Shown: positions 1 to 64,000 of the stretch, piece after piece | How the letters are laid out: each line of letters opens with the position of its first letter | Numbering within the stretch: the stretch's first letter is position 1 | NCBI RefSeq assembly: GCF_009674825.1 | Contig: NZ_WKJH01000024.1 | Span: 310,001-374,000, forward strand | DNA length: 64,000 nt | Direction of reading: 5' to 3' | From: Maribacter luteus | Lineage (GTDB): Bacteria; Bacteroidota; Bacteroidia; Flavobacteriales; Flavobacteriaceae | The notes under the pieces: model-generated | What the model was told of the DNA's origin: nothing | What the model saw: the letters and a program-made list of their open reading frames with translations, nothing else | Databases searched by the model: none | Position numbers and translations under genes: made by a program

Positions 1-341
1 TCTTCCTGTAGTTTATAGGCTTTGATTTTATTCATTAAACCAATTCCCCTACCTTCTTGTTGCAGATAGACCAAAAGCCCCTTACCCTCTTGTTCTATCA
101 ACTCCATGGCTTTTATTAACTGCTCGCCGCAATCACATCGCAACGAACCGAACAAATCTCCTGTGGCACAGGCTGAATGTATTCGGGTAAGAACAACATC
201 TTCGGAACTGAATTCACCTTTCACCAATGCAATATGCTCCAGCTTATTTTCATTTTCCTGAAAAGGGATGATTTCGAAATGACCATATTTGGTAGGGAGA
301 CTCACCCTTTCACCTTGCTCTATATTCTTATCAACCTTCAT
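1..341 (-). CDS. ribA: GTP cyclohydrolase II, N-terminal part (3' end outside window)
   Basis: This is the first 113 codons of a riboflavin-pathway enzyme that opens the imidazole ring of GTP and releases formate and pyrophosphate. The family signature [10 protein letters not shown] is at residues 53-62. The three zinc-ligand cysteines fall at 58, 69 and 71, with the same spacing as C54/C65/C67 of the E. coli enzyme. The [16 protein letters not shown] motif follows. The ATG at 339-341 has an in-frame stop two codons upstream, so the start is secure. The gene runs off the left edge of the window, so a DHBP synthase fusion cannot be excluded beyond it, but the N-terminus starts directly with the cyclohydrolase fold. 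It follows the Fe-S ATPase operon on the same strand after an 80-bp gap and may be unrelated to it. Confidence 0.93.
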
Positions 342-421
342 TCGCTAACTAATTCTTCAAAATTCGATTATCAACTATGCTGGGGACAATCTATTATTAC
401 TTGTTTTTATTAGAATGTTTT

Positions 422-1309
422 TTAGTGAACCACAACATCTTGATCTTCTTTTACCTTATTCCAAATTCCATGTATTTGATTGGATATTATTGAAGCCGGG
501 TTGTATTCAATAATGGTTTTACCCACGGTCATTGACTTTACCATTTCAACATCGAAAGGGATTTTAGCCAACAATGCAATATTCTTTGAGATAAGATATT
601 GTTCAATTTTTTGGGTCATGGTCATATTGATATCAAATTTGTTGATTACCGCATATGTATGAATATTGAAGATCTTAATTAAATCTACCAAACGCTGAGC
701 ATCGTTCAGTCCAGACAATGTGGGCTCAATAATCACGATTACCGCATTACTGCCAGAAATGGAAGATATTGTTGCACAACCTATTCCCGGAGGCCCATCA
801 TTTATTATATATTCCGATTGGGTATTCTGTGCAATCTCCATCGCCTTTTTTCGTATCTGACTTACAAGTTTTCCGGAATTCTCTTCCCCTGGACCCATTT
901 CCGCATGAACAAAATCACCAAACCGGGAGGTTGACACGAACCACTTATTGTTCTTACCCTTTACCGAACTTATGGCATTTTCAGGGCAAGTACGCTCACA
1001 TAACCGGCATCCTTCACAATGATAGGGATCAATAACCAGATCACCTTCCTCATTATAGTCAATAGCATCAAAATGGCAATGATCAATGCAAATGCCACAG
1101 CTTGTACATTCCAATGTATTTATCGATGCTTTGAACCCACTACTAAAAGGATGAACTTCCTGTATTTCTGGTTGAAAAATCAAATGGAGGTCGGCTGCGT
1201 CCACATCATTATCACAAAAGACAGTTTTCTCGGCAACGGAAGCTATGGCAGCTGTAATCGAAGTCTTCCCTGTTCCCCCTTTACCACTTAAAATGGTGAT
1301 TTCCTTCAT
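422..1309 (-). CDS. MinD-superfamily ATPase with inserted 2x[4Fe-4S] ferredoxin domain
   Basis: This 295-residue P-loop ATPase belongs to the COG1149 group, in which a bacterial-type ferredoxin is inserted into a MinD/Mrp fold. The deviant Walker A is GKGGTGKT at residues 9-16. Two ferredoxin cysteine clusters follow, at C68/C71/C74/C78 and C98/C101/C104/C108. The NDGPPGIGC segment is the switch II region. In the ORP complex of Desulfovibrio two such ATPases occur together and are thought to help build or deliver a metal-sulfur cluster. Here too there are two in tandem: this gene starts 29 bp inside the 3' end of the upstream paralogue, which implies translational coupling. The family is clear; the client protein is inferred from context only. 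Confidence 0.9.
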   Translation of the reverse strand: MKEITILSGKGGTGKTSITAAIASVAEKTVFCDNDVDAADLHLIFQPEIQEVHPFSSGFKASINTLECTSCGICIDHCHFDAIDYNEEGDLVIDPYHCEGCRLCERTCPENAISSVKGKNNKWFVSTSRFGDFVHAEMGPGEENSGKLVSQIRKKAMEIAQNTQSEYIINDGPPGIGCATISSISGSNAVIVIIEPTLSGLNDAQRLVDLIKIFNIHTYAVINKFDINMTMTQKIEQYLISKNIALLAKIPFDVEMVKSMTVGKTIIEYNPASIISNQIHGIWNKVKEDQDVVVH

Positions 1310-2180
1310 GGTGCATCATTTTCAAATTCAACGTATCGAGTATTTCGGTATAGCTTTGGTGAATCGTTTCGGGGATTTCCCCTGTTATCTCCCCTTCCGC
1401 ATAAAGACTTGCATATTCCTTACTAAAAGGTATTTCTCCCAACAATTCAATATGTTCATTTACCAAGTATTCATAAATATCATTATCTCCCAAACCAACC
1501 TTATTGATCACCACACCGAACTCCAAGCCTATTTCCCGGACCAAGGCAACCATTAATTTTAAATCGTGCAGACCGAACAATGTGGGCTCGGCCACTAAAA
1601 TCAAATAATCGGAATCATGAATGGTTTCGACCACAGGACAACTGGTGCCAGGTGGGGCATCATAAATAATAATATCGTTTTGATCCGAAATCTTTTTCTT
1701 TAACTCACGAATCAACTTGGTCTGCATGGTAGAACCTATTTCCAATTTACCCTCTGCCAACCCATTGTTTTCCTTCGTTTTATAATAATGTATCGCACCT
1801 ATGGGTTTATAATACTTTATAATGGCATCATCTTCACAGGCCACGGAACAGGCCCCGCATGAATGACATAATGTAGGGTTGATTTCAGCAAACGATACGG
1901 TTGGTAAAACCACAATGGCATTGAACTCACAATACTCTACGCACTTTCTGCAAAAAGTACATTTTTCACTATCTATCTCAGGGACTTTTTGCGATACTTC
2001 CTGAACATCGATGACCTCCGCGTCACAAAAGAAGATGATGTCATTGGGTTCTTCCACATCACAATCTACCAGTTGTACCTTTGTTCCCTGACGCTCATTC
2101 AATCTTTTAAACAGATTTACCGAAACGGTCGTTTTACCGGTACCACCTTTACCACTTGCTATGGCGATTTTATAGGACAT
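1281..2180 (-). CDS. MinD-superfamily ATPase with inserted 2x[4Fe-4S] ferredoxin domain (paralogue)
   Basis: This 299-residue paralogue of the next gene downstream has Walker A GKGGTGKTT at residues 10-18. Two [4Fe-4S] cysteine sets are at C74/C77/C80/C84 and C105/C108/C111/C115. The segment YDAPPGTSCPV matches the MinD/Mrp switch. The two copies are divergent enough to be a functional heteropair and not a recent duplication. Heteropairs of this kind are the hallmark of ORP-type operons. It is the fifth gene of the minus-strand cluster headed by DUF134, 65 bp after the NifX-like gene. It is cytoplasmic. The substrate and partner are not visible in the sequence. Confidence 0.9.
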   Translation of the reverse strand: MSYKIAIASGKGGTGKTTVSVNLFKRLNERQGTKVQLVDCDVEEPNDIIFFCDAEVIDVQEVSQKVPEIDSEKCTFCRKCVEYCEFNAIVVLPTVSFAEINPTLCHSCGACSVACEDDAIIKYYKPIGAIHYYKTKENNGLAEGKLEIGSTMQTKLIRELKKKISDQNDIIIYDAPPGTSCPVVETIHDSDYLILVAEPTLFGLHDLKLMVALVREIGLEFGVVINKVGLGDNDIYEYLVNEHIELLGEIPFSKEYASLYAEGEITGEIPETIHQSYTEILDTLNLKMMHHEGNHHFKW

Positions 2181-2245
2181 ATTGATGTTTTTTGTACAGC
2201 TTTAACCTTCCTTGACCTAAAGGTTCAGGTTCGTTTCATTCGAAT

Positions 2246-2611
2246 TTAATGGCCAGTACAACCTTCTTCATGTTCATGATCGCAATAATTGGCGGTTAAG
2301 CTCAAAGAATCGCTCATGAAACCTTGTATTAGATCAAAGGATGAGGCCATGGGGGCACCAACAAAAGCATTTACACCCCTTTGATTGAATAGGTTCAATG
2401 CCATTTGTCCCATACCCCCAGTAATTACATCGGTAACACCTTCTTCAGAAAGCCATTTGGGCAAGACCCCAGGTTCGTGCGGTGGAGGAACAATTCTGTC
2501 TTGGGCAATTATTTGGCCATTTTCCTCTGTAAAGACCATAAAGAATCTGCAGTGCCCAAAATGGGCATCCAACATCCCTGTTTCATCAACTGGTATCGCT
2601 ATTTTTTTCAT
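2246..2611 (-). CDS. NifX/NifB-C-like dinitrogenase iron-molybdenum cofactor domain protein
   Basis: This 121-residue single-domain protein is of the NifX/NafY/NifB-C type (COG1433, PF02579). The opening KIAIPVDETGMLDAHFGHC and the central VTDVITGGMGQMALNLF are typical. The fold binds Fe-Mo cofactor precursors in nitrogenase maturation, and Mo-Cu-S clusters in the orange protein. The C-terminal tail carries Cys and His (CDHEHEEGCTGH), a plausible metal-binding end seen in some ORP relatives. No nifH, nifD, nifK, nifE or nifN is in the window, so a nitrogenase role is not supported. It lies 105 bp downstream of the small DUF5320 gene. Confidence 0.85.
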   Translation of the reverse strand: MKKIAIPVDETGMLDAHFGHCRFFMVFTEENGQIIAQDRIVPPPHEPGVLPKWLSEEGVTDVITGGMGQMALNLFNQRGVNAFVGAPMASSFDLIQGFMSDSLSLTANYCDHEHEEGCTGH

Positions 2612-2716
2612 TTTTTACGTATTAATCCCTGAATTGTTTTCGGGGGCTGATTTATAGATTTATTCTTTTGTGATGGATGCACCACATTGTTCAATTTCCA
2701 ATATTCTTAACTGGAT

Positions 2717-2893
2717 TCATCCTTCGTTATCAATGGGTTTTTCGTGTTGCGAACCACATCGTCTTCCCATTCCTTTTCTTCTTCCCAGCCCCCTTCCGGA
2801 ACCTCTTAAACCATTTTCGGAATTGCATTTTCCCAATCCCCTGCCCGAGCGAGGACCTTGTCCTTCTGGGCCTTTTCTATTTAATCCAGGCAT
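2717..2893 (-). CDS. DUF5320-like small Gly/Arg-rich protein
   Basis: This is a 58-residue basic protein starting at the ATG at 2891-2893. The opening MPGLNRKGPEGQGPRSGRG resembles the DUF5320 family ('MPxxDxxGPxGxGPxTGRG'), which almost always sits beside NifX-like and MinD-ferredoxin genes. It then has two further Gly-Arg blocks (GRGLG and GRGLGRRKGMGRRCG) and only two cysteines. A longer in-frame reading starts at 3016, but it would overlap the upstream NifX-like gene by about 110 bp and lacks family similarity there, so I chose the internal start. The gap to the upstream gene is 10 bp. Function is unknown. It is an easy gene for automatic annotation to miss. Confidence 0.75.
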   Translation of the reverse strand: MPGLNRKGPEGQGPRSGRGLGKCNSENGLRGSGRGLGRRKGMGRRCGSQHEKPIDNEG

Positions 2894-2903
2894 GATTATT
2901 ATT

Positions 2904-3221
2904 TTACGCTTTGAGTTTTTCAATAATTTCCTGCACGGTAACATCATTGTCCTGGACAATGACCATTTGTACATTGAATTTATCCAAGAGATCTTTGGCC
3001 TTGGGACCAAAATCACCGGAAATGACCTTTTGGACGTTCATGTCAACAATTCTTTCAGCTGCCTTTGTTCCTGCACCATTATTTGCATTCGTATTTGTGT
3101 TCTTTACAAAAATCGACTCCTTCGTTTCTTCATCGAAAACACAAAACCAAGCGGCCCTACCGAAACGCTTATCAAATTGAGCTGAATTATTCTCACCTGA
3201 TGATGTTATTACCGTTTTCAT
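2904..3221 (-). CDS. NifX-like dinitrogenase iron-molybdenum cofactor domain protein (second copy)
   Basis: This 105-residue NifX/NafY-type domain is distinct from the copy at 2246. It has the FGRAAWFCVFDEETKES strand-turn, then a central AAERIVDMNVQKVISGDFGPKA segment where the family has its ligand loop, and ends DVTVQEIIEKLKA. Two cofactor-binding-type proteins in one operon match the paired NifX-like subunits of ORP operons. The start is the ATG at 3219-3221, 9 bp after the DUF134 stop codon, so the two genes are surely co-transcribed. Confidence 0.85.
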   Translation of the reverse strand: MKTVITSSGENNSAQFDKRFGRAAWFCVFDEETKESIFVKNTNTNANNGAGTKAAERIVDMNVQKVISGDFGPKAKDLLDKFNVQMVIVQDNDVTVQEIIEKLKA

Positions 3222-3230
3222 AATCTTTTA

Positions 3231-3635
3231 CTAAGTGTTTAATAGTTCTATTCGTTCAGATTTGCACAAAGGACATTCATGCTCCTCTATGGTCTTGGGT
3301 ATGGTAAACCTTGTTTGGCATTCTTCACACACATACCAATGCTTTTCCAATAAAGCATCTCCATAAACGGTTTTTATTTCAATGGTCTCTACGAACGCCT
3401 TTGCAATTTTTCTTCGTGCCGTTTCATATATCCTCGCAAACGTAGGTCTAGAAATACCCATTAGCTTAGATGCCTCCAAATGATTCATTAAATCATAATC
3501 AGCAAGCTTAATGGCCTCATATTCTTCATACAACAATTCTATGGAGTCAGTGGGTTCCACATTCGTTCCATAAGGTCTGTACCCTTTGAAATTTGGTGGC
3601 GCTACTACTTTGCGTAATGTTTTTGGTCTTGACAT
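3231..3635 (-). CDS. DUF134 family DNA-binding regulator with zinc-ribbon-like tail
   Basis: This 134-residue protein is of COG1342 (DUF134). The N-terminal section has the conserved FKGYRPYG and a sigma-region-4-like helix-turn-helix (residues about 35-85, LLYEEYEAIKLADYDLMNHLEASKLMGISRPTFARI). The C-terminus has two CxxC pairs (CEEC and CPLC), which could bind zinc or sense metal. DUF134 proteins are usually encoded with NifX-like genes and are predicted regulators. This is the first gene of the operon. A perfect 16-bp palindrome sits directly upstream of its -7 box, so autoregulation is a reasonable inference. Confidence 0.88.
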   Translation of the reverse strand: MSRPKTLRKVVAPPNFKGYRPYGTNVEPTDSIELLYEEYEAIKLADYDLMNHLEASKLMGISRPTFARIYETARRKIAKAFVETIEIKTVYGDALLEKHWYVCEECQTRFTIPKTIEEHECPLCKSERIELLNT

Positions 3636-3673
3636 ATGGTCAAATAAAATATTGATTAACTATATTGACACAA

Positions 3674-3697
3674 CAAAAGTAATGAGAATATTCTCAT
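3674..3697 (-). promoter_or_regulatory. Promoter and 16-bp palindromic operator of the DUF134 operon
   Basis: Read on the minus strand, TACTTTTG (3681 to 3674) matches the Bacteroidota -7 consensus TAnnTTTG exactly. Immediately upstream lies the perfect palindrome ATGAGAATATTCTCAT (3682-3697), which fills the spacer where a repressor would block RNA polymerase. The -7 box is about 40 bases before the DUF134 ATG. I see no clear -33 TTG element; the equivalent position is only T-rich. The likeliest binder is the DUF134 protein itself, by inference from position. Confidence 0.65.
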
Positions 3698-3981
3698 AAT
3701 AAAATAAAATGTAATTTATTTTTAACCCAACAGACCATAAAACTTTGTGATTTACAATTTACGATTGACCAAATGGGGGTATAAGTATTCTGGGGAATAA
3801 AATATTGGTGGTTGACCAAAATGGCTATTTGATTGAAGCCTAATAAAATTGGTGTTAGCCTTATTTACGTATAAAAGAACATGTATGCACCAGAAAAGAG
3901 CTGCACTTTGACGCAACTATTATTTACTGAACAACCTTTTGCCCCAATTACCTATTGGGCTTTTAAAATTAAGGATACAAC
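3698..3981. other. Gene-free spacer between the DUF134 operon and the serine hydrolase
   Basis: The stretch is AT-rich with no convincing ORF on either strand. It lies upstream of the DUF134 promoter and downstream of the serine hydrolase stop codon (both genes on the minus strand). A weak 7-base periodicity (TTGTGAT TTACAAT TTACGAT TGACCAA, about 3745-3772) resembles the decayed heptamer arrays elsewhere in the window but is too short to call a repeat. No terminator hairpin with a T-tract was seen. Confidence 0.5.
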
Positions 3982-5517
3982 CTACTTTTTATAAGGCTTC
4001 AATTCCTCAAAAAAGAAATCATCATTAGGTACATCAAAATCAAAACCGAGTACCTCTAAATTATTGTCGGTCCTTAATTTAATGGTTCCAAAACTGAACC
4101 AAGCTTGTGGGTGTTCCCAATGTATTTCCCACACATCATAATGCCAATGCGTGAGTGATGCGGATAACAATGGGTGGTTTTCAAAAATCAATTTAAATAC
4201 TCCATTTACCTCTTGGATAGTTATCTTACCACATAGGTCAGAAGTATATTCCCCTGCCATTTTTTCAGGTATTATGGAAGGTTTGGTACCAAGAACCCTT
4301 TTCGCCTTGCGATCCGCAATACGGGTATCGGAGGCTGCATAATTATTGGTCCTTTTCAGCAAGTCGGTAGACCAATCCTTACCGTTTTCAATTCCTAAAA
4401 AGGTATCCAAGGCATAGTAACTTGCTGCCATGATCGGACTTTTTACTCCGTTGGTCAACACGACCACACCCAGATTCTCATCAGGAATCAAATTGATGGC
4501 AGTGATAAATCCGTCATATCCACCGGTATGGCCAACACGCATTCTACCATGGTAATCACTGAGTCCCCAACCTAGTCCGTAAGCACTAAAATGCCTATCA
4601 AAATCATCCTGGGTCGTATGGTCTACCTTAAAATTATTATGGGGTGTCCACACCATATTCCGCGTATCCTTGGTCAATAGGGTATCACTGTTATGAATAC
4701 CATTGTTCAAATTGAAAATCATCCATTTAGAAATATCCTCAACACTTGAAACAAGTCCGCCCGTTGCACCGACATATTCCCAATCTACCCACGGGATTAC
4801 ATAGTTTTCATCATCTTTTCGGGCATGGGGCTGGGCGTAGTTACCCATACTGTCCAAATCTTTCAATGAATAGATACTACGATCCATACCCAACGGTCCT
4901 AAAATGCGTTCTTTTACATTTTGCCCCCAACTTTTACCGGTAATGGTCTTGATGATTTCACCTGCGGTAATGTACATAAGGTTAGAATACCCATAACCCG
5001 ACCTAAATTCATAAGCCTGGGGCACGTATTGAATCCTCTCTATGATTTCTTTTGCCGTAAGGTTTGATTTATACCATATATTATCCCCACTAAATGTCCC
5101 CAAACCAACTCGATGACTTAAAATATCCCTAATCGTCATATGTTCGGCCACCCATTCATCATACATAGCGAAATATGGCAAATACTTTTTCACCTTATCG
5201 TTCCAATCCAATTTACCTTCCTGAACCAACATGCCCATAATGGCCGAAGTAAATGCTTTGGAATTTGAAGCGATGGCGTACAAGGTCTGGGCATTGGGCT
5301 TTCCTTTTTTCCCTTTTTCCAATACACCATAATTTCCCTTAAAAACCAGTTCACCATCCTTAACGACACCTATTGATGCACCCGGAACATCCCAATCTTT
5401 TACCATTTTAGCAAAATAGTTGTCCAACGCCTTTAGATCCACTTTCTTTTCAACTTGGGCATGAATACTTCCCGAAATGAACAGGAAAAAAACAAAGAGG
5501 TAAAAAAACTTTTTCAT
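3982..5517 (-). CDS. Secreted serine hydrolase, beta-lactamase class C / DUF3471 type
   Basis: This 511-residue protein has an N-terminal signal peptide (residues 1-20, ending SIHA-Q). The penicillin-binding-like fold has SxxK at S84-N-S-K87, YxN at Y177-S-N179 and HTGG near residue 330 replacing the usual KTG. About 110 further C-terminal residues form a DUF3471-like beta domain. Proteins of this architecture act in the periplasm on peptides, esters or peptidoglycan; a true beta-lactamase role is not implied. It is monocistronic, with its own upstream region of 264 bp shared with the divergent dps gene. The full catalytic triad is present, so it should be active. Confidence 0.9.
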   Translation of the reverse strand: MKKFFYLFVFFLFISGSIHAQVEKKVDLKALDNYFAKMVKDWDVPGASIGVVKDGELVFKGNYGVLEKGKKGKPNAQTLYAIASNSKAFTSAIMGMLVQEGKLDWNDKVKKYLPYFAMYDEWVAEHMTIRDILSHRVGLGTFSGDNIWYKSNLTAKEIIERIQYVPQAYEFRSGYGYSNLMYITAGEIIKTITGKSWGQNVKERILGPLGMDRSIYSLKDLDSMGNYAQPHARKDDENYVIPWVDWEYVGATGGLVSSVEDISKWMIFNLNNGIHNSDTLLTKDTRNMVWTPHNNFKVDHTTQDDFDRHFSAYGLGWGLSDYHGRMRVGHTGGYDGFITAINLIPDENLGVVVLTNGVKSPIMAASYYALDTFLGIENGKDWSTDLLKRTNNYAASDTRIADRKAKRVLGTKPSIIPEKMAGEYTSDLCGKITIQEVNGVFKLIFENHPLLSASLTHWHYDVWEIHWEHPQAWFSFGTIKLRTDNNLEVLGFDFDVPNDDFFFEELKPYKK

Positions 5518-5717
5518 GCTTCAAAATTTAGGTATTGCCCAATCAAGGTAAGCAAACGGTTTACTTGATTATGCGAACATTTTACAAAGTTTTAAAGTTA
5601 ACTTATTAGAATGAAACCGGAAACAGTACAATAAAATGTATAAATAGAATTGATTTATAGCGTTTCTAATCCGCATAGTTTTTACAAATACCTAGATAAT
5701 CAATTATGATGACCTGA

Positions 5718-5761
5718 GTAACCAAGGTTACACATAATACTTAGGCATGGAAGTACTTTTA
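5718..5761 (+). promoter_or_regulatory. Crp/Fnr-type operator and promoter of dps
   Basis: GTAAC-CAAG-GTTAC at 5718-5731 is a perfect inverted repeat with the 5-4-5 geometry of Crp/Fnr family sites. The candidate -7 box TACTTTTA (5754-5761, one base off TAnnTTTG) begins 29.5 bp downstream of the operator centre, which would put the operator near -41.5, the class II activator position. A nearly identical site with identical spacing precedes the OsmC gene at 45911. Confidence 0.65.
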
Positions 5762-5781
5762 CACTTATAAAACAAATACAA

Positions 5782-6258
5782 ATGGAAACACTAGAAGTAA
5801 CATCAGTAAAAACAGAAGATTATAACATTTCTATTTCAAAAGAACTAAATGCATTTTTATCCGATGTACAGATTTACAATATGAACCTAAGGGGATTGCA
5901 TTGGAACATAAAAGGAAGAAACTTCTTCTTATTGCACGAAAAGTATGAGGAATTGTACAACGAGGCCGATGAAATGGTTGATGAAATTGCGGAACGCATC
6001 TTAGCCATTGGCTCCAGTCCCTTACATACATTTGAGGACTATTTAGCCAATAAAAACCTTGAAGTTGCTAAACAGGTCTCTAAGGGTGAAGAGGGTGTTG
6101 CCCTTGTTTTAGGGAATTTAAAGCACTTATTGCGCAAAGAGCGTGAGATTTTGGAAAAAGCAGGTGAAAATTCGGATGAAGCAACTGCCAACTTGGTGAG
6201 CGATTTCATATCTAACCAAGAAAAACACATTTGGATGCTCGAGTCATTCTTAAGCTAG
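5782..6258 (+). CDS. dps: Dps family ferritin-like DNA-protecting protein
   Basis: This 158-residue protein stores iron in a 12-subunit shell, using H2O2 to oxidise Fe(II) and so shielding DNA from hydroxyl radicals. The inter-subunit ferroxidase ligands are visible with canonical spacing: H40, H52, E56, D67 and E71, within the LHWNIKGRNFFLLHEKYEELY and DEMVDEIAER helices. Length is normal for the family. It is a single gene with an operator upstream and an intrinsic terminator directly downstream. The shared operator with osmC suggests joint induction under redox or nitrosative stress. Confidence 0.93.
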   Translation: METLEVTSVKTEDYNISISKELNAFLSDVQIYNMNLRGLHWNIKGRNFFLLHEKYEELYNEADEMVDEIAERILAIGSSPLHTFEDYLANKNLEVAKQVSKGEEGVALVLGNLKHLLRKEREILEKAGENSDEATANLVSDFISNQEKHIWMLESFLS

Positions 6259-6277
6259 GAAAGCGAACATTTTTCAT

Positions 6278-6313
6278 AAAAAAAAGCAAGAACGGAACGC
6301 TCTTGCTTTTTTT
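6278..6313 (+). terminator. Intrinsic terminator after dps
   Basis: AAAAAAAGCAAGA and TCTTGCTTTTTTT form a long A/T-flanked hairpin with a 9-base loop. T-runs occur on either strand, so it may also serve the convergent reductase gene ending at 6392. Confidence 0.85.
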
Positions 6314-6391
6314 ATTGTTTGCCAGTTGATCCTTGAAAAAAGGGGCTTAATTCATTCTTCCTCTTCATAAACAATTTTCACGATTATCATT

Positions 6392-7399
6392 CTAAGCCCC
6401 CATATTCAAAACCGTTCTTCCTTTTAATTTTCCTGCAAGCATTAGGTCTATCTTTTCATTCAATTCATTTAACGTTATTTCAGTACAGGTATCCGCCAAT
6501 GTTTCGGGTTTCCAATCCTTGGCCAGTTTTTTCCATACCTGTTCCCTATAGGCCATCGGATAATCCTGTGAATCTATCCCTATTAAGGTTACCCCTCTTA
6601 AAATAAAAGGGAATACCGTCAATTCCAATTTCGGCGATGCAACATTACCACAGGAAGTTACCACTCCCATTGGTTGGGTCGCTTTGATGATATTCTCTAG
6701 AATAACCCCACCAACTGTATCTATACCACCTGCAAATAATGGCTTTAATAATGGTTTCTTATCAAAATTTTCAATTTCACTACGCAATAGTATTTCTTTT
6801 GCCCCTAATTTATAGAGGTATTCACTTTCTGTTTCCTTTCCGGTTATCGCTACCACAGTATATCCCAATTTACTTAAGATGGATACACTTAAGGCACCAA
6901 CCCCACCTGTAGCCCCTGAAACAACGATTTTACCATCTTCTGGTTTAACCAATTGCGAAAGTCTTAGAATCGACATTCCGGCCGTTAATCCTGCAGTACC
7001 AATGATCATTGCTTCTTTCATATCAAGGGTTTTCGGCAATTTAACCACCCACTCTTTAGGCACTCTAATACATTCACCAAAGCCACCATCGGTATTCATA
7101 CCCAAATCATAACTGGTAACGATGACCTTATCATCCGGACTAAAAGTATCGCAGTTGGAATCGACCACCACACCTACCGCATCAATACCCGGTGTATGCG
7201 GATAATTTCTCGTTACCCCTTTATTACCACTGGCCGACAAGGCATCTTTATAATTAAGGGCAGAATAATGAACTTTAACCAATACATCCCCTTCCGGTAA
7301 ATCACCTATTGTTCTTGTTTTTATATCGCGCATATAAACTCCATCTTTTTCTTCAACTACAAATGCTTTGAACATAGTGTTATTTAACTTCATCTTCAT
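6392..7399 (-). CDS. YhdH/YhfP family NADPH-dependent quinone oxidoreductase (acrylyl-CoA reductase type)
   Basis: This 335-residue zinc-free medium-chain reductase carries the subfamily marks ALNYKDALSASGNKGVTR, the GIDAVGVV turn, and the Rossmann motif VSGATGGVGALSVSILSKLG around residues 159-178. E. coli AcuI (YhdH) of this family reduces acrylyl-CoA with NADPH. Three methionines are close together at the N-terminus (M1, M3, M9), and the family usually begins near M9 (MFKAF), so the start may be 24 bp further in. The gene is divergent from an HxlR regulator across a 131-bp region. HxlR proteins often control adjacent oxidoreductases in response to electrophiles or quinones, so regulation by that neighbour is likely. 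Confidence 0.88.
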   Translation of the reverse strand: MKMKLNNTMFKAFVVEEKDGVYMRDIKTRTIGDLPEGDVLVKVHYSALNYKDALSASGNKGVTRNYPHTPGIDAVGVVVDSNCDTFSPDDKVIVTSYDLGMNTDGGFGECIRVPKEWVVKLPKTLDMKEAMIIGTAGLTAGMSILRLSQLVKPEDGKIVVSGATGGVGALSVSILSKLGYTVVAITGKETESEYLYKLGAKEILLRSEIENFDKKPLLKPLFAGGIDTVGGVILENIIKATQPMGVVTSCGNVASPKLELTVFPFILRGVTLIGIDSQDYPMAYREQVWKKLAKDWKPETLADTCTEITLNELNEKIDLMLAGKLKGRTVLNMGA

Positions 7400-7530
7400 T
7401 ATATTTAAAAACTCTTATATTTGGCAAATATCAACATAAAAGCATTAATTATCAATAACTTACAAATTATACCCTTACGAACATTTAGTTCCGAATTAAA
7501 CCTTTTCAGCACATTAGAGACTAAAAAAAA

Positions 7531-7854
7531 ATGAAAAAAAGTTATTGTCCGATCGATACGTTTATAAATGTGGTCAAGGGAAAACGAAAAGCCACTATTA
7601 TACTACACCTTTTCCAAGGCGATAAGAGGTATAATGAATTGGCTAAATTATTGCCCGATATTAGTGAACGTATGCTTACCAAACAGCTCAAGGAATTGGA
7701 AGAGGATGGCATAATAGATCGCAAAGCATATCCTGAAGTTCCACCAAGGGTAGAATATAGCCTAACCGATCTTGGGAAAGAAATACACCCTTATCTAAAG
7801 GGAATGTTCAGGGGCGGAATCCTTTTTGAAAAAAGGATAGATGAGTCTTTGTAA
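7531..7854 (+). CDS. HxlR family winged-helix transcriptional regulator
   Basis: This 107-residue single-domain HxlR/DUF24 regulator has an N-terminal Cys at position 6 (MKKSYCPI), the residue that senses electrophiles or oxidants in family members such as YodB and HypR. The recognition region is LPDISERMLTKQLKELEEDGII, and the wing region is PPRVEYSLTDLGKEI. It is divergent from the YhdH-type reductase and probably represses it until Cys6 is modified. The start is the ATG at 7531. No other candidate upstream ATG is in frame. Confidence 0.9.
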   Translation: MKKSYCPIDTFINVVKGKRKATIILHLFQGDKRYNELAKLLPDISERMLTKQLKELEEDGIIDRKAYPEVPPRVEYSLTDLGKEIHPYLKGMFRGGILFEKRIDESL

Positions 7855-7888
7855 CGGTTTTACCTGTTCTTTTTTGAACGGTTCAAAA

Positions 7889-8809
7889 TTAATGGATAAT
7901 GTATAGCAACGAAAACGTTGAAATAAAAACCCATAGACATATCGCCAGAAGCATGGGTTTTATTCCCGTAGACCTTAAATCTTTAATTGAAATCGTTGAG
8001 CCTACCAAAAACAAGGTCAGGACCAATAACCTTTTGGAACAAAGTACAATCATATTTGTTGCCGATGTGGGCAAAATATGGTAACTATTAATAGCTATCG
8101 CCAGTATAAATAGGATTATGAAATACGGAATTTTAATCTTCTCTCCTTTGGTCTTAAATATAAACATTGAGAAAATAGATAAAGGAATAATCCATAATGT
8201 CCTTGACAATTTTACCGTTGTGGCTATGCTTAAGGCTTCCTCACCATATTCCAATGCAGCACCAACGACCGAGCTGGTATCATGTATGGCAACGGCACAC
8301 CACAATCCAAACTGTTCTTGGGTCAAATGCAGTAAATGACCGATAGAAGGAAAAACCAGAAGGGCTATCGAATTCAATAAGAAAACCACTCCCAAAGCTA
8401 TACTTATCGATTTACCGTTTGCCCTTATCACAGGTGATATAGCTGCTATGGCACTACCACCACAAATAGATGTTCCTGAGGTTATTAAGTGCCCCAACTT
8501 CAAATCTATCTTCAATGCTCTAGACAAAAGTAATCCTAAACTTATGGTAAGGAGAATGGAAAAAAACGTTAAGCTGAAACCCGCCTTACCAGCAGCCAAC
8601 GTTTCTTTGATGAACATACCGAAACCCAGACCTACAACAGCAATTTTCAAAAAATATTGAATGGCCTTATGGCTATATACCTTAAACGGGTTACTAAAAA
8701 CAAGCGTATATACGAATCCGAGCAATAGAGCTGTCGGACTATTGATTACCCCCGAAACCGCAGTAATGGCGATAATAATGTAAATTATTTTTGATGTAAT
8801 GTCTTTCAT
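7889..8809 (-). CDS. YeiH/PSE family putative sulfate exporter
   Basis: This 306-residue membrane protein of the UPF0324 / PF03601 family has about nine or ten hydrophobic segments. The conserved GTSICGGSAIAAISPVIRA and DTSSVVGAALEYGEEAL motifs are present. Members are annotated as putative sulfate exporters, but the transported ion is not firmly established for most. It is encoded 74 bp downstream of a LysR regulator on the same strand, mirroring the yeiE-yeiH pair of enterobacteria. The regulator probably controls this gene. Confidence 0.87.
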   Translation of the reverse strand: MKDITSKIIYIIIAITAVSGVINSPTALLLGFVYTLVFSNPFKVYSHKAIQYFLKIAVVGLGFGMFIKETLAAGKAGFSLTFFSILLTISLGLLLSRALKIDLKLGHLITSGTSICGGSAIAAISPVIRANGKSISIALGVVFLLNSIALLVFPSIGHLLHLTQEQFGLWCAVAIHDTSSVVGAALEYGEEALSIATTVKLSRTLWIIPLSIFSMFIFKTKGEKIKIPYFIILFILAIAINSYHILPTSATNMIVLCSKRLLVLTLFLVGSTISIKDLRSTGIKPMLLAICLWVFISTFSLLYIIH

Positions 8810-8883
8810 ATCGTAAAAACCAACGATACAAAAGTAAGCTCTTTAAATAACTATTCCGCAAGTTAAATTAGCATTCAACATAA

Positions 8884-9768
8884 CTAAAAGTTATAGTTAT
8901 CGAATATATACTTTTCAAAAAAGTCCATATGGCTCGACTGAAACCCTGTTCGGGAAACAAAATAGAACCACCGTTCAATGGCCAAATCCTTAACATCGAT
9001 GATTTTAAGTTTGTTGTTCATTAATTCCTCAGTAATAGCATGGATTGATACAAAGGCATAATTATCAGAATGAAGCAGGTAATTCTTGATGGCTTCGGTA
9101 CTGTTCAACGTAACTACGGTATTCAGCTTACCAATATTATGTTTCTTCAAATATTCGTGCAATATTTCTTTGGTGCCTGAACCCATTTCCCGCTCAATAA
9201 TGGGTACTTGTTTTAGAACGTTTATATCAATTGTATCCTTTTTGCCCGTAATGTTCTTTGCATTGGTCACCAGTACAATTTCGTCTTTCACGAATTTTTT
9301 AAAATGCAATTTTGGATTTGTATTCTTGCCTTCCGTAATCCCGAAATTCAATTCTTGATTCAATATCAGTGCTTCAATTTCTTCTGAATTTCCGCTGGTG
9401 ATCTTAAAATGTGTTTTCGGGAATTGTGTCCTGAACTTCGCAATTACCTTGGGAATAATATAATTGGCCAAGGTTGTGCTAACCCCCAAGTTTATCATAT
9501 CCGGAAATTCCTCATTTTTATGTAGAAACTGATTTTCCATTTGGGAATATATTTCCAAAATTTTATTGACGTAAATCAAAAAAGCCTTACCGTCATTGGT
9601 CAACTCAATAGAATTTCTTTTCCTAATGAATAAAGTCACATGATACTCTTCCTCTAGATTCCGAATAGACTTGGATACCGCTGGTTGGGAAATGAACAAC
9701 TGTTCAGCCGCCTTGGTAAAGCTCAGATGGTTGGCAACGACCTTAAATATGTGTAACTTGGTTTTCAT
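8884..9768 (-). CDS. LysR family transcriptional regulator
   Basis: This 294-residue regulator has an N-terminal winged helix (residues 1-60: FKVVANHLSFTKAAEQLFISQPAVSKSIRNLEEE) and a periplasmic-binding-protein-like effector domain. The effector domain contains the MGSGTKEILHEYL loop, which resembles the ligand loop of CysB/YeiE relatives. It precedes the yeiH-like gene on the same strand. In other bacteria this regulator pair responds to sulfite or cell-surface stress; here only the pairing is seen. The 141-bp upstream region contains the weak inverted repeat AACCatgcGGTT (about 9827-9838). Confidence 0.88.
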   Translation of the reverse strand: MKTKLHIFKVVANHLSFTKAAEQLFISQPAVSKSIRNLEEEYHVTLFIRKRNSIELTNDGKAFLIYVNKILEIYSQMENQFLHKNEEFPDMINLGVSTTLANYIIPKVIAKFRTQFPKTHFKITSGNSEEIEALILNQELNFGITEGKNTNPKLHFKKFVKDEIVLVTNAKNITGKKDTIDINVLKQVPIIEREMGSGTKEILHEYLKKHNIGKLNTVVTLNSTEAIKNYLLHSDNYAFVSIHAITEELMNNKLKIIDVKDLAIERWFYFVSRTGFQSSHMDFFEKYIFDNYNF

Positions 9769-9909
9769 TGGCTTTATTACAAAATTACATGAAAAAGAAC
9801 CTTAATCAACAAGGCAACCATGCGGTTGACCCTAATGTTTCACCTCCTAAAACCCAAGAATTCGGTATAAAAGCCACTCACTCATTTGACCAACACTATG
9901 AATCCTTTT

Positions 9910-11004
9910 TCACCAATCTATATGCTCATCTATAAATTGAACAAGACTTTCTGACATATCTTCCTGCTCCGATATACTCGGGTGCCCAGGAGTACCTTTG
10001 TACGGAACAAAATGGGTGTACATTCTGGAATCATTCAATCTGGAAACAGCCTGCTCTATATATGAAGGCCATTTAGAGCATTCCTGAGTGGCATCCATAT
10101 TACCAAGCATACAAATAATATGCGCTTTGGGGTACTTATTTCTAATCGATTTTACAAACTGTGAATATGTATTTATGATATAGTCTTCAGTAGGAGGTTG
10201 TGTGCCGAATTTAGCAATGAACTGCTCAAAATCCGGTTTTTCAACCAACCAGGAATCGTTCTGAAATAAATTGACCACAACAATATCGGGTGTATATAGT
10301 GAGAAATCCCATTTACTATCTGCATTTTCTGGATCTAGCCTATCATAAAGTTCCGGCATCGTCATAGGAAACCAACTGACCGTAATCCCAATTCCACTTT
10401 TACAGATACATCGATAATCGGCCTTGAAATGTTTTGCCGTTAAACGGGCATAACTGCGGTAATTGTTCGTGTACGTACTATCGGGACTGTCCGCTCCCGA
10501 AAAATCCTCTACTGCATAACCTGCAGTAATGGAATTGCCATAAAACTCCATTCTGCGATTATAGGATTCGGGTTTGGGCAGTATGTTCGCATGCCCAGCT
10601 ATCTTAAAACCATGGAACATTGTTTTTCCCCTATCCCATTCCGTTCTTTTAAAAAGTTCAATGCTATGTTTCCCTTTTGATAAACCAGATGCCAAAAGAT
10701 AGGTCTTTTTAATCGTATCGGGACGTAAAATAAAAGGTTCATCATGATCAACGATCACGTTAAAATAATTATCACCTTTTTCATCTTCCAATACTGCGGA
10801 TATAGCTTTGCCCTTAAAATTCATTTTTATCGAGGTCCCCGACCAATACAACCCTACCGCCTTACTTTTTAAGGTATCGATCCTCCCGGAATAACCCAAT
10901 TTAGGACTTGAATAATCAACGTATAAACTATTTTTTGTTGTTGAACATGCGGCTATCACCAGTAGTCCCAGTACTATGAAAAAACTTCTTTTACCTGCTA
11001 GCAT
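9910..11004 (-). CDS. CE2-like SGNH carbohydrate esterase, lipoprotein
   Basis: This 364-residue protein has a lipoprotein signal (VIAAC at residues 16-20). An N-terminal jelly-roll (about 30-130) is followed by an SGNH hydrolase domain. The nucleophile block is FYGNSITAGYAVED, where GNSIT takes the place of GDS. The C-terminal catalytic His is in GTPGHPS. This order matches carbohydrate esterase family 2, which removes acetyl groups from polysaccharides. It is expected on the outer membrane or in the periplasm. It stands near a polysaccharide lyase and a diketogulonate reductase, so deacetylation of an acetylated uronate-containing glycan is a reasonable inference. Confidence 0.85.
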   Translation of the reverse strand: MLAGKRSFFIVLGLLVIAACSTTKNSLYVDYSSPKLGYSGRIDTLKSKAVGLYWSGTSIKMNFKGKAISAVLEDEKGDNYFNVIVDHDEPFILRPDTIKKTYLLASGLSKGKHSIELFKRTEWDRGKTMFHGFKIAGHANILPKPESYNRRMEFYGNSITAGYAVEDFSGADSPDSTYTNNYRSYARLTAKHFKADYRCICKSGIGITVSWFPMTMPELYDRLDPENADSKWDFSLYTPDIVVVNLFQNDSWLVEKPDFEQFIAKFGTQPPTEDYIINTYSQFVKSIRNKYPKAHIICMLGNMDATQECSKWPSYIEQAVSRLNDSRMYTHFVPYKGTPGHPSISEQEDMSESLVQFIDEHIDW

Positions 11005-11076
11005 CCTATTGTAAATTGGAAAGTAATTTTTATGATCAATCCTTAAAACCGGTTACGATCTTAATTACATAGCAAG

Positions 11077-12291
11077 TTACTCCAAAGAAGCCAAATGGTC
11101 AATTGCTTTTTGTAGTAATGTTTTCAATTTCGTAGGCTTTGTAACTTTCAGTTGAATGGTCTTACAATCATTGAAGTGCATAAAGCATTCCAACTCCTTA
11201 CTAAAGGCCTCAACGAAAGCATCTATCTTCGTTAGTGATGGTTCCAAAAAAACCGAATGAACTTGTAAAATGGAAGTCTTCCTATCTGCTTTACAATCCA
11301 TACGGGCGACCAATGTACCGTTCCATAACATCGGAAGTACAAAATACCCGAATTGCCGTTTTGCCTGAGGCACATAACATTCGAGCAAATAATCGAACCC
11401 AAACAGTTCTTTTGTCCGTTTGCGTTGTATAAGAAGATTATCGAATGGAGATAGTATTTTAAGTTTACTACGCCCCAATGATTTATTCAACAACTCTAAT
11501 GATTCCGGTAAAACATAATACATAACCCCGTTGACCTCAACCTGTTTCAACTCGCCACTGAATAACATTTCCTTTAAGGAAACAGCTACTTGCTTTTTGG
11601 TGTTCTTAAGCAAATAAGTTATCTCAGAAGCCAACCCCAAACCGTTTGCCCTGAGATATTTTGCGATTAAATACCTCATGTATTCCCCTTCATTGGGCAT
11701 GGTTGTGTCTACATGCTCGGGCAACACCCGCTCGGTAAGATCATAGACCTTATGAAAATTTTTACGGGACGAAACCATAAGCTCCCCTTGCATGTACAAA
11801 TTTTCCAAAGCCTGTTTGGTAGTTTTTGTTTCCCAAGCCCCCAATTTCTTGCCTTTATGCCCAAAATCCTTGGCCATTAACGGCCCTTCCGATTCTATCC
11901 TTCGAAGTACCGACTTCATCAATTGCTTATCACGCGAATACCAATGGCTTTCCTTTCCAATAGCTATAGCTTGTTTTCGTGGCAAACTAAATCGATAATC
12001 CTTCATTGGTAAATACGCTGCCGCGTGGGACCAATATTCAAATATTCGTCTTTTACCCATCAAGGTTTCAAGGTGGACCTTTTTATAACGAGGGTTACGA
12101 CTGTACAGTGTATGGTGGTGCGCTCGTTGAACGGCTGATATCGTGTCGATCTGTATATACCCAAGGTGTTCAATGGTCTGCAAAGTTGCATCCAGGGCAC
12201 TCCCTTTATGTTTTATTGGCGGAACCCTTTGGGACAATAAAACCAATTTTTGTGCTTGCTGAATCGTTAGTGCTTCCAAACTCTTTGTCAT
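11077..12291 (-). CDS. YcaQ/AlkX-type winged-helix DNA glycosylase family protein
   Basis: This 404-residue protein is of the HTH_42 (PF06224) family, which includes E. coli YcaQ and Streptomyces AlkZ, DNA glycosylases that unhook interstrand crosslinks. The family's catalytic QxD motif is present as Q-I-D within YIQIDTISAVQRAHHHTL (residues about 45-62). The FEYWSHAAAYLP and PFDNLLIQRKRTKELFGFDY motifs are also typical. Length is normal. It is a DNA repair gene embedded in a carbohydrate cluster. Its 5' end lies in the left copy of a direct duplication, whose other copy at 14.9-15.2 kb holds a truncated version. Confidence 0.86.
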   Translation of the reverse strand: MTKSLEALTIQQAQKLVLLSQRVPPIKHKGSALDATLQTIEHLGYIQIDTISAVQRAHHHTLYSRNPRYKKVHLETLMGKRRIFEYWSHAAAYLPMKDYRFSLPRKQAIAIGKESHWYSRDKQLMKSVLRRIESEGPLMAKDFGHKGKKLGAWETKTTKQALENLYMQGELMVSSRKNFHKVYDLTERVLPEHVDTTMPNEGEYMRYLIAKYLRANGLGLASEITYLLKNTKKQVAVSLKEMLFSGELKQVEVNGVMYYVLPESLELLNKSLGRSKLKILSPFDNLLIQRKRTKELFGFDYLLECYVPQAKRQFGYFVLPMLWNGTLVARMDCKADRKTSILQVHSVFLEPSLTKIDAFVEAFSKELECFMHFNDCKTIQLKVTKPTKLKTLLQKAIDHLASLE

Positions 12292-12437
12292 TAATTACTT
12301 CTTGTAGTGGCAAGATAATAATTGTTTCTGCTACCCACTACGATTCCAGATGTTTAAACACTGTTCTAATCCAAGTCAAAAAAACATTGCCCCCCAGGTA
12401 CAAGCTCAACGGTAGTCTCGTTTTTTTTGTTTTTCTT
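12076..12437. repeat. Direct duplication, left copy (5' end of ycaQ-like gene to 3' end of lyase)
   Basis: About 360 bp, roughly 94% identical by eye to 14870-15232 in the same orientation. It spans the first 70 or so codons of the glycosylase, the intergenic region and the last 24 codons or so of the lyase gene. Differences are scattered single bases plus one indel in a T-run. Confidence 0.9.
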
Positions 12438-14624
12438 TCCTTTATTAAAGGTTAATGTAGCTTTTGAATCCCCCAGCAACCGCACTTCGAGTTTGTTCCC
12501 TTGTAAAGAAACAAAGAGGTCCGTTTCTGGGGTAGCACGAAGGGCAAACTGGTCACTTTTTACTTCCCTAATTCCAAAGAGGAAGGCTTCACCCCCTTTA
12601 TGGATAACATTCGAACCTGATCCTTCTAATTGCCACTTACCCTCATTCACCAACCAATCATTGAGCAATACCTGCTGCTTGGTTTCATCAATACGATTGC
12701 TATACCCTTTGTATGGAAAAATTATGGTCAGGAAGTTGAAATCCCCATCCTTTACTTTGGAAACCACTGTCCAATTCTTACCACGGGCCCCTGAAGTCAT
12801 TACGGTATCCACCTCGTTCAATTGAAGGATATCACACCCCGTTGCATCTGGAAAAGAGGCCCTTAAGATTTTTGGGGCCAATTCAGTAGTATAATGTCCT
12901 TGCCAAACTTGTTTGTATTCGTGGGTGTCTTTGGATTGGAATTTGTCCTTAACAATCCAGAATCCATCCTTAGAATAAATAACCTGCCTTGTATAGGCAA
13001 CGTCCTCTGCCTCGAACCCATCATGACTCCCCACAAAGAAATCGAACTTATCATTATTTTCCCATGCGATTACTTTCGGATGAGGTAATTCCTTAAACTT
13101 ACCAAATCCACTCCCTCCTTTATTGGAAGTCCATTCCTTGCCCTGTAATTCGTCGTCAACAAGGGCCACATTCTTCACCATAGAATTTTTGAACAGTTCA
13201 AAATCTTCAAGGGAATAACGTACTTGGTAGTTGGGTAAAACGGCCTGTCCGTATGCAATCGCCTGTATCCCCAACATATCGCCATGTTGGTGGTCCGGTT
13301 TATCGGCATCCAATCCGGCACTGACTACCATCATTTTATCATTAGGCTCCCACCCTTGCCTCATGATGTAATAGTGGGTGTCCGCTAAAGCAAGAGATCC
13401 GTAGGATGGTCGCTTCTTTCTAATATCCTTTAATTGTTCTACTTGCGGATTACTTAAAAACCAATACATTCCTTTATCCACCTTATCCGTCGCAAAATAT
13501 CCAAATTCAGGGTCCTTAAACAAAATATATCCAAGTGTCATAGCTCCTGAGATGTCATTCTTTTCTGCCCATGGGATTTCAGTATCATCCTGGAGTACAG
13601 GAGCACTTTTGTCCGGATACGCAATTTTTACCAAGGTACTGAATAGGGATTTTAGTTTTTGTTTCCAGGCCTCAGCAACTGTAATCTTATTGATTTGGGC
13701 CAATTGGTACACATAGAAATAATTGCTGATATCGCTCATATGGTAATGTACCGACCTTTCGAACTGGAAGCCATCCGGATTGATTTCCTTATCCAAATGC
13801 TCGCTTAACCTCAACATTGCCCTATCGTACCATTTGTCGGCACCTCGAAAATCACGAAACAGGATCGATAAAACGGCTAAACCTGACATTCCCTTGGTTT
13901 GGTGATTACCTGGTACAAACCCTTCATTGCGTTCGTATAAATGTTGGCCATGTTGCAATAAGGTTGCAACCGTCTGTAACTGATCTGAATCTGTATAGGC
14001 CGGTTCACTCAAAAACATATTATGGATCCAAAGCCAATTGGATATCCGATACCCGGAACGAAAGGCCTCATATATACCATTTCCATCTTCGATTTTTTCA
14101 TAATCGCCCGACCCCAACGCCTTATTCATTGACTTTATCTGATTTACAAAATACTTTATGTATTTGGGATCCCTACCCTCATTGAAATACGTTAATGCAA
14201 TATCCACCATTTTGTGCTGCCTTGCCAAATGGCGTAGCGCATATGCATTTACCGGTCCACCATTCTGATAGTCAAAAGGTAATACCCACTTTGTGGTAGC
14301 TGGGTATTTGTTAAAGTGGTCCATGGCCCTGGCTTTATGCGCAGATTTATTTCCATAAAGCGTATTGTAGGTCTCCATACGACCATCGAACCCTTTATAA
14401 TCATAAAAGAACCGTTCGGAAAAACGTTCCCGAAAATATGCGGCCAACGATTTCTCAGTTATTTCCCCGTTTGCCTGTAATAGCTCTTGTATATCTGGAC
14501 TCAAATAATCGGCAAGTTCATCGATTGCCAACACACGTTGGTCAGGTAGTGCTTGTGCCTTGGCTTTTGAATGAACAAGGGTTAAAAAAAGAAGAAATAG
14601 GCCTAGTTGTTGATAGCGCTTCAT
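12366..14624 (-). CDS. Heparinase II/III-type polysaccharide lyase, secreted
   Basis: This 752-residue protein has a signal peptide (residues 1-24, ending KAQA). An alpha/alpha-toroid domain (about 50-400) carries the GNHQTKGMSGLAVLSILFRDF and DGFQFERSVHYHMSDI motifs typical of heparinase II/III-like lyases. A C-terminal beta-sandwich (about 400-740) contains DADKPDHQHGDMLGIQ. Such enzymes cleave uronic-acid-containing chains by beta-elimination in the periplasm. The PL17 alginate lyase signature NNHGxxYDVQ is absent, so I do not assign alginate. The nearby CE2-like esterase and YiaK-type reductase fit uptake and breakdown of an acetylated uronan. The 3' end lies in the left copy of the duplication. 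Confidence 0.82.
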   Translation of the reverse strand: MKRYQQLGLFLLFLTLVHSKAKAQALPDQRVLAIDELADYLSPDIQELLQANGEITEKSLAAYFRERFSERFFYDYKGFDGRMETYNTLYGNKSAHKARAMDHFNKYPATTKWVLPFDYQNGGPVNAYALRHLARQHKMVDIALTYFNEGRDPKYIKYFVNQIKSMNKALGSGDYEKIEDGNGIYEAFRSGYRISNWLWIHNMFLSEPAYTDSDQLQTVATLLQHGQHLYERNEGFVPGNHQTKGMSGLAVLSILFRDFRGADKWYDRAMLRLSEHLDKEINPDGFQFERSVHYHMSDISNYFYVYQLAQINKITVAEAWKQKLKSLFSTLVKIAYPDKSAPVLQDDTEIPWAEKNDISGAMTLGYILFKDPEFGYFATDKVDKGMYWFLSNPQVEQLKDIRKKRPSYGSLALADTHYYIMRQGWEPNDKMMVVSAGLDADKPDHQHGDMLGIQAIAYGQAVLPNYQVRYSLEDFELFKNSMVKNVALVDDELQGKEWTSNKGGSGFGKFKELPHPKVIAWENNDKFDFFVGSHDGFEAEDVAYTRQVIYSKDGFWIVKDKFQSKDTHEYKQVWQGHYTTELAPKILRASFPDATGCDILQLNEVDTVMTSGARGKNWTVVSKVKDGDFNFLTIIFPYKGYSNRIDETKQQVLLNDWLVNEGKWQLEGSGSNVIHKGGEAFLFGIREVKSDQFALRATPETDLFVSLQGNKLEVRLLGDSKATLTFNKGKKNKKNETTVELVPGGQCFFDLD

Positions 14625-14654
14625 ATTAACTGTGTAAATTAAGTTTCATTTTTT

Positions 14655-15086
14655 TTACTGATATTTTTCCTGAATTTTTGATTTCATTGTTGGGATACGC
14701 ATTGTACTTCGTCCCCCAAGTTGGACCACAAATTTAACCTTGCTCCCGACAAATGTATTTCCAGTAATATCCCAATTGACAATTCTGTAAATGTTCGATA
14801 AAATTCCATTCTTCCCCTCTGCCCCACAGTTTGAACACATGCTGTTTTCGACGATAAACCTTACAAGGTGCGTCTTTTTATATCGAGGGTTACGACTGTA
14901 CAGGGTATAGTGGTGCGCTCGTTGAACGGCTGATATCGTGTCGGTCTGTATATACCCAAGATGTTCAATGGTCTGCAAAGTTGCATCCAGGGCACTCCCT
15001 TTATGTTTTATTGGCGGAACCCTTTGGGACAATAACACCAATTTTCGCGCTTGTTGAATCGTTAGTGCTTCCAAACTCTTTGTCAT
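14655..15086 (-). pseudogene. Chimeric remnant: YcaQ-like N-terminus fused to an unrelated C-terminal fragment
   Basis: The first 70 or so codons repeat the N-terminus of the glycosylase at 11077-12291 with only a few changes; Q-I-D has become Q-T-D, still QxD. After YSRNPRYKKTHL the similarity stops abruptly. The remaining 70 or so residues (RFIVENSMCSNCGAEG onward, with YRIVNWDITGNTFVGS) have the rhythm of a right-handed beta-helix, as in PL6-type lyases. The reading frame is open for 143 codons but cannot make a functional glycosylase, because about 330 residues are missing. I interpret it as the scar of a duplication plus deletion. The beta-helix origin of the tail is a weak inference. 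Confidence 0.75.
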
Positions 15087-15232
15087 TGATTACTTCTTGT
15101 AGTGGCAAGATAATAATTGTTACTGCTACCTACTACGATTCTAGATGTTTAAACACAGTTCTAATCCAAGTCAAAAAAACATTGCTCCTCTGGCGCAAGC
15201 TAAACGGTAGTCTCGTTTTTTTGTTTTTCTTT
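14870..15232. repeat. Direct duplication, right copy
   Basis: This is the second copy of 12076-12437. Its right end contains the last codons of a lost lyase copy (reading ...QCFFDLD-stop on the minus strand) and stops at the TAA of the yiaK-like gene (15231-15233). Its left end stops inside the truncated glycosylase copy. The two copies flank the intact lyase gene. Confidence 0.9.
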
Positions 15233-16244
15233 ATAGAGCCATTACCTTTTTCCAGATACTACTATTGACAGGGATTCCCTCTTTCAAATTCCTTAATCGG
15301 GTCATTGCACTCCGTTCTCCGGGGTAATACGTTTTATCCCCTGTATTCATAAGTTCAACATCATGGGTATATGCTATGATTTCTTCAAGGAGTTTTTCCT
15401 GTATGTTCCTATCACCAAAAACCGCTGGGTAAATACATAGGAACACTTGGGAAATTCCTGTTTCAAATTCCCTTGTTCCGATTTTACACGTAGAGTCACC
15501 GGCTGATAATAAAGTGGCCAACATATCTAAAATCATTGAAAGTGCGGAACCTTTCCAATAGCCAATGGGCAATCCACGTTCTTTTGTCAAAATCTTTTCA
15601 GGATCATTGGAAAGTTCATTATTGGCATCCCAACCTCCAGGAAAAGGCAATTTTTCACCCCTTAACCTATACTCGTTGATCTTTCCGAATGCAAATTGGG
15701 AAATTGACATGTCCAAAATCACATGCCCCTGTTCCCGTGGTATTGATATCACAAGGGGGTTATTGCCTATACGGCTGTCTTTACCTCCCCAAGGTGGCAT
15801 GTTCGGTTGCGTATTCGTAAAAAGGATTGAAATGCAATCGGCATCTGCCGCCTGTTTTCCGTATGTACCACCCCTCATCCAGTGATTCGTGTTGCGCAAA
15901 GCCACCAATCCCATCCCGTGTGATTTTGCCAGCTCTATTGCCCTATTCGTACACTTTGTTGCATTGATAATGCCTGCGCCAAAATTGCCGTCCCATCTTT
16001 CCAAACTTCCAAAAGTTGCCACTTTTTCCGCTTCGGCCTCAATTTTAACCAACCCTTTTTCGACATATTCAACAAAAAGGGGCAACCGGTTGATACCATG
16101 GGAATTTACACCGACCAAAGTACTCTCTGTGAAGACCTTGGCCAATAATTCTGCTTTCCCTTCCGCGAATTTATATTTTACAAAAAGTTTGTAAAACACG
16201 TCTTGCATTTGTTCAGGCTTAATTCGCATGGCTTCCTCAATCAT
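15231..16244 (-). CDS. yiaK: 2,3-diketo-L-gulonate reductase / 3-dehydro-L-gulonate 2-dehydrogenase
   Basis: This 337-residue member of the malate/L-lactate dehydrogenase (Ldh2) family has the NAD(P)-binding fold of the YiaK/DlgD type. Blocks closely matching E. coli YiaK as I recall it include VNSHGINRLP, IELAKSHGMGLVALRNTNHW, MPPWGGKDSRIGNNPLV and GYWKGSALSMILDMLATLLS. The active-site His is in SHG. The enzyme reduces 2,3-diketo-L-gulonate in the cytoplasm. The start could be M1 or the next methionine, M6 (MRIKPEQM); the family more often begins near the latter. It is in an operon with the HAD gene 11 bp upstream. Together with the lyase and esterase it suggests catabolism of a uronic acid or its keto derivative. 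Confidence 0.82.
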   Translation of the reverse strand: MIEEAMRIKPEQMQDVFYKLFVKYKFAEGKAELLAKVFTESTLVGVNSHGINRLPLFVEYVEKGLVKIEAEAEKVATFGSLERWDGNFGAGIINATKCTNRAIELAKSHGMGLVALRNTNHWMRGGTYGKQAADADCISILFTNTQPNMPPWGGKDSRIGNNPLVISIPREQGHVILDMSISQFAFGKINEYRLRGEKLPFPGGWDANNELSNDPEKILTKERGLPIGYWKGSALSMILDMLATLLSAGDSTCKIGTREFETGISQVFLCIYPAVFGDRNIQEKLLEEIIAYTHDVELMNTGDKTYYPGERSAMTRLRNLKEGIPVNSSIWKKVMAL

Positions 16245-16255
16245 TTTTAAATAGT

Positions 16256-16912
16256 TTACACCGTATTGGTATAAAAATAGTTTGTCAATTGATCAAATGA
16301 ATCAAATCGTAAATTATAATCCATCGTGTCCCCAAAGCCATAGCTTACAAAACCAAAGGGAATATCCAATAATTCACATTGCTTTCTGTCCGAATCGGTA
16401 TCACCGATATATACCGGTGATTGTAAATTATATTTCCCGATCAGGTATTTTATATTTTCATGCTTTGGTCTATAATTCATACCATGGGCCAGGGTATCGG
16501 TAAAATATGCTCCGATATGGGCCCAATCCATAAAGTATTGGATCGTAAATTCCGGGCAATTACTTACTATGAACAGTTTGTACTTTTCCTCCAATTTTGA
16601 TAAACCCTCCTTTACACCTTCGTATAATTCACCCCCATCAGTTTCAATACGTTTATATTGTAATTCGATTATTTCCCTGTAGACTGTTTTTCTTTCAACG
16701 GCCGTGAATTCTGGAAGGATCAATGCTAAAAAAGGCTCTTCTTCCATCCCCATATATTTGAACAAATCCTTTTTTGTAAAACTTCGTTTAATCCCATGGG
16801 CCTTGAAAAAATCATTGAATCCCTGGGCATAAGCATTTACCCCATCCCATAATGTACCATCCATATCGAACAGCAAAGCATCTGGTTTCAAAATTGTTGC
16901 CTGTTTATCCAT
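16256..16912 (-). CDS. HAD superfamily phosphatase
   Basis: This 218-residue haloacid-dehalogenase-type hydrolase has motif I FDMDGTLWDG (residues about 15-24) with the two catalytic aspartates, motif II IVSNC, and motif III with YIGDTDSDRKQCE. An alpha-helical cap separates motifs I and II (subclass I, phosphoglycolate phosphatase-like). It is first in the operon with the yiaK-like gene 11 bp downstream. The substrate is probably a small sugar phosphate, but this cannot be read from the sequence. Confidence 0.88.
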   Translation of the reverse strand: MDKQATILKPDALLFDMDGTLWDGVNAYAQGFNDFFKAHGIKRSFTKKDLFKYMGMEEEPFLALILPEFTAVERKTVYREIIELQYKRIETDGGELYEGVKEGLSKLEEKYKLFIVSNCPEFTIQYFMDWAHIGAYFTDTLAHGMNYRPKHENIKYLIGKYNLQSPVYIGDTDSDRKQCELLDIPFGFVSYGFGDTMDYNLRFDSFDQLTNYFYTNTV

Positions 16913-17210
16913 TCCTTTTATTCATTACGAACACCCAACTAAGATTACGCACTGTGTATAATATCGGTACGGCTTTTATCCACTTTTCAAATAAAGTCGT
17001 AATACAAAGTACGCACAGTGCTTCGAATAAACAATATATCAGCAACAATTTTATCCGCTATTGTGGCCCGTGCAATTTTCATTTCATAGGTTGGGATTAC
17101 AAATGCCCAATCAAACGATTCCATTTCCTTATTTAACACGAAAATCAGTTTATATATCCTCTTTTATGATGTTAAGGAGAAAGAAGAGAACGCTAACTAT
17201 TCAGGAGCAT
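16913..17210. other. Gene-free upstream region of the HAD-yiaK operon
   Basis: No convincing gene is present. It should hold the promoter of the minus-strand HAD gene. One separated inverted repeat is visible: GCACTGTG at 16949-16956 and CACAGTGC at 17014-17021, each preceded by a similar TACGCAC or TTACGC element. These could be two half-operators for a regulator that loops or binds twice. No regulator gene for sugar acids is adjacent. Confidence 0.4.
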
Positions 17211-17243
17211 TAAAAAATAAAGCCCCTTAATAAGAGGCTTTAT
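17211..17243 (-). terminator. Intrinsic terminator after the cupin gene
   Basis: On the minus strand ATAAAGCC and GGCTTTAT form a hairpin followed by TTTTTTA. It lies 46 bp past the stop codon of the cupin gene ending at 17289. Confidence 0.88.
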
Positions 17244-17288
17244 ACGAAACGATGATCAATTCATCAGTTATTTTGACCAGTGTGTTAT

Positions 17289-17834
17289 TTAAACAAAGCT
17301 AATTCCATGTTTTCCACAAATTTCAGATACCTTTTCAAAATCCGGAGGACCGGCAGGTAGTTTTGCCAATTCGGCAAACATAAACTCTATTCCCGAAGGA
17401 AAAGCGGAAGTAATCAACTTGGCCTTTTCAGTCCCAACTACTTTCCAAGAGTGCGATAAGTTCCTAGGTGCATAAGCAATATCCCCTTCATTTAAAATAG
17501 TGGTTTCCCCATTTACCATAATTTCGACCTGCCCTTTGACAACCCTGAATATCTCATCTTCATTGGTGTGGATATGCGGGGGAATACCAACCCCTGGTTC
17601 TACATCAGAGACCCATTCAACAATTTGGTTCCCCGTTTCAGCGCCTATTAGCTTATGGGATTGTATATCCCCGATCACCTTGAATGTTTCCCCTTCACCA
17701 TCCTTAACGATCTTAGGACCAATATTCACTGAAAGTTCGCTATTCCCGCCAGCATCTTGGCATTGTACCATAATAGGAAACAAAGTAAGTCCCAAACCTA
17801 ATCCCGAAGTCTTTATAAAATTTTTCCTGTCCAT
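17289..17834 (-). CDS. Exported cupin-domain protein
   Basis: This 181-residue protein has an N-terminal sequence MDRKNFIKTSGLGLGLTLF, which resembles the Bacteroidota Tat-type or secretory leaders that normally read DRRxFIKxSG. The second arginine is replaced by lysine. A single RmlC-like cupin barrel covers about residues 70-150, with GIPPHIHTNEDEIFRVVKGQ supplying two His and one Glu metal ligands, followed by the second motif around NLSHSW. The reaction is unknown; relatives include quercetinase-like dioxygenases and sugar-binding cupins. It is encoded 86 bp after an AraC regulator on the same strand, which probably controls it. Confidence 0.85.
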   Translation of the reverse strand: MDRKNFIKTSGLGLGLTLFPIMVQCQDAGGNSELSVNIGPKIVKDGEGETFKVIGDIQSHKLIGAETGNQIVEWVSDVEPGVGIPPHIHTNEDEIFRVVKGQVEIMVNGETTILNEGDIAYAPRNLSHSWKVVGTEKAKLITSAFPSGIEFMFAELAKLPAGPPDFEKVSEICGKHGISFV

Positions 17835-17920
17835 AATACTATTAGTTTATGGCAAATTAGAAATTAGCCCTTTGGCAAGCAATGTGAAAACCACGGTAAA
17901 ACAGTGGATTTTAGGAACTC

Positions 17921-18724
17921 TTACAACTTTCTCAATACCGAAGGTGTGATTCCGGTGTGTGATTTGAAAAAGTAGCTAAAATAATCCGGGGAAGAAAAAC
18001 CCAATTCAAAGCTGATTTCTTTTATGCTTTTATCAGAAAACTTTAACTCATGTCTTGATCTCATAAGCAACTGCTCAACAATAACATGCTTTGAACTTAC
18101 CGACAAAATCTCTTTGACACATTCATTCAAGTATTTCGGTGAAATATTAAGAAGGCGGGCATAATGGCCAACATCATGGTATTCCAATACAAGTTTGTCT
18201 ACCAAGTTCTTGAACTTATAGACAATATTCGTTTTGGCATTTGTATCAGTGATCACCGTTTTTATATTGCATTGCCCATCGCAATAAATAAAAAAAGTAT
18301 TCAGTAGGGAAAGAAGGGCGTCTTCCCTGTGGTTCAATTGGGAACCCAAGAGTTCATCGATCATTTCCAGTATCGATTGTGTTCTTTTTTCTATACCAGG
18401 ACTTAATTTGAACAAAGGAATTTCACCTGAGTTGAACAACCTTACCGTATTAATATGTAAGTTGTTCAACAAGGGTTCATTAAGGATTTCCTTTGATAGG
18501 TATAAAATATATCCCGCTGCCGACACTCCATCCTTTTTTACGATTTTCCAAGAATATTTAGGATCAATAAAGAAAATTGAATTTGAGACATTCTTATATA
18601 TTCTCTTATCTATTTCCAATATTTTGACCTTTTCCTTGATCCAACAAACGGCATAATGTTCGCCCTTTGGTTTCAAGGTTGTCCCTTTCAATATTTGTGA
18701 TATGTTGATAGAATCAGCTTTCAT
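17921..18724 (-). CDS. AraC family transcriptional regulator
   Basis: This 267-residue protein has an N-terminal cupin-like sensing region without clear homology and a C-terminal double helix-turn-helix. The HTH part (about 170-267) includes HYARLLNISPKYLNECVKEI and IKEISFELGFSSPDYFSYFFKSHTGITPSVLR, the classical AraC signature. It precedes the exported cupin gene, which is the likely target. Confidence 0.88.
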   Translation of the reverse strand: MKADSINISQILKGTTLKPKGEHYAVCWIKEKVKILEIDKRIYKNVSNSIFFIDPKYSWKIVKKDGVSAAGYILYLSKEILNEPLLNNLHINTVRLFNSGEIPLFKLSPGIEKRTQSILEMIDELLGSQLNHREDALLSLLNTFFIYCDGQCNIKTVITDTNAKTNIVYKFKNLVDKLVLEYHDVGHYARLLNISPKYLNECVKEILSVSSKHVIVEQLLMRSRHELKFSDKSIKEISFELGFSSPDYFSYFFKSHTGITPSVLRKL

Positions 18725-18869
18725 TTTTTAGTATTTGCCCTGTATAATTTGTGACACAAAACGAAATCACTCTTAAGAACCAGAACAGGAACCTGCTTAA
18801 AGTTAATGATTTATAGATTACAAATCCGAACAACCTCCCAGATTACCATCATTCGGTAATGAAAGGCAA

Positions 18870-19217
18870 CTACCTCTCTGACCAAACCGCCAATTCATTA
18901 CCAGAAGGGTCCTTGAAATGAAATCTACGTCCGCCGGGAAAAGAAAAAACATCCTGTGTTATCTCGCCCCCAACCTCTACGATCTTCCTTTTTATGCTTT
19001 CTAAATCATGATGGTACAAAACAACCAATGCCCCGTTTATTATTTCATTTTCAGTTTTTTCAAATCCACCTTCAAGACCACTATCAGAAAAAGCGATATA
19101 AGTTTCCCCGTAATCTACAAATGTCCATTCAAACGAATCTTTATAAAACCTCTTTATTTCCTGTAGGTCCTTAGCTTTGAATTCAATATAATTTATTTGA
19201 TTGTCCTTGGCTTCCAT
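18870..19217 (-). CDS. VOC (glyoxalase/bleomycin-resistance) family protein
   Basis: This is a 115-residue single-module pair of beta-alpha-beta-beta-beta units. YIEFKAKDLQEIKRFYKDSF and FHFKDPSGNELAVWSE are the typical first and last strands, with E and H metal-ligand positions. A longer in-frame reading from 19286 adds 23 residues with no family similarity, so the ATG at 19215-19217 (MEAKDNQINYIEF) is preferred. The substrate is unknown. It is an isolated gene. Confidence 0.8.
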   Translation of the reverse strand: MEAKDNQINYIEFKAKDLQEIKRFYKDSFEWTFVDYGETYIAFSDSGLEGGFEKTENEIINGALVVLYHHDLESIKRKIVEVGGEITQDVFSFPGGRRFHFKDPSGNELAVWSER

Positions 19218-19507
19218 GTTCACAGATTTTACGTAATTCTTTTTACCAATTTGATTAAAAAACAGCTTTGACATGCAGATGCACATAAAACTATTTATAA
19301 ATACCCTTAGTTCAATAAATTTTGTGATTAATTATATTTCAACGCCATTCCAGATAAGACTTTTGTATAAAAACACATTTTTATTAGGTTATTTTTGTAT
19401 TTTTAAAAATTGGTTAACCAATTTAGTTTTTATTCTAAAAGATAAGGATAGTCGTGCCTATTCTTATTTTGACTATAAGTGTAGTGCACAGTAAAATTCT
19501 TAACAAA

Positions 19508-22500
19508 ATGAGTATAATAGGTACATTAGATCTTGACCGGACCAAACAAAGTAGAAAAGATACGATCCAATATATAAATCTGCAATTATCGGCGCTTGGC
19601 CAACCGATTTACCAGGATGATGAGAACGCGGAAGAAAAGTTCTGCAATCCGAAATTCCAAGAATTGACGAACGGATTGATCCAGAATTTCCGCGAAAAAT
19701 CAAGATTATTATCAACCCATCTTTCTCCTGCCGATTCCAGGATCCAACAATTCTTGAATGATTATTTAAAAGATGAATTGAAAGGCGACTCTATAAATTT
19801 ACCAAACGATACATTGGTCTTGAACCAAAAAGGCCATGCCAGGGAAGTTAGCCTTCCGCCGAACGGTAATACCTTCATTAGTGACGATATTTCTTCTTAT
19901 CGTATTAAACAAGGTATTCTAAACAATCCGATTCACGATAAGAGGACCACAAAAGGTACTTTTCATATTGTAGAAGGACAACTGCCTGTTCCCTTGGATA
20001 AAAAAGAAGTACCGAAAATAGCCTTCAAACATTTTTTACAGGCTGCCTTTAATCCGTCTGACAAATTAAAGGTATTACCCTTTACCGCAAACCAAGAAGA
20101 ACAGGCCAAAATAATGGTATCTTTCTTAATGCGCCCAATGGTCTGCCCTGAGGTCAAGGGCGTTATTTCCAAAAAGAGTTTAGAGGTTCGTTTTTTTGCC
20201 CCAGGAAGCCTAGTAAGTAATTTGGATTTTGTGGAATCCATTTTCGGAAATGCGGGCGACCCTTATTTGGCAGAAAACGATGCCGCCTTGGATACCGAGC
20301 ATTGGACGGGACATACAGGCTGCATCATTCTTGCGCCTCAACTGAAAACATTGACCAAAAAAGAAGTTGGGCTACCACATTTTGATGATGCCACAGAACG
20401 ACAAAGAAATGACGGAATGTGTTGGAAAAATGAAAAAGAATTATACAATGAAGGTAGTGCCTTCAAAATTACATGCAGGGATGACAAAGGGGTAGTCGTA
20501 ACCCTTATCGCAGACAATTATTTCGGTTATTCAAAAAAAGAAATAAAAACACAGATCAGTTATTCCGCTAATTTATTCGGTCTGGTCGAAGAAGAACACT
20601 CAGGTGGGGCCATAGCTTACCCGCGTGGTGTCATGGGCGATATTGTCGATGGTAGTGCCTTTTCCGCAAAATTCGGGAATAGGTTCACATTCGAAGATGT
20701 AAAAGAACTGCTGGGAGATAGGATAGAAATACAACCATCAAATTATGCCATAGATAAAAAGTACCCCAATTTGGTCTATATTCCTGAGGATGCTTACATT
20801 AACACGAACACCAACAGCATTACTTGGACGTACGATAATAAAACCCAAAAACTAATCTTATCCCCACTTAAAACCTACATACACCCAACAGGCAATAAGT
20901 TTAAATTGGAAAAACATAAAGCGATTTCCTTATGGCGAATCGTGAACACCTCTCCCGAGGGTGTTTTTTGCCACAAACCTTGTACGGTTTCCGGTGGAGG
21001 TAAATCAGAGATTTCAAAATCCATGTTGAACGCCATCACCTATAATTCGTTCAACGTAATAGATATAGATGAGGACTTTAAAAAGGCCGATGAGATTATT
21101 GAGTACAATTACTCAACACGTTGGAAAAATTACGACCCCTCCCTACCCCCTTCCCGTTCTTTTTTAGACAAAAGTAGAACTTTAGGGTCGGCCGTTAAAT
21201 TACTGACACCATCGGATAAGAACAATGACGCGTACAATGAATTTATTTCGAATATTCCAGTGCATATCAGATCCTTGGTCCTTTTCGTAAAAAGGTTATA
21301 CAGACAGGATCACGGAGAGTTGAACTGGAAAGACTGCATGTCCGTTCAAATCATTAACGGACAAAAAGGAACTGAATTATGGTATTTTGATAATCCGGTA
21401 GTCGGTAGTTACGTTCGTATTGGATTTAACCAAGAAGGAAGCTGGATGTTGAATAAACTACGATCTGACTTCTCCGCTTCGACAAAAATCCAAATGGAGG
21501 ATGATATTTCGGCATCGATTACGATACCAAGAAATCAGCTTAAAAATTTAAATCCGTTATACCCCAACAAAAGTTTAAAGGTAGTGGCCAATTGTGAGTC
21601 CCATTTATTCCAAAGACCTGATGAAGCTATTGTTCGTGGATATGATGAAGGCGCGGAACGCGACTTGGTTTCTAACAATGTATTTTTGACCAATTACGAA
21701 CTATTGACCAAGAAAGATGCCTTTGAAATCTATGAAGATACCATCAATTTTGATAAGTATACCCAACCGGTAAAAGACCTGATCTTAAGTGTGATCTCGA
21801 GTCCCAATGATGAAGAATACTTTGCTTTACCCTCACATACTAGGATCGTAGATGGTGAACCTACCAAAAACCCACGTTATTTAGAGCGTAATCTATTCAT
21901 TAATGAGACCGAAGCAAGTTACCTCGGGGAAATAGGCGTTCGTTTATATAGAAAAGTTAAATCAGAAGACCCCGTAATCGATGTAGTAAATGCGGTATTG
22001 CCGGGAAGAAGGAACAATCCCGTGGATAAAAAAGCGGGCATACGGCCATTAGCCGTATATAACCCGATACATTATCAGGAAACACCGGAATTGTTCATGG
22101 ATTTCATCTGTAGTCTTACCGGTAAATCCCCTTCTACTACTGGTGCAGGTTCCGAAGGTGCATTGACCAAAGGTCCTTTTAATATGTTGACCCCGACAAC
22201 GGACTTGAACAATGCCTTGCTGTCCCATATTTTAACCGAATCCAATGCATTCAGTACGGCTGCGGGCTATGTTGGTGCCGATAATAAGGTAGACCATGAT
22301 ATTAGCCTTCTGATCCCTGAAATCTGGGCACGCATGGAATCTAAGGATAGAGACCCAAAAGCTTTGATAGCCAATGGTTCGTTGGAAAAAATCGATGATT
22401 TTGAGTATAATGGCAAAAAAATATTGGCCAGTAGGTTGGGTTACCGTATTACGAGTACCTTCTCTTTACGTTGTTTAAACCGTTTGTTCGATGAACCAAA

Positions 22501-22987
22501 TGCCGTATTCAATGAAAAGATGTTGAAACCCGAATTACAAGGCATGGAAGATTATGTCGATGGTATCAACAACATCGTAGAAGCACAACAAAAGGTGGCC
22601 CTACGCTATTTTGAGGACGGCAGTATCGATGCTGCGATTCCTCCTTTGAAAATACTATTGCATATGATGGCTTATGGCCATTATGAAGGAAAGGAAATGA
22701 GCGACCCTGAATTACGCGGCTATTTTGAAAGGGAATATGTCGTAAACAGTGATTGGTACAAAGAAAGGTTGAAATTGAAACAACAGAAGGATATTCAATT
22801 CTATACCAAACAAAAAAACTACCTTGACGAATTTATCACTGATCCGAACAACGGATTATTGGTAGATAAAATGGACTTGAAAACCCGTTTAATGAATGTA
22901 GAAAATTCGCTTAAGGATGTTAGTTCCCCTGCCTATATTGATAGTTTGGAAGGCACTATTGGCGCCGACCCTTTATGTAGGAAATAG
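19508..22987 (+). CDS. Probable PPi-dependent phosphoenolpyruvate carboxykinase
   Basis: This 1159-residue cytoplasmic protein starts at the ATG at 19508. An in-frame upstream start at 19454 adds only a non-conserved leader. The size and the motif set fit the PPi-type PEPCK described in Entamoeba, Propionibacterium and related bacteria, which interconverts oxaloacetate plus PPi with PEP, CO2 and phosphate. Visible features are a kinase-1a-like phosphate loop SGGGKSEISKS (from residue 495), an ADNYFGYSKKEIKTQISYSANL segment split here as ADNYFGYSKKEIK and TQISYSANLFG, HTGCII, and a Gly-Ser rich TTGAGSEGALTKGPFN loop. It is a single gene with its own terminator. The alternative is an uncharacterised PEPCK-fold enzyme. 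Identification rests on remembered family features, hence the moderate confidence. Confidence 0.62.
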   Translation: MSIIGTLDLDRTKQSRKDTIQYINLQLSALGQPIYQDDENAEEKFCNPKFQELTNGLIQNFREKSRLLSTHLSPADSRIQQFLNDYLKDELKGDSINLPNDTLVLNQKGHAREVSLPPNGNTFISDDISSYRIKQGILNNPIHDKRTTKGTFHIVEGQLPVPLDKKEVPKIAFKHFLQAAFNPSDKLKVLPFTANQEEQAKIMVSFLMRPMVCPEVKGVISKKSLEVRFFAPGSLVSNLDFVESIFGNAGDPYLAENDAALDTEHWTGHTGCIILAPQLKTLTKKEVGLPHFDDATERQRNDGMCWKNEKELYNEGSAFKITCRDDKGVVVTLIADNYFGYSKKEIKTQISYSANLFGLVEEEHSGGAIAYPRGVMGDIVDGSAFSAKFGNRFTFEDVKELLGDRIEIQPSNYAIDKKYPNLVYIPEDAYINTNTNSITWTYDNKTQKLILSPLKTYIHPTGNKFKLEKHKAISLWRIVNTSPEGVFCHKPCTVSGGGKSEISKSMLNAITYNSFNVIDIDEDFKKADEIIEYNYSTRWKNYDPSLPPSRSFLDKSRTLGSAVKLLTPSDKNNDAYNEFISNIPVHIRSLVLFVKRLYRQDHGELNWKDCMSVQIINGQKGTELWYFDNPVVGSYVRIGFNQEGSWMLNKLRSDFSASTKIQMEDDISASITIPRNQLKNLNPLYPNKSLKVVANCESHLFQRPDEAIVRGYDEGAERDLVSNNVFLTNYELLTKKDAFEIYEDTINFDKYTQPVKDLILSVISSPNDEEYFALPSHTRIVDGEPTKNPRYLERNLFINETEASYLGEIGVRLYRKVKSEDPVIDVVNAVLPGRRNNPVDKKAGIRPLAVYNPIHYQETPELFMDFICSLTGKSPSTTGAGSEGALTKGPFNMLTPTTDLNNALLSHILTESNAFSTAAGYVGADNKVDHDISLLIPEIWARMESKDRDPKALIANGSLEKIDDFEYNGKKILASRLGYRITSTFSLRCLNRLFDEPNAVFNEKMLKPELQGMEDYVDGINNIVEAQQKVALRYFEDGSIDAAIPPLKILLHMMAYGHYEGKEMSDPELRGYFEREYVVNSDWYKERLKLKQQKDIQFYTKQKNYLDEFITDPNNGLLVDKMDLKTRLMNVENSLKDVSSPAYIDSLEGTIGADPLCRK

Positions 22988-23019
22988 GTCTTTGACCATC
23001 AAGACCAACGTATAAAAAT

Positions 23020-23057
23020 ACCACCTCAAGATTTTCATGTTTTGAGGTGGTTTTTTT
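23020..23057 (+). terminator. Intrinsic terminator after the PEPCK-like gene
   Basis: ACCACCTCAA (23020-23029) pairs with TTGAGGTGGT (23042-23051), followed by a run of seven T. It lies about 33 bp past the stop codon. Confidence 0.92.
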
Positions 23058-23696
23058 AGCTTTAACCCTGAATAATAAATTGTTAGAAGGGTGATCTCAT
23101 TATTTTTAAAAGCCTTATAAAAATTGATTTTAAGAATGTTAATTAAAAAAACAGTTGTCTGTGGAGCAAGACCAAAAAATACATTCGACTTACCTTCGAA
23201 CTTATGTAAATCATAAGTAATTCGAATCCGTACTTTGTTTTTTCAAAAATGAATTTTCGAAAATTGTCAGTTTCTCTTATTAGTTCTTAATATCCTTTAC
23301 AACGGTAGGTTCGCATGTTTGGTTATTGATTCAAAGAATAGATATTATAGTTTGACTTGGGGAAATTTCAAGAAGGGATGGAATGTTCACCGCAAGAAAA
23401 AATACCCGAAGTTCACCCAAAAACGTTCGCAAAGAGTGGTAAACGAACCCACTTTGTCCGCATTTACAAAACTGGTCTTGACAGCCTTATTCGATAAAAC
23501 AAGCTAAAGGAATACTTAAATCAGGTTTGGCTAATGATTGGCATTTTGGCTTTGCATTATGCCTATTTGTTTTTTAGCACAGTTTTTTTTGAAATTGATT
23601 TTATTTCGAAAACATAGAACAAACCTATGCTATCGATAACGTTGAATTATTCCAAAGGTTAAAGAAAAAGCATTCCCATTAAACAACTTAACTCAA
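23058..23696. other. 640-bp gene-free region with a hairpin
   Basis: No recognisable gene was found. A 62-codon plus-strand reading frame (23319-23507) is basic and has no family features. One structured element is seen at 23195-23226, where TTCGAACTTATG and CATAAGtaaTTCGAA can pair around a TAAAT loop with a 3-base bulge. There is no T-tract after it, so it is not an obvious terminator. The stretch may be decayed coding DNA or may hide a small RNA. Confidence 0.45.
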
Positions 23697-24347
23697 TTAA
23701 GATAAATTTTTCAAAGCCTCGATAATTTCATCGGGCTCTGAACGAGTCCTATAGTCAACATTGACATAGCGCCATGTAACCAAACCGTCCTGTCCTAATA
23801 TAAAAGTTGCGGGTATAGGCAAAACATTACCGTTACCATTATTTATTTTATCCAAATCAAGCTTACGATCTACTCGCATATGTTCGGCCAAAAACTCTGG
23901 CACCTCCCATGCAACACCATATTGCATGGCAACTTTTGCATCTTGGTCAGACAAGACAATAAAGTCCATCTTACTAATCTCATCCTTTGTCAAAGACCCA
24001 TCCGGTACTTGAGGACTAATAGCAACCAATGTAGCACCTAAAGCATGGATTTCATCTAATCTAGCTTGTAAGGCCCTAAGTTGTAAGTTACAGTATGGGC
24101 ACCAATTACCTCTGTAAAAAGTAATGACCACCGGACCTTTCTTTAATAAAAAATCTAATGAAATTGATTTCCCTTCAGGATTAGGCAACTCAAAATCAGG
24201 AGCTTTCTGTCCTATTTTAATAGCATCTTTACCTTGTTCAAAAGCTTTTTCTTGTTTAATAATATCATCAACACCCCTCATGAACTCTGGATTAGCTTGT
24301 CGTCCTGATTCAATTTTAGCCTCTGTCAGTTCTTTTAATTTCTTCAT
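23697..24347 (-). CDS. AhpC/TSA-type peroxiredoxin-like protein
   Basis: This 216-residue thioredoxin-fold protein has APDFELPNPEG near residue 48 and the active-site block FYRGNWCPYCNLQLRALQ. The peroxidatic cysteine position is CPYC, so the motif is CxxC and not the classical TxxC of AhpC. This is usual for the Bacteroidota 'peroxiredoxin-like' subfamily. It is cytoplasmic, with no signal peptide. The likely function is reduction of hydroperoxides at the expense of thiols. It is an isolated gene on the minus strand. Confidence 0.86.
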   Translation of the reverse strand: MKKLKELTEAKIESGRQANPEFMRGVDDIIKQEKAFEQGKDAIKIGQKAPDFELPNPEGKSISLDFLLKKGPVVITFYRGNWCPYCNLQLRALQARLDEIHALGATLVAISPQVPDGSLTKDEISKMDFIVLSDQDAKVAMQYGVAWEVPEFLAEHMRVDRKLDLDKINNGNGNVLPIPATFILGQDGLVTWRYVNVDYRTRSEPDEIIEALKNLS

Positions 24348-24513
24348 TTAATTATTATAGTTGTAAATACGTTATTCAGTTATAATGCTTTGTCCTCTAC
24401 CCCAACAAAAATCCAACCTTTTCTGTTTACCTGTAACTTATCCATATGACAATAAATCAATCCCTTATATCCGCGATGGGATTACAAAGGTTTATTGACA
24501 ATACTTTTACATC

Positions 24514-24927
24514 TCACAAAAAACTCTGAATGGCAAGATCATAACTCTGTAGGCCAAACCCTAAAATGACCCCCTTGGCCGCCGGTGAAATATAGGATAC
24601 ATGACGAAATTCCTCTCGCCCGAAGGTATTGGAAATATGCACTTCGATCACCGGGGTGGTAACGCCCCGAATGGCATCACCAATACCTATCGAGGTATGT
24701 GTATAGGCCCCTGCATTCAAAATAATACCATCATATGAAAAACCTACTTCCTGGATCTTGTTAATAAGCTCCCCCTCGATATTAGATTGGTAATATCCCA
24801 ATTCCACCGATTTAAACTTGGCCTGCAATTGACCAAAATATTCCTCAAAAGTGGTGCTCCCGTATACTTCAGGTTCCCTTTTACCCAAAAGATTCAGATT
24901 GGGCCCATTAATGATCATTATTTTCAT
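24514..24927 (-). CDS. aroQ: 3-dehydroquinate dehydratase, type II
   Basis: This 137-residue protein catalyses the third step of the shikimate pathway by trans-elimination of water from 3-dehydroquinate. NGPNLNLLGKREPEVYG at residues 8-23 holds the catalytic Arg17 and Tyr22. NAGAYTHTSIG, EVHISN and FRHVSYIS supply the substrate-binding His and Arg. The length is a little short of the 145-150 typical of the family but all motifs are intact. It is chromosomal housekeeping, just upstream (in genome terms) of xerD as in many Flavobacteriia, separated here by three barrel genes. Confidence 0.95.
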   Translation of the reverse strand: MKIMIINGPNLNLLGKREPEVYGSTTFEEYFGQLQAKFKSVELGYYQSNIEGELINKIQEVGFSYDGIILNAGAYTHTSIGIGDAIRGVTTPVIEVHISNTFGREEFRHVSYISPAAKGVILGFGLQSYDLAIQSFL

Positions 24928-25040
24928 TGTAAATTCTTTTTGCCTCGATACTACTACGGCACGTGTAACAGCACCCCCAGCACACCACTCGAAGTCCGTT
25001 CGTGGTTTTACAGCATAAATGTATCGATTTATGTGTAATA

Positions 25041-25070
25041 AAAAAAGGGGAGCTATCTAGCTTCCCCTTC
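25041..25070 (-). terminator. Intrinsic terminator after the first outer-membrane barrel gene
   Basis: On the minus strand AAGGGGAAGCT and AGCTCCCCTT pair (one bulged base), followed by TTTTTTT. It lies about 33 bp past the stop codon at 25103. Confidence 0.85.
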
Positions 25071-25102
25071 CTCTATTTAATTTTATTCGGTTATAGCTTT
25101 TT

Positions 25103-25615
25103 TTATCTACTGCGTTTTGATTTGAACGTATAAAGAACCCCAAGGTTCAAAGTGTTCCACGTTGGGCCATCCAATTCTACCGTGGAATATGAAAAATTGA
25201 CCTCGGTACTGGGGCCCATAAGATACCCGATAATGGGTCTATAAAACAACCCACCATCATTACCGTCATTGATACCTACGGCATACCCACCTTCAACCCC
25301 AAAGGAGAATGAATTTGAAGTCCATATGCGAACCGCGGCGGCTAATGGTAAAAATTGTACATCAGGATAATCGGCCTCAATGGCCTCTGAACTGAAACTT
25401 TCGGCGAACCCATGGATAAATCCCGTAGAAATCCCAACATCTATCGTTTCGTTCACGGCATACATATAACCGACATCCAACCCGAGGGTCAGGGTTACGG
25501 CATCATTAAAGTCGTTGATGGGCAAGCCCCCGTGGAATCCTAGTTTAAAGCCTTCTTGGGCGAAAATTCCGCTCCCCAATAAAAGGAACATCAGGGCAAT
25601 TAGGTTTTTCTGCAT
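25103..25615 (-). CDS. Outer-membrane beta-barrel protein (paralogue of 26600-27094)
   Basis: This 170-residue protein starts at MQKNLIALMFLLLGSGIFAQ, a clear signal peptide. An upstream in-frame ATG at 25657 would add a basic leader before it and is rejected. Alternating hydrophobic strands end in an aromatic-rich terminus. The segment GYAVGINDGNDGGLFYRP, with strand pairs around it, recurs almost exactly in the gene at 26600, so the two are paralogues. It probably forms a small eight-stranded barrel. Function is unknown. Confidence 0.82.
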   Translation of the reverse strand: MQKNLIALMFLLLGSGIFAQEGFKLGFHGGLPINDFNDAVTLTLGLDVGYMYAVNETIDVGISTGFIHGFAESFSSEAIEADYPDVQFLPLAAAVRIWTSNSFSFGVEGGYAVGINDGNDGGLFYRPIIGYLMGPSTEVNFSYSTVELDGPTWNTLNLGVLYTFKSKRSR

Positions 25616-25766
25616 TGGTCTGGTTTTTTTTTGGTTTTGGTTTTTTCTACCTACCAAAACGCTTTCAATTGCCTTTTGTTGCAGCTAACCACAGAAAATT
25701 CAACTAGAACAATAGACTTGGCAAACTGAACCGAAATTAATTGTACACAAAGTATTAGGACATACA

Positions 25767-25793
25767 TAAAAAAACGACCCTTTCCGGGGTCGT
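25767..25793 (-). terminator. Intrinsic terminator after the porin-family gene
   Basis: ACGACCC (25774-25780) and GGGTCGT (25787-25793) pair. The minus-strand transcript ends in TTTTTTT. It lies 68 bp past the stop codon at 25861. Confidence 0.88.
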
Positions 25794-25860
25794 TATATTA
25801 GGTTTCAATCCATTGTCATGATCCCTTCCATAGGGCAAACAATTGCATAAAGATCTTTTC

Positions 25861-26466
25861 TCAGAACATAAAGGCCACACCCACTTGCAATGCAGACCCC
25901 TTAATATCGAGCACTCCTCCTGCCGGTCCATTATATCTATCGGTAAGTTCAAAGGAATAACGCGCCTGGATCGTAAAATTTTCGGTAACATCGAAACCGG
26001 CACCCACGCCTAAATCTACCCCGACAGTACGTAGCACATCATCAACATCGCCATTGGTGCCCAAAAGTTCCTCGGCATCGCGAATGGTATTTTTAATATC
26101 GTCGAGATTAGAAGAAAAATTCAATTGCGGACCTGCTTGTATATGAAATTTGGGAGCTACATAATATTTGGCCATGATGGGCAAATAGACAAAAGAAAGG
26201 TCTTCGGACTTACCATAAGTCAATTCTGGCTGTACATGGAATTTATCAGTAGCTGCGATATCCAATAGCGCCCCAACATAAAAACCGGTATTGTTGATGT
26301 TCCCGTAATTTTCTACCCCGACAAGATTCAATAATGAATTGCCGGTCTTAAAATCAACATTGGTATTCAAAAGTCCACCCGTAACCCCGAATCGAATCGG
26401 TTCTTGGGCCTGGGTCGTAGAAAAGGCCAAAAAAGCAATAAACGAAAGAAAGAGTAATTTTTTCAT
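25861..26466 (-). CDS. Outer-membrane beta-barrel (porin/PorT-like) protein
   Basis: This 201-residue protein has a signal peptide (residues 1-20, ending STTQA-Q). Repeating amphipathic strands follow, including FHVQPELTYGKSEDLSF, YLPIMAKYYVAPKFHIQAGPQ and FTIQARYSFELTDRY, ending in ALQVGVAFMF with a terminal Phe, the usual barrel sorting signal. 'LxIPxxxKYY...GP' is the hallmark of the outer-membrane beta-barrel (PF13568) family. It is less similar to the two flanking barrels than they are to each other. It has its own terminator. Confidence 0.85.
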   Translation of the reverse strand: MKKLLFLSFIAFLAFSTTQAQEPIRFGVTGGLLNTNVDFKTGNSLLNLVGVENYGNINNTGFYVGALLDIAATDKFHVQPELTYGKSEDLSFVYLPIMAKYYVAPKFHIQAGPQLNFSSNLDDIKNTIRDAEELLGTNGDVDDVLRTVGVDLGVGAGFDVTENFTIQARYSFELTDRYNGPAGGVLDIKGSALQVGVAFMF

Positions 26467-26542
26467 AATATAGTGTTTAGTTCATAAAACATGAATAGTG
26501 TACACTATGGTATGCAAATACGATGCCTAAAATAATATAGGG

Positions 26543-26580
26543 TAAAAAAAAAGCGAAAACATTATATGTTTTCGCTTTTA
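26543..26580 (-). terminator. Intrinsic terminator after the third barrel gene
   Basis: A perfect 14-bp stem (26549-26562 with 26566-26579) with a three-base loop and a T-rich tract on the minus strand. It is placed 20 bp past the stop codon at 26600. Confidence 0.92.
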
Positions 26581-26599
26581 AAATGGATGAAAATTTTAT

Positions 26600-27094
26600 T
26601 TATAAACTGAAAAGTACGCCTAAGTTGATTGTAGACCAAGTACCACCATCTGCACTTATTCCTGTGTAAGAGGCATTGATTTCCACCCCTTCACTAACCG
26701 CATAGCCAACGGTAGGTCTGTAATAAAAACCACCATCGTTACCATCGTTGATACCTAAGGCATACCCTAAATCGGTACCGATAGACAACTCTTCGCTAGC
26801 TTTGTACCTGGCGACTCCTGCCAATGGCAAAAATTGCACATCATCGATTTCAAACGTAAATCCGCCTTCTTCAATTTCCTTACCAAAAGAATTGGTAAAA
26901 CCGGTTGCGACCCCTAAATCGAAATCACCTGCAGTTTCGAACATGTATTGGACATCCAAACCAATACTGAAACCTGAAACATCGCCGGCATCACCAGTAG
27001 GCAAACCTAAATTGGCCCCTAGTCTAAAACCATCTTGGGCATTCATTGAAAATCCGATTAGCGCAAAGGCCAATACTGCTACTACTTTTTTCAT
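26600..27094 (-). CDS. Outer-membrane beta-barrel protein (paralogue of 25103-25615)
   Basis: This 164-residue protein starts at MKKVVAVLAFALIGFSMNAQ, a signal peptide. The longer in-frame reading from 27172 adds 26 residues of non-signal sequence. GYALGINDGNDGGFYYRPTVGYA matches its paralogue's GINDGNDGG block, and DVQFLPLAG is also shared. The protein is short and beta-rich, ends in NLGVLFSL and is expected in the outer membrane. Three single-gene barrel units in tandem, each with its own strong terminator, point to independent regulation. Confidence 0.84.
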   Translation of the reverse strand: MKKVVAVLAFALIGFSMNAQDGFRLGANLGLPTGDAGDVSGFSIGLDVQYMFETAGDFDLGVATGFTNSFGKEIEEGGFTFEIDDVQFLPLAGVARYKASEELSIGTDLGYALGINDGNDGGFYYRPTVGYAVSEGVEINASYTGISADGGTWSTINLGVLFSL

Positions 27095-27239
27095 AATTGA
27101 TTGTTTTAATTTATGGAGCAAACTTATATCGACTTTAAATGCTCGACTAATATTCGTTGTGTAATAATCCAAATATGTTGTGTAATATTGTTTTTCTGCT
27201 TTTAAGATTATTTGATCTTATAATTAAAACATTTGCAGC

Positions 27240-28136
27240 ATGAAATGGAAACAGGCTTTGGAAGATTATGAACACTACCTTAAGTTAGAGCGTGGTTTAT
27301 CCGAAAATTCCATTAAAAACTATATTCTGGATGTAACCAAATTAATCGGATTTATTGAGTCAAACGAACTCAATTTAAACCCTTTACAAATAAATAAAGA
27401 AACCGTTCAACGTTTTGTCTATGAAATAGCCACAAGTGTGAACCCACGTTCCCAGGCCCGAATTATCTCCGGTTTAAAAAGTTTTTTCAACTATTTGAAT
27501 TTTGAGGATTACCGTACCGACAACCCTATGGATCTGCTCGAATCGCCTAAAATCGGAAGAAAACTGCCAGACACGCTTTCTATAGATGAAATTAATGATA
27601 TCATCGCTGCCGTAGATCTTTCAAAACCCGAAGGAGAACGTAACCGGGCCATGCTTGAGACCTTGTACGGTTGTGGACTTCGGGTTTCCGAACTCATAAA
27701 CCTACGCATATCGGACCTTTTTTTCGAGGAGGATTTTATAAAGGTTACCGGGAAAGGGGACAAACAACGCTTTGTACCCATTAGTGATTTCAATAAAAAA
27801 TACATCAATATTTATAGGAAAGAGGTACGGGTACACCAGAACACTCAAAAAGGTTTCGAAGATATCCTTTTCTTGAACCGAAGAGGTAAGCAACTTACAC
27901 GTGCCATGGTATTTACGATCATTAAACAATTGGCCATCAAAATCGATTTGGGTAAAAGTATAAGTCCGCACACCTTTCGGCATTCCTTTGCCACGCATTT
28001 ATTGAAAAATGGGGCCGACCTACGGGCCATTCAACAGATGTTGGGCCATGAAAGTATTACAACGACAGAGGTTTATGTGCATTTGGACCGGTCCCACTTA
28101 ACCGAAGTCATGGATAAGTACCATCCGAGAAAATAG
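27240..28136 (+). CDS. xerD: Tyrosine recombinase XerD
   Basis: This 298-residue recombinase resolves chromosome dimers at dif together with XerC. The N-terminal SAM-like core-binding domain covers residues 1-105. The catalytic domain has R148 (GCGLRVSEL), K172 (GKGDKQR), H244 and R247 (HTFRH), H270 (LGHESI) and the nucleophile Y279 (EVYVHLD). The length is that of chromosomal XerC/D, not of a phage or conjugative integrase, and no att repeats or mobile genes surround it. It is divergent from the third barrel gene. Confidence 0.93.
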   Translation: MKWKQALEDYEHYLKLERGLSENSIKNYILDVTKLIGFIESNELNLNPLQINKETVQRFVYEIATSVNPRSQARIISGLKSFFNYLNFEDYRTDNPMDLLESPKIGRKLPDTLSIDEINDIIAAVDLSKPEGERNRAMLETLYGCGLRVSELINLRISDLFFEEDFIKVTGKGDKQRFVPISDFNKKYINIYRKEVRVHQNTQKGFEDILFLNRRGKQLTRAMVFTIIKQLAIKIDLGKSISPHTFRHSFATHLLKNGADLRAIQQMLGHESITTTEVYVHLDRSHLTEVMDKYHPRK

Positions 28137-28310
28137 TTCGGTATTGTCAATTGGTCTTATTTTAGAATTTGTCCCTTGCATCTTGACTTAATTCTTACCT
28201 CTTGATTGGTATGATTTCATTATATTTAAACATCGTTTACCAACTCAAACGATAATGTAAAAAATCAAGCCACACTATTAAGAAAAACCAATAAAAAACA
28301 ATAGTTTATT

Positions 28311-29750
28311 ATGATTTCCGTATTCAAAAAACCAATCTCCCTAGTTGCTTTATACTTATTTACTTTAACGGCTTTGACCGCCCAGAAAAAAAGCGGGTAT
28401 ATATTAAAACAATTGGACCAAAAGAGTGAAGCTTATGGCGAAATAGCCCAAACCATTTGGGATTTGGCAGAAATGGGTTACCAAGAGGAAAAAAGTAGTG
28501 CCCTATTACAAAAAACGCTGAGTGATAGTGGTTTTACCATACAAAAGGGCGTAGCAGGTATTCCTACGGCTTTTATTGCGGAATACGGCAGCGGTTCACC
28601 CATTATAGCCATTATGGGCGAGTATGATGCCTTACCGGGACTATCACAAGAACGACTAGCTGAGAAAAAATCGGCCGGGAAAGCAGCGGGCCATGCTTGT
28701 GGCCATCATTTGTTCGGTACGGCCTCAACAGCAGCAGCTATTGCCGTAAAGGACTGGATGACCGCAACGGGAACAACAGGCACCATTCGTTTTTATGGTA
28801 CTCCGGCCGAGGAAGGTGGTTCCGGGAAAGTGTACATGGTTCGCGAAGGACTTTTCAATGATGTTGATGTAGCGTTACATTGGCACCCCAGTTCACAGAA
28901 CGCGGCCAGTGCTGGCGCTGCACTTGCTAATAAATCGGCTAAATTTCGTTTCTATGGTGTTTCTGCCCATGCCGCCGCATCCCCTGAAAAGGGTCGCTCT
29001 GCCTTAGACGGAGTTGAAGCCATGAATTATATGGTGAACATGATGCGTGAACATGTTCCGGAAAAAGCAAGAATACATTATGTAATAACCCAAGGTGGTA
29101 AGGCGCCCAATGTGGTTCCTGATTTTGCCGAGGTATATTATTATGCCCGTCATAATAACAGGGATGTGGTCATAGATATTTTTGACCGTATGGTAAAAGC
29201 GGCCGAAGGTGCCGCATTGGGAACAGGAACAACGATGGACTATGAGATGATCGGTGGTACGCACGAATTGCTACCCAACCTTACCCTACAAAAATTGATG
29301 CACGACAAACTTTCTATGGTCGGTGGTATGGAATATACTCCGGAAGAAAAGGAATTTGCCGATAAGATCGCAAAAACTTTGGGTTATAAAGAAGCTAATT
29401 TGGCCATGGCCAAAGACATACAACCTTATAAAACGGAAGCCAAGGCATTTGGTTCTACCGATGTTGGGGACGTTAGTTTTACCGTACCCACGGTGGGTAT
29501 GGGTTCCGCAACCTGGGTACCGGGAACTCCTGCGCATAGTTGGCAAGCCGTTGCTGCAGGAGGCACAAGTATTGGCAACAAGGGCATGATGATAGCTGCA
29601 AAAACCATTACCTTAACAGCAATTGACCTTTTAAAGAACCCAAAAATCGTAGAAGCTGCCAAAAAAGAATTCCTGGAACGAAAAGGGCCAGACTTTAAAT
29701 ATATTCCGTTATTGGGAGACAGAGCCCCTGCCTTGGATTATAGGAAGTAA
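28311..29750 (+). CDS. Secreted M20D-type amidohydrolase (AbgB-like)
   Basis: This 479-residue protein has a signal peptide (residues 1-24, ending ALTA-Q). The zinc-binding M20 catalytic domain shows GEYDALPGLSQ (about 102-112) and GHACGHHLFGTAS. A lid/dimerisation domain follows, with HAAASPEKGRSALDGVEAMN, and then the return to the catalytic domain with GSTDVGDVSFTVPTVGMG. Its closest family is AbgB, which cleaves p-aminobenzoyl-glutamate. Many Bacteroidota paralogues are periplasmic and probably handle N-acyl amino acids or dipeptides. A long heptamer repeat starts three bases after its stop codon. Confidence 0.9.
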   Translation: MISVFKKPISLVALYLFTLTALTAQKKSGYILKQLDQKSEAYGEIAQTIWDLAEMGYQEEKSSALLQKTLSDSGFTIQKGVAGIPTAFIAEYGSGSPIIAIMGEYDALPGLSQERLAEKKSAGKAAGHACGHHLFGTASTAAAIAVKDWMTATGTTGTIRFYGTPAEEGGSGKVYMVREGLFNDVDVALHWHPSSQNAASAGAALANKSAKFRFYGVSAHAAASPEKGRSALDGVEAMNYMVNMMREHVPEKARIHYVITQGGKAPNVVPDFAEVYYYARHNNRDVVIDIFDRMVKAAEGAALGTGTTMDYEMIGGTHELLPNLTLQKLMHDKLSMVGGMEYTPEEKEFADKIAKTLGYKEANLAMAKDIQPYKTEAKAFGSTDVGDVSFTVPTVGMGSATWVPGTPAHSWQAVAAGGTSIGNKGMMIAAKTITLTAIDLLKNPKIVEAAKKEFLERKGPDFKYIPLLGDRAPALDYRK

Positions 29751-29753
29751 TTT

Positions 29754-29886
29754 TGGCTATTGGTTTTTGGCCATTGGCCATTGGCTACTGGCTACTGGCT
29801 ACTGGCTAATGGCTATTGGCTATTGGCTATTGGCTACTGGCTACTGGCTACTGGCTACTGGCTACTGGCTACTGGCTACTGGCTAC
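29754..29886 (+). repeat. Heptamer tandem array TGGCTAC/T, 19 units
   Basis: Nineteen consecutive 7-bp units. The first four are degenerate (TGGCTAT, TGGTTTT, TGGCCAT, TGGCCAT), then three TGGCTAC, one TGGCTAA, three TGGCTAT and eight perfect TGGCTAC. The array starts 3 bp after the TAA of the amidohydrolase gene. Sharp unit homogeneity at the right end implies recent slippage growth. The apparent reading frame through it (29760-29948) is an artefact of the repeat. Confidence 0.97.
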
Positions 29887-29964
29887 TAAAATTATTTTTT
29901 TTAATTCCAAGTGTAACATTATCACAAAAACTACTACTTATTAGGTAACAACTACCAACCAAGC

Positions 29965-30459
29965 GTGAACAAAAAACTGGAGCATCAATTTGTGACCGAA
30001 CTTGAGAACAATCAGAACATTGTTCATAAGGTCTGTACATTGTACACCAATGACAAACATTCGCACAATGACCTGTTCCAAGAAATAACGATACAGCTAT
30101 GGAAGGCCTATCCAAAATTCAGGGGAGAATCGAAATTCAGTACATGGATGTACAGGGTTGCCCTGAACACGGCCATAACGCTATACCGAAAATCAAAAAA
30201 AAGAATACGTACACAGGATTATGACTCGGTCATTTACAAAATAACGGCCAATGAATATGATCCACGTGAAGAAGAGCAACTAAAGCTCATGTATGCCGCG
30301 GTAAAACAACTGGGAGATATTGAAAAAGCTTTAGTTTTCCTTTATCTGGAAGATAAGGATTATCGGGAAATTGCCGAAACACTGGGAATTTCCGAAGTAA
30401 ATGCAAGAGTGAAGATGAACCGGATAAAAAAGAAATTAAGAACCATATTGAATCCTTGA
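29965..30459 (+). CDS. ECF-type RNA polymerase sigma factor
   Basis: This 164-residue sigma-70 family protein starts with GTG (29965). Region 2 is visible as HNDLFQEITIQLWKAYPKF followed by FSTWMYRVALNTAI. Region 4 is EKALVFLYLEDKDYREIAETLGISEVNARVKMNRIKKKL, a standard helix-turn-helix. It is followed after 6 bp by a membrane protein on the same strand, the usual position of a partner or anti-sigma protein in Bacteroidota. The heptamer array ends about 80 bp upstream, so its promoter lies in or just after the repeat. Confidence 0.92.
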   Translation: MNKKLEHQFVTELENNQNIVHKVCTLYTNDKHSHNDLFQEITIQLWKAYPKFRGESKFSTWMYRVALNTAITLYRKSKKRIRTQDYDSVIYKITANEYDPREEEQLKLMYAAVKQLGDIEKALVFLYLEDKDYREIAETLGISEVNARVKMNRIKKKLRTILNP

Positions 30460-30465
30460 CGATAT

Positions 30466-31116
30466 ATGATTGACGAACTAGATTTATTAAAAAAAGATTG
30501 GCAGAAAAGGGACGAACACCTTCCTAAATTGTCATTTGATCAAATACATAGTATGATTTGGAAGAAATCTTCCTCAATCGTTCGTTGGATTTTGATCATC
30601 AGTATATTGGAATTTACACTGCCCCATTTACTATACCTGATACCATCGTTCAACAAGAATATGGAGATTTACGATAAATTGGGATTGCACAATTGGATCA
30701 TTGGGATTACCATATTTTCCTATGGAGTGGCTTTTTATTTCCTTTTTCAATTCTATAGAAGGTACAAGGAAATATGTGTGTTGGACAGTGCGAAAAGTTT
30801 AATGAAAAAGATTATACGAACACGAAGAACCGTAAAACACTATATCATCTACTCTTTGTCCATGATAATGGTTATCGTTATTCTTATGATTATTGGTGTT
30901 TATTTAAATGACGACATATTTTCAACCTTCAGTGGATTAAAGGATAAGGCACAAAATGTATCCATAGAAAAAATAAAAATAAGCCTCATGATCGGAATGG
31001 GCATTATGGGAATTGTTCTAACAGCAGTGATGGGCGGAATCTACTTTTTACTCTACGGATTGTTATTACGCAAGCTCAAAAGGAATTATAACGAACTGAA
31101 ACAATTGGAAGTTTAG
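30466..31116 (+). CDS. Membrane protein paired with the ECF sigma factor
   Basis: This 216-residue protein has a cytoplasmic N-terminus (MIDELDLLKKDWQKRDEHLPKLS). Four predicted membrane segments are near residues 42-62, 78-96, 126-146 and 168-196. The N-terminal 'DLLKKDW...IWKKSSSIVRWI' pattern recurs in Flavobacteriaceae proteins encoded right after sigma factors. It probably acts as an anti-sigma or signalling partner; no zinc-binding anti-sigma motif is visible. Its 3' end overlaps the convergent plsC gene by 4 bp. Confidence 0.75.
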   Translation: MIDELDLLKKDWQKRDEHLPKLSFDQIHSMIWKKSSSIVRWILIISILEFTLPHLLYLIPSFNKNMEIYDKLGLHNWIIGITIFSYGVAFYFLFQFYRRYKEICVLDSAKSLMKKIIRTRRTVKHYIIYSLSMIMVIVILMIIGVYLNDDIFSTFSGLKDKAQNVSIEKIKISLMIGMGIMGIVLTAVMGGIYFLLYGLLLRKLKRNYNELKQLEV

Positions 31117-31928
31117 ATTTTCTTACTATTACGAAACCTACGAAGTTCATTCTCTTCTTCCAAGGCCAATAGGTCTTTTTGGGAAATCACTTTTAAGAAT
31201 GAAGGATGTTGCTCTATGGCGTATTCCAGCTTCTCAATAATCGCATCGAACGACTCGTTTTCATAATCAATATCCAATGGTTCTTTGATAACCATATTCT
31301 GAAGAATACCTTTTTTCTTTACCCGAAGTCCTTTTTTATCAAAAGATCGCCTAAAACCATCAATGACAACAGGCACAACTACCGGTTTGTATTTTTTAAT
31401 GATATGGGCCGTACCTTTTCGAAGCGGTTTCCAAGGTGTAGTAGTGCCTTGGGGAAAGGTAATTACCCAGCCATCGTTCAAAGCCTTACCTATATTTGAG
31501 ATATCGCTCATCTTAACCTGGCGTTTCACATCTTTTCCTTCGGAACGCCAAGTACGCTCAACACTGATCGATCCCGCATAGGCGAAAATCTTGGTCAAAA
31601 GACTTTTCTTCATGGTCTCGGCAGCGGCCACATAATAAACGTTCAGTTTAGGGTTCCACAGATAACCAACATTTTTAAGGGTGTCTTCACGACCACTTAA
31701 ACTCGCATTGAATACATGGAACATGGCAACCACATCGGCAAAATAGGTTTGATGGTTACTTACAAAAAGTACATTTTTATCCGGTAGATTTCGGATAATT
31801 TCAGAGCCTTCAATCTCTAAAGTATTAAAGCCCTTATAACGCTGATGGGTGAATACACCCAAGATACGTATCAACCATCTTTTTATAAAAAGGATGTGTC
31901 CAAATGGATTTTTTTTGAATAGACCCAT
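31113..31928 (-). CDS. plsC: 1-acyl-sn-glycerol-3-phosphate acyltransferase family protein
   Basis: This 271-residue membrane-associated acyltransferase has the HX4D catalytic motif in VSNHQTYFADV (residues about 56-66) and the phosphate-binding FPQGTTTPWKPLRKGTA block near residue 155, where FPEGTR is usual. The family transfers an acyl chain to lysophosphatidate in phospholipid synthesis. EGT is replaced by QGT. This occurs in a Bacteroidota subgroup that may act on another acceptor, so the exact substrate is open. It is 24 bp upstream of nothing on its strand except the Nudix gene, with which it probably forms an operon. Confidence 0.85.
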   Translation of the reverse strand: MGLFKKNPFGHILFIKRWLIRILGVFTHQRYKGFNTLEIEGSEIIRNLPDKNVLFVSNHQTYFADVVAMFHVFNASLSGREDTLKNVGYLWNPKLNVYYVAAAETMKKSLLTKIFAYAGSISVERTWRSEGKDVKRQVKMSDISNIGKALNDGWVITFPQGTTTPWKPLRKGTAHIIKKYKPVVVPVVIDGFRRSFDKKGLRVKKKGILQNMVIKEPLDIDYENESFDAIIEKLEYAIEQHPSFLKVISQKDLLALEEENELRRFRNSKKI

Positions 31929-31952
31929 AAAGGCAAAGCTACAAAATAAGCC

Positions 31953-32594
31953 TTATAAAACCTGCTTCAAAAGCTCCTTGATTTCATTCAGCATCATTGC
32001 CGTTGCCCCCCAAACCGTGTAACCATTTAATTTAAAGGCGGGTACCTCCATATTTTTCGCATAGGAAGTCGATAATTTTTGTGTAAAGACCTTGCCGTCA
32101 TCCATGAAATCTACCAAAGGCACCTCTATCAATGCCTCAACTTCAGATTCCTGCATAACAAAAGGACTAGGATTTTCCATAAGTCCCATAAACGGTTTTA
32201 CCTCAAAATTACTGGGTGGAATATAGATTTCACTCAACGATTTGATAATCGAGATCCTTTCTGGCGGCACCCCTACTTCTTCATAAGTTTCGCGCAACGC
32301 GGTATGTAAAATATCAGGGTCTTCTTTTTCCGACTTGCCCCCCGGGAATCCTATTTGATTCGAATGTACACCCTTATAGGTCTTTCGGAGTATCAACAAT
32401 AAATTGGTAACACTTCTTGGATCTGGATAAAACAAAGCAAGGACAGCGGCCTTTCTTGCATTTTGTTTTTGGATATTACCGGTTTCCAATTCTTTCAATC
32501 GTATGGAAGGAGCCATTTTATAATGCGAAGCACTGCCCGGTAAGGGCAGATTTTTTATTTTTGAACTACGTAAGGCAAAATCATCAAAATTCAT
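31953..32594 (-). CDS. Nudix hydrolase, CoA pyrophosphatase type
   Basis: This 213-residue protein starts at MNFDDFALRSSKIKNLPLPG. The reading frame extends to a TTG at 32603, but the ATG at 32592-32594 fits the family. The Nudix box is GFPGGKSEKEDPDILHTALRETYEEVGV, shown here as GGKSEKEDPDILHTALRE and TYEEVGV, preceded by the UPF0035-type LLILRKTYKGVHSNQIGFPGG. Such enzymes split CoA into phosphopantetheine and 3',5'-ADP. Its ATG shares two bases with the ATG of the divergent cyclophilin gene (CATG at 32592-32595), so each promoter must lie inside the other coding region. Confidence 0.88.
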   Translation of the reverse strand: MNFDDFALRSSKIKNLPLPGSASHYKMAPSIRLKELETGNIQKQNARKAAVLALFYPDPRSVTNLLLILRKTYKGVHSNQIGFPGGKSEKEDPDILHTALRETYEEVGVPPERISIIKSLSEIYIPPSNFEVKPFMGLMENPSPFVMQESEVEALIEVPLVDFMDDGKVFTQKLSTSYAKNMEVPAFKLNGYTVWGATAMMLNEIKELLKQVL

Positions 32595-33324
32595 GGCTTT
32601 CAATAAATCCTATTACATTACAATATTACTACTTATATTTTTTTCTTCCTGTAAAGAGGAACCGAAGACCACTCCGAAAAGTGAACAACCGGTTTCAGAA
32701 GTGAAAGATTCCGTTTTGATAAATGAAAAAACAGAGATAGAAGAACAAGAAGAAGAAGAAGAAGAAGAACCTTTTAAACTCACGGAAGAGAATGCTATTG
32801 ACTTCTTTTATAATTACAATAAGACATTGAAAGATGATAAGGTGAAAATAACCACTAGTTTGGGAAGTTTCACCGTTCAACTCTATGACAATGTTCCTTA
32901 CCATAAGGCCAACTTTATTTACTTGACCAAAAAAGGTTATTTCAACAATACCCAGTTTCACCGGGTGGTCAAGAATTTCATTATTCAAGGTGGTAACTCG
33001 GACGATAAAGCCACGGCCGATAAACGAGGTGCTATCGGTAGGTACTTATTACCTCCGGATGCAAAAAAAGGATACAAACATCATCGTGGAACTATTTCCA
33101 TGCCCAGCAGTGAAGTTGATAACCCACATATGTTGGCCTCTCCTTATGAATTCTTTATCGTGGTCACCAAACCGGGATCCTATCATTTAGATGGAGAATA
33201 TACTCCGTTCGGGAAAGTCATCGAGGGTATGGATGTTGTTGACAAGATAAATGTGCAACGTGTTGGCAAAGGCGATTGGCCATTTCAGAACATTTATATT
33301 ACCAAGGCGGAAGTCGTTAAGTAG
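32593..33324 (+). CDS. Lipoprotein peptidyl-prolyl cis-trans isomerase (cyclophilin)
   Basis: This 243-residue protein has a lipoprotein signal with cysteine at residue 20 (FFSSC). An acidic spacer of Glu repeats follows at about 50-60. The cyclophilin domain covers about 75-240: VKITTSLGSFTVQLYDNVPYHKANF, shown in part, FHRVVKNFIIQGGN with the catalytic Arg, and PSSEVDNPHMLASPYEFFIVV in place of the usual MAR/FxF core. Trp of the cyclosporin pocket is absent. It is a periplasmic or outer-membrane folding catalyst. A perfect 14-unit heptamer repeat begins on the last base of its stop codon. Confidence 0.88.
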   Translation: MAFNKSYYITILLLIFFSSCKEEPKTTPKSEQPVSEVKDSVLINEKTEIEEQEEEEEEEPFKLTEENAIDFFYNYNKTLKDDKVKITTSLGSFTVQLYDNVPYHKANFIYLTKKGYFNNTQFHRVVKNFIIQGGNSDDKATADKRGAIGRYLLPPDAKKGYKHHRGTISMPSSEVDNPHMLASPYEFFIVVTKPGSYHLDGEYTPFGKVIEGMDVVDKINVQRVGKGDWPFQNIYITKAEVVK

Positions 33325-33421
33325 GCTCTTGGCTCTTGGCTCTTGGCTCTTGGCTCTTGGCTCTTGGCTCTTGGCTCTTGGCTCTTGGCTCTTGGCTCTT
33401 GGCTCTTGGCTCTTGGCTCTT
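33324..33421 (+). repeat. Heptamer tandem array GGCTCTT, 14 perfect units
   Basis: Fourteen identical copies of GGCTCTT run without a single mismatch. The first base of the array is the final G of the TAG stop codon of the cyclophilin gene. It shares the TGGCT core with the array at 29754, but the other bases differ. Confidence 0.98.
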
Positions 33422-33471
33422 AAGAAATAACAAAAACTAGTACTTCCTCATTGATTTTTGGAATTTGTTTC

Positions 33472-33513
33472 TTCACAATTTATTGTTCACTGCCTACTGC
33501 TCACTGTCTACTT
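33472..33513 (-). repeat. Degenerate heptamer array ending on a stop codon
   Basis: Plus-strand units TTCACAA, TTTATTG, TTCACTG, CCTACTG, CTCACTG and TCTACTT keep strict 7-base periodicity. On the minus strand the array starts at the TAG stop codon of the TRIC gene (33508-33510), mirroring the arrangement at 33324 on the other side of the same intergenic region. Confidence 0.8.
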
Positions 33514-34119
33514 CTTCACCTTATAAATATTCGGCAAGGCAATATGGAACTTTACGGCCAATAGACGAAAAACGATTACTATCAAAATAGCAACGATATA
33601 GGAATAAGCCGAATTAATGGGCGTCATGGCCAATAAAAAATAGGACACTCCCCCTAAAATACAGGCAGTAGCGTAAATCTCCTTTTGGAATATTACGGGA
33701 ATCTCATTACAAAGAATATCCCGGATCACCCCACCGAACGATGCGGTTATAGTACCAAGTACAATACATATAGGAGGAGCCAATTCCGCTTCAAGCCCCT
33801 TTTCTATGCCTACCATAGTAAAAAGCCCTATCCCGATGGTATCGAACAAAAAGAGTGTTTTCCTGAGATATTTCAATTGATTCACGAACAATATCGCTAA
33901 AATAACTGCCCCTAATATCGTAAAGAGATAAACGGGATTCAGCATCCAGAAAACCGGTTTATTCCCTATCAACACATCACGTAGGGTTCCTCCTCCGGTT
34001 GCCGTTACAAAGGCAATGATAAGTACCCCGAACAAATCGAGTTTCTTTTCCATGGCAACCAATACGCCGGAAATCGCGAAAGCTGCCGCTCCTAATATAT
34101 CAATAATCAAATAAAGCAT
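33508..34119 (-). CDS. TRIC-like / UPF0126 membrane channel protein
   Basis: This 203-residue protein has six or seven hydrophobic segments. The two UPF0126 repeats are visible: AAFAISGVLVAMEKKLDLFG with GGGTLRDVLIG, and GIGLFTMVGIEKGLE with ASFGGVIRDILCNEIP. GxGGxxRD is the ion-binding signature shared with prokaryotic trimeric intracellular cation channels, which conduct K+ or Na+. It is an isolated gene. Convergent with the cyclophilin gene, and the space between them is filled by two heptamer arrays. Confidence 0.9.
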   Translation of the reverse strand: MLYLIIDILGAAAFAISGVLVAMEKKLDLFGVLIIAFVTATGGGTLRDVLIGNKPVFWMLNPVYLFTILGAVILAILFVNQLKYLRKTLFLFDTIGIGLFTMVGIEKGLEAELAPPICIVLGTITASFGGVIRDILCNEIPVIFQKEIYATACILGGVSYFLLAMTPINSAYSYIVAILIVIVFRLLAVKFHIALPNIYKVKK

Positions 34120-34241
34120 CGAAAAATTATTTGGTGCGCAAAAATATATAATTGCACCGAACTATTTTAAAAAATTTTCAGGTGTGAAAACGACAACTTT
34201 TTGAAGGAAAAACAAGGATTGATCAAATGCTCTTTTAACCC

Positions 34242-34958
34242 CTAAAGTCGCTGTGTATAATAACTATAATCCTTAATCACCTTGTCCACAAAATCAAATG
34301 GTTTTTCATCCGTGGTTATATGGGTGACTTTTTTGATCTGCTCACTTAAAGACAAGATAATCTGGTGATTACCATTACGACGAGCCTGTTCATACAAATC
34401 CTTAATGGTCTGCATTTCCCGGTCCTTGAAAACGGTTACCTGTGCATACTTGGGTATATAATCTTCTGGCAGTTCCCTTAACAAGGTATCCTTAATCCCA
34501 ACGCGTATTTTCTCGCTTATTACGGTTGTGCCGGCAGCGATATCACCAATACGCTGGCCTTTTCCACGTATTAAAATCGTTAAGACCGCCAATCCGCCGG
34601 AAGTAAGTGCCACATCAATGATACGAAGTATCCAACGAATGAAATAACTTGAAAAACCAGGTTTGGACCCATCCGATTTTACAACACGAATCTTCATTAA
34701 ACCCTTACCGATGGTCTTTCCGTCCATAAAGGTTTCCATCAATACATAGTATAAAAATGCCGGCAACCCCAAAAGCATATAAATGGCCCACATATCCTCG
34801 AGATCAATATCCATCGAAATCAATAACCAAATCATTAAGATGGTATACGCCAAGATCACAAAACTATCGATGAGGTAGGCCAACATACGATCACCTAAGT
34901 GAGCGGTATTTTGACTGATGCTTATATTTTGGGCAGTTTCTATTTGAAATTGTTCCAT
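34242..34958 (-). CDS. RDD family membrane protein
   Basis: This 238-residue protein has an RDD domain (residues about 15-150) with LGDRMLAYLIDSFVILAYTI at the start, where R and D are conserved, three membrane segments, and KTIGKGLMKIRVVKSDGSKPG between segments 2 and 3. A soluble C-terminal part of about 80 residues follows. Function is unknown; some RDD proteins act as Na+/H+ or compatible-solute transporters. It is divergent from the SpoIIM-DUF58 operon, a neighbourhood conserved across the phylum, so a role with that membrane complex is likely. Confidence 0.88.
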   Translation of the reverse strand: MEQFQIETAQNISISQNTAHLGDRMLAYLIDSFVILAYTILMIWLLISMDIDLEDMWAIYMLLGLPAFLYYVLMETFMDGKTIGKGLMKIRVVKSDGSKPGFSSYFIRWILRIIDVALTSGGLAVLTILIRGKGQRIGDIAAGTTVISEKIRVGIKDTLLRELPEDYIPKYAQVTVFKDREMQTIKDLYEQARRNGNHQIILSLSEQIKKVTHITTDEKPFDFVDKVIKDYSYYTQRL

Positions 34959-34990
34959 ATTTTAGTTTCTTTGGGTAAAACCCGGTATAA

Positions 34991-35953
34991 ATGCGCGAGG
35001 CCGCCTTTGTTAAGCAAAATAAAGATAAATGGGTAACTTTTGAAAATGCCCTTTCGAACAAAACGAAGATAGCACCCGATGTATTGTCCGATCTATATAT
35101 TGAAATTACCGATCACCTGAGTTACGCCAAAACTTTTTATGCAGGAAGTAATACGGAGTTTTATCTAAACACCTTGGCATCACAGGCCCACCAAAAAATC
35201 TATAAAACAAAAAAAGAGCCTAAAAACCGAATTGTGGAATTTTGGAAGACCGAATTCCCTACCCTGTTCTATTACCACCAAAGAGAACTTCTGATCGCTT
35301 TCCTTGTCTTTACCTTCTTTTGTTTGGTCGGAGCTTTTTCCGCCGCCAATGAGGGCGATTTTGTACGTTCGATCCTCGGGGACAGTTATGTGAACATGAC
35401 CCTCAATAATATTGACAAGGGCGACCCCATGGCCGTATACAAACAAATGGGGGAATTCAATATGTTCATGGGTATTACCATAAACAATATCAAAGTGGCC
35501 TTAATGGCATTTGTCTATGGCATTATGTTGGGCATAGGAACGTTATGGATCATGATGCAAAACGGGATAATGCTGGGTAGTTTTCAATATTTCTTTTATG
35601 AAAAAGGATTGCTTTGGGAATCTGCCCGTACCATTTGGATTCACGGAACCATTGAAATCTCGGTCATCATCATTGCCGGTTGTGCCGGATTGGTACTCGC
35701 CAACGGTATGCTTTTCCCTGGTACGTACACCCGATTGGAATCGTTTAAAAGAGGAGTGAAGAACGGACTTAAAATAATGCTCAGTACCATTCCCTTTTTT
35801 ATCATCGCAGGATTTCTGGAAGGTTTCGTGACCCGCCATACCGAAATGCCCGATTGGTTGGCCATTATTATTATTACGGCTTCCTTAGCACTAATTTTAT
35901 TTTATTACGTTATATACCCATATCAATTACATTCAAAACCAAACCAAAAATGA
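34991..35953 (+). CDS. Stage II sporulation protein M (SpoIIM/DUF95)-like membrane protein
   Basis: This 320-residue protein has a soluble N-terminal part (1-100) and then a DUF95 membrane domain with about five or six segments. KVALMAFVYGIMLGIGTLWIMMQNGIMLG, shown as KVALMAFVYGIMLG and NGIMLGSFQYFF, and WIHGTIEISVIIIAGCAG are the family core; SpoIIM of Bacillus acts in engulfment. In non-sporulating Bacteroidota the gene is part of the MoxR-DUF58 cluster. It overlaps the next gene by 4 bp (ATGA at 35950-35953), so translation is coupled. Confidence 0.88.
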   Translation: MREAAFVKQNKDKWVTFENALSNKTKIAPDVLSDLYIEITDHLSYAKTFYAGSNTEFYLNTLASQAHQKIYKTKKEPKNRIVEFWKTEFPTLFYYHQRELLIAFLVFTFFCLVGAFSAANEGDFVRSILGDSYVNMTLNNIDKGDPMAVYKQMGEFNMFMGITINNIKVALMAFVYGIMLGIGTLWIMMQNGIMLGSFQYFFYEKGLLWESARTIWIHGTIEISVIIIAGCAGLVLANGMLFPGTYTRLESFKRGVKNGLKIMLSTIPFFIIAGFLEGFVTRHTEMPDWLAIIIITASLALILFYYVIYPYQLHSKPNQK

Positions 35954-36828
35954 ACCAATACATCCAATTTAAAAAACAACGTGAATTAGGAGAAATTTTA
36001 TCCGATACCTTTGCTTTTCTTCGTACAGAGTTCAAGCCTTTTATGACAACTTATTTCAAGATTGTCGCACCTTATTTGATCATACTTTTGATAGCCTTGG
36101 GTTTTTATCTCTATTCGTTTTCATCCATATTGGATTTTAACTCCACAAGTTCCAATGAATTATTTAGTGGAATTAGCATGATGGTAAGTGCTCTCGTTTT
36201 TATCGTCGCCATGATTTTGGTATATGCCGTTTCCCAATCCACGGTATTGCACTATATAAAATCCTATACCGAACTTCAGGGACAAACTGACTTTGACAAA
36301 ATAAAAAAAGAGGTATATGATACCCTCTGGAGCTTTATTGGCCTAGGAATTATAGTGGTATTATCGATAATGGTCGGATTCATATTCTGCTTTATACCCG
36401 GAATTTATCTGGCCGTACCACTTTCACTTTCATTCAGCATCATGATTTTCATGAACAAAAGTGTGGGAGAATCGTACAACTATGGTTTTACCCTAGTAAA
36501 GGATGAATGGTGGATCACCTTCGCTACCCTTTTCATAATTGGTATTATTGTCGGTATCGCAGGATATGCCTTTAATTTACCTGCGGTTATTTACCAATAT
36601 GCAAGTATGGGGATATTTTCGGGTGAAATGGACGCTACCTCCCTATCCGGCAATTTTGTGGATCCGGTTTATCTTATCCTCAATATGATAGGTACATTGG
36701 CGCAGATGCTTTTGAATATTATTTCTATAGTCGCTGGGGCATTTATCTTTTTCAATCTGAACGAGAAGAAAAACTTTACCGGCACTTTTGAACGTATTCA
36801 AAACCTAGGAAAAACCACGGAAGAATAA
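35950..36828 (+). CDS. Integral membrane protein of the SpoIIM-MoxR operon
   Basis: This 292-residue protein starts at MNQYIQFKKQRELGEILSDT on the ATG at 35950. The frame is open back to 35854, but that part lies inside the SpoIIM gene. It has six hydrophobic segments and the pattern FCFIPGIYLAVPLSLSFSIMIF, which resembles DUF975 or glycerophosphodiesterase membrane domains. Members occur at this exact operon position in many Flavobacteriaceae. The biochemical function is unknown. Confidence 0.78.
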   Translation: MNQYIQFKKQRELGEILSDTFAFLRTEFKPFMTTYFKIVAPYLIILLIALGFYLYSFSSILDFNSTSSNELFSGISMMVSALVFIVAMILVYAVSQSTVLHYIKSYTELQGQTDFDKIKKEVYDTLWSFIGLGIIVVLSIMVGFIFCFIPGIYLAVPLSLSFSIMIFMNKSVGESYNYGFTLVKDEWWITFATLFIIGIIVGIAGYAFNLPAVIYQYASMGIFSGEMDATSLSGNFVDPVYLILNMIGTLAQMLLNIISIVAGAFIFFNLNEKKNFTGTFERIQNLGKTTEE

Positions 36829-36850
36829 TTAAAAGGGGCAACCCGACACT

Positions 36851-37594
36851 ATGATCTTTAAAAGGCTTTTCCTTTCATTACTTGCCATTCTAACGATATG
36901 CTCGCTCTACGCTCAGCAAGATTCGACCATGGTAAGGTACGATACGGAAAAGCTACAGGTACAACAAATTACCGATGAAGACCTTAAGACGTACAAGGAC
37001 AATCCTGATTTTAATTATGAAGTCGTTGAGGCCGACCTAACCTGGTGGAACAATTTCACCTCATGGATCGGCAATCTTTTACTCCGTTTTTTCGAATGGT
37101 TGTTCGGGGCTGAAAAAGCGGTTGGTTTCTTCTCGATATTTCTGCGGTTATTACCCTATATTTTAATAGGCATCCTTCTTTTCCTTCTGATAAAATTCTT
37201 CCTGAACGTAAATACCAGGTCCTTGTTTTATTCAAAAAACAATGAGGCCACCGTTGCCCTATCCGAAGAGGAACATATCATCAAAAACGAGGACATTGAC
37301 CAACTGATACAGAAGGCCTTGGAAGTGAAAAATTACCGCTTGGCCATTCGCTATTACTATTTACTCATTCTTAGACAGATGAGCGATAAGGAACTGATAG
37401 CCTGGGAGCCCCAAAAAACCAATGACGACTATATCAGTGAACTGAAGAAGAAAGAGTTACAACAACCCTTCGGCCATATCACATGGCTGTACGACTATAT
37501 CTGGTATGGTGATTTTCCTATAGATAGGGACCAATACCTAAAGGCCGAGAATAAGTTCGTCTCGCTTAGAAAAACCTTGGATGCAAATGGGTAA
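36851..37594 (+). CDS. DUF4129 domain-containing membrane protein
   Basis: This 247-residue protein has a signal peptide or first anchor (1-22), a segment near residues 95-118 (FLRLLPYILIGILLFLLIKF), and then a C-terminal DUF4129 domain (about 150-240) with RLAIRYYYLLILRQMSDKEL and the end LKAENKFVSLRKTL. DUF4129 proteins accompany MoxR ATPases and DUF58 proteins, as here. The 3' end overlaps the next gene by 8-14 bp. The role is probably structural in a membrane complex. Confidence 0.85.
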   Translation: MIFKRLFLSLLAILTICSLYAQQDSTMVRYDTEKLQVQQITDEDLKTYKDNPDFNYEVVEADLTWWNNFTSWIGNLLLRFFEWLFGAEKAVGFFSIFLRLLPYILIGILLFLLIKFFLNVNTRSLFYSKNNEATVALSEEEHIIKNEDIDQLIQKALEVKNYRLAIRYYYLLILRQMSDKELIAWEPQKTNDDYISELKKKELQQPFGHITWLYDYIWYGDFPIDRDQYLKAENKFVSLRKTLDANG

Positions 37595-38804
37595 GAAAGG
37601 AGCATCATATATTATCATCGCATTGGTCACTTTAGCCGTTCTCATGCTATTTCAATATAGCAAACCTAAAGAAATCAATTGGTACCCTTCCTATGTATCC
37701 CAACATAAGATACCATATGGCACTTACGTCCTGAATGATATTATGGAAAACCTTTATAAGAACAATCTAAAACACATCAGCAGGCCACCCTTCGAAATGC
37801 TTCAATCCTCAGATACCCTTCAAGGCACTTATTTCTTTGTGAACAATGATGTTTCTTTCGGAGAGGCCGAACTGAACGGTTTGTTGGATTGGACCTCCCG
37901 TGGCAATACCCTCTTTATAGCATCCAACAGCTTTGACGAACAATTAAAGGACACTTTGAATTTAAGCACCTCCGGATTGTATCCCGACTTGGATGACAAT
38001 CGGGAACAAAGGCATAAATTATTAAATCCCTATCTAAAGAACCATACGACCTACACCTTTGAAAAGGATAATAGCGCGAGGTATTTCAGTCAATTGGACA
38101 CCTTACGAACCACGGTACTGGGTGAAGTGGATTATGTTTTGGACAATGAATCGGAAAAGTCCAAACATTTCAATGTAATCAAACAAGATTTCGGTAAAGG
38201 GGAAATAATACTCAGTGCGTTCCCGAAGGCATTTACGAACTATTTCATCCTAAAAAACGAGAATAAAGATTATACGGCAGGACTCCTTTCTTATATCGAA
38301 GGAAACAGACCTGTTTATATCGATGAGCATCATAAATCGGGAAAATCATTCTACACTTCCCCCATGTACATATTCCTAAACAACAAAGCTCTAAAATGGG
38401 CCTATTACATTGTGTTGATAGGGGTCGTCATCTATATTATTTTTGAAGGAAAACGCAAACAAAGAGCCATTCCCGTTATAGAACCTTTAAAAAACCAGAC
38501 TTTGGCGTTCACACGTACCATTGCCGATATGTATTATGAAAAAGGGGAACGGCAACCGATTATTCAACATAAGATCGCATATTTCTTGGAGTATATTCGC
38601 TCCCGTTTTTATTTGAATACCATTAAACAAGACGATGTGTTCTTTCGCAACCTTGCCGCCCGAAGTAACCATACCTTTGATGAAGTGAAAGACCTGTTTA
38701 CCTTTATGCAAAAACTTAAGATACGCTCGGAAATCAACAATGCCGAACTCATAAAATTGAATGAACTAATTGAACAATTTAAATCGAAAGCCGATGGAAA
38801 ATAA
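37581..38804 (+). CDS. DUF4350 domain-containing membrane protein
   Basis: This is a 407-residue (or 405-residue) protein. ATG codons at 37581 and 37587 are both possible, and MGKKGASYIIIALVTL is the more typical start. An N-terminal membrane anchor is followed by a periplasmic DUF4350 region (about 35-240, including TYFFVNNDVSFGEAELNGLLDW, a GATase-like fold). A second membrane segment (about 270-290) and a cytoplasmic helical tail complete it. The gene overlaps both neighbours. Function is unknown. Confidence 0.85.
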   Translation: MQMGKKGASYIIIALVTLAVLMLFQYSKPKEINWYPSYVSQHKIPYGTYVLNDIMENLYKNNLKHISRPPFEMLQSSDTLQGTYFFVNNDVSFGEAELNGLLDWTSRGNTLFIASNSFDEQLKDTLNLSTSGLYPDLDDNREQRHKLLNPYLKNHTTYTFEKDNSARYFSQLDTLRTTVLGEVDYVLDNESEKSKHFNVIKQDFGKGEIILSAFPKAFTNYFILKNENKDYTAGLLSYIEGNRPVYIDEHHKSGKSFYTSPMYIFLNNKALKWAYYIVLIGVVIYIIFEGKRKQRAIPVIEPLKNQTLAFTRTIADMYYEKGERQPIIQHKIAYFLEYIRSRFYLNTIKQDDVFFRNLAARSNHTFDEVKDLFTFMQKLKIRSEINNAELIKLNELIEQFKSKADGK

Positions 38805-39792
38805 CGAACAACCTACTAACGACCTTAATTTTGACAATAGGATTCCACTCGAGGATCTTAAAAAAGCCGTCAATGATATCAAAACCGAACTGGCGAAGGT
38901 CATCATCGGACAAGAAAATTTTATAGAGCTGTTGATCGTTTCCCTTTTGGTTGATGGGCATGTACTTATTGAAGGCGTTCCCGGTATAGCAAAGACCATT
39001 ACGGCCAAACTTTTTGCCAAAACCCTGAAAACCGATTTTAGCCGTATACAGTTTACCCCGGATTTAATGCCCAGTGATATATTAGGCACTTCTATCTTCA
39101 ATGTAAAATCATCGGAGTTCGAGTTTAAAAAAGGTCCTATTTTCTCTAACATCATTCTAATCGATGAGATCAACCGTGCCCCGGCCAAGACTCAGGCTGC
39201 TATGTTCGAAACCATGGAAGAACGCCAAGTAACCATGGATGGCACCACCTATGTTATGGAAACCCCTTTTATGGTGCTGGCCACCCAAAACCCCATTGAA
39301 CAAGAAGGCACCTATGCCCTACCCGAAGCCCAATTAGATCGGTTTATTTTTAAGATAAAGGTAGATTACCCTTCGGTAGAAGAAGAAATAAAGATCATAC
39401 AAACCCATCATGAACGCAAAGGACAAAAACCACAAGAACAGATATCCGGTATATTGACCCCTGAGCAATTGGCCGATTTTAAATCGAAGATCCAAGATGT
39501 TGTGGTTGAGGAAAAAATCATTAAATATATTGCCGATATCATAACCAAGACCAGAAATCATCCTCATTTATATTTAGGGGGATCCCCTAGGGCCTCCATC
39601 GCAACTTTAAATGCTGCCAAGGCATTCGCTGCCATTCAAGGTAGGGATTTTGTAATACCGGAAGATATTAAGAAAGCCCTCGTTCCCGTATTGAATCATA
39701 GGGTAATCCTGACCCCTGAACGCGAAATGGAAGGTATGACCACCGACAGCGTGGTGAACATGATCATGGAGTCTGTAGAAATTCCTAGATAA
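38794..39792 (+). CDS. MoxR family AAA+ ATPase
   Basis: This 332-residue ATPase starts at MENNEQPTNDLNFDNRIP (ATG 38794). The in-frame TTG at 38770 lies deep in the upstream gene. Walker A is GVPGIAKT, Walker B is LIDEINRAPAKTQAAMFETM, sensor 1 is ATQNP, and the lid has GGSPRAS. MoxR proteins are chaperones that assist assembly of complexes containing VWA or DUF58 proteins. It is followed after 4 bp by the DUF58 gene, the standard pair. Confidence 0.93.
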   Translation: MENNEQPTNDLNFDNRIPLEDLKKAVNDIKTELAKVIIGQENFIELLIVSLLVDGHVLIEGVPGIAKTITAKLFAKTLKTDFSRIQFTPDLMPSDILGTSIFNVKSSEFEFKKGPIFSNIILIDEINRAPAKTQAAMFETMEERQVTMDGTTYVMETPFMVLATQNPIEQEGTYALPEAQLDRFIFKIKVDYPSVEEEIKIIQTHHERKGQKPQEQISGILTPEQLADFKSKIQDVVVEEKIIKYIADIITKTRNHPHLYLGGSPRASIATLNAAKAFAAIQGRDFVIPEDIKKALVPVLNHRVILTPEREMEGMTTDSVVNMIMESVEIPR

Positions 39793-39796
39793 TTCT

Positions 39797-41128
39797 ATGC
39801 AGTTCCTTAAATCGTTCTACATTCACAATACCTTTTTTAGGTATATCGCAGTTCTGGCAGCTTGCTTTATGCTTAGTTTTTGGATACACGCCCTCTATCC
39901 TATTGCCTGGGTATTCACATGGGTGTTAATAGGACTGTTCTTATTCGACATATATCTGCTTTTCACATATGCCAAAGGGGTGGATGCCAAACGTCGGTTA
40001 CCCCAAAAATTATCGAACAGCGATTTAAATCCTGTAAGCGTCATATTTCAATCGTTCTACCCATTTAAAGCCTATATTTCTTTGATAGATGAATTGCCAC
40101 AGCAATTCCAGAAACGCGACTTTGAACATAAAACCTTTTTGTTGAAAAACGAAAAAAAAGAATTTGAGTATACCGTAAGACCGGTTGATCGTGGTGAGTA
40201 TGTTTTTGGCAACCTCAACGTATACGTTTCTTCCCCCCTGAAAATCGTCAAAAGACGTTTTGTTTTTCAAAAAGACCAAATGGTACCCGTTTACCCAAGC
40301 ATTATTCAAATGCAGCAGTACGACTTTTTGGCCATCAGCAATAACTTAACCCTGTTTGGACTCAAAAAAATAAGACGTATTGGGCATACCCAGGAATTTG
40401 AACAGATCAAAGAATATGTTACGGGAGATGACCTAAGAACCGTGAATTGGAAAGCAACGGCAAAGCAAAACCAATTAATGGTAAACCAATACCAGGATGA
40501 AAAATCACAACCCATATATTCGATTATTGACACGGGCAGGGTCATGAAAATGCCGTTTAACGGACTTAAATTATTGGATTATGCGATAAATTCAACCTTG
40601 GCCTTTTCGAATGTTGCCCTTAAACGAAATGACAAAACGGGTATGATCACCTTTTCAAAAAATGTTGAAACTTTTGTGCCTGCCGTTCAAAAAATAACGC
40701 ATCTGAATACCATTCTAGAAAAACTGTACAATGTTTCCACTGCATTTACTGACTCTGACTATGGAATGCTTTATGCCCATGTGAAACGAAAGGTAACACA
40801 TAGAAGTTTATTGCTTTTATACACCAATTTTGAACATATATCCGCCCTAAAAAGACAACTTCCGTTCTTATTGGCAATAGCCAAGAAACATGTACTGGTG
40901 GTCATCTTTTTTGAAAACACAGAATTGGAAGCGTTAATTGATACCCATGCTGAAGACCTACAGACCATTTACCATAAAACCATTGCCGAAAAATTCTCGC
41001 TGGAAAAAAGATTGATGCAAAAAGAATTACAACAGTATGGAATTCAGACTATTCTAACCAAACCGGAGCAATTGACCATCAATACCATAAACAAGTACCT
41101 TGAAATCAAGGCTCGCGGATTACTCTAA
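39797..41128 (+). CDS. DUF58 domain-containing protein
   Basis: This 443-residue protein has two membrane segments near the N-terminus (residues about 15-55), then a beta-rich region and the DUF58 domain with GHTQEFEQIKEYVTGDDLRTVNWKATAK, shown as EYVTGDDLRTVNWKATAK, the family signature. A degenerate VWA-like fold follows (YSIIDTGRVMKMPFNGLKLLDYAI). The MIDAS metal-site residues are not complete. It is the partner of the MoxR ATPase and the last gene of the operon. Confidence 0.92.
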   Translation: MQFLKSFYIHNTFFRYIAVLAACFMLSFWIHALYPIAWVFTWVLIGLFLFDIYLLFTYAKGVDAKRRLPQKLSNSDLNPVSVIFQSFYPFKAYISLIDELPQQFQKRDFEHKTFLLKNEKKEFEYTVRPVDRGEYVFGNLNVYVSSPLKIVKRRFVFQKDQMVPVYPSIIQMQQYDFLAISNNLTLFGLKKIRRIGHTQEFEQIKEYVTGDDLRTVNWKATAKQNQLMVNQYQDEKSQPIYSIIDTGRVMKMPFNGLKLLDYAINSTLAFSNVALKRNDKTGMITFSKNVETFVPAVQKITHLNTILEKLYNVSTAFTDSDYGMLYAHVKRKVTHRSLLLLYTNFEHISALKRQLPFLLAIAKKHVLVVIFFENTELEALIDTHAEDLQTIYHKTIAEKFSLEKRLMQKELQQYGIQTILTKPEQLTINTINKYLEIKARGLL

Positions 41129-41136
41129 TAGACTAT

Positions 41137-41613
41137 TCACGGAAGTTGAAGAATACGCTCTGCTTGTAGTGCAGAGGTAATATCATGGGATTCGGAAAGG
41201 GTGATATCAAAAAAATCCAGGTTCATGTTTCCCTTGGGTTTGTATGATTCCGCATAACAATTACAAGGTCTGTATTTACGTCTTTTCTTACTCTTTTTCA
41301 GAAAAAGATCCAACACCACGGCCGAAGCGACCCCTCCAAGTACGGTATATACAATATCATTATTGTCCCATACCCCATAATCCGCCTTATCAATTGCTTC
41401 TTTGGTAACTCCCGCTGCCAAGCTACTACCCACGGCACCTGCCCACATCCAATAAGGATTTCCATCGAACATATGGTGAGCCGTATAGCCGCCAACAGAC
41501 CCAATAACGAACCCCGCACCAAAATGTTTCGGTTTGTCTTCACTAATCGTTAGCTGGGCATTCATGGCCGTACTAAAACCGATGCACACTAAGATAAAAA
41601 GATACTTTTTCAT
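41137..41613 (-). CDS. YfiM-like secreted protein of unknown function
   Basis: This 158-residue protein has a signal peptide (1-19, ending MNA-Q). DKPKHFGAGFVIGSVGGY and AAGVTKEAIDKADYGVWDNNDI resemble the DKxxHFxxGxxIG / GxxKExxDxxD pattern of YfiM-type proteins, in which acidic and His residues may bind metal. A hydrophobic helix (about 88-100) and a basic stretch follow (KKSKKRRKYR). Two cysteines lie in CNCYAE. It is convergent with DUF58, with only 8 bp between the stop codons. Confidence 0.7.
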   Translation of the reverse strand: MKKYLFILVCIGFSTAMNAQLTISEDKPKHFGAGFVIGSVGGYTAHHMFDGNPYWMWAGAVGSSLAAGVTKEAIDKADYGVWDNNDIVYTVLGGVASAVVLDLFLKKSKKRRKYRPCNCYAESYKPKGNMNLDFFDITLSESHDITSALQAERILQLP

Positions 41614-41875
41614 AAGATAGTATTCAATCCGATAATGAATAAGTCCTATTCACTTCGGAAGTTCGCAAAATACCGGATTTAATATACAAACCCATATGGA
41701 TTCCCAGTTATTCGATATAAGACCATTTTTTCATTACAACTGACTAATCCTCAATTTTTATATTGATTTTTTATTCCATTCTAAAAAAATCATACCAAGG
41801 CACGCTATTCAAGTTAGTGAAAACAACAAAATCAAATCAAATTTCTATCTTCAAAAACATTAAACATTCAAGCAT

Positions 41876-43564
41876 ATGAATTCATACATTAGAACACTCC
41901 CCTATTTATTATTGTTTTTATTTTCAATAAACCTAATTTCCGCACAGACCTATGCAAAAAATGGCATGGTGGTTTCCTCGAACATGGAATCTAGTAAGGT
42001 AGGCCGGGCCATTCTTCAAAAAGGAGGCAATGCCATTGATGCCGCGGTCGCTACTGCTTTCTCACTAGCGGTAACCCTTCCATCTGCCGGTAATATCGGT
42101 GGCGGTGGTTTTATTGTTTATATGGATTCAAAGGGAAAAGCAACCACAATAGATTTTCGGGAAAAAGCGCCATTGGCCGCAACTAATGACATGTATCTTG
42201 ACAAAGAAGGGGAACTTATCAAGGGAATCAACCACAACACGGTAAAAGCGATCGGGGTTCCCGGCACGGTTGCCGGACTATACCTTGCCCACCGAAAATA
42301 TGGTAAACTCCCTTGGAAGGATCTGGTACAACCCGCTATCGATCAAGCAACAAACGGATTTACCTTCAATTGGTCACTTTTCAAGGCTGCAGAGTATTTT
42401 ACAAAAGAGGGTAATGACAATCGGTTTATGGATAACTATTTTAGAAATGAAAATGGCACCGTATTGCAACCTACCGAAAATTGGAAACAACCTCAACTGG
42501 CCAACACGTTGTCAATTATTCGGGAAAAAGGGAAAGATGGTTTCTATAAAGGGGAAGTTGCCAAGAAAATAGTACAATGGATGAAAGAGAACGAGGGTAT
42601 CATTACAAAAAAGGACCTTAAAAAATATGAAGCCATAGAACGAAAGCCCATGGAAGGCAGCTATAAGGGATATAAAATATATTCAATGCCACCACCTAGC
42701 TCCGGTGGGGTAGCCTTAATCGAAATGATGAATTTAATGGAACAAGCCGATTTCAAGGAGATTGAATTCAACTCAACCGCCTACGTTCATTTGCTTACCG
42801 AAGCCATGCGACGTACTTTCGCAGATCGGGCAGAACATTTAGGAGACCCCGATTTTAACCTTGACATGCCCTTGGAAAAACTCATCTCAAAAGAATTCGC
42901 AAAACAACGTTTTAATGGTATCGATATGACAAAGGCCTCAGTTAGTGATTCCACTAAATTCGGTCAATTATATGATGGTGAAAGCACCACCCACCTTTCG
43001 GTTTTGGATAAACACGGAAATGCAGTTTCCTTAACGTACACCTTAGAATATAGCTACGGATCAAAAATGGGTTCCGAAGAGCTGGGCTTTATCTTCAACA
43101 ATGAAATGGGTGATTTTAACCCCCAAGCCGGGATTACAAAAAGTAACGGTCAAATCGGTACGGCTCCAAATCTAGTAGCACCGGAAAAGAGAATGCTATC
43201 CAGTATGACCCCAACCATCGTAGCCAAAAACGACAAACCCTATTTGGTAATCGGTAGCCCCGGTGGGCGCACCATAATCAATACGGTTTTCCAAACCGTA
43301 TTCAATGTGCTGGAGTACAATATGCCTGTAAACAAAGCCATTGAAGCCCTTAAAATACATCATCAGTGGTTGCCCGATGTTATCCGTTATGAAAAACACC
43401 TGCTTTCCCCCGATACCAAAAAGGCCCTTGAAAACATGGGACACACTTTAGAGCCCAGGGAAAATCTAGGAGCTTTAATGGGCATTACTTGGGACGATGA
43501 AAAAAAAGTGATGACCGGTGCCTCGGATTCTTCCCGCCCTGATGGTGGAGCTGCAGGATATTGA
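41876..43564 (+). CDS. ggt: Gamma-glutamyltransferase
   Basis: This 562-residue periplasmic enzyme cleaves gamma-glutamyl bonds of glutathione and related peptides. It has a signal peptide (1-24, ending ISA-Q). Autoprocessing should occur before Thr371 in ESTTHLSVLDKHGNAVSLTY; the first Thr becomes the nucleophile of the small subunit. The oxyanion and substrate residues appear in GSPGGRTIINTVFQ, with SSGGVALIEMMN in the large subunit. The length is normal and all key residues are present. It is monocistronic. Confidence 0.95.
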   Translation: MNSYIRTLPYLLLFLFSINLISAQTYAKNGMVVSSNMESSKVGRAILQKGGNAIDAAVATAFSLAVTLPSAGNIGGGGFIVYMDSKGKATTIDFREKAPLAATNDMYLDKEGELIKGINHNTVKAIGVPGTVAGLYLAHRKYGKLPWKDLVQPAIDQATNGFTFNWSLFKAAEYFTKEGNDNRFMDNYFRNENGTVLQPTENWKQPQLANTLSIIREKGKDGFYKGEVAKKIVQWMKENEGIITKKDLKKYEAIERKPMEGSYKGYKIYSMPPPSSGGVALIEMMNLMEQADFKEIEFNSTAYVHLLTEAMRRTFADRAEHLGDPDFNLDMPLEKLISKEFAKQRFNGIDMTKASVSDSTKFGQLYDGESTTHLSVLDKHGNAVSLTYTLEYSYGSKMGSEELGFIFNNEMGDFNPQAGITKSNGQIGTAPNLVAPEKRMLSSMTPTIVAKNDKPYLVIGSPGGRTIINTVFQTVFNVLEYNMPVNKAIEALKIHHQWLPDVIRYEKHLLSPDTKKALENMGHTLEPRENLGALMGITWDDEKKVMTGASDSSRPDGGAAGY

Positions 43565-43666
43565 CCTTAAAAACTGACAATATCCCTAATCGAAACTTAT
43601 GTCCTACCAAAAAGGTAGAACATTCTAAAACGGAATATTACTTACCTTTAATACAAATTTTAACTT

Positions 43667-44362
43667 ATGAGGAAAATTGGAATGATCGGGGGTATTAGTT
43701 GGGAGTCAACACAAGTCTATTACCAAATCATCAATACGAAAGTGAAAGAAGCCTTGGGGGGCTACCATTCTGCCAAGTGCCTACTGGAATCGGTGGATTT
43801 TGCTGAAATTGAAAAGCTTCAAATGGAAGATGATTGGGAAGCTTTGGATCAATATATGATCAATGCGGCCCAGAATCTGGAAAATGGCAAAGCTGAACTT
43901 ATCCTCATTTGTGCCAATACCATGCATTTGTGTAGTGATGCCATCATAAAGAATACAGCCATTCCACTTTTACATATAGCAAGGGAAACTGGTAAAGCCA
44001 TAAAGGCATCGGGCCAAAAAAAAGTGTTGTTATTGGGAACGAGGTTCACAATGGAAAAAGATTTTTTTAAAAACATACTAACCGATGAATTCGGAATCGA
44101 GGTAGTGATTCCCAGTAAAGAAGATATTACCACCGTACATTCCGTAATTTATAAAGAACTTGTACATGGCCTGCTGTTACCCGAATCCAAATCGGCTTAC
44201 CAAAACATAATCAAAAAGGCAGCAAAAGAAGGTGCAGAAGGTGTTATTTTGGGCTGTACGGAAATTCCTTTATTAATCGGCCGCAATGATGTTGAAATCC
44301 CGGTTTTCGACACGACAAGCATACATGCCGAAGCTGCCGTGGCGTTTGCCTTAAAAGCTTAG
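43667..44362 (+). CDS. Aspartate/glutamate racemase family amino-acid racemase
   Basis: This 231-residue protein of the Asp/Glu racemase fold has IGMIGGISWESTQVYYQIIN at the N-terminus. The two catalytic cysteines are in ICANTMH (about residue 81) and GCTEIPLL (about residue 201). This is the YgeA/RacX branch, with broad amino-acid substrate range. It is cytoplasmic, 102 bp downstream of ggt. Decayed heptamer arrays begin about 60 bp after the stop codon. Confidence 0.9.
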   Translation: MRKIGMIGGISWESTQVYYQIINTKVKEALGGYHSAKCLLESVDFAEIEKLQMEDDWEALDQYMINAAQNLENGKAELILICANTMHLCSDAIIKNTAIPLLHIARETGKAIKASGQKKVLLLGTRFTMEKDFFKNILTDEFGIEVVIPSKEDITTVHSVIYKELVHGLLLPESKSAYQNIIKKAAKEGAEGVILGCTEIPLLIGRNDVEIPVFDTTSIHAEAAVAFALKA

Positions 44363-44421
44363 GAAAAATTACAGCTTGTATTTACTTCAAAAAATAATTT
44401 GATGTTAGATTGATTTCGGAT

Positions 44422-44532
44422 TACTGAACACTGAATACGTTTCATTATTCACTATCATTATTTAACCGGCTTAATTTTGCTGGCATTCAGCATCCAGCAT
44501 CCTTCAACAACCTACTAACAATCTACTTCTGG
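44422..44532 (+). repeat. Two blocks of decayed heptamer repeats
   Basis: Block 1 (44422-44456): TACTGAA, CACTGAA, TACGTTT, CATTATT, CACTATC. Block 2 (44484-44532): CATTCAG, CATCCAG, CATCCTT, CAACAAC, CTACTAA, CAATCTA, CTTCTGG. The 7-base register is preserved although the units have diverged. The region lies downstream of the racemase gene. Confidence 0.65.
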
Positions 44533-44654
44533 TATCGATCATCATGATCTGATAATCAATTAGGAATATTCATTTGTGCTAAGCAAAAGCCAAAACCAAA
44601 CACTAAAACCTATCAACCACTAAAAGTCTATGGAACTCTAAATCCAAAAACCCT

Positions 44655-44888
44655 TTAGTCTGATTTTGGCTTTGCCACAATTGATTTAAAATCATGCCTC
44701 ATCATAAAGACAAACAAAATTGCGGATATTGCAAAAACAAATTTTCCTATGGTACAAAAAGTACATTCAAAATAGGTGGTTGTGCATCCTGCATAATTGC
44801 TTATACAACCAACGAGAATCATAATAAAGTAATCGACCATCACGAAAACCGATAATAAGAACAACGATTTTAAAGCTAAATCTTTCAT
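44655..44888 (-). CDS. Small cysteine-rich membrane protein
   Basis: This 77-residue protein starts at MKDLALKSLFLLSVFVMVDY. The reading frame is open to 45032, but the upstream part overlaps the operator and has no membrane character. It has two membrane helices (about 5-27 and 45-66) and between them CISNYAGCTTTYFECTFC, four cysteines including a CxxC on the loop, which could bind metal or form disulfides. I do not recognise a family. It is transcribed away from the Crp/Fnr gene, with a 20-bp palindrome between them. That suggests control by that regulator. Confidence 0.6.
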   Translation of the reverse strand: MKDLALKSLFLLSVFVMVDYFIMILVGCISNYAGCTTTYFECTFCTIGKFVFAISAILFVFMMRHDFKSIVAKPKSD

Positions 44889-45005
44889 GGCTATACTTTT
44901 TAAGTTTAATGCAACTCCTTTAATAAAGGTAGTACACAATAAACCAATGGAAAAGAGATCATAACCATCATATCTTCTGGCATTTAATGGTATTTTTAAC
45001 ACACA

Positions 45006-45025
45006 ATGATGTAATTTTACATCAT
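45006..45025. promoter_or_regulatory. 20-bp palindromic operator between the membrane protein and crp/fnr genes
   Basis: ATGATGTAA-TT-TTACATCAT has perfect 9-bp arms with a 2-base centre. It lies 43 bp before the Crp/Fnr ATG and 118 bp before the small membrane protein ATG. The sequence differs from the GTRAC sites before dps and osmC, so it may be an autoregulatory site or a site for another factor. Confidence 0.65.
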
Positions 45026-45067
45026 ATGCCAAAAAAAATAAAAAGCTAGAATATCCAATTTATACCG

Positions 45068-45763
45068 ATGCCAGATTTTTTAACCCAAAAAAGTAATCTT
45101 AACAATGAATTCCTAAATGCCCAAGAGTGTTTAAACGCTTTATCGGAGAACGAAAAACAAGAATTGATAAGTAGTAAGACCGATATTGATTTTGAAGCTG
45201 GAGAGCATATCGTTAAAAGAGGTCTTTTGGCCAATAACGTACTCTATTTAACAGAAGGCCTTGTAAAACTGGAACTCTTCAATGATTCCAAACCTTCTAC
45301 CATAGCCATTTTAGAACCACATTCATTTATTGGGATCGTCTGTTGTTTCGCTTTTAAAAAAATAGATTTTACAGCGACGGCCCTAACAGATGCCAAAGTC
45401 AGTTTCATTGGTATGGATGTTTTTGAACGTTTCATTAAAAGTAATGGCGACTTTGCCTTGAACCTCATTAAACATATGTCGGGCATCAGCAATCAATTAT
45501 TGCATCGCCTTACCATTTTATCCCAAAAAAATGTTGATGGCGCCCTTTCTTTCATTTTGTTGGATTTTAGGTCCATTTTCAGAAGCGATGAATTTGAACT
45601 GCCCATGTCTAGGATTGAATTGGCAAATATGCTGGATTATTCCAAGGAAAGTGTGATCAACACCCTTTCAAAATTTAACAAAGAAGGAATCGTCAAGGTA
45701 AATGGCAGAAAGGTCAAAATCATAAAACGAAAGAATTTAGCACAGATTTGCAAATTGGGATAA
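45068..45763 (+). CDS. Crp/Fnr family transcriptional regulator
   Basis: This 231-residue protein has a cyclic-nucleotide-binding-like beta-roll (about 35-125) and a C-terminal winged helix (about 165-225, MSRIELANMLDYSKESVINTLSKF). It has four cysteines (positions about 22, 98, 99 and 228), not the N-terminal four-cysteine cluster of true FNR, so an Fe-S sensor is not evident. The nucleotide-binding RxS signature is not seen either. It is adjacent to osmC, whose promoter carries a 5-4-5 inverted repeat suited to this family. Confidence 0.9.
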   Translation: MPDFLTQKSNLNNEFLNAQECLNALSENEKQELISSKTDIDFEAGEHIVKRGLLANNVLYLTEGLVKLELFNDSKPSTIAILEPHSFIGIVCCFAFKKIDFTATALTDAKVSFIGMDVFERFIKSNGDFALNLIKHMSGISNQLLHRLTILSQKNVDGALSFILLDFRSIFRSDEFELPMSRIELANMLDYSKESVINTLSKFNKEGIVKVNGRKVKIIKRKNLAQICKLG

Positions 45764-45821
45764 GCCCTTTTTAAAACTATCATCTCTAAAAACATCCCAT
45801 TTTATCAATAACCTCTGTAAC

Positions 45822-45864
45822 GTGACCAATGTTACAAAACAGTTCGGCTTTTGATTTTATCTTG
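45822..45864 (+). promoter_or_regulatory. Crp/Fnr-type operator and promoter of osmC
   Basis: GTGAC-CAAT-GTTAC at 45822-45835 matches the dps site in 12 of 14 bases; an overlapping TGTAAC/GTTACA pair widens the symmetry (45816-45836). The candidate -7 box TATCTTG (45858-45864) starts 29.5 bp from the operator centre, exactly as at dps. Confidence 0.65.
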
Positions 45865-45910
45865 CAGTATATTAATCATAGCTGCATATAAAAATCTAAA
45901 AAACCGAACT

Positions 45911-46375
45911 ATGGAAGCACATTATTTTAATGTAGACGTAAATTGGAAGAAGGAACGTTTGGGAGAAATGTGTTCCCCAGAATTGAACCTTGAAACGAAT
46001 AACTGTGTTGAAGTGGCCACCCCGCCCGAATTCCCTAAAGGTATACCGGGCAAATGGTCTCCGGAACATTTATTTACGGCAGCGGTGAACAGTTGTTTAA
46101 TGACGACCTTTTTGGCCATCGCTGAAAATTCCAAATTAGAATTTTTAGATTTTAAGTGTAAGTCAAAAGGAAAATTGGACCGGATCGAAGGTAAGTTTTT
46201 AATGACCGAAATCATCTTGGAACCCACCGTGACCATCTCCGATGGAAAATATAAAGAAAAGGCTGAAAAAATCTTACTAAAATCGGAAGCGGCCTGTTTG
46301 ATCTCCAATTCCATAAAATCAAAAATAACAATGGTTCCCACGATTCTGGTTCAGCAAAGCCATCCAATAGGATAA
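45911..46375 (+). CDS. OsmC/Ohr family protein
   Basis: This 154-residue protein starts at MEAHYFNVDVNWKKERLGEM. An in-frame upstream ATG at 45851 lies inside the promoter. The OsmC fold is shown by SPEHLFTAAVNSCLMTTFLAIAE (catalytic cysteine in the central helix) and CLISNSIKSKI with the second cysteine. Members of the family reduce organic hydroperoxides; the YhfA/OsmC-like subgroup fits best. It lies 147 bp after the Crp/Fnr gene, with its own promoter. Confidence 0.9.
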   Translation: MEAHYFNVDVNWKKERLGEMCSPELNLETNNCVEVATPPEFPKGIPGKWSPEHLFTAAVNSCLMTTFLAIAENSKLEFLDFKCKSKGKLDRIEGKFLMTEIILEPTVTISDGKYKEKAEKILLKSEAACLISNSIKSKITMVPTILVQQSHPIG

Positions 46376-46654
46376 AGGGCTTCAAATGAAATAAAAAATC
46401 ATAACAGGGTCGCGCAAAGACAAAACACCGACCCTACCGAACCATCACGCCAGAAAGTACATCTAGGATACTAAAAAGAGGTAATTAACCATAATTGTGG
46501 TTTTCTGCATATTCCAAAAATAGAGAGGTCGGCACCTTTAAATTTCCCCTCTTAAATTAGTTATTGATAACGTTGCCTTACGGTACCAAATTTCGTAACT
46601 TCCTGTTTAATTTTTACTGACTTAAACTAATCAATTTTAAACCCTTGGAATACC

Positions 46655-47671
46655 ATGAAAAACAAGACAAAAAACTTGGCGATCGTATGTAGCGCAATCT
46701 TTCTGTTTTCAACAACTTTTGGATGTAAAGACAAAGAAACCAAACCAACTGAGGCGAACGCCACTGAAGTGCAGGCCGAACCCGAGCCCGACTTTAAAAT
46801 TTCCTTGGCCCAATGGTCATTGCACAGAACTTTTTTTGGAACTGAAAATATTGACTGGAAAAATTTCACTAAAACCTTGATGGAATCACCAGATGATTTA
46901 TTGAAAGGTAAAGACCCAATGGAATTTCCTGCTATAGCAGCAAGTTATGGTATAAATTCGATTGAATTGGTCAACACCTTTTATTTTAGCAAGGTAGATG
47001 ACATGGCTTATTGGACAGAGTTTAAGAAAAAATGTGATGAAGCCGGTGTAAGTGTTGGGTTGATTATGTGTGATGCCTTGGGTAATCTGGGAGATGACGA
47101 TCCCGAAAAGCTATTGGCAGCTGTTGAAAAGCACTATAAATGGATAGATATCGCCAAGTTCTTGGGAGCACATTCCATCCGGGTTAATGCAGCTGGTGAG
47201 GGTACCCCCGAAGAAGTGGCAAAAAGTGCTGTGAACGGATTAACGGCTTTGGCTAAATATGCCGCTACCAAAGACATCAATGTTATTGTAGAAAACCATG
47301 GTGGCCATTCTTCCAATGGGGCATGGTTAAGTGGTATCATGAAAACAATAAATATGGATAATGTGGGTACTTTACCCGATTTCGGTAATTTCTGTATTGA
47401 ACGTGGCCCAGAAGGTTGTGCTAAAGAATATGACCGTTATGTAGGTATCAAAGAACTTATGCCATACGCCAAAGGTGTAAGCGCAAAATCGCATGAATTT
47501 GATGAGGATGGCAATGAAATTCATTCCGATTTTCTTAAAATCATGAAAATCGTAAAAGAATCAGGATTCAAAGGCTACGTAGGCATAGAATATGAAGGAT
47601 CTGAACTTTCAGAAGATGAAGGAATAAAAGCCACAAAAGCCCTTCTCGAAAAAGTTTTTGCACAATTGTAA
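46655..47671 (+). CDS. Lipoprotein sugar-phosphate isomerase/epimerase-like TIM barrel
   Basis: This 338-residue protein has a lipoprotein signal with cysteine at 24 (TFGC), then a spacer rich in Glu, Thr and Ala (to about 45). The xylose-isomerase-like (AP endonuclease family 2) barrel has metal-ligand residues in IELVNTFYF, VIVENHGGHS, DFGNFC and IEYEGSE. Secreted members are common in Bacteroidota and mostly uncharacterised; keto-sugar or inositol derivatives are typical substrates of the superfamily. It is an isolated gene with its own terminator. Confidence 0.83.
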   Translation: MKNKTKNLAIVCSAIFLFSTTFGCKDKETKPTEANATEVQAEPEPDFKISLAQWSLHRTFFGTENIDWKNFTKTLMESPDDLLKGKDPMEFPAIAASYGINSIELVNTFYFSKVDDMAYWTEFKKKCDEAGVSVGLIMCDALGNLGDDDPEKLLAAVEKHYKWIDIAKFLGAHSIRVNAAGEGTPEEVAKSAVNGLTALAKYAATKDINVIVENHGGHSSNGAWLSGIMKTINMDNVGTLPDFGNFCIERGPEGCAKEYDRYVGIKELMPYAKGVSAKSHEFDEDGNEIHSDFLKIMKIVKESGFKGYVGIEYEGSELSEDEGIKATKALLEKVFAQL

Positions 47672-47738
47672 AATTGCTTCGGACAACACGACATTTTTGG
47701 CATTCATTTCTAAGTGAAGGCTATGGATTACAAAAAAG

Positions 47739-47767
47739 GAGGACATAAAAATGTCCTCATTTTTTTT
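47739..47767 (+). terminator. Intrinsic terminator after the isomerase-like gene
   Basis: GAGGACAT (47739-47746) pairs with ATGTCCTC (47751-47758) around AAAA, followed by A and eight T. It is 68 bp past the stop codon. Confidence 0.92.
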
Positions 47768-47835
47768 ACCCCTGACAATATCTGTCACAATCACCTCTAT
47801 CTTTACGCCATAGACAACCTTTAAAATCACAAAAA

Positions 47836-48207
47836 ATGAAAAATGCAATCAATTGGTTTGAGATTCCCGTAACAGATTATGACAGGGCCAAAAAATTCTA
47901 CACTACAGTACTCGCAATCGACATTACCGACATGCACATGCCAGAGGTAAAATATGGTATGTTTCCGTACGATAATGACAATAATGGTGTGGGCGGAGGC
48001 CTTGTTCAAATGGCAGGGGCAACCCCTTCAGCTAACGGTATCACCATTTATCTAAATGGCGGTGACGATTTAAGCGATCCTTTGTCTCGTGTAGAAGCGG
48101 CTGGTGGCAAAGTGATCATGCCCAAGACCGATATCGGCGAAAACGGATATATGGCGCAATTGCTGGATACCGAAGGGAATAGAGTGGCCTTCCACTCGTG
48201 GAATTAA
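47836..48207 (+). CDS. VOC family protein (glyoxalase-like)
   Basis: This 123-residue protein has MKNAINWFEIPVTDYDRAKKFY at the start and GENGYMAQLLDTEGNRVAFHSW at the end, the pattern of the YaeR/27-kDa-antigen-type vicinal oxygen chelate proteins. The metal-binding Glu and His positions are partly present. It precedes a WYL regulator by 51 bp on the same strand, and the two may be functionally linked. A short heptamer array begins three bases after the stop codon. Confidence 0.87.
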   Translation: MKNAINWFEIPVTDYDRAKKFYTTVLAIDITDMHMPEVKYGMFPYDNDNNGVGGGLVQMAGATPSANGITIYLNGGDDLSDPLSRVEAAGGKVIMPKTDIGENGYMAQLLDTEGNRVAFHSWN

Positions 48208-48209
48208 CC

Positions 48210-48237
48210 AGTAAAAAGTGGATAGTGGATTTTATAC
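48210..48237 (+). repeat. Short decayed heptamer array after the VOC stop codon
   Basis: Units AGTAAAA, AGTGGAT, AGTGGAT and TTTATAC keep 7-base register, starting 3 bp after the TAA at 48205-48207. It is short and would not be significant alone, but it repeats the position of the arrays at 29754, 33324 and 33472. Confidence 0.5.
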
Positions 48238-48258
48238 AGGTTCACTATCTTTACTTTT

Positions 48259-48948
48259 GTGACCCAACTATCAAGACTTATCAGTATTCTCACCCTATTA
48301 AAATCCAGAAGGGTTCTAACAGCTACCGAATTGTCCAAAAAGTTCGATATTAGCGTAAGAACCGTCTATAGGGACATTCAAAAACTAATAGCTGCGGGTA
48401 TTCCGGTAATAACTTTAGAAGGCAGGGGATATACCCTTATGGAGGGTTATACGATAGCACCCGTACAATTCACCGAAAAACAGGCCAATGCCCTCATAAC
48501 GGCCCAACATCTGGTTAAAAACAGTAACGACTCTTCGTTTATCAACGAATTTGAAGAAGCGTTGACCAAAATCAAATCGGTTTTTAGGTCTTCGGTCTTA
48601 GAGAAGAGTGAATTACTCCACAATAAAATCCATGTATTCAATAATCAACATGAAAATGTATCGAGTAATGCATTGTCTGAAATTCAATTGGCAATTACCC
48701 ACCTTAATTATATTGAAATCAATTATCGGAAAGCCGATGACCCCACTATTACTTTTAGAAAAATTGAACCTTACGCTCTTTTTTCTACTTACCAAAAATG
48801 GATATTGATCGCTTGGTGTCATCTACGAAAAGATTTTAGGGCCTTTCGGGTAGACCGTATTCAACACTTCAAAATACTTCATGGGCAATTTGAAGACCGT
48901 AAGTTCAGTATTCAAGATTATTTTGCTTCTTGCCCTTATGATATGTGA
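48259..48948 (+). CDS. YafY-type HTH and WYL-domain transcriptional regulator
   Basis: This 229-residue protein starts with GTG at 48259 (TQLSRLISILTLLKSRRVLT). The N-terminal DeoR-like helix-turn-helix is TATELSKKFDISVRTVYRDIQKL. A linker is followed by a WYL domain (about 140-210) with PYALFSTYQKWILIAWCHLRKDFRAFRVDRI, containing the ligand-binding arginines. WYL domains bind nucleic acids or small ligands. It may control the VOC gene just upstream or the thioesterase just downstream. Confidence 0.9.
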   Translation: MTQLSRLISILTLLKSRRVLTATELSKKFDISVRTVYRDIQKLIAAGIPVITLEGRGYTLMEGYTIAPVQFTEKQANALITAQHLVKNSNDSSFINEFEEALTKIKSVFRSSVLEKSELLHNKIHVFNNQHENVSSNALSEIQLAITHLNYIEINYRKADDPTITFRKIEPYALFSTYQKWILIAWCHLRKDFRAFRVDRIQHFKILHGQFEDRKFSIQDYFASCPYDM

Positions 48949-48991
48949 TTTTTTTTAATTGACATCGTATCTTTATATTTAAAATTGACAT

Positions 48992-49426
48992 ATGAACAAA
49001 CCGTTAGAATATTTTAAATCGAACCTTGGCAAAGACTCCTCACAATCCCCTTCTCCCTTAATGCAATGGTTGAATCCTACTTTGATAAGTGCTGATGCCG
49101 GAGAGCTTGAGTTTTCATATAAGGTACGAAAGGAAATGACCAACCCAATAGGAATAATCCATGGTGGCACTACGGCGGCCATCATTGATGATGCCATAGG
49201 TGCTGCTGTTTTCTCTTTAGGGGTTACCCATGTGTATACGACCGTAAGCCTATCAGTAGATTATTTTAGTCGGGCCAAAGCAGGTGATACGATTATATCC
49301 AAAACCAAGATCATTAAAAAAGGCCAACAGATCATAAATGCGGAATGTGAAGTTTGGAATGCAGATAAAACCAGAATGATCGCTAAGGGTCATTCAAACC
49401 TGATAAAAACCAAAATAGAGATATAA
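48992..49426 (+). CDS. PaaI-type hotdog-fold thioesterase
   Basis: This 144-residue protein has the hotdog fold with GIIHGGTTAAIIDDAIGAAVFS, the PaaI-type active-site region in which Asp and the HGG loop activate water. TVSLSVDYFSRAKAGDTI is the second strand block. It likely hydrolyses a CoA or ACP thioester. It lies 43 bp after the WYL regulator on the same strand and may be in its operon. Confidence 0.9.
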   Translation: MNKPLEYFKSNLGKDSSQSPSPLMQWLNPTLISADAGELEFSYKVRKEMTNPIGIIHGGTTAAIIDDAIGAAVFSLGVTHVYTTVSLSVDYFSRAKAGDTIISKTKIIKKGQQIINAECEVWNADKTRMIAKGHSNLIKTKIEI

Positions 49427-49710
49427 ATATACCGTACCTAACATTGACATGACCCGTTTCTAACTCCTTCCCTCATTTATAGCTTTTCATAAAGCCGAAA
49501 AAACACCCATTATTTAATAAATTTCAAACAAAAGACACCTTTTCCTATCGTTCGCCTAGCAAAAAAGTCCTGTTTGTGATTTTTTTGTAATTTTAAGTGC
49601 TATTATTTAAGTATTTACAAATACTATATAGCGAAAAAGAACGTTTATCCCAGAAGTAAGCTTATTCTTACGTTGAAAAGTATACATCATAATAACATAC
49701 CGATCCCCCA

Positions 49711-50946
49711 ATGATACAACCAGAAGACCATTCCAAAGAAAAAGAACGATTGGCCTCCCTAGAATCTTATTCCATTTTGGATACCTTACCTGAAGAGGAT
49801 TATGATAACTTAACGGCAATTGCCGCAGAAATTTGTGGCACTCCCATTAGTTTGGTTAGTTTATTGGACAACAAAAGGCAATGGTTTAAATCGCATCATG
49901 GTATTGATGCATCTGAGACCCCAAAAGAATATGCTTTCTGCGCACATGCCATAAATTCGGAAGAAGATATTCTCATAGTCCAAGATTCAAGAACCGATGA
50001 GCGTTTTCATGACAATCCTTTGGTTACCGGAGATCCTAGGGTGATTTTTTATGCAGGCATACCCCTTTCTACCGAAAATGGACTTCCTTTGGGAACCCTC
50101 TGTGTTATAGATCACAAACCAAAATTACTGAGTCAAAGTCAAATCACCTCGCTCAAAGCACTTGCAAAACAAGTGATGAACCTCCTTAAATTAAGGAAAA
50201 GTAAAATACAATTGAACAAGACCATTGCCTCGCTCGAAGAAAAGAATATCGAATTGGAACGTTTTGCCTATATCGCGGCCCATGATTTAAAATCCCCATT
50301 AAATGCCATAAACTCCACCGCTGAAATCTTCTCGGAATACTACCATTCGAGTTTTGATGAAGATGGCAAAAAAATGTTGGGATTCATTAAATCGTCAACA
50401 AAAAAACTGAAAGGTCTTATAGATGGACTATTGGATTACAGTAAAAGTGATTCGGTCCTCAAAGAAGAACAGACAACTTTTGAAATCGAGGCACTACAGG
50501 AAGATATCAGCGGACTTTTTTCTTTTGACAATTCGCTAAAATTAAAAATAGAAACCCCTCTAGAACGTATTAATACCAATAGAACAGCTTTGAACCAGAT
50601 TCTGATAAATCTTGTTTCCAATGCCATCAAATACAATGATAAAAACGAGGTAGAAATCAATATTAAAATTGATAAGAATCAAGATTTTTATGAATTTTCA
50701 GTAAAGGACAATGGCCCAGGAATTCCAATAAAAAACCAAGAGAAGGTATTTGAAATATATAAAATATTGACCCCAACAGATAAATTCGGTGAAAAGGGAA
50801 ATGGCATAGGACTGGCAACCGTGAAAAAAATCGTTGAGAAAATGGGCGGATCCATATATCTTGAATCGGACCCGGGAACAGGTGCAACCTTTCATTTTAA
50901 ACTTAAAAGTGTGGAAAACGAAGCAGGGAAATTAAAAATGGCCTAG
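49711..50946 (+). CDS. GAF-domain sensor histidine kinase
   Basis: This 411-residue cytoplasmic kinase has an N-terminal GAF domain (about 20-155; CAHAINSEEDILIVQDSRTD and FYAGIPLSTENGLPLGTLCVID). A short coiled coil is followed by HisKA with the phospho-acceptor His191 in AAHDLKSPLNAINS. The HATPase domain has NLVSNAIKYN, DNGPGIP and GNGIGLATVKKIVEKMGG. No transmembrane segment or receiver is present, and no response regulator gene is adjacent, so it is an orphan. The GAF type with the 'FCAHAI' block is common in light- or redox-responsive kinases, but the ligand is unknown. Confidence 0.93.
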   Translation: MIQPEDHSKEKERLASLESYSILDTLPEEDYDNLTAIAAEICGTPISLVSLLDNKRQWFKSHHGIDASETPKEYAFCAHAINSEEDILIVQDSRTDERFHDNPLVTGDPRVIFYAGIPLSTENGLPLGTLCVIDHKPKLLSQSQITSLKALAKQVMNLLKLRKSKIQLNKTIASLEEKNIELERFAYIAAHDLKSPLNAINSTAEIFSEYYHSSFDEDGKKMLGFIKSSTKKLKGLIDGLLDYSKSDSVLKEEQTTFEIEALQEDISGLFSFDNSLKLKIETPLERINTNRTALNQILINLVSNAIKYNDKNEVEINIKIDKNQDFYEFSVKDNGPGIPIKNQEKVFEIYKILTPTDKFGEKGNGIGLATVKKIVEKMGGSIYLESDPGTGATFHFKLKSVENEAGKLKMA

Positions 50947-50970
50947 TTTACAAAAACCTAAAAATCAATA

Positions 50971-51000
50971 AAAACCATAACGAAACCGTTATGGTTTTTT
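50971..51000 (+). terminator. Intrinsic terminator after the GAF kinase
   Basis: AAAACCATAACG (50971-50982) pairs with CGTTATGGTTTT (50987-50998) around a 4-base loop, with TTTTTT at the end. It is 25 bp past the stop codon. Confidence 0.92.
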
Positions 51001-51118
51001 GTTTCCAAAATTGCTTTATTCTCTTTTTTCCCCAGTGACTCCCTCTTTTACTATTTACGTAAAAGAATTGAAAAAGATAGAAATTAGTGGTATCTTCAAA
51101 GTACTTAATGCCATAACC

Positions 51119-51334
51119 ATGAAAACAAATTATAAAAAAATTTACACCGGGGAATCCTTTGTTGCACAGCAAATTGTAAGTCAATTACACGGTATGGGAA
51201 TAGAGGCCATCTTAAAAGACGAAGCTGAATCTGCAAGGTTGGCCGGTTTTGCATCCTCTATGTTGGGGCAAGTGGATGTCTATGTGCATAAGGAGGAAGT
51301 TGAAAAAGCAAATGCAGTTGTTCAAACAACATAA
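51119..51334 (+). CDS. DUF2007 domain-containing small protein
   Basis: This 71-residue protein starts at MKTNYKKIYTGESFVAQQIV (ATG 51119-51121). The open frame back to 50999 covers the terminator and is not used. FVAQQIVSQLHGMGIEAIL and GQVDVYVHKEEVEKANAVV are typical of DUF2007, a ferredoxin-like fold often labelled putative signal-transducing protein. It is cytoplasmic. Function is not established. Confidence 0.82.
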   Translation: MKTNYKKIYTGESFVAQQIVSQLHGMGIEAILKDEAESARLAGFASSMLGQVDVYVHKEEVEKANAVVQTT

Positions 51335-51807
51335 TATAACTACCAAAACATTATTTAAATAGAATTGCTCTTTTAAATCATAATCGTATTGAATGTTAAA
51401 GGGGATAGAAATATTATTGTTTCATATTCTATTCATTTAAACATTAAATAACATCTATTTATAAGAGAACTGTACCACTCTTGCTTTCTCTATTATTCCT
51501 ATAAAGTACATAAAAACCTAGAATAATTGATACGTATCAATATTTAGGTAGTTCCGATTCTTCAATTCTATAAATCATCATGAATTATTTCAATGAAATT
51601 GAATAAATGGCAAGAAAAGAGAGAACTAATTTCTTTATTTGCCACTTACCATTCACACAGAAAATATTACGATTCAAATTAGGTTTAATCCAAACTACAC
51701 ATATTAACAGTCATCAAAAAACCAGAGTGTTAAATTAGTCTCTATGCTAATTATTTCCGCAATCCCGTGCTTTCACGACTTATTCGAATCCAATCACCAA
51801 CTTATAA
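51335..51807. other. 473-bp region upstream of the hybrid sensor, with an FNR-like box
   Basis: No ORF with coding character was found. The region is AT-rich. The only strong element is the palindrome at 51526-51541, listed separately. It probably contains the promoter of the hybrid sensor gene. Confidence 0.5.
51526..51541. promoter_or_regulatory. 16-bp palindrome containing a canonical FNR box
   Basis: ATTGATACGTATCAAT is perfect over 16 bp. Its core TTGAT-ACGT-ATCAA equals the E. coli FNR consensus TTGATnnnnATCAA. It lies about 267 bp upstream of the hybrid sensor ATG and 192 bp past the DUF2007 stop codon. Whether a Bacteroidota regulator uses this half-site is not known to me. Confidence 0.5.
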
Positions 51808-54800
51808 ATGGAGAAAAGTAAAAATTCAAGAGTGTTTTACTTCAAAAGTCAAGTTGGACAATTGTTACTTCTACTCCTTTTTACGATTAGTAGTATTACG
51901 GATGTAATATCACAGGATAAACAAATCTCCAAATCAAAATTCACACCAAATCAAATCTGGGAGGAGGGCCTACCATATATAAAAAACTATACCTCAGATG
52001 ACTACAAAAGCAGTCCCCAAAATTGGGGTTTTACAGAAGGTAGCAACGGTTTCATTTATGCGGGAAACACATCAGGCATACTCCAGTTTGATGGGAGCAC
52101 TTGGGATAGCTATAAGTTGAAAAACGGAAGTCTTGTAAGGTCGCTGGCACAAGGAGAAAAAGAAAAGATATATTATGGTGGGGTTCATGAACTTGGTTAT
52201 TTACAACCCAATGACATTGGAGAAATGCAAGTACATTCACTCGTGGAAAACATCCCCCAAGAATATCAAAACTTTGAGGATGTTTGGACCACCTTGGTGT
52301 TTAACGGTAATACATATTTCACAAGCGATAAGTATCTTTTCAGATGGAATGGTGAAAAGTTTAAAATTTGGGAATCTAAAGAAAAATTCGGGTTTGCCTT
52401 TAATATTAACAACACATTATATATAGAAAGTAAAGGAGTTGGAATTCATAAGATTAATGGGGAATCACTGGAATTGATTTCAAACGGGGATATCCTTAAA
52501 AATAATACATCCAAAATTGATGTAATGCTACCAAATGACGCTAACAATATTCTTTTTGCTACCGCTAGTGATGGTCTTCTTTTATTTAATGGGAATAATT
52601 TAATTCCATTTAACAAAGAAAGCAATGAAGTCTTTTCTAAACATAGAATTTATAAGGCGTTTACCTTATCTAACGGAGATTACGCCTTTGCTACCACAAC
52701 TTCGGGACTGTATATAGTTGATAAAAACGATGGAGTAATCAAGAAAAGATTAGGAAAAAAAGAAGGATTAATCAGTGATGTTTTATTCTCGGTATTTCAA
52801 GATAGTTCTGGAGCTATTTGGGTTGGAAGTGACAACGGGTTATCTAGAATTGATTGGTCTTCTCCTTTTCGAAGTTTCAACTCATTTAACGGATTGAATG
52901 AAAGAGTTAGATCGGTAAGCTACCATAACAACAAGTTTTTAGTCGATAGTAAGGGGCTCCATCAATTGGTGCTGACTGGAAATAACAATGAACCTCATTT
53001 TAAAAAAATCGATGGGTTTAAGAGGAGCATTAAGTATATCGTTCCCTATAATAATGAATTACTGGCTTTTGATTCAGAACATATATATACCATAGACGGT
53101 AAAGGTAAGGCGCATCTCTTAAAATTGCAGGACTGGGCCCTAACCTCATTAGTTCTTTCCCAGGTTGACCCAACAAAGATGTATGCAGGTACGCTTCAAG
53201 GTAAACTATTTGAATGTTCTTTTTTGAATAAGAAATGGTCAGTAAAACCAATTCTTGAAATTGACGGCGGAATAGAAGGAATTGTTGAAGAAAAAAATGG
53301 CAACCTTTGGCTACAAACCTATTTTAAAGGCCTTTATCATGCAAAGTTAAAGCACGAAGATAGTGTTACGGAATTCTATTTAAAAAAATATGATACCCTC
53401 TCCGGTCTTCCAACTTTGACCTATAACTTTCCATATCAATTCAATGATAAAACTTTTGTTACAACACAGGAGGGAATGTATTTTTTCAATAAAGAAAATC
53501 AATCTTTTGAAATGGATTCTTTGCTAACCAAACAATATCATAGTAGTGTTGATGCCTTTGGTTTTATGGGGTTAGACAAAAGAGGTGCTATTTGGCAGAC
53601 CGTTAGGGCCGGATTTGAAAATAAAATATATAAACTTTCTGAAAACCAGTTAACAGAATTAAATGAGTACAAAATATTCAAGGACTTTTCAACTTACAGT
53701 ATGGAGTTTTTGGAAGATATTGTGCTTTTTACGGGGCCAAAAGGAGTTCTGCTCTATAACCAAAATAAAGAAAGAACATACAAAAAAAACCTAAGTACCA
53801 AATTGCGAAAGATATGGATAAACAACGATTCTTTGATTTACGCCGGTACAAACCTCAATAAAAACAAAGAAATTGAAATTCCTTTTAAAACCAACAACCT
53901 TAAGTTTGAATACGCCCTTCCTTTCTTTGTTAAATCTGAAACCAATTCCTATCAAACAATTCTTGAAGGTTTCGATAATGAGTGGTCAGCTTGGACCTCA
54001 CAAACCAAAAAAGATTACACCAATTTACCTGAAGGAAACTTCACCTTTAGAGTAAGGTCAAAAAACATATTTGATAAAATAGGTAATGAAGACACCTATT
54101 CATTTACCGTTTTACCTCCTTGGCACCGAAGCTGGTGGGCTTATTTAATCTATGGTCTTGGGGCAATTGCATTGGTATCGTTGCTTATAAATTGGCGATC
54201 TAAGGAATTGCAGCGGCAAAATGAAAATCTGGAAAATTTGGTCGCAGCACGTACTACCGAGATACGACATAAAAATGAGCTTTTAAATCAACAAACAGAA
54301 CAATTAGTTGAACTTAATGAATCAAAAACCAAGTTATATTCTAATATCACGCATGAATTCCGAACACCTTTAACCGTAATTCTTGGAATGGCCGAAACCC
54401 TCAAAACCAATGTACAGCACAAGAGTTTTGATGGTGCGGACACCGCCTTGGAAATGATCCGTCGCAATGGTAAGAACTTGCTACAGTTAGTGAATGAACT
54501 ATTGGATTTGGCCAAGGTAGAGAGTGGTTCTATGGAATTAAAATTGGTACAGACCGATGTTGTTCCTTTTGTAAAATATTTAAGTGAAAGTTTCCATTCC
54601 TTAGCTGAATCAAAGAAAATAAACTTGACCGTTTATTCCGAAATCGAAACTCTGGAGATGGATATTGATGTGAACAAAGTCGCTTCCATTATTGCCAATT
54701 TACTTTCCAATGCTATAAAATTCACCTCTACCAACGGTAAAATAATAGTTCATTTAAATAGAGTTACCGAGGCAGATAAAATCCTATTCTCAATAAAAGT

Positions 54801-55869
54801 ACAGGACAATGGTCTAGGTCTTGCGAAAGAGGATATTGCACATCTTTTTGATCGTTTTTATCAAGTTGACAATGAGTCGTCTACAAAACAACCAGGCACA
54901 GGGATAGGTCTTTCACTGGCAAAGGAATTTGTTGAATTGATGAATGGTACCATAGCAGTTGAGAGTACCTTGGGAAAAGGAAGCACCTTTATAGTGCAAT
55001 TGCCCGTTACCAATAAAGCAGTGAAAACTGCTGACTCCAAAGTTACGGTTGAACCGCCGACCAAAGCCGTTACCCCAATCTTGAAAAAAGAACAAATACC
55101 ACTTCAGAAAGAAGCGACCAACTTACCATTGGTTTTGATTATTGAGGACAATGTGGATGTGGCCCATTATTTGGAAACCTGTCTCAAGGAAAAGTACCAA
55201 ACCAAACACGCTTTAAATGGTGAAGAGGGTATAAAGATGGCCTTTGAGCATATGCCAGATATTATAATTTCCGATGTAATGATGCCGGGTAAAGACGGGC
55301 TAGAAGTCTGTGCAACATTGAAATCCGATGAACGTACAGACCATATCCCCATCATACTGCTTACCGCTAAGGTCACCACAAAAGATAGACTTACGGGCCT
55401 TACCCATGGAGCAGATGCATATTTGGCAAAACCCTTTATTAAAGAGGAGTTATTCACTCGCTTGGATCAATTGATTCTGGTACGTAAAAAATTGATCGGC
55501 AAACTGGAGAAAAATGGATTGGCTTCTTTGTTAAAAGAAAAAGTTGAAAACCCACAGACCAAATTTTTAAAGGAGGCCATCAAAGTAATTCACAATAATT
55601 TGGACGATGGCCAATTTGGCCCAACACAATTGGCCAAAGAACTGCATTTTAGTGAATCTCAAATCTACAGGAAACTAAAATCGATTACGGATAAATCCAC
55701 CGCGATATTCATTCGTTCTGTTCGTCTACAGAAAGCGAAAGAGCTCATCCAAACTACACAAAAAACAATCTCTGAAATTGCTTATGAAGTAGGTTTTAAC
55801 GATCCTTCCTGGTTTAGCAGGGCTTTTAAGGAAGAATTTGGCTCCTCTCCTAGCGACATACATAAATAA
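51808..55869 (+). CDS. Hybrid two-component system sensor/regulator (HTCS)
   Basis: This 1353-residue one-piece signalling protein has a signal peptide (about 1-35). A periplasmic Reg_prop beta-propeller pair (about 45-690) includes motifs like GAIWVGSDNGLSRID. A Y_Y_Y domain (about 695-765) is followed by a transmembrane segment (WWAYLIYGLGAIALVSLLIN). HisKA has phospho-acceptor His849 in NITHEFRTPL. The HATPase has NLLSNAIKFT and GTGIGLSLAKEFVELMNG. The receiver has phospho-acceptor Asp1156 (ISDVMMPGKDG). The protein ends in an AraC-type HTH (about 1265-1353). In Bacteroidota these proteins sense oligosaccharides and activate neighbouring utilisation genes. No SusC/D pair is adjacent here, so the target may be the secreted-protein cluster that follows. 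Confidence 0.95.
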   Translation: MEKSKNSRVFYFKSQVGQLLLLLLFTISSITDVISQDKQISKSKFTPNQIWEEGLPYIKNYTSDDYKSSPQNWGFTEGSNGFIYAGNTSGILQFDGSTWDSYKLKNGSLVRSLAQGEKEKIYYGGVHELGYLQPNDIGEMQVHSLVENIPQEYQNFEDVWTTLVFNGNTYFTSDKYLFRWNGEKFKIWESKEKFGFAFNINNTLYIESKGVGIHKINGESLELISNGDILKNNTSKIDVMLPNDANNILFATASDGLLLFNGNNLIPFNKESNEVFSKHRIYKAFTLSNGDYAFATTTSGLYIVDKNDGVIKKRLGKKEGLISDVLFSVFQDSSGAIWVGSDNGLSRIDWSSPFRSFNSFNGLNERVRSVSYHNNKFLVDSKGLHQLVLTGNNNEPHFKKIDGFKRSIKYIVPYNNELLAFDSEHIYTIDGKGKAHLLKLQDWALTSLVLSQVDPTKMYAGTLQGKLFECSFLNKKWSVKPILEIDGGIEGIVEEKNGNLWLQTYFKGLYHAKLKHEDSVTEFYLKKYDTLSGLPTLTYNFPYQFNDKTFVTTQEGMYFFNKENQSFEMDSLLTKQYHSSVDAFGFMGLDKRGAIWQTVRAGFENKIYKLSENQLTELNEYKIFKDFSTYSMEFLEDIVLFTGPKGVLLYNQNKERTYKKNLSTKLRKIWINNDSLIYAGTNLNKNKEIEIPFKTNNLKFEYALPFFVKSETNSYQTILEGFDNEWSAWTSQTKKDYTNLPEGNFTFRVRSKNIFDKIGNEDTYSFTVLPPWHRSWWAYLIYGLGAIALVSLLINWRSKELQRQNENLENLVAARTTEIRHKNELLNQQTEQLVELNESKTKLYSNITHEFRTPLTVILGMAETLKTNVQHKSFDGADTALEMIRRNGKNLLQLVNELLDLAKVESGSMELKLVQTDVVPFVKYLSESFHSLAESKKINLTVYSEIETLEMDIDVNKVASIIANLLSNAIKFTSTNGKIIVHLNRVTEADKILFSIKVQDNGLGLAKEDIAHLFDRFYQVDNESSTKQPGTGIGLSLAKEFVELMNGTIAVESTLGKGSTFIVQLPVTNKAVKTADSKVTVEPPTKAVTPILKKEQIPLQKEATNLPLVLIIEDNVDVAHYLETCLKEKYQTKHALNGEEGIKMAFEHMPDIIISDVMMPGKDGLEVCATLKSDERTDHIPIILLTAKVTTKDRLTGLTHGADAYLAKPFIKEELFTRLDQLILVRKKLIGKLEKNGLASLLKEKVENPQTKFLKEAIKVIHNNLDDGQFGPTQLAKELHFSESQIYRKLKSITDKSTAIFIRSVRLQKAKELIQTTQKTISEIAYEVGFNDPSWFSRAFKEEFGSSPSDIHK

Positions 55870-56027
55870 CTGATTATAAGCTTATTATAATCCAACAATG
55901 TATTGTTATGCAATAATGGTACAAGGTTATTCTTCCCGATTCATAATTACTACATGTGATTGAAAAAATGGTTCAAGCCTTATAAACCATACCACAATAC
56001 ATTAGCCCTAACATTAAAACTGGGGTT

Positions 56028-57866
56028 ATGAAAACAATCATTTTATTTTGGAAACGTACGTACAAAACCAACGTATTCATTTATTGTTTATTGGTACTTT
56101 TAATGGCTGGCTGCAGTAAAGATGATGCGCCTGCAACTCAAGAAATTATAAAAAGTGCAGAGAATGAACTCATAAGCTTTACATTTTTAGCCAGTCAAAA
56201 TACCGATATAGAAACCGATGTTAGTGCCAACATCAATATAACATCTAACACCATTACGGTTAACTTACCTAGTGATACTCCGGTAACCGCTTTGACACCG
56301 TCTATTATAGTTTCTCCAAAAGCAACTATCAATCCAAAAGGAATACAGGATTTTACAGATGCCGTTACTTATACGGTTACGGCTGAAGACGGTACAACAA
56401 GAAGTTATTCCATCAGCACTAGCAGTAAGAGTAGTGCGAAACAGATAACCAGCTTTGTATTTCTCTTGACCAATAACCCAATTGACGTGAATGTAGTGGC
56501 CACCATAGATGAAGAAAACAAGACCATCACCGCAGCAATGCCACCGAGCACCGACCTCTCTGGCCTCTTACCCGAAGTGCAACTATCAGAGCTGGCAACC
56601 ATAGACCTTACCGCTGCACAAAATTTCACTGGGCCTCTTGAATACACAGTAACTGCTGAAGATGGTAGTACCACGGTATACAATGTAACCATAACCGCAC
56701 TTTTAACCCAACGACAAATATTACAGGCCATTTTAGATACCAACCCTGGCAATACATTGTCCTGGAATCTACAAAACACGGCAGATTTAGATGCTTTGAA
56801 TGGTGTTACCACAAATACGGAAGGGAAAATTATAAAACTCAGATTGGACGCTAACCTAATTTCAATACCCCCAGAAATAGGGCAATTGATAGATTTAGAA
56901 GATTTGAATATAGCAGAAAACCAACTTACTTCAATTCCAAAAGAAATAGGACAATTGACCAATTTAACACGCCTTCATTTAGGTGATAATCTACTTACGG
57001 CAATACCTGCAGAAATCGGGCAATTGATAGATTTATCATCTTTGGTTTTAAATCAAAACGAACTTACTGAACTGCCTCCTGAACTGGCACAATTGACCAA
57101 CTTAAAAGACCTGGGATTAGGTGATAACCAATTTACTTCGGTACCTCCAGAAATATGGAAATTAATAGGATTAGTAAGTTTAGATTTATCGAAAAATCAA
57201 CTTACTTCTCTGCCTAAGGAGATTGGGCTACTGACCAATTTAGCATGGTTAACTTTAAGAGATAACCAGCTTTCAGAACTGCCACCTGAGATCGGCTTTC
57301 TTATTAATTTGGAAATTTTAAATATTGTAAGAAACAACTTAAGGACAATTCCAATTGCAATACTCAATTTATTGACCTGGAACAATACCAGTATGGAGCT
57401 TTCACTTGATGCCGGTATTGAACTGGGAAATTCCCAAAAAGACGCCCTTATCAGTATATATAGCGCTAACCCTGGTAATACTTTAGGTTGGGGGGTAGAT
57501 AATTTTCCTGAAGTCTCGTTCCATTCTAATGGCGATATAAAGGGTATTACCATGAATAATAAAAAACTTACTAGAATACCAGAAAATATTTCGGCTTTAT
57601 CAAGATTAGAAAACTTTAATGTAAATAGTAACAATTTAGACAATCTACCTGCTGAACTAGGCGCTATAAGTTCCTTAGTAGTTATAACTGCTGCCAGTAA
57701 CCAACTTAATACAGTTGCGCCAGAGTTAGGACAGCTAAACAATTTAGCCTTACTAAGTATAACCAACAACCCCATGACAAGTATACCACAAGAGGTTTGT
57801 GATCTGCAAATATCTAATGGTGGTATACTAACCATTTTAACAGATACAGGAGAGGGTTGTAACTAA
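56028..57866 (+). CDS. Leucine-rich-repeat lipoprotein with two DUF5018-like domains
   Basis: This 612-residue protein has a lipoprotein signal with cysteine at about 29 (MAGC). Two tandem Ig-like domains (about 45-130 and 135-225), each ending in YTVTAEDGTTRSY or YTVTAEDGSTTVY, are of the DUF5018 type. About twelve leucine-rich repeats follow (about 250-600) with the pattern LPxEIGxLxxLxxLxLxxNxLxxLP, in two blocks separated by a linker that repeats 'ANPGNTLGW'. It is surface exposed and probably binds protein or glycan. It lies 158 bp after the HTCS gene. Confidence 0.9.
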   Translation: MKTIILFWKRTYKTNVFIYCLLVLLMAGCSKDDAPATQEIIKSAENELISFTFLASQNTDIETDVSANINITSNTITVNLPSDTPVTALTPSIIVSPKATINPKGIQDFTDAVTYTVTAEDGTTRSYSISTSSKSSAKQITSFVFLLTNNPIDVNVVATIDEENKTITAAMPPSTDLSGLLPEVQLSELATIDLTAAQNFTGPLEYTVTAEDGSTTVYNVTITALLTQRQILQAILDTNPGNTLSWNLQNTADLDALNGVTTNTEGKIIKLRLDANLISIPPEIGQLIDLEDLNIAENQLTSIPKEIGQLTNLTRLHLGDNLLTAIPAEIGQLIDLSSLVLNQNELTELPPELAQLTNLKDLGLGDNQFTSVPPEIWKLIGLVSLDLSKNQLTSLPKEIGLLTNLAWLTLRDNQLSELPPEIGFLINLEILNIVRNNLRTIPIAILNLLTWNNTSMELSLDAGIELGNSQKDALISIYSANPGNTLGWGVDNFPEVSFHSNGDIKGITMNNKKLTRIPENISALSRLENFNVNSNNLDNLPAELGAISSLVVITAASNQLNTVAPELGQLNNLALLSITNNPMTSIPQEVCDLQISNGGILTILTDTGEGCN

Positions 57867-57966
57867 AATAGTCTATTCAATAATACTCCTAGGTTTTGCA
57901 AGAATAGTTCAAGAGATACACGGAGTATGTTCTTATAATTGTTTCACAACTTAAACGGCAACAATA

Positions 57967-58569
57967 ATGAAACCAAGAAACACCATTAAATACGCTTTGA
58001 CCACCCTTATGATAATTGTTCAAACCTTCCTAATACAGGCCCAAGCAAAACGTGATAAAAAGTTGATTCATAAGGCGGTGGATAAAACTCAAACCTTATT
58101 TTTTGATGAAGCAGATGCCATCTTCGGAAAAAGAACTGAGGTTGAAAAGGCATACCCCAAATTCAAGATTACAGGTAAGTTAAAAACAATTAACATATCT
58201 AAAAAGTTGAATGAAGGTGATAATTTAATTTATAAATTAAAATCTGGGCATACCTTAAATGCAACTGTAAAAAAAGGAAGGATAATTAAATTTAGTAAGG
58301 TTGTTGACGGAACATCAACAACCCTATTTTCTACCAGAAAAAACAATACACAGACTTGTTTTAATTGTACAGAACTTTGTCTTAATCCTGTAGATAGTGA
58401 TTCACAGGATTGTTGGACTATTTGCGAAATGGTTGATTGTTCAAAAGACTTCAATGCTCAAATTAAAGGTAAGCTTGCCCCAACATTAAAATCAGCCCCA
58501 TCACCTGCAGGGCCAATTCCCATACCCTATCCAAATAGCTCAAAGTTGGATCGTTCGAACCCGTTTTAA
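57967..58569 (+). CDS. Secreted protein of unknown function with a six-cysteine knot-like segment
   Basis: This 200-residue protein has a signal peptide (1-26, ending IQAQA). Residues about 35-125 are mixed alpha/beta without a known domain. A cysteine cluster (TCFNCTELCLNPVDSD and DCWTICEMVDC, six Cys within about 30 residues) follows and could form three disulfides. The C-terminus is Pro-rich. I do not recognise it. It lies 90 bp before the next secreted protein. The cysteine segment may be the functional module. Confidence 0.7.
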   Translation: MKPRNTIKYALTTLMIIVQTFLIQAQAKRDKKLIHKAVDKTQTLFFDEADAIFGKRTEVEKAYPKFKITGKLKTINISKKLNEGDNLIYKLKSGHTLNATVKKGRIIKFSKVVDGTSTTLFSTRKNNTQTCFNCTELCLNPVDSDSQDCWTICEMVDCSKDFNAQIKGKLAPTLKSAPSPAGPIPIPYPNSSKLDRSNPF

Positions 58570-58658
58570 CCCCAAATAAATGCTTGCACACCAACAATCA
58601 ACATCTATACGAGGGTAGTCATAATTCATATAATTCTTGAACAAATACATCTAAAACC

Positions 58659-60293
58659 ATGAAAACTACAACGATATTAAAGTTAAAAAGAAACCTAATC
58701 GGTTTGTCCATAGGCATTCTGGCATTAGCATTCAGTTCTCCACTACAATCCCAAGTTGTACGGGACCACAGAACAAAAAAAGAGACCGACCCCTATACCA
58801 GACTAAAAAACGAAGCTAAAAAAACGGCTGTACAAAAATCCCGAATGTCCCCGATTGAGATTTCCCAAAACGACCCTAATTGGAAAGGAAAGACAAAGGC
58901 CGCAATTAAGTTCGTTCCCTTTAAACTCGAAGATAAAAAAGGCAATCCCATTCCACCCAATAGAAAGGTTACCCTAAAAAACGGCAAAGTAATCACTGCG
59001 CTACAGTTATTGAATGAAACCAATGCCCTTGAAAAAAAGCTGAACAGCAAAGGGTATAGCCTTAGAATCAATGATGAAAAGGTCGTTTCCAGAACAGTAA
59101 CGGACACCAAGTTTTTAGATGGCAGAAGGTCTTTGGCCCCTAAATCCATAGGTGCCTTCAAAAAAGAAGCGGAAGTCAAAAAATTCATGAGTTTAGAACG
59201 ACAGGTGCAAGTGGCTGGCCCATCATTCAATGGAAGGTCACAAATGCTTACGCTAAAACCATATAGCAGCTATACCCAAAGTGAGCGGGACCAAATAAAT
59301 AAGTATGATTTTTCCAAGGTATCCGGAAAGGTCATCGCTCAAAAAACCACAAAAAGGCGACCTTTTAAAGATTTTAGGACCAAAAGAATAGGCAACCTGG
59401 CAAAACTCTATGAAATCAACAAAACGAACAATAAAAATTGGGGCTTTGGCAATCCCGATACCTTTAGAGCCAATCTAGAAGGTTCAATAACCCGTTTTGC
59501 GAAAATTTATCCATTTGACCCACAAAACACGGCCAATAACAAGTCTGAGTTTAGGGTAAAGGCTACAAGCAAGGCAACAGGCTCACTTTTAGGGAAATCC
59601 ATAGACATCCTTAATGCAAGTTGTCAATTCCATGCCCCCTCAAACGTGTCTAAAAAAATGAGTGCCACAATTTCGGTAAAAGCATTGGAGATGAACCTTT
59701 TTCCTCCAAAATCTACCACTTTTTCACAGCAAAAATCATTTTCTAAAACCTATGGTAGATCTTTTGATAAATCTTTTCCTTTAAGAGTACCAATTTTGCC
59801 AGGACTAGATTTTGTGGGCCTTATAGGTGTAAAAGGCGAAGTAGGATTTGAATATGAAGCAAAAATTGAAAGAACTGTAGCCTCCGTTCATGCCAAGCCA
59901 TTAATTGATCTAAAAGTCTACGGCGAAGGCGGTCTTAGTCTTATAGGGGTCTTCGAAGGCGGTGTAGAGGCAGAATTAACCTTTATTAAAGGTGAATTAG
60001 ACTTAAATGCATTCGCAGGCATATTCAGTCAAAATTCTGAAAACATCGTAGTAGGTGTTAATCATTATTTTGGATATGACATTGAAATTTTAAGTGGCAC
60101 AATAAGCGCTTATGGTGAAGCCTGTTCCCCAATAGATATTCCTTTTATCGATGACTGTTATCGCAAAGAACATGAATTGTTTAAATGGGATGGTTTTAAA
60201 GATTCGGGAACTATTACTGAAGGAGGTTTTGAGCCATTTACATTAAAAAATATTGCAAAATATGATGAAACCCCAGTTTTCACCCAAGAATAG
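58659..60293 (+). CDS. Secreted beta-rich protein of unknown function
   Basis: This 544-residue protein has a signal peptide (1-32, ending LQSQ). The N-terminal half (about 35-270) is basic and largely charged. The C-terminal half (about 270-530) is beta-rich with long amphipathic strands: GVKGEVGFEYEAKIERTV, HAKPLIDLKVYGEGGLSLIG and VFEGGVEAELTFIKGEL. The alternating pattern suggests a large open beta-sheet or barrel that could line a lipid cavity or interact with a membrane. The stop codon is 6 bp before the next gene, so the two are co-translated. There is no family assignment. Confidence 0.72.
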   Translation: MKTTTILKLKRNLIGLSIGILALAFSSPLQSQVVRDHRTKKETDPYTRLKNEAKKTAVQKSRMSPIEISQNDPNWKGKTKAAIKFVPFKLEDKKGNPIPPNRKVTLKNGKVITALQLLNETNALEKKLNSKGYSLRINDEKVVSRTVTDTKFLDGRRSLAPKSIGAFKKEAEVKKFMSLERQVQVAGPSFNGRSQMLTLKPYSSYTQSERDQINKYDFSKVSGKVIAQKTTKRRPFKDFRTKRIGNLAKLYEINKTNNKNWGFGNPDTFRANLEGSITRFAKIYPFDPQNTANNKSEFRVKATSKATGSLLGKSIDILNASCQFHAPSNVSKKMSATISVKALEMNLFPPKSTTFSQQKSFSKTYGRSFDKSFPLRVPILPGLDFVGLIGVKGEVGFEYEAKIERTVASVHAKPLIDLKVYGEGGLSLIGVFEGGVEAELTFIKGELDLNAFAGIFSQNSENIVVGVNHYFGYDIEILSGTISAYGEACSPIDIPFIDDCYRKEHELFKWDGFKDSGTITEGGFEPFTLKNIAKYDETPVFTQE

Positions 60294-60299
60294 AAAACC

Positions 60300-61955
60300 A
60301 TGAAAATCATTAGGAATTTAAGTATCATACTTCTTTTATGTCCATTTATTTATGGATGTAAAGGGAGTAGAAGTATGTCCATTTCAAAACAATCCCATTA
60401 TAAATACAGTGCAGAAAACTTTGGATATAGCAATATAGAAAAGCTCTATAATCCTGATTCCGTAAATGTAAAAACAACCTTTTTCAATAGTGAATCACTA
60501 CAGTATTTAGAAATGACCCTTCAGAGCGACTTAGAAAAATCAATACTAAAAAAAACTAAGGACAGTATGTTGATCTGTTATCAATTACAAAACCTGAAAC
60601 TGGATTTAAAAAACGAAGGAATTTCAATTGATCTACATCCGATTCTTAAAGAGTTGATAAAACCGGTATTCGTCTACACAGATGTTCATGGAAAAATCGG
60701 TGCTATAAAATTTGATGCTGGGGTATCTCAAATAGCAAGAGGTTTATACAAAGATATATTAAGTAGAATGCAATTTGTAAAACCATTAAAACAATCGAAA
60801 GATTGGAAAACTACCGAAGAAAACACCTTAGGAACCTATATCGCCGAATACCAAAATGTAGATTCCGATAGTTCAAATAGATTGTACAAGAAAAATGTAC
60901 TGGACTATTTAACCTACAAATCGAAAAATGAAAATCAAAAAATAAAAACCGATAATAATTCGACTATAGAAACTGATGCATCTGGGACTATTAAAAAAAT
61001 CAATATTTCAGAAGCCCAAATAATTGTTCGAAATAATGACACCTTAAGCATCTTAGGTTCTAAAGTTTCGGTCTGTATGAGTTCCGAAAAACAGGTGAAA
61101 AGCGTTGATATTGCCCATCTTTTAGTATTAGAAAACTCTAAAAATTACAGGCAAAAAACAACCTTAAGTGAGGCGTTGTCACATGAGAAAATAAAAGGTA
61201 CAGCATATAAAGGAACTTTAGGCTCGGATAATTGGGAGACCTTAATTCAAAAATTATCAAAAACCGAAAACTTAACTAACGCTTTAAAGGAAGATCTAAT
61301 ATTAAAGTTTAGAGCACTTTTTTATCTGCAGCCTGAGTATTGCAGTAAGGCTGTTTCTTTCCTTGATAATCAATTAGCTACTTCTAATGAGTTTGTTCTG
61401 CTCAGCAAAGCTTTATCAATTACTGAAACCCCTGGTGCTACAAATGCTTTAGCGATACTCATAGATAAGCGTAAAAGTAACGAAGAACTTATGGGAGCAT
61501 TGATTCCTGTACTAACAACCACTAAATATCCAACAAGCAAGGCTATTGAAGTTTTAAAAAAAATAGGCTTTAGTGAAAGTAAAACACTTGGTTATTTTAC
61601 AAAATCAATTGCGCAACTCGCATTAGGCGGCATGGCTAAAAATTTAGAACATTCCGATACTTTTAAATCCGAGACTCTGACAAATTATCTTATAGAAAAA
61701 ATGACATTGGAAAAAGACCCCCTTCAATATCTGTTTGTGCTTGGCAATACAGGTTCTCCTTTAGTATTTCCATATGTAAAATCATTGCTTGAAAACAAAC
61801 ATTCGTCTGAGGAAATAAAACTTGAGGCAGTTTCCGCTCTTAGTCTCATTGATGATGAAAAAGTGTCATCCTACTTAAAACAATTGATGCAAAATAAGAA
61901 TGTAGCTCTGAAAAACAAGGCAAAAGAAGTTCTTGAATTTCAGGGTAATAATTAG
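60300..61955 (+). CDS. Lipoprotein with vitellogenin-N-like architecture
   Basis: This 551-residue protein has a lipoprotein signal with cysteine at about 20 (YGC). The N-terminal part (about 30-280) is beta-rich, with YTDVHGKIGAIKFDAGVS and then W169 in DWKTTEENTLGTYIAEYQN. The C-terminal part (about 290-551) is an array of helical pairs with LGNTGSPLVFPYVKSLLENK and KLEAVSALSLIDDEKVSSYL, a HEAT-like superhelix. A beta-barrel that ends in a G-x-Y-x-x-x-Y segment followed by a superhelix is the layout of the vitellogenin/MTP lipid-transfer module. The resemblance is by eye only and needs a profile search. It could instead be a generic HEAT-repeat lipoprotein. Confidence 0.68.
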   Translation: MKIIRNLSIILLLCPFIYGCKGSRSMSISKQSHYKYSAENFGYSNIEKLYNPDSVNVKTTFFNSESLQYLEMTLQSDLEKSILKKTKDSMLICYQLQNLKLDLKNEGISIDLHPILKELIKPVFVYTDVHGKIGAIKFDAGVSQIARGLYKDILSRMQFVKPLKQSKDWKTTEENTLGTYIAEYQNVDSDSSNRLYKKNVLDYLTYKSKNENQKIKTDNNSTIETDASGTIKKINISEAQIIVRNNDTLSILGSKVSVCMSSEKQVKSVDIAHLLVLENSKNYRQKTTLSEALSHEKIKGTAYKGTLGSDNWETLIQKLSKTENLTNALKEDLILKFRALFYLQPEYCSKAVSFLDNQLATSNEFVLLSKALSITETPGATNALAILIDKRKSNEELMGALIPVLTTTKYPTSKAIEVLKKIGFSESKTLGYFTKSIAQLALGGMAKNLEHSDTFKSETLTNYLIEKMTLEKDPLQYLFVLGNTGSPLVFPYVKSLLENKHSSEEIKLEAVSALSLIDDEKVSSYLKQLMQNKNVALKNKAKEVLEFQGNN

Positions 61956-61994
61956 AAATAGGTTAAAAGGAAAGTAACAGAATTTTCGAAAACA

Positions 61995-63278
61995 ATGAAA
62001 AAGCTATTTATAATAATGATCGGCGTTTCTTCGATAGGTATAGTTACAGCACAAAAAGGAATAAGTATAAGTAATTTCATTGCTGAAAAGATATCCAGTT
62101 CAGAGCTCTTAATTTCAGTTGATTATAGTCTTACTAAAGAAACGGATTCAAAGGATATATTTATTCAGGCAAATCCAGTCATGAAAGATGGTAGATTTAT
62201 TTATAAAGAGGTTATTATTGATCGTCAACCTTTAGAAGCTAATAATCATCAGGTGAGTTTTAAAATCACCAAAAAACCCGGAGGGAAAGATTTTAGTAGC
62301 GAAAGCATTAGGGTATGTGTGACAACAAATAGAAGTATCCTTTTGTGCGAAGTGTTTCCATTTTCATTTATATGGAATGAGTTGGATGTTTCTACTGTAA
62401 AGATCGATTCATTTACCTCAAGTGAAACTCAAGTAGAAAAAGGAGAAACCGTGATACTTTCTTGGGAAACAGAGAATGCTTCAAAAGTAATGCTGGGGAA
62501 GTTTGGTGCAACAGATTTTCAAGAAGTACCGGCCAGTGGATCGAAAACTCTAGTTATAGATAAAACCTCTGCGTATGTGCTTATGGCAAGTCCTAAATCA
62601 TCAAAAGGGCCAGCACAAGTAGAAAGCAGCAAACTTCAAATTGAAGTTACTAATAACGAACTTGACATTGGGAGTTTTTATGCAAGTCAACCTACTATTC
62701 GAAGAGGTATTGAAACTAAGCTTTTATGGAATGTTTATAATGCCGATAAAGTCACGCTTAACGGTAAAGCAGTCGAGGTTTATGGAGATCTAATCGTATC
62801 ACCAACAAGTACTACGAGGTATACATTAAAAGCTCAAAAGGGCGATATTATTTTGGAAGAATTGCTAAGCATATATGTAACACCATTTGCTGTACCAAAG
62901 CTGTCCGACCCAATATATAGTTTAGAGATTTGTAAAAGAATTGAAACCAAAAATGGATATTCGAAATGTATTTCATCAGATGGTCCTTTTGCAACAGGAG
63001 ATGAAATTTATATCATGGCGCGATTTAAAAATCTTCCTAAAGGAAATTATTCAGTGAAACGAATAACGTATAGAGGCCTTTATTTTAAAGATAAATGGAC
63101 TAAAGCACATGAAGAAGAAGGCAGCTTCGACAATCCTGATAGCGGAGAACGCCTATTAACTTTTCTCATTGCCAATCTTGGTGAAGGGGCAAAAAAACTT
63201 AAAATAATCTTTAACGATAATAAGGAAACAAGTAGTGAGATTATTTATTGTATCGATTGTTCTCGCATGTGGGAATAA
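61995..63278 (+). CDS. Secreted protein with Ig-like repeats
   Basis: This 427-residue protein has a signal peptide (1-19, ending VTAQ). At least two Ig-like modules lie at about 130-215 (GETVILSWETENASKVMLGK) and 220-305 (GIETKLLWNVYNADKVTLNG then STTRYTLKA). The two share the LxWxxxNAxKVxL pattern. A separate C-terminal domain (about 310-427) contains a terminal pair of cysteines in YCIDCSRMWE. The repeats are typical of extracellular adhesion or scaffold proteins. It closes the run of secreted genes, 40 bp after the vitellogenin-like lipoprotein. Confidence 0.72.
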   Translation: MKKLFIIMIGVSSIGIVTAQKGISISNFIAEKISSSELLISVDYSLTKETDSKDIFIQANPVMKDGRFIYKEVIIDRQPLEANNHQVSFKITKKPGGKDFSSESIRVCVTTNRSILLCEVFPFSFIWNELDVSTVKIDSFTSSETQVEKGETVILSWETENASKVMLGKFGATDFQEVPASGSKTLVIDKTSAYVLMASPKSSKGPAQVESSKLQIEVTNNELDIGSFYASQPTIRRGIETKLLWNVYNADKVTLNGKAVEVYGDLIVSPTSTTRYTLKAQKGDIILEELLSIYVTPFAVPKLSDPIYSLEICKRIETKNGYSKCISSDGPFATGDEIYIMARFKNLPKGNYSVKRITYRGLYFKDKWTKAHEEEGSFDNPDSGERLLTFLIANLGEGAKKLKIIFNDNKETSSEIIYCIDCSRMWE

Positions 63279-63463
63279 ATTAAACTGATGGTGAGAACCA
63301 ATACAAACGGGACTTAAAAAAATTATAAATTAAACCAGATCTTGACCATTCACGAATACTGCTAGAGATTGCATGAATAGTGAAAACCCTTCTGATTTGT
63401 AATGGTTAACCTTGCAACACTTCCCCCATAGATATTTTTCAATTCTAAAAAGTACGGCTGATC

Positions 63464-64000
63464 ATGAAAGATGAATCTTCATACTTAATTAAAAAATTGG
63501 TGCGTCAAATTACCATATGCTGTAGTTTGATCGTATTGATCGCCACTATTGCTCTATTATTCTTTTTTGATGTGTTTTCGAAAGAACCGGCACCCTTAGA
63601 AGAAACCATGCTCATACCGATAGCATCAAAATATGATATTTCATTATTGGACGATTCCAAAGAAAATACGGCCATTAAATATGGGTATCAACTTTTTGTG
63701 AATTCCCCCAAATACATTGGCCCGGATAATGAAGAACCGGATAAGGCATACTCTGGCAATCGTTTGGCATGTAACAACTGTCATTTAAAGGCTGGTACAA
63801 AACCCTTTTCCGCACCGCTAATCGGTATCATCAACCGATTTCCACAGTATAGGGGAAGGGAAAACAAAATCGGCACGATCCAGGAACGCATCAATGGCTG
63901 TATGGAGAGAAGTATGAACGGTAGTACTTTACCACCTAACGGAAAGGAAATGCAGGCCTTTGTAAAATATTTGACATGGCTCAGCAGATTTACACCTGAG
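63464..64000 (+). CDS. tsdA: TsdA-like thiosulfate dehydrogenase, cytochrome c (N-terminal part)
   Basis: The first 179 codons are seen; the gene runs off the right edge. An uncleaved membrane anchor or signal (about residues 9-38) is followed by a cytochrome c domain with the haem motif CNNCH (about 104-108). LKAGTKPFSAPLIGIINRFPQYRGRE and INGCMERSMNG follow, the latter holding the cysteine that serves as axial haem ligand in TsdA. TsdA oxidises two thiosulfate to tetrathionate, or works in reverse. The second haem domain should lie outside the window. It starts 185 bp after the Ig-like gene, with no evident link to it. Confidence 0.82.
   Translation, partial: MKDESSYLIKKLVRQITICCSLIVLIATIALLFFFDVFSKEPAPLEETMLIPIASKYDISLLDDSKENTAIKYGYQLFVNSPKYIGPDNEEPDKAYSGNRLACNNCHLKAGTKPFSAPLIGIINRFPQYRGRENKIGTIQERINGCMERSMNGSTLPPNGKEMQAFVKYLTWLSRFTPE

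Follow-up and report, generated by a model that had tools for sequence, protein, structure and literature searches.

Arrays of tandemly repeated heptamers stand at gene ends in the window, a 64,000-nt stretch of the Maribacter luteus genome, and in related Maribacter species the same gene ends carry arrays built from different units. These arrays are probably intergenic heptanucleotide satellites of a known type, generated by slippage in steps of 7 nt, confined by the neighbouring coding sequence and subject to fast turnover. A word that varies by species at a place that stays constant points to an ongoing copying process and not to a conserved signal.

Results

Heptamer arrays in the window

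Both strong arrays proposed by the sequence-only reading are real, in an assembly that is a 30-contig draft, so the copy number of long arrays may be wrong. Array 1 (29753-29887, plus strand; unit TTGGCTA/TGGCTAC) comprises about 19 heptads between an M20-family peptidase gene (28311-29750) and a sigma-70 family gene, and begins 2 nt beyond the TAA stop of the former (29748-29750, plus strand). Array 2 (33324-33421, plus strand) holds 14 copies of GGCTCTT with 100% matches at the 3′ end of a cyclophilin-type peptidyl-prolyl isomerase gene (32593-33324, plus strand). Its first G is the final base of the TAG stop (33322-33324), and the stop lies inside the first unit (TAGGCTC TTGGCTC ...). Repeats of the phase-variation kind turn the expression of surface genes on and off; the genes preceding the two strong arrays encode one peptidase and one cyclophilin. 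A promoter and terminator scan of 29600-33700 gave no more signals than shuffled sequences.

The tract placed at 33472 begins at the stop of the opposing gene, but it is degenerate and missing from the TRF list at score 40. This array 3 (33476-33510, minus strand) consists of TRRNCAG heptads and, read from the TAG stop at 33510, runs TAGACAG TGAGCAG TAGGCAG TGAACAA TAAATTG; the gene ending there (33508-34119, minus strand), coding for a Gly_transporter-family membrane protein, is convergent with the cyclophilin gene. Two more tracts, taken earlier for decayed arrays, do not rise above chance. The one at 44421-44437 (plus strand) has two units, ACTGAAC/ACTGAAT, and also lies about 60 nt beyond a stop, while the one at 48205-48232 (plus strand), following the stop of a glyoxalase-family gene, is a possible three-unit remnant (TAACCAG TAAAAAG TGGATAG) that alone is not above chance. 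Their best lag-7 scores after a stop, 7.8 (44422) and 7.5 (48210), are equalled or exceeded after 1.8% and 2.0%, respectively, of 559 stops elsewhere examined in this genome. A purpose-made simple script called 60 genes in the window, and for that number chance alone predicts roughly one tract of this quality.

Period 7 against other unit lengths

Period 7, together with period 14, is the sole clear excess in the non-coding DNA of the window genome (G000). In a set that included the window and two stretches chosen because they bear arrays, nine non-coding lag-7 segments scored 12 or more, compared with 0.3 in shuffles, and the other periods from 4 to 13 gave at most two (period 10, against 0.2 in shuffles). 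With the two chosen stretches removed and the window kept, seven segments had period 7, none had periods 4-6 or 8-9, and periods 10, 11, 12 and 13 gave 2, 1, 1 and 1; periods 14, 15 and 19 gave 6, 2 and 3. By location, seven lag-7 segments of the G000 set are non-coding and none coding; one Maribacter array, L292, lies inside a called ORF. The reversed-pattern control gave no matches in the window genome.

Elsewhere, stretches of G003, G001 and G005 (1.2 Mb) gave 1, 0 and 0 period-7 segments, with no excess over other periods, and 76 named loci, the four big Maribacter arrays being set aside, gave four, against one or two at periods 6, 8, 9, 10 and 11. Unit lengths other than 7 do occur in other genomes: octamers sharing the ACTG/CAGT core are rich in G033, G123, G064 and G124.

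Position relative to stop codons

An ACTG pattern served to collect most of the sites, G001, G003 and G010 being represented by the matches listed and G011 lying outside that listing; tracts in rRNA/tRNA surroundings were left out (by eye in G000, elsewhere assumed from identical sequence). Among the 39 Maribacter loci read, 34 gave 47 arrays at threshold, and five (L290, L293, L297, L300 and L313) gave none. The prediction made from the sequence alone is largely borne out, and the preference for stop codons noticed in the window extends to other arrays: after de-duplication by hand, with orthologues and array-supplied stops taken out, 15 of 20 Maribacter sites among the matches listed lie no more than 16 nt from a stop, where random placement predicts 6.3 and reached at most 13 in 20,000 trials. 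Before these removals the count among the matches listed was 29 of 37 (the L292 array dropped), against 12.7 at random with a maximum of 21; two other analyses used a partial de-duplication, one of them keeping two pairs of orthologous sites. None of these 37 sites lies in a divergent spacer, though in the G000 sample 22% of all spacer bases belong to divergent spacers. Ordinary stops carry no hidden degenerate heptamer signal. The register of the arrays with the stop codon was rejected as evidence of seeding, falling from 22/55 at first to 18/47 (P 4.3e-5) after partial de-duplication and to 9/37 (P 0.07) without array-supplied stops.

The same gene ends in other Maribacter genomes

Arrays with differing units occupy the 3′ end of the cyclophilin gene in 6 of 11 Maribacter genomes with a full orthologue (the window genome included), and the end of a radical-SAM gene, at its native stop, in 7 of 12. 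In array-free Maribacter both genes use the identical stop, and the C-terminus is the same or nearly so. Of 76 relatives, 71 lack 7-periodic segments behind the cyclophilin gene, and the median length of their spacer there is 16 bp; in the five that have such segments it measures 95-991 bp. Between two close relatives, G009 and G011, whose cyclophilin coding sequences are 96% identical, the array differs by whole units, TAGACGG x1 + TAGAC against TAGACGG x5 + TAGAC (1.7 and 5.7 copies), and their unit includes the stop codon.

Neighbouring units are identical in 58-94% of cases in G002, G009, G010, G040 and G236. In G003, G087 and G200 the figure is 0-11%, and neighbours resemble each other no more than units drawn at random from the genome do, although in G087 and G200 units at distance two are somewhat more alike than random. 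Higher-order repeats of about 165-200 bp occur within arrays.

CAGT core and outward polarity

In some degenerate arrays CAGT recurs at 7-nt intervals and the three remaining bases vary. In L384, an array identified through orthology and without the use of a pattern, CAGT stands in 13 of 13 units and only the other three positions vary. The CAGT/ACTG core is common to genomes of several families; the collection by an ACTG pattern makes this core partly a choice, while the strand was not chosen. Reading outward from stop edges among the matches listed, CAGT was found at 56 of 71 (ACTG at 11, unclear at 4), or, partly de-duplicated, at 48 against 11 with 4 unclear (P 1.2e-6). Left halves of intergenic regions hold CAGT 186 times and ACTG 33 times, right halves 31 and 207 times, and among 61 folded regions 14 have CAGT on the left with ACTG on the right and none the reverse. 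Start edges, too, show CAGT leading outward from the coding sequence. The position of arrays after stops holds, but the sharper rule is outward CAGT from coding edges, start edges included, with the strong window arrays 1 and 2 and the large Maribacter arrays L298, L305 and L306 as exceptions. The backward pattern GTCANNN is equally common or far commoner in some genomes. We found no prior description of the Maribacter arrays or of the outward-CAGT rule in the open-access papers searched.

The strand leaving the gene has a mean purine fraction of 0.548 in arrays compared with 0.501 at ordinary stops; a purine-rich strand was rejected as a rule, window arrays 1 and 2 being opposite (0.42 and 0.28).

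Discussion

According to the model that we favour, a short match 7 nt apart beside a coding edge would allow 7-nt slippage of the replicating strand; many such events, together with larger tandem duplications, would build and rebuild the array. Growth would be tolerated only where 7-nt insertions are harmless, and the region holding the promoter of the following gene would be mostly closed to it. Since coding sequence would exclude an array by frameshift, the observed filling of the space from the stop outward may reflect such selection. Arrays would persist at given gene ends, or be born there repeatedly, and variant units would spread through them, which could explain why, at the two gene ends compared, species have the location in common but not the unit. 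The 7-nt period, the copy difference between close species and the higher-order repeats are the observed parts of this account, and the identical neighbours of five genomes are what slippage predicts. Slippage alone does not explain the fixed CAGT with three free bases in L384 or the random-like neighbours in G003, G087 and G200, nor does it account for outward polarity and the choice of 7. The fixed CAGT, the outward polarity and the random-like neighbours make the proposal that arrays simply decay after their creation only partly right. The accompanying observation of one unit length, a gene-end position and many unit sequences is supported by several Maribacter genomes and the placement control; two of the five places first listed are at chance level.

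In a rival account, a sequence-specific enzyme or nucleic-acid-binding factor would make or maintain CAGT at outward 7-nt steps from coding edges, slippage being secondary. The polarity at stop and start edges, the folded regions without a reversed case, the core shared among families and the pattern-independent L384 all argue for such an agent, which we nevertheless hold to be unlikely, as the core was partly chosen by the collection, the strong window arrays and large Maribacter arrays break the polarity and GTCANNN rivals it in some genomes. A RAYT/Y1 transposase was rejected as the maker: array-bearing G000 and G010 have none, and G006 (68% complete) has five and no ACTG arrays. Fold-back copying between arms was likewise rejected, arms within a region being no more alike than those of different regions. 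In excerpts of MacGregor (2015; PMC4679880), the TAACTGA sets of Microcystis (among 22 intergenic ones, 6 forward and 8 reverse relative to a start) are discordant as well, and so, in 'Maribeggiatoa', are 13 of 14 sets overlapping an upstream gene end. A wider form of the idea, in which a Bacteroidota-wide agent lays outward CAGTNNN from both gene edges, core fixed, at few recurrent gene ends, possibly also in Beggiatoaceae and Xanthomonas, and in which TAACTGA is one spelling of these heptads, is doubtful as a whole; published data for Xanthomonas and Beggiatoaceae, in the excerpts of PMC4692102 and PMC4679880, partly show outward polarity, and those for Microcystis and Nostoc, which do not fit, make the idea less probable.

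It is improbable that the arrays are functional 3′-end elements kept by selection, whether they serve termination, define the end of the mRNA or, since 7 cannot be divided by 3, place stops in each of the three frames. Their position at stops would suit this, as would the stop triplets that form TNN in 335 of 639 CAGTNNN units, the terminator-like hairpins seen by eye beside L332 and L339, strong DNA hairpins at L335 (z -12.5), L341 (z -6.7) and L360 (z -2.8), and RNA folds below z -2 in 17 of 35 regions from other genera; window array 1 also folds better than shuffles, with z -3.7 for its DNA and z -8.1 for the RNA of its spacer. Maribacter array regions taken together, however, fold like shuffles (median z 0.1; 7 of 26 below -2), as does the DNA of window array 2 (z 0.6), 71 of 76 relatives lack 7-periodic segments at the cyclophilin end, ordinary stops show no heptamer signal and arrays adjoin starts as well. 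Three-frame stopping was rejected as a general role, the coding strand of array 2 having no stop triplet and that of array 1 one. No known RNA family for the arrays was found in eight sources. Arrays that hold stops might also terminate any frame running into them, making the association one of construction. About half of the in-register stops are indeed supplied in this way, and the register excess shrinks on their removal. The cyclophilin and radical-SAM stops, however, are also used by array-free Maribacter, and 15 of 20 listed sites stay near a stop once array-supplied stops are gone; this explanation is largely refuted, being true for a minority of sites, and very unlikely overall. Chance or an assembly artefact, to which a draft in 30 contigs lends some ground, has an almost negligible probability given the reversed-pattern and shuffle controls and the arrays of G236, G040 and G114, in which a single contig spans nearly the whole genome.

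With a 7-bp unit tandem beyond chance, non-coding arrays and whole-unit copy differences in the species-level pair G009/G011, the Maribacter arrays share the features of LSSR and STRR. Cyanobacterial STRR have seven as their commonest longer unit, and slippage was proposed for them. REP and REPIN elements, which are linked to the RAYT transposase, are extragenic, near gene ends and in inverted arrangement, as are the Maribacter arrays; these differ in having no hairpin common to the regions, and the window genome yields no match to a Y1 transposase. For heptanucleotide LSSRs, Mrazek et al. (2007), as cited in excerpts of PMC4679880 and PMC4692102, likewise report seven as the commonest longer unit and propose slippage; unlike these accounts as cited, the present one analyses gene ends, polarity and orthologous sites. 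Heptamers dominate the longer tandem repeats of bacteria, and Maribacter offers a natural series, with shared gene ends bearing or lacking arrays, differing units and species 71-96% identical over the cyclophilin gene, in which birth, spread and selection can be separated. If outward CAGT holds without pattern bias, it would join separately published heptamer families and demand a specific mechanism.

Stop-proximal heptamers are already published for Xanthomonas. In excerpts of Rehm et al. (2015; PMC4692102), the GGGNATC heptamers of Xanthomonas and Nostoc that follow genes lie mostly within 50 bp of the stop and on the coding strand, some overlapping the stop, and those before genes are mostly on the non-coding strand. 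The Maribacter arrays resemble them in their 7-bp, perfect or heterogeneous repeats close to stops and in the same outward polarity, but GGGNATC repeats are G-rich and quadruplex-forming, whereas the window units TTGGCTA, TGGCTAC and GGCTCTT lack GGG, and the Maribacter unit differs between species at a shared gene end. The TAACTGA direct repeats in excerpts of MacGregor stand mostly just before starts, and one reverse set immediately follows a stop, an arrangement in keeping with outward CAGT; their spacers are array-free in close relatives and show indels in 7-nt steps. Unlike that single heptamer, the repeats considered here belong to a broader ACTGNNN family that in Maribacter sits mainly at stops, and the window arrays use other units, while the G040 unit ACTGATA is a rotation of TAACTGA.

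Arrays in the window

Two strong arrays were identified by TRF on the forward strand of the window (contig C24 of the 4.65 Mb M. luteus genome, G000, in 30 contigs), both also recovered by a separate lag scan. The TAA stop of an M20-family peptidase gene lies 2 nt before array 1 (29753-29887; TTGGCTA/TGGCTAC, about 19 heptads), and the first base of array 2 (33324-33421; 14 copies of GGCTCTT at 100%) is also the last base of the TAG that ends a cyclophilin gene. A third, degenerate array runs on the reverse strand from 33510 (TAGACAG, TGAGCAG, TAGGCAG, TGAACAA, TAAATTG), at the stop of an opposing Gly_transporter-family gene. Five 7-bp arrays had been claimed from the sequence alone: those starting at 29753 and 33324 stand, the one given at 33472 does so in degenerate form, and all three lie at stops. 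With scores of 7.8 and 7.5, reached after 1.8% and 2.0% of 559 G000 stops, the tracts at 44422 and 48210 are not counted as findings, although the latter has the TRRNCAG shape. Elsewhere, TRF reported a 69-bp tandem repeat within a long ORF (56863-57035), perhaps leucine-rich repeats, and a TGGCT array was seen by eye within an apparent methyltransferase gene remnant (G000 C29:115367; region L088, 10362-10431).

Position and units of the arrays

Regions around array places were collected in seven Maribacter genomes from strand-blind pattern listings. Exclusion of one array within a called ORF left, among the matches listed, 39 sites, 37 of them with both neighbours; five of the 39 loci read showed no array at the threshold. 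Among the matches listed, neighbours were tandem at 25 sites, convergent at 12 and divergent at none, while 22% of the spacer bases sampled in G000 lie in divergent spacers; in other genera, three of 44 regions were divergent. Arrays lay within 16 nt of a stop at 29 of the 37 listed sites, compared with 12.7 under random placement in the same spacer (maximum 21 in 20,000). The preference for stops persisted in a less strictly de-duplicated set (17/22, 7.4 expected) and, after removal of orthologous duplicates and array-supplied stops, at 15 of 20 sites among the matches listed (6.3 expected, maximum 13). Starts were not preferred (4 of the 20 de-duplicated sites within 16 nt, null 4.1).

Different units occupy the same gene end in different Maribacter species. 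The cyclophilin end carries GGCTCTT in G000, CAGTNNN/CAATNNN in M. polysaccharolyticus (G003), a TAGACGG array in G011, a weaker tract in G002 (fitting M. arenosus), and, in M. aquimaris (G001) and M. polysiphoniae (G004), 0.9-1.0 kb of TTCACTG/CTTACTG/TTCGCTN with higher-order units of about 165-200 bp. No array was seen there in G005, G006, G008 and G010, and only TAGACGGTAGAC in G009, giving six of 11 Maribacter genomes with a full orthologue, G000 included (G007, the twelfth, has a cyclophilin fragment and was left out). Since the cyclophilin CDS is 96% identical between G009 and G011 and 95% between G001 and G004, turnover must be fast. Of 76 named relatives sharing the convergent gene pair, five have 7-periodic segments, and the median spacer length in those lacking them is 16 bp. 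A second gene end, that of a radical-SAM gene with its last 13 residues identical in 11 of 12 Maribacter genomes (that of G010 was read separately, with the last five residues visible), was compared by eye in the 12 genomes. Arrays with differing units occur there in G000, G001, G003, G004, G009, G010 and G011; G007 and G008 show two-unit traces, and G002, G005 and G006 no array.

G001 and G004 each have a further array (1,350 and 841 bp, respectively) about 3.5 kb ahead of the cyclophilin array, in the position of array 1 (C27:116.2-117.6k and C3:109.5-110.4k), where a close M20 peptidase orthologue is absent; these are possibly arrays at rearranged junctions.

The proposed subsequent decay is only partly borne out. 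The G003 radical-SAM array, located through orthology rather than a pattern search, retains CAGT in 13 of 13 units, with variation confined to positions 5-7, an outcome not expected from equal decay of all seven positions. In homogeneous arrays (G002, G009, G010, and the Bacteroidota genomes G040 and G236) neighbouring units are 58-94% identical, as slippage predicts; values are 34-43% in G000, G001 and G004, and 0-11% in heterogeneous arrays (G003, G087, G200), with units two apart more alike than random in G087 and G200.

Polarity

The strand leaving the coding edge reads CAGT at 56 of 71 array-bearing stop edges, ACTG at 11, and is unclear at four (48, 11 and 4 after partial de-duplication). 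Counts over 61 regions, each at most 450 bp long, were 186 CAGT and 33 ACTG in left halves and 31 CAGT and 207 ACTG in right halves; both arms occur in CAGT-left/ACTG-right order in 14 regions and in reversed order in none. Ordinary spacers have no outward CAGT bias. Start edges often obey the rule (regions L336, L340, L352, L354, L357, L360, L362), and exceptions are arrays 1 and 2, the largest Maribacter arrays and region L296. Comparison of arms within and between regions ruled out that they are copies of each other, although strong hairpins form in L335, L332 and L341. Arrays at first seemed locked in register with the stop codon (22/55), but the figure shrank to 9/37 (P 0.07) without duplicates and array-supplied stops, and is not used as evidence.

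Period

A preference for unit length 7 is supported in G000. In 864 kb (40 stretches plus the window, two stretches having been chosen for their arrays), non-coding lag segments scoring at least 12 numbered nine at period 7, nine at period 14 and two at period 10, compared with 0.3, 0.1 and 0.2 in dinucleotide shuffles. Without the two chosen stretches, period 7 has seven segments, periods 4-6 and 8-9 none, and periods 10-13 two, one, one and one. The picture elsewhere is less simple: 1.2 Mb of G003, G001 and G005 (20 stretches from each) gave one, zero and zero period-7 segments, with no excess, so arrays are sparse and localized. The 80 named loci retrieved through the cyclophilin gene contain 31 such segments, 27 of them in four Maribacter loci, a share biased by the choice of this anchor because of the window's array; the other 76 loci hold four at period 7 and 1, 1, 2, 1 and 1 at periods 6, 8, 9, 10 and 11. 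At least one ACTGNNNACTGNNNACTG match occurs in 219 of 392 Bacteroidota genomes, but single matches are often due to chance, the pattern having only 12 fixed bases (an estimated 0.4 or so per genome). When 118 genomes were searched with both spacings, matches occurred in 65 at spacing 7 and in 22 at spacing 8, with at least five matches in 29 and four, respectively. G033, G123, G064 and G124 are rich in spacing 8; in G033 and G123, octamer arrays of the ACTGACAT type occur in many places, with the heptamer core.

Relation to known repeats

The window arrays belong to a known kind, the heptanucleotide arrays. GGGNATC heptamers of Xanthomonas are reported to be stop-proximal on the coding strand (PMC4692102), and TAACTGA repeats occur in Beggiatoaceae, cyanobacteria and some Bacteroidetes (PMC4679880); the G040 unit ACTGATA is a rotation of the latter. 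Judging from these descriptions, one strand of GGGNATC would leave the gene at both edges in Xanthomonas, a polarity as here, and outward polarity would also fit TAACTGA just before starts in 'Maribeggiatoa' and a reverse set immediately following a stop in Flexibacter (PMC4679880). It appears not to be followed by the Microcystis sample or by 13 of 14 'Maribeggiatoa' sets overlapping an upstream gene end (PMC4679880), nor by Nostoc in the published texts.

The arrays have a 7-nt period, lie at gene ends, occupy the same sites with different units and differ in copy between close species. Slippage, proposed for heptanucleotide arrays (Mrazek 2007, as cited in PMC4679880), would be the agent making them, with frameshift and promoter constraint setting their boundaries and units sweeping through old arrays. 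This proposal accounts neither for period 7 nor for the outward CAGT.

Some further sequences were observed. In G302, G112, G132, G146 and G189, repeats of the backward pattern GTCANNN far outnumber those of ACTGNNN, and such lineages may use another core. In G040 (L346, L347, L348), a recurring REP-like sequence, GTCATTTCGACGAAAGGAGAAATCTC / GAGATTCCTCAATCG...CGGAATGAC, adjoins ACTG heptads by eye. A short ACTGATAACTGTTAACTG tract, conserved unlike the other arrays, is common to four species (G000:C7:3424, G001:C17:2233, G003:C6:3358, G004:C2:3330 and C16:3330), with tRNA/rRNA-like surroundings by eye in G000 (L031).
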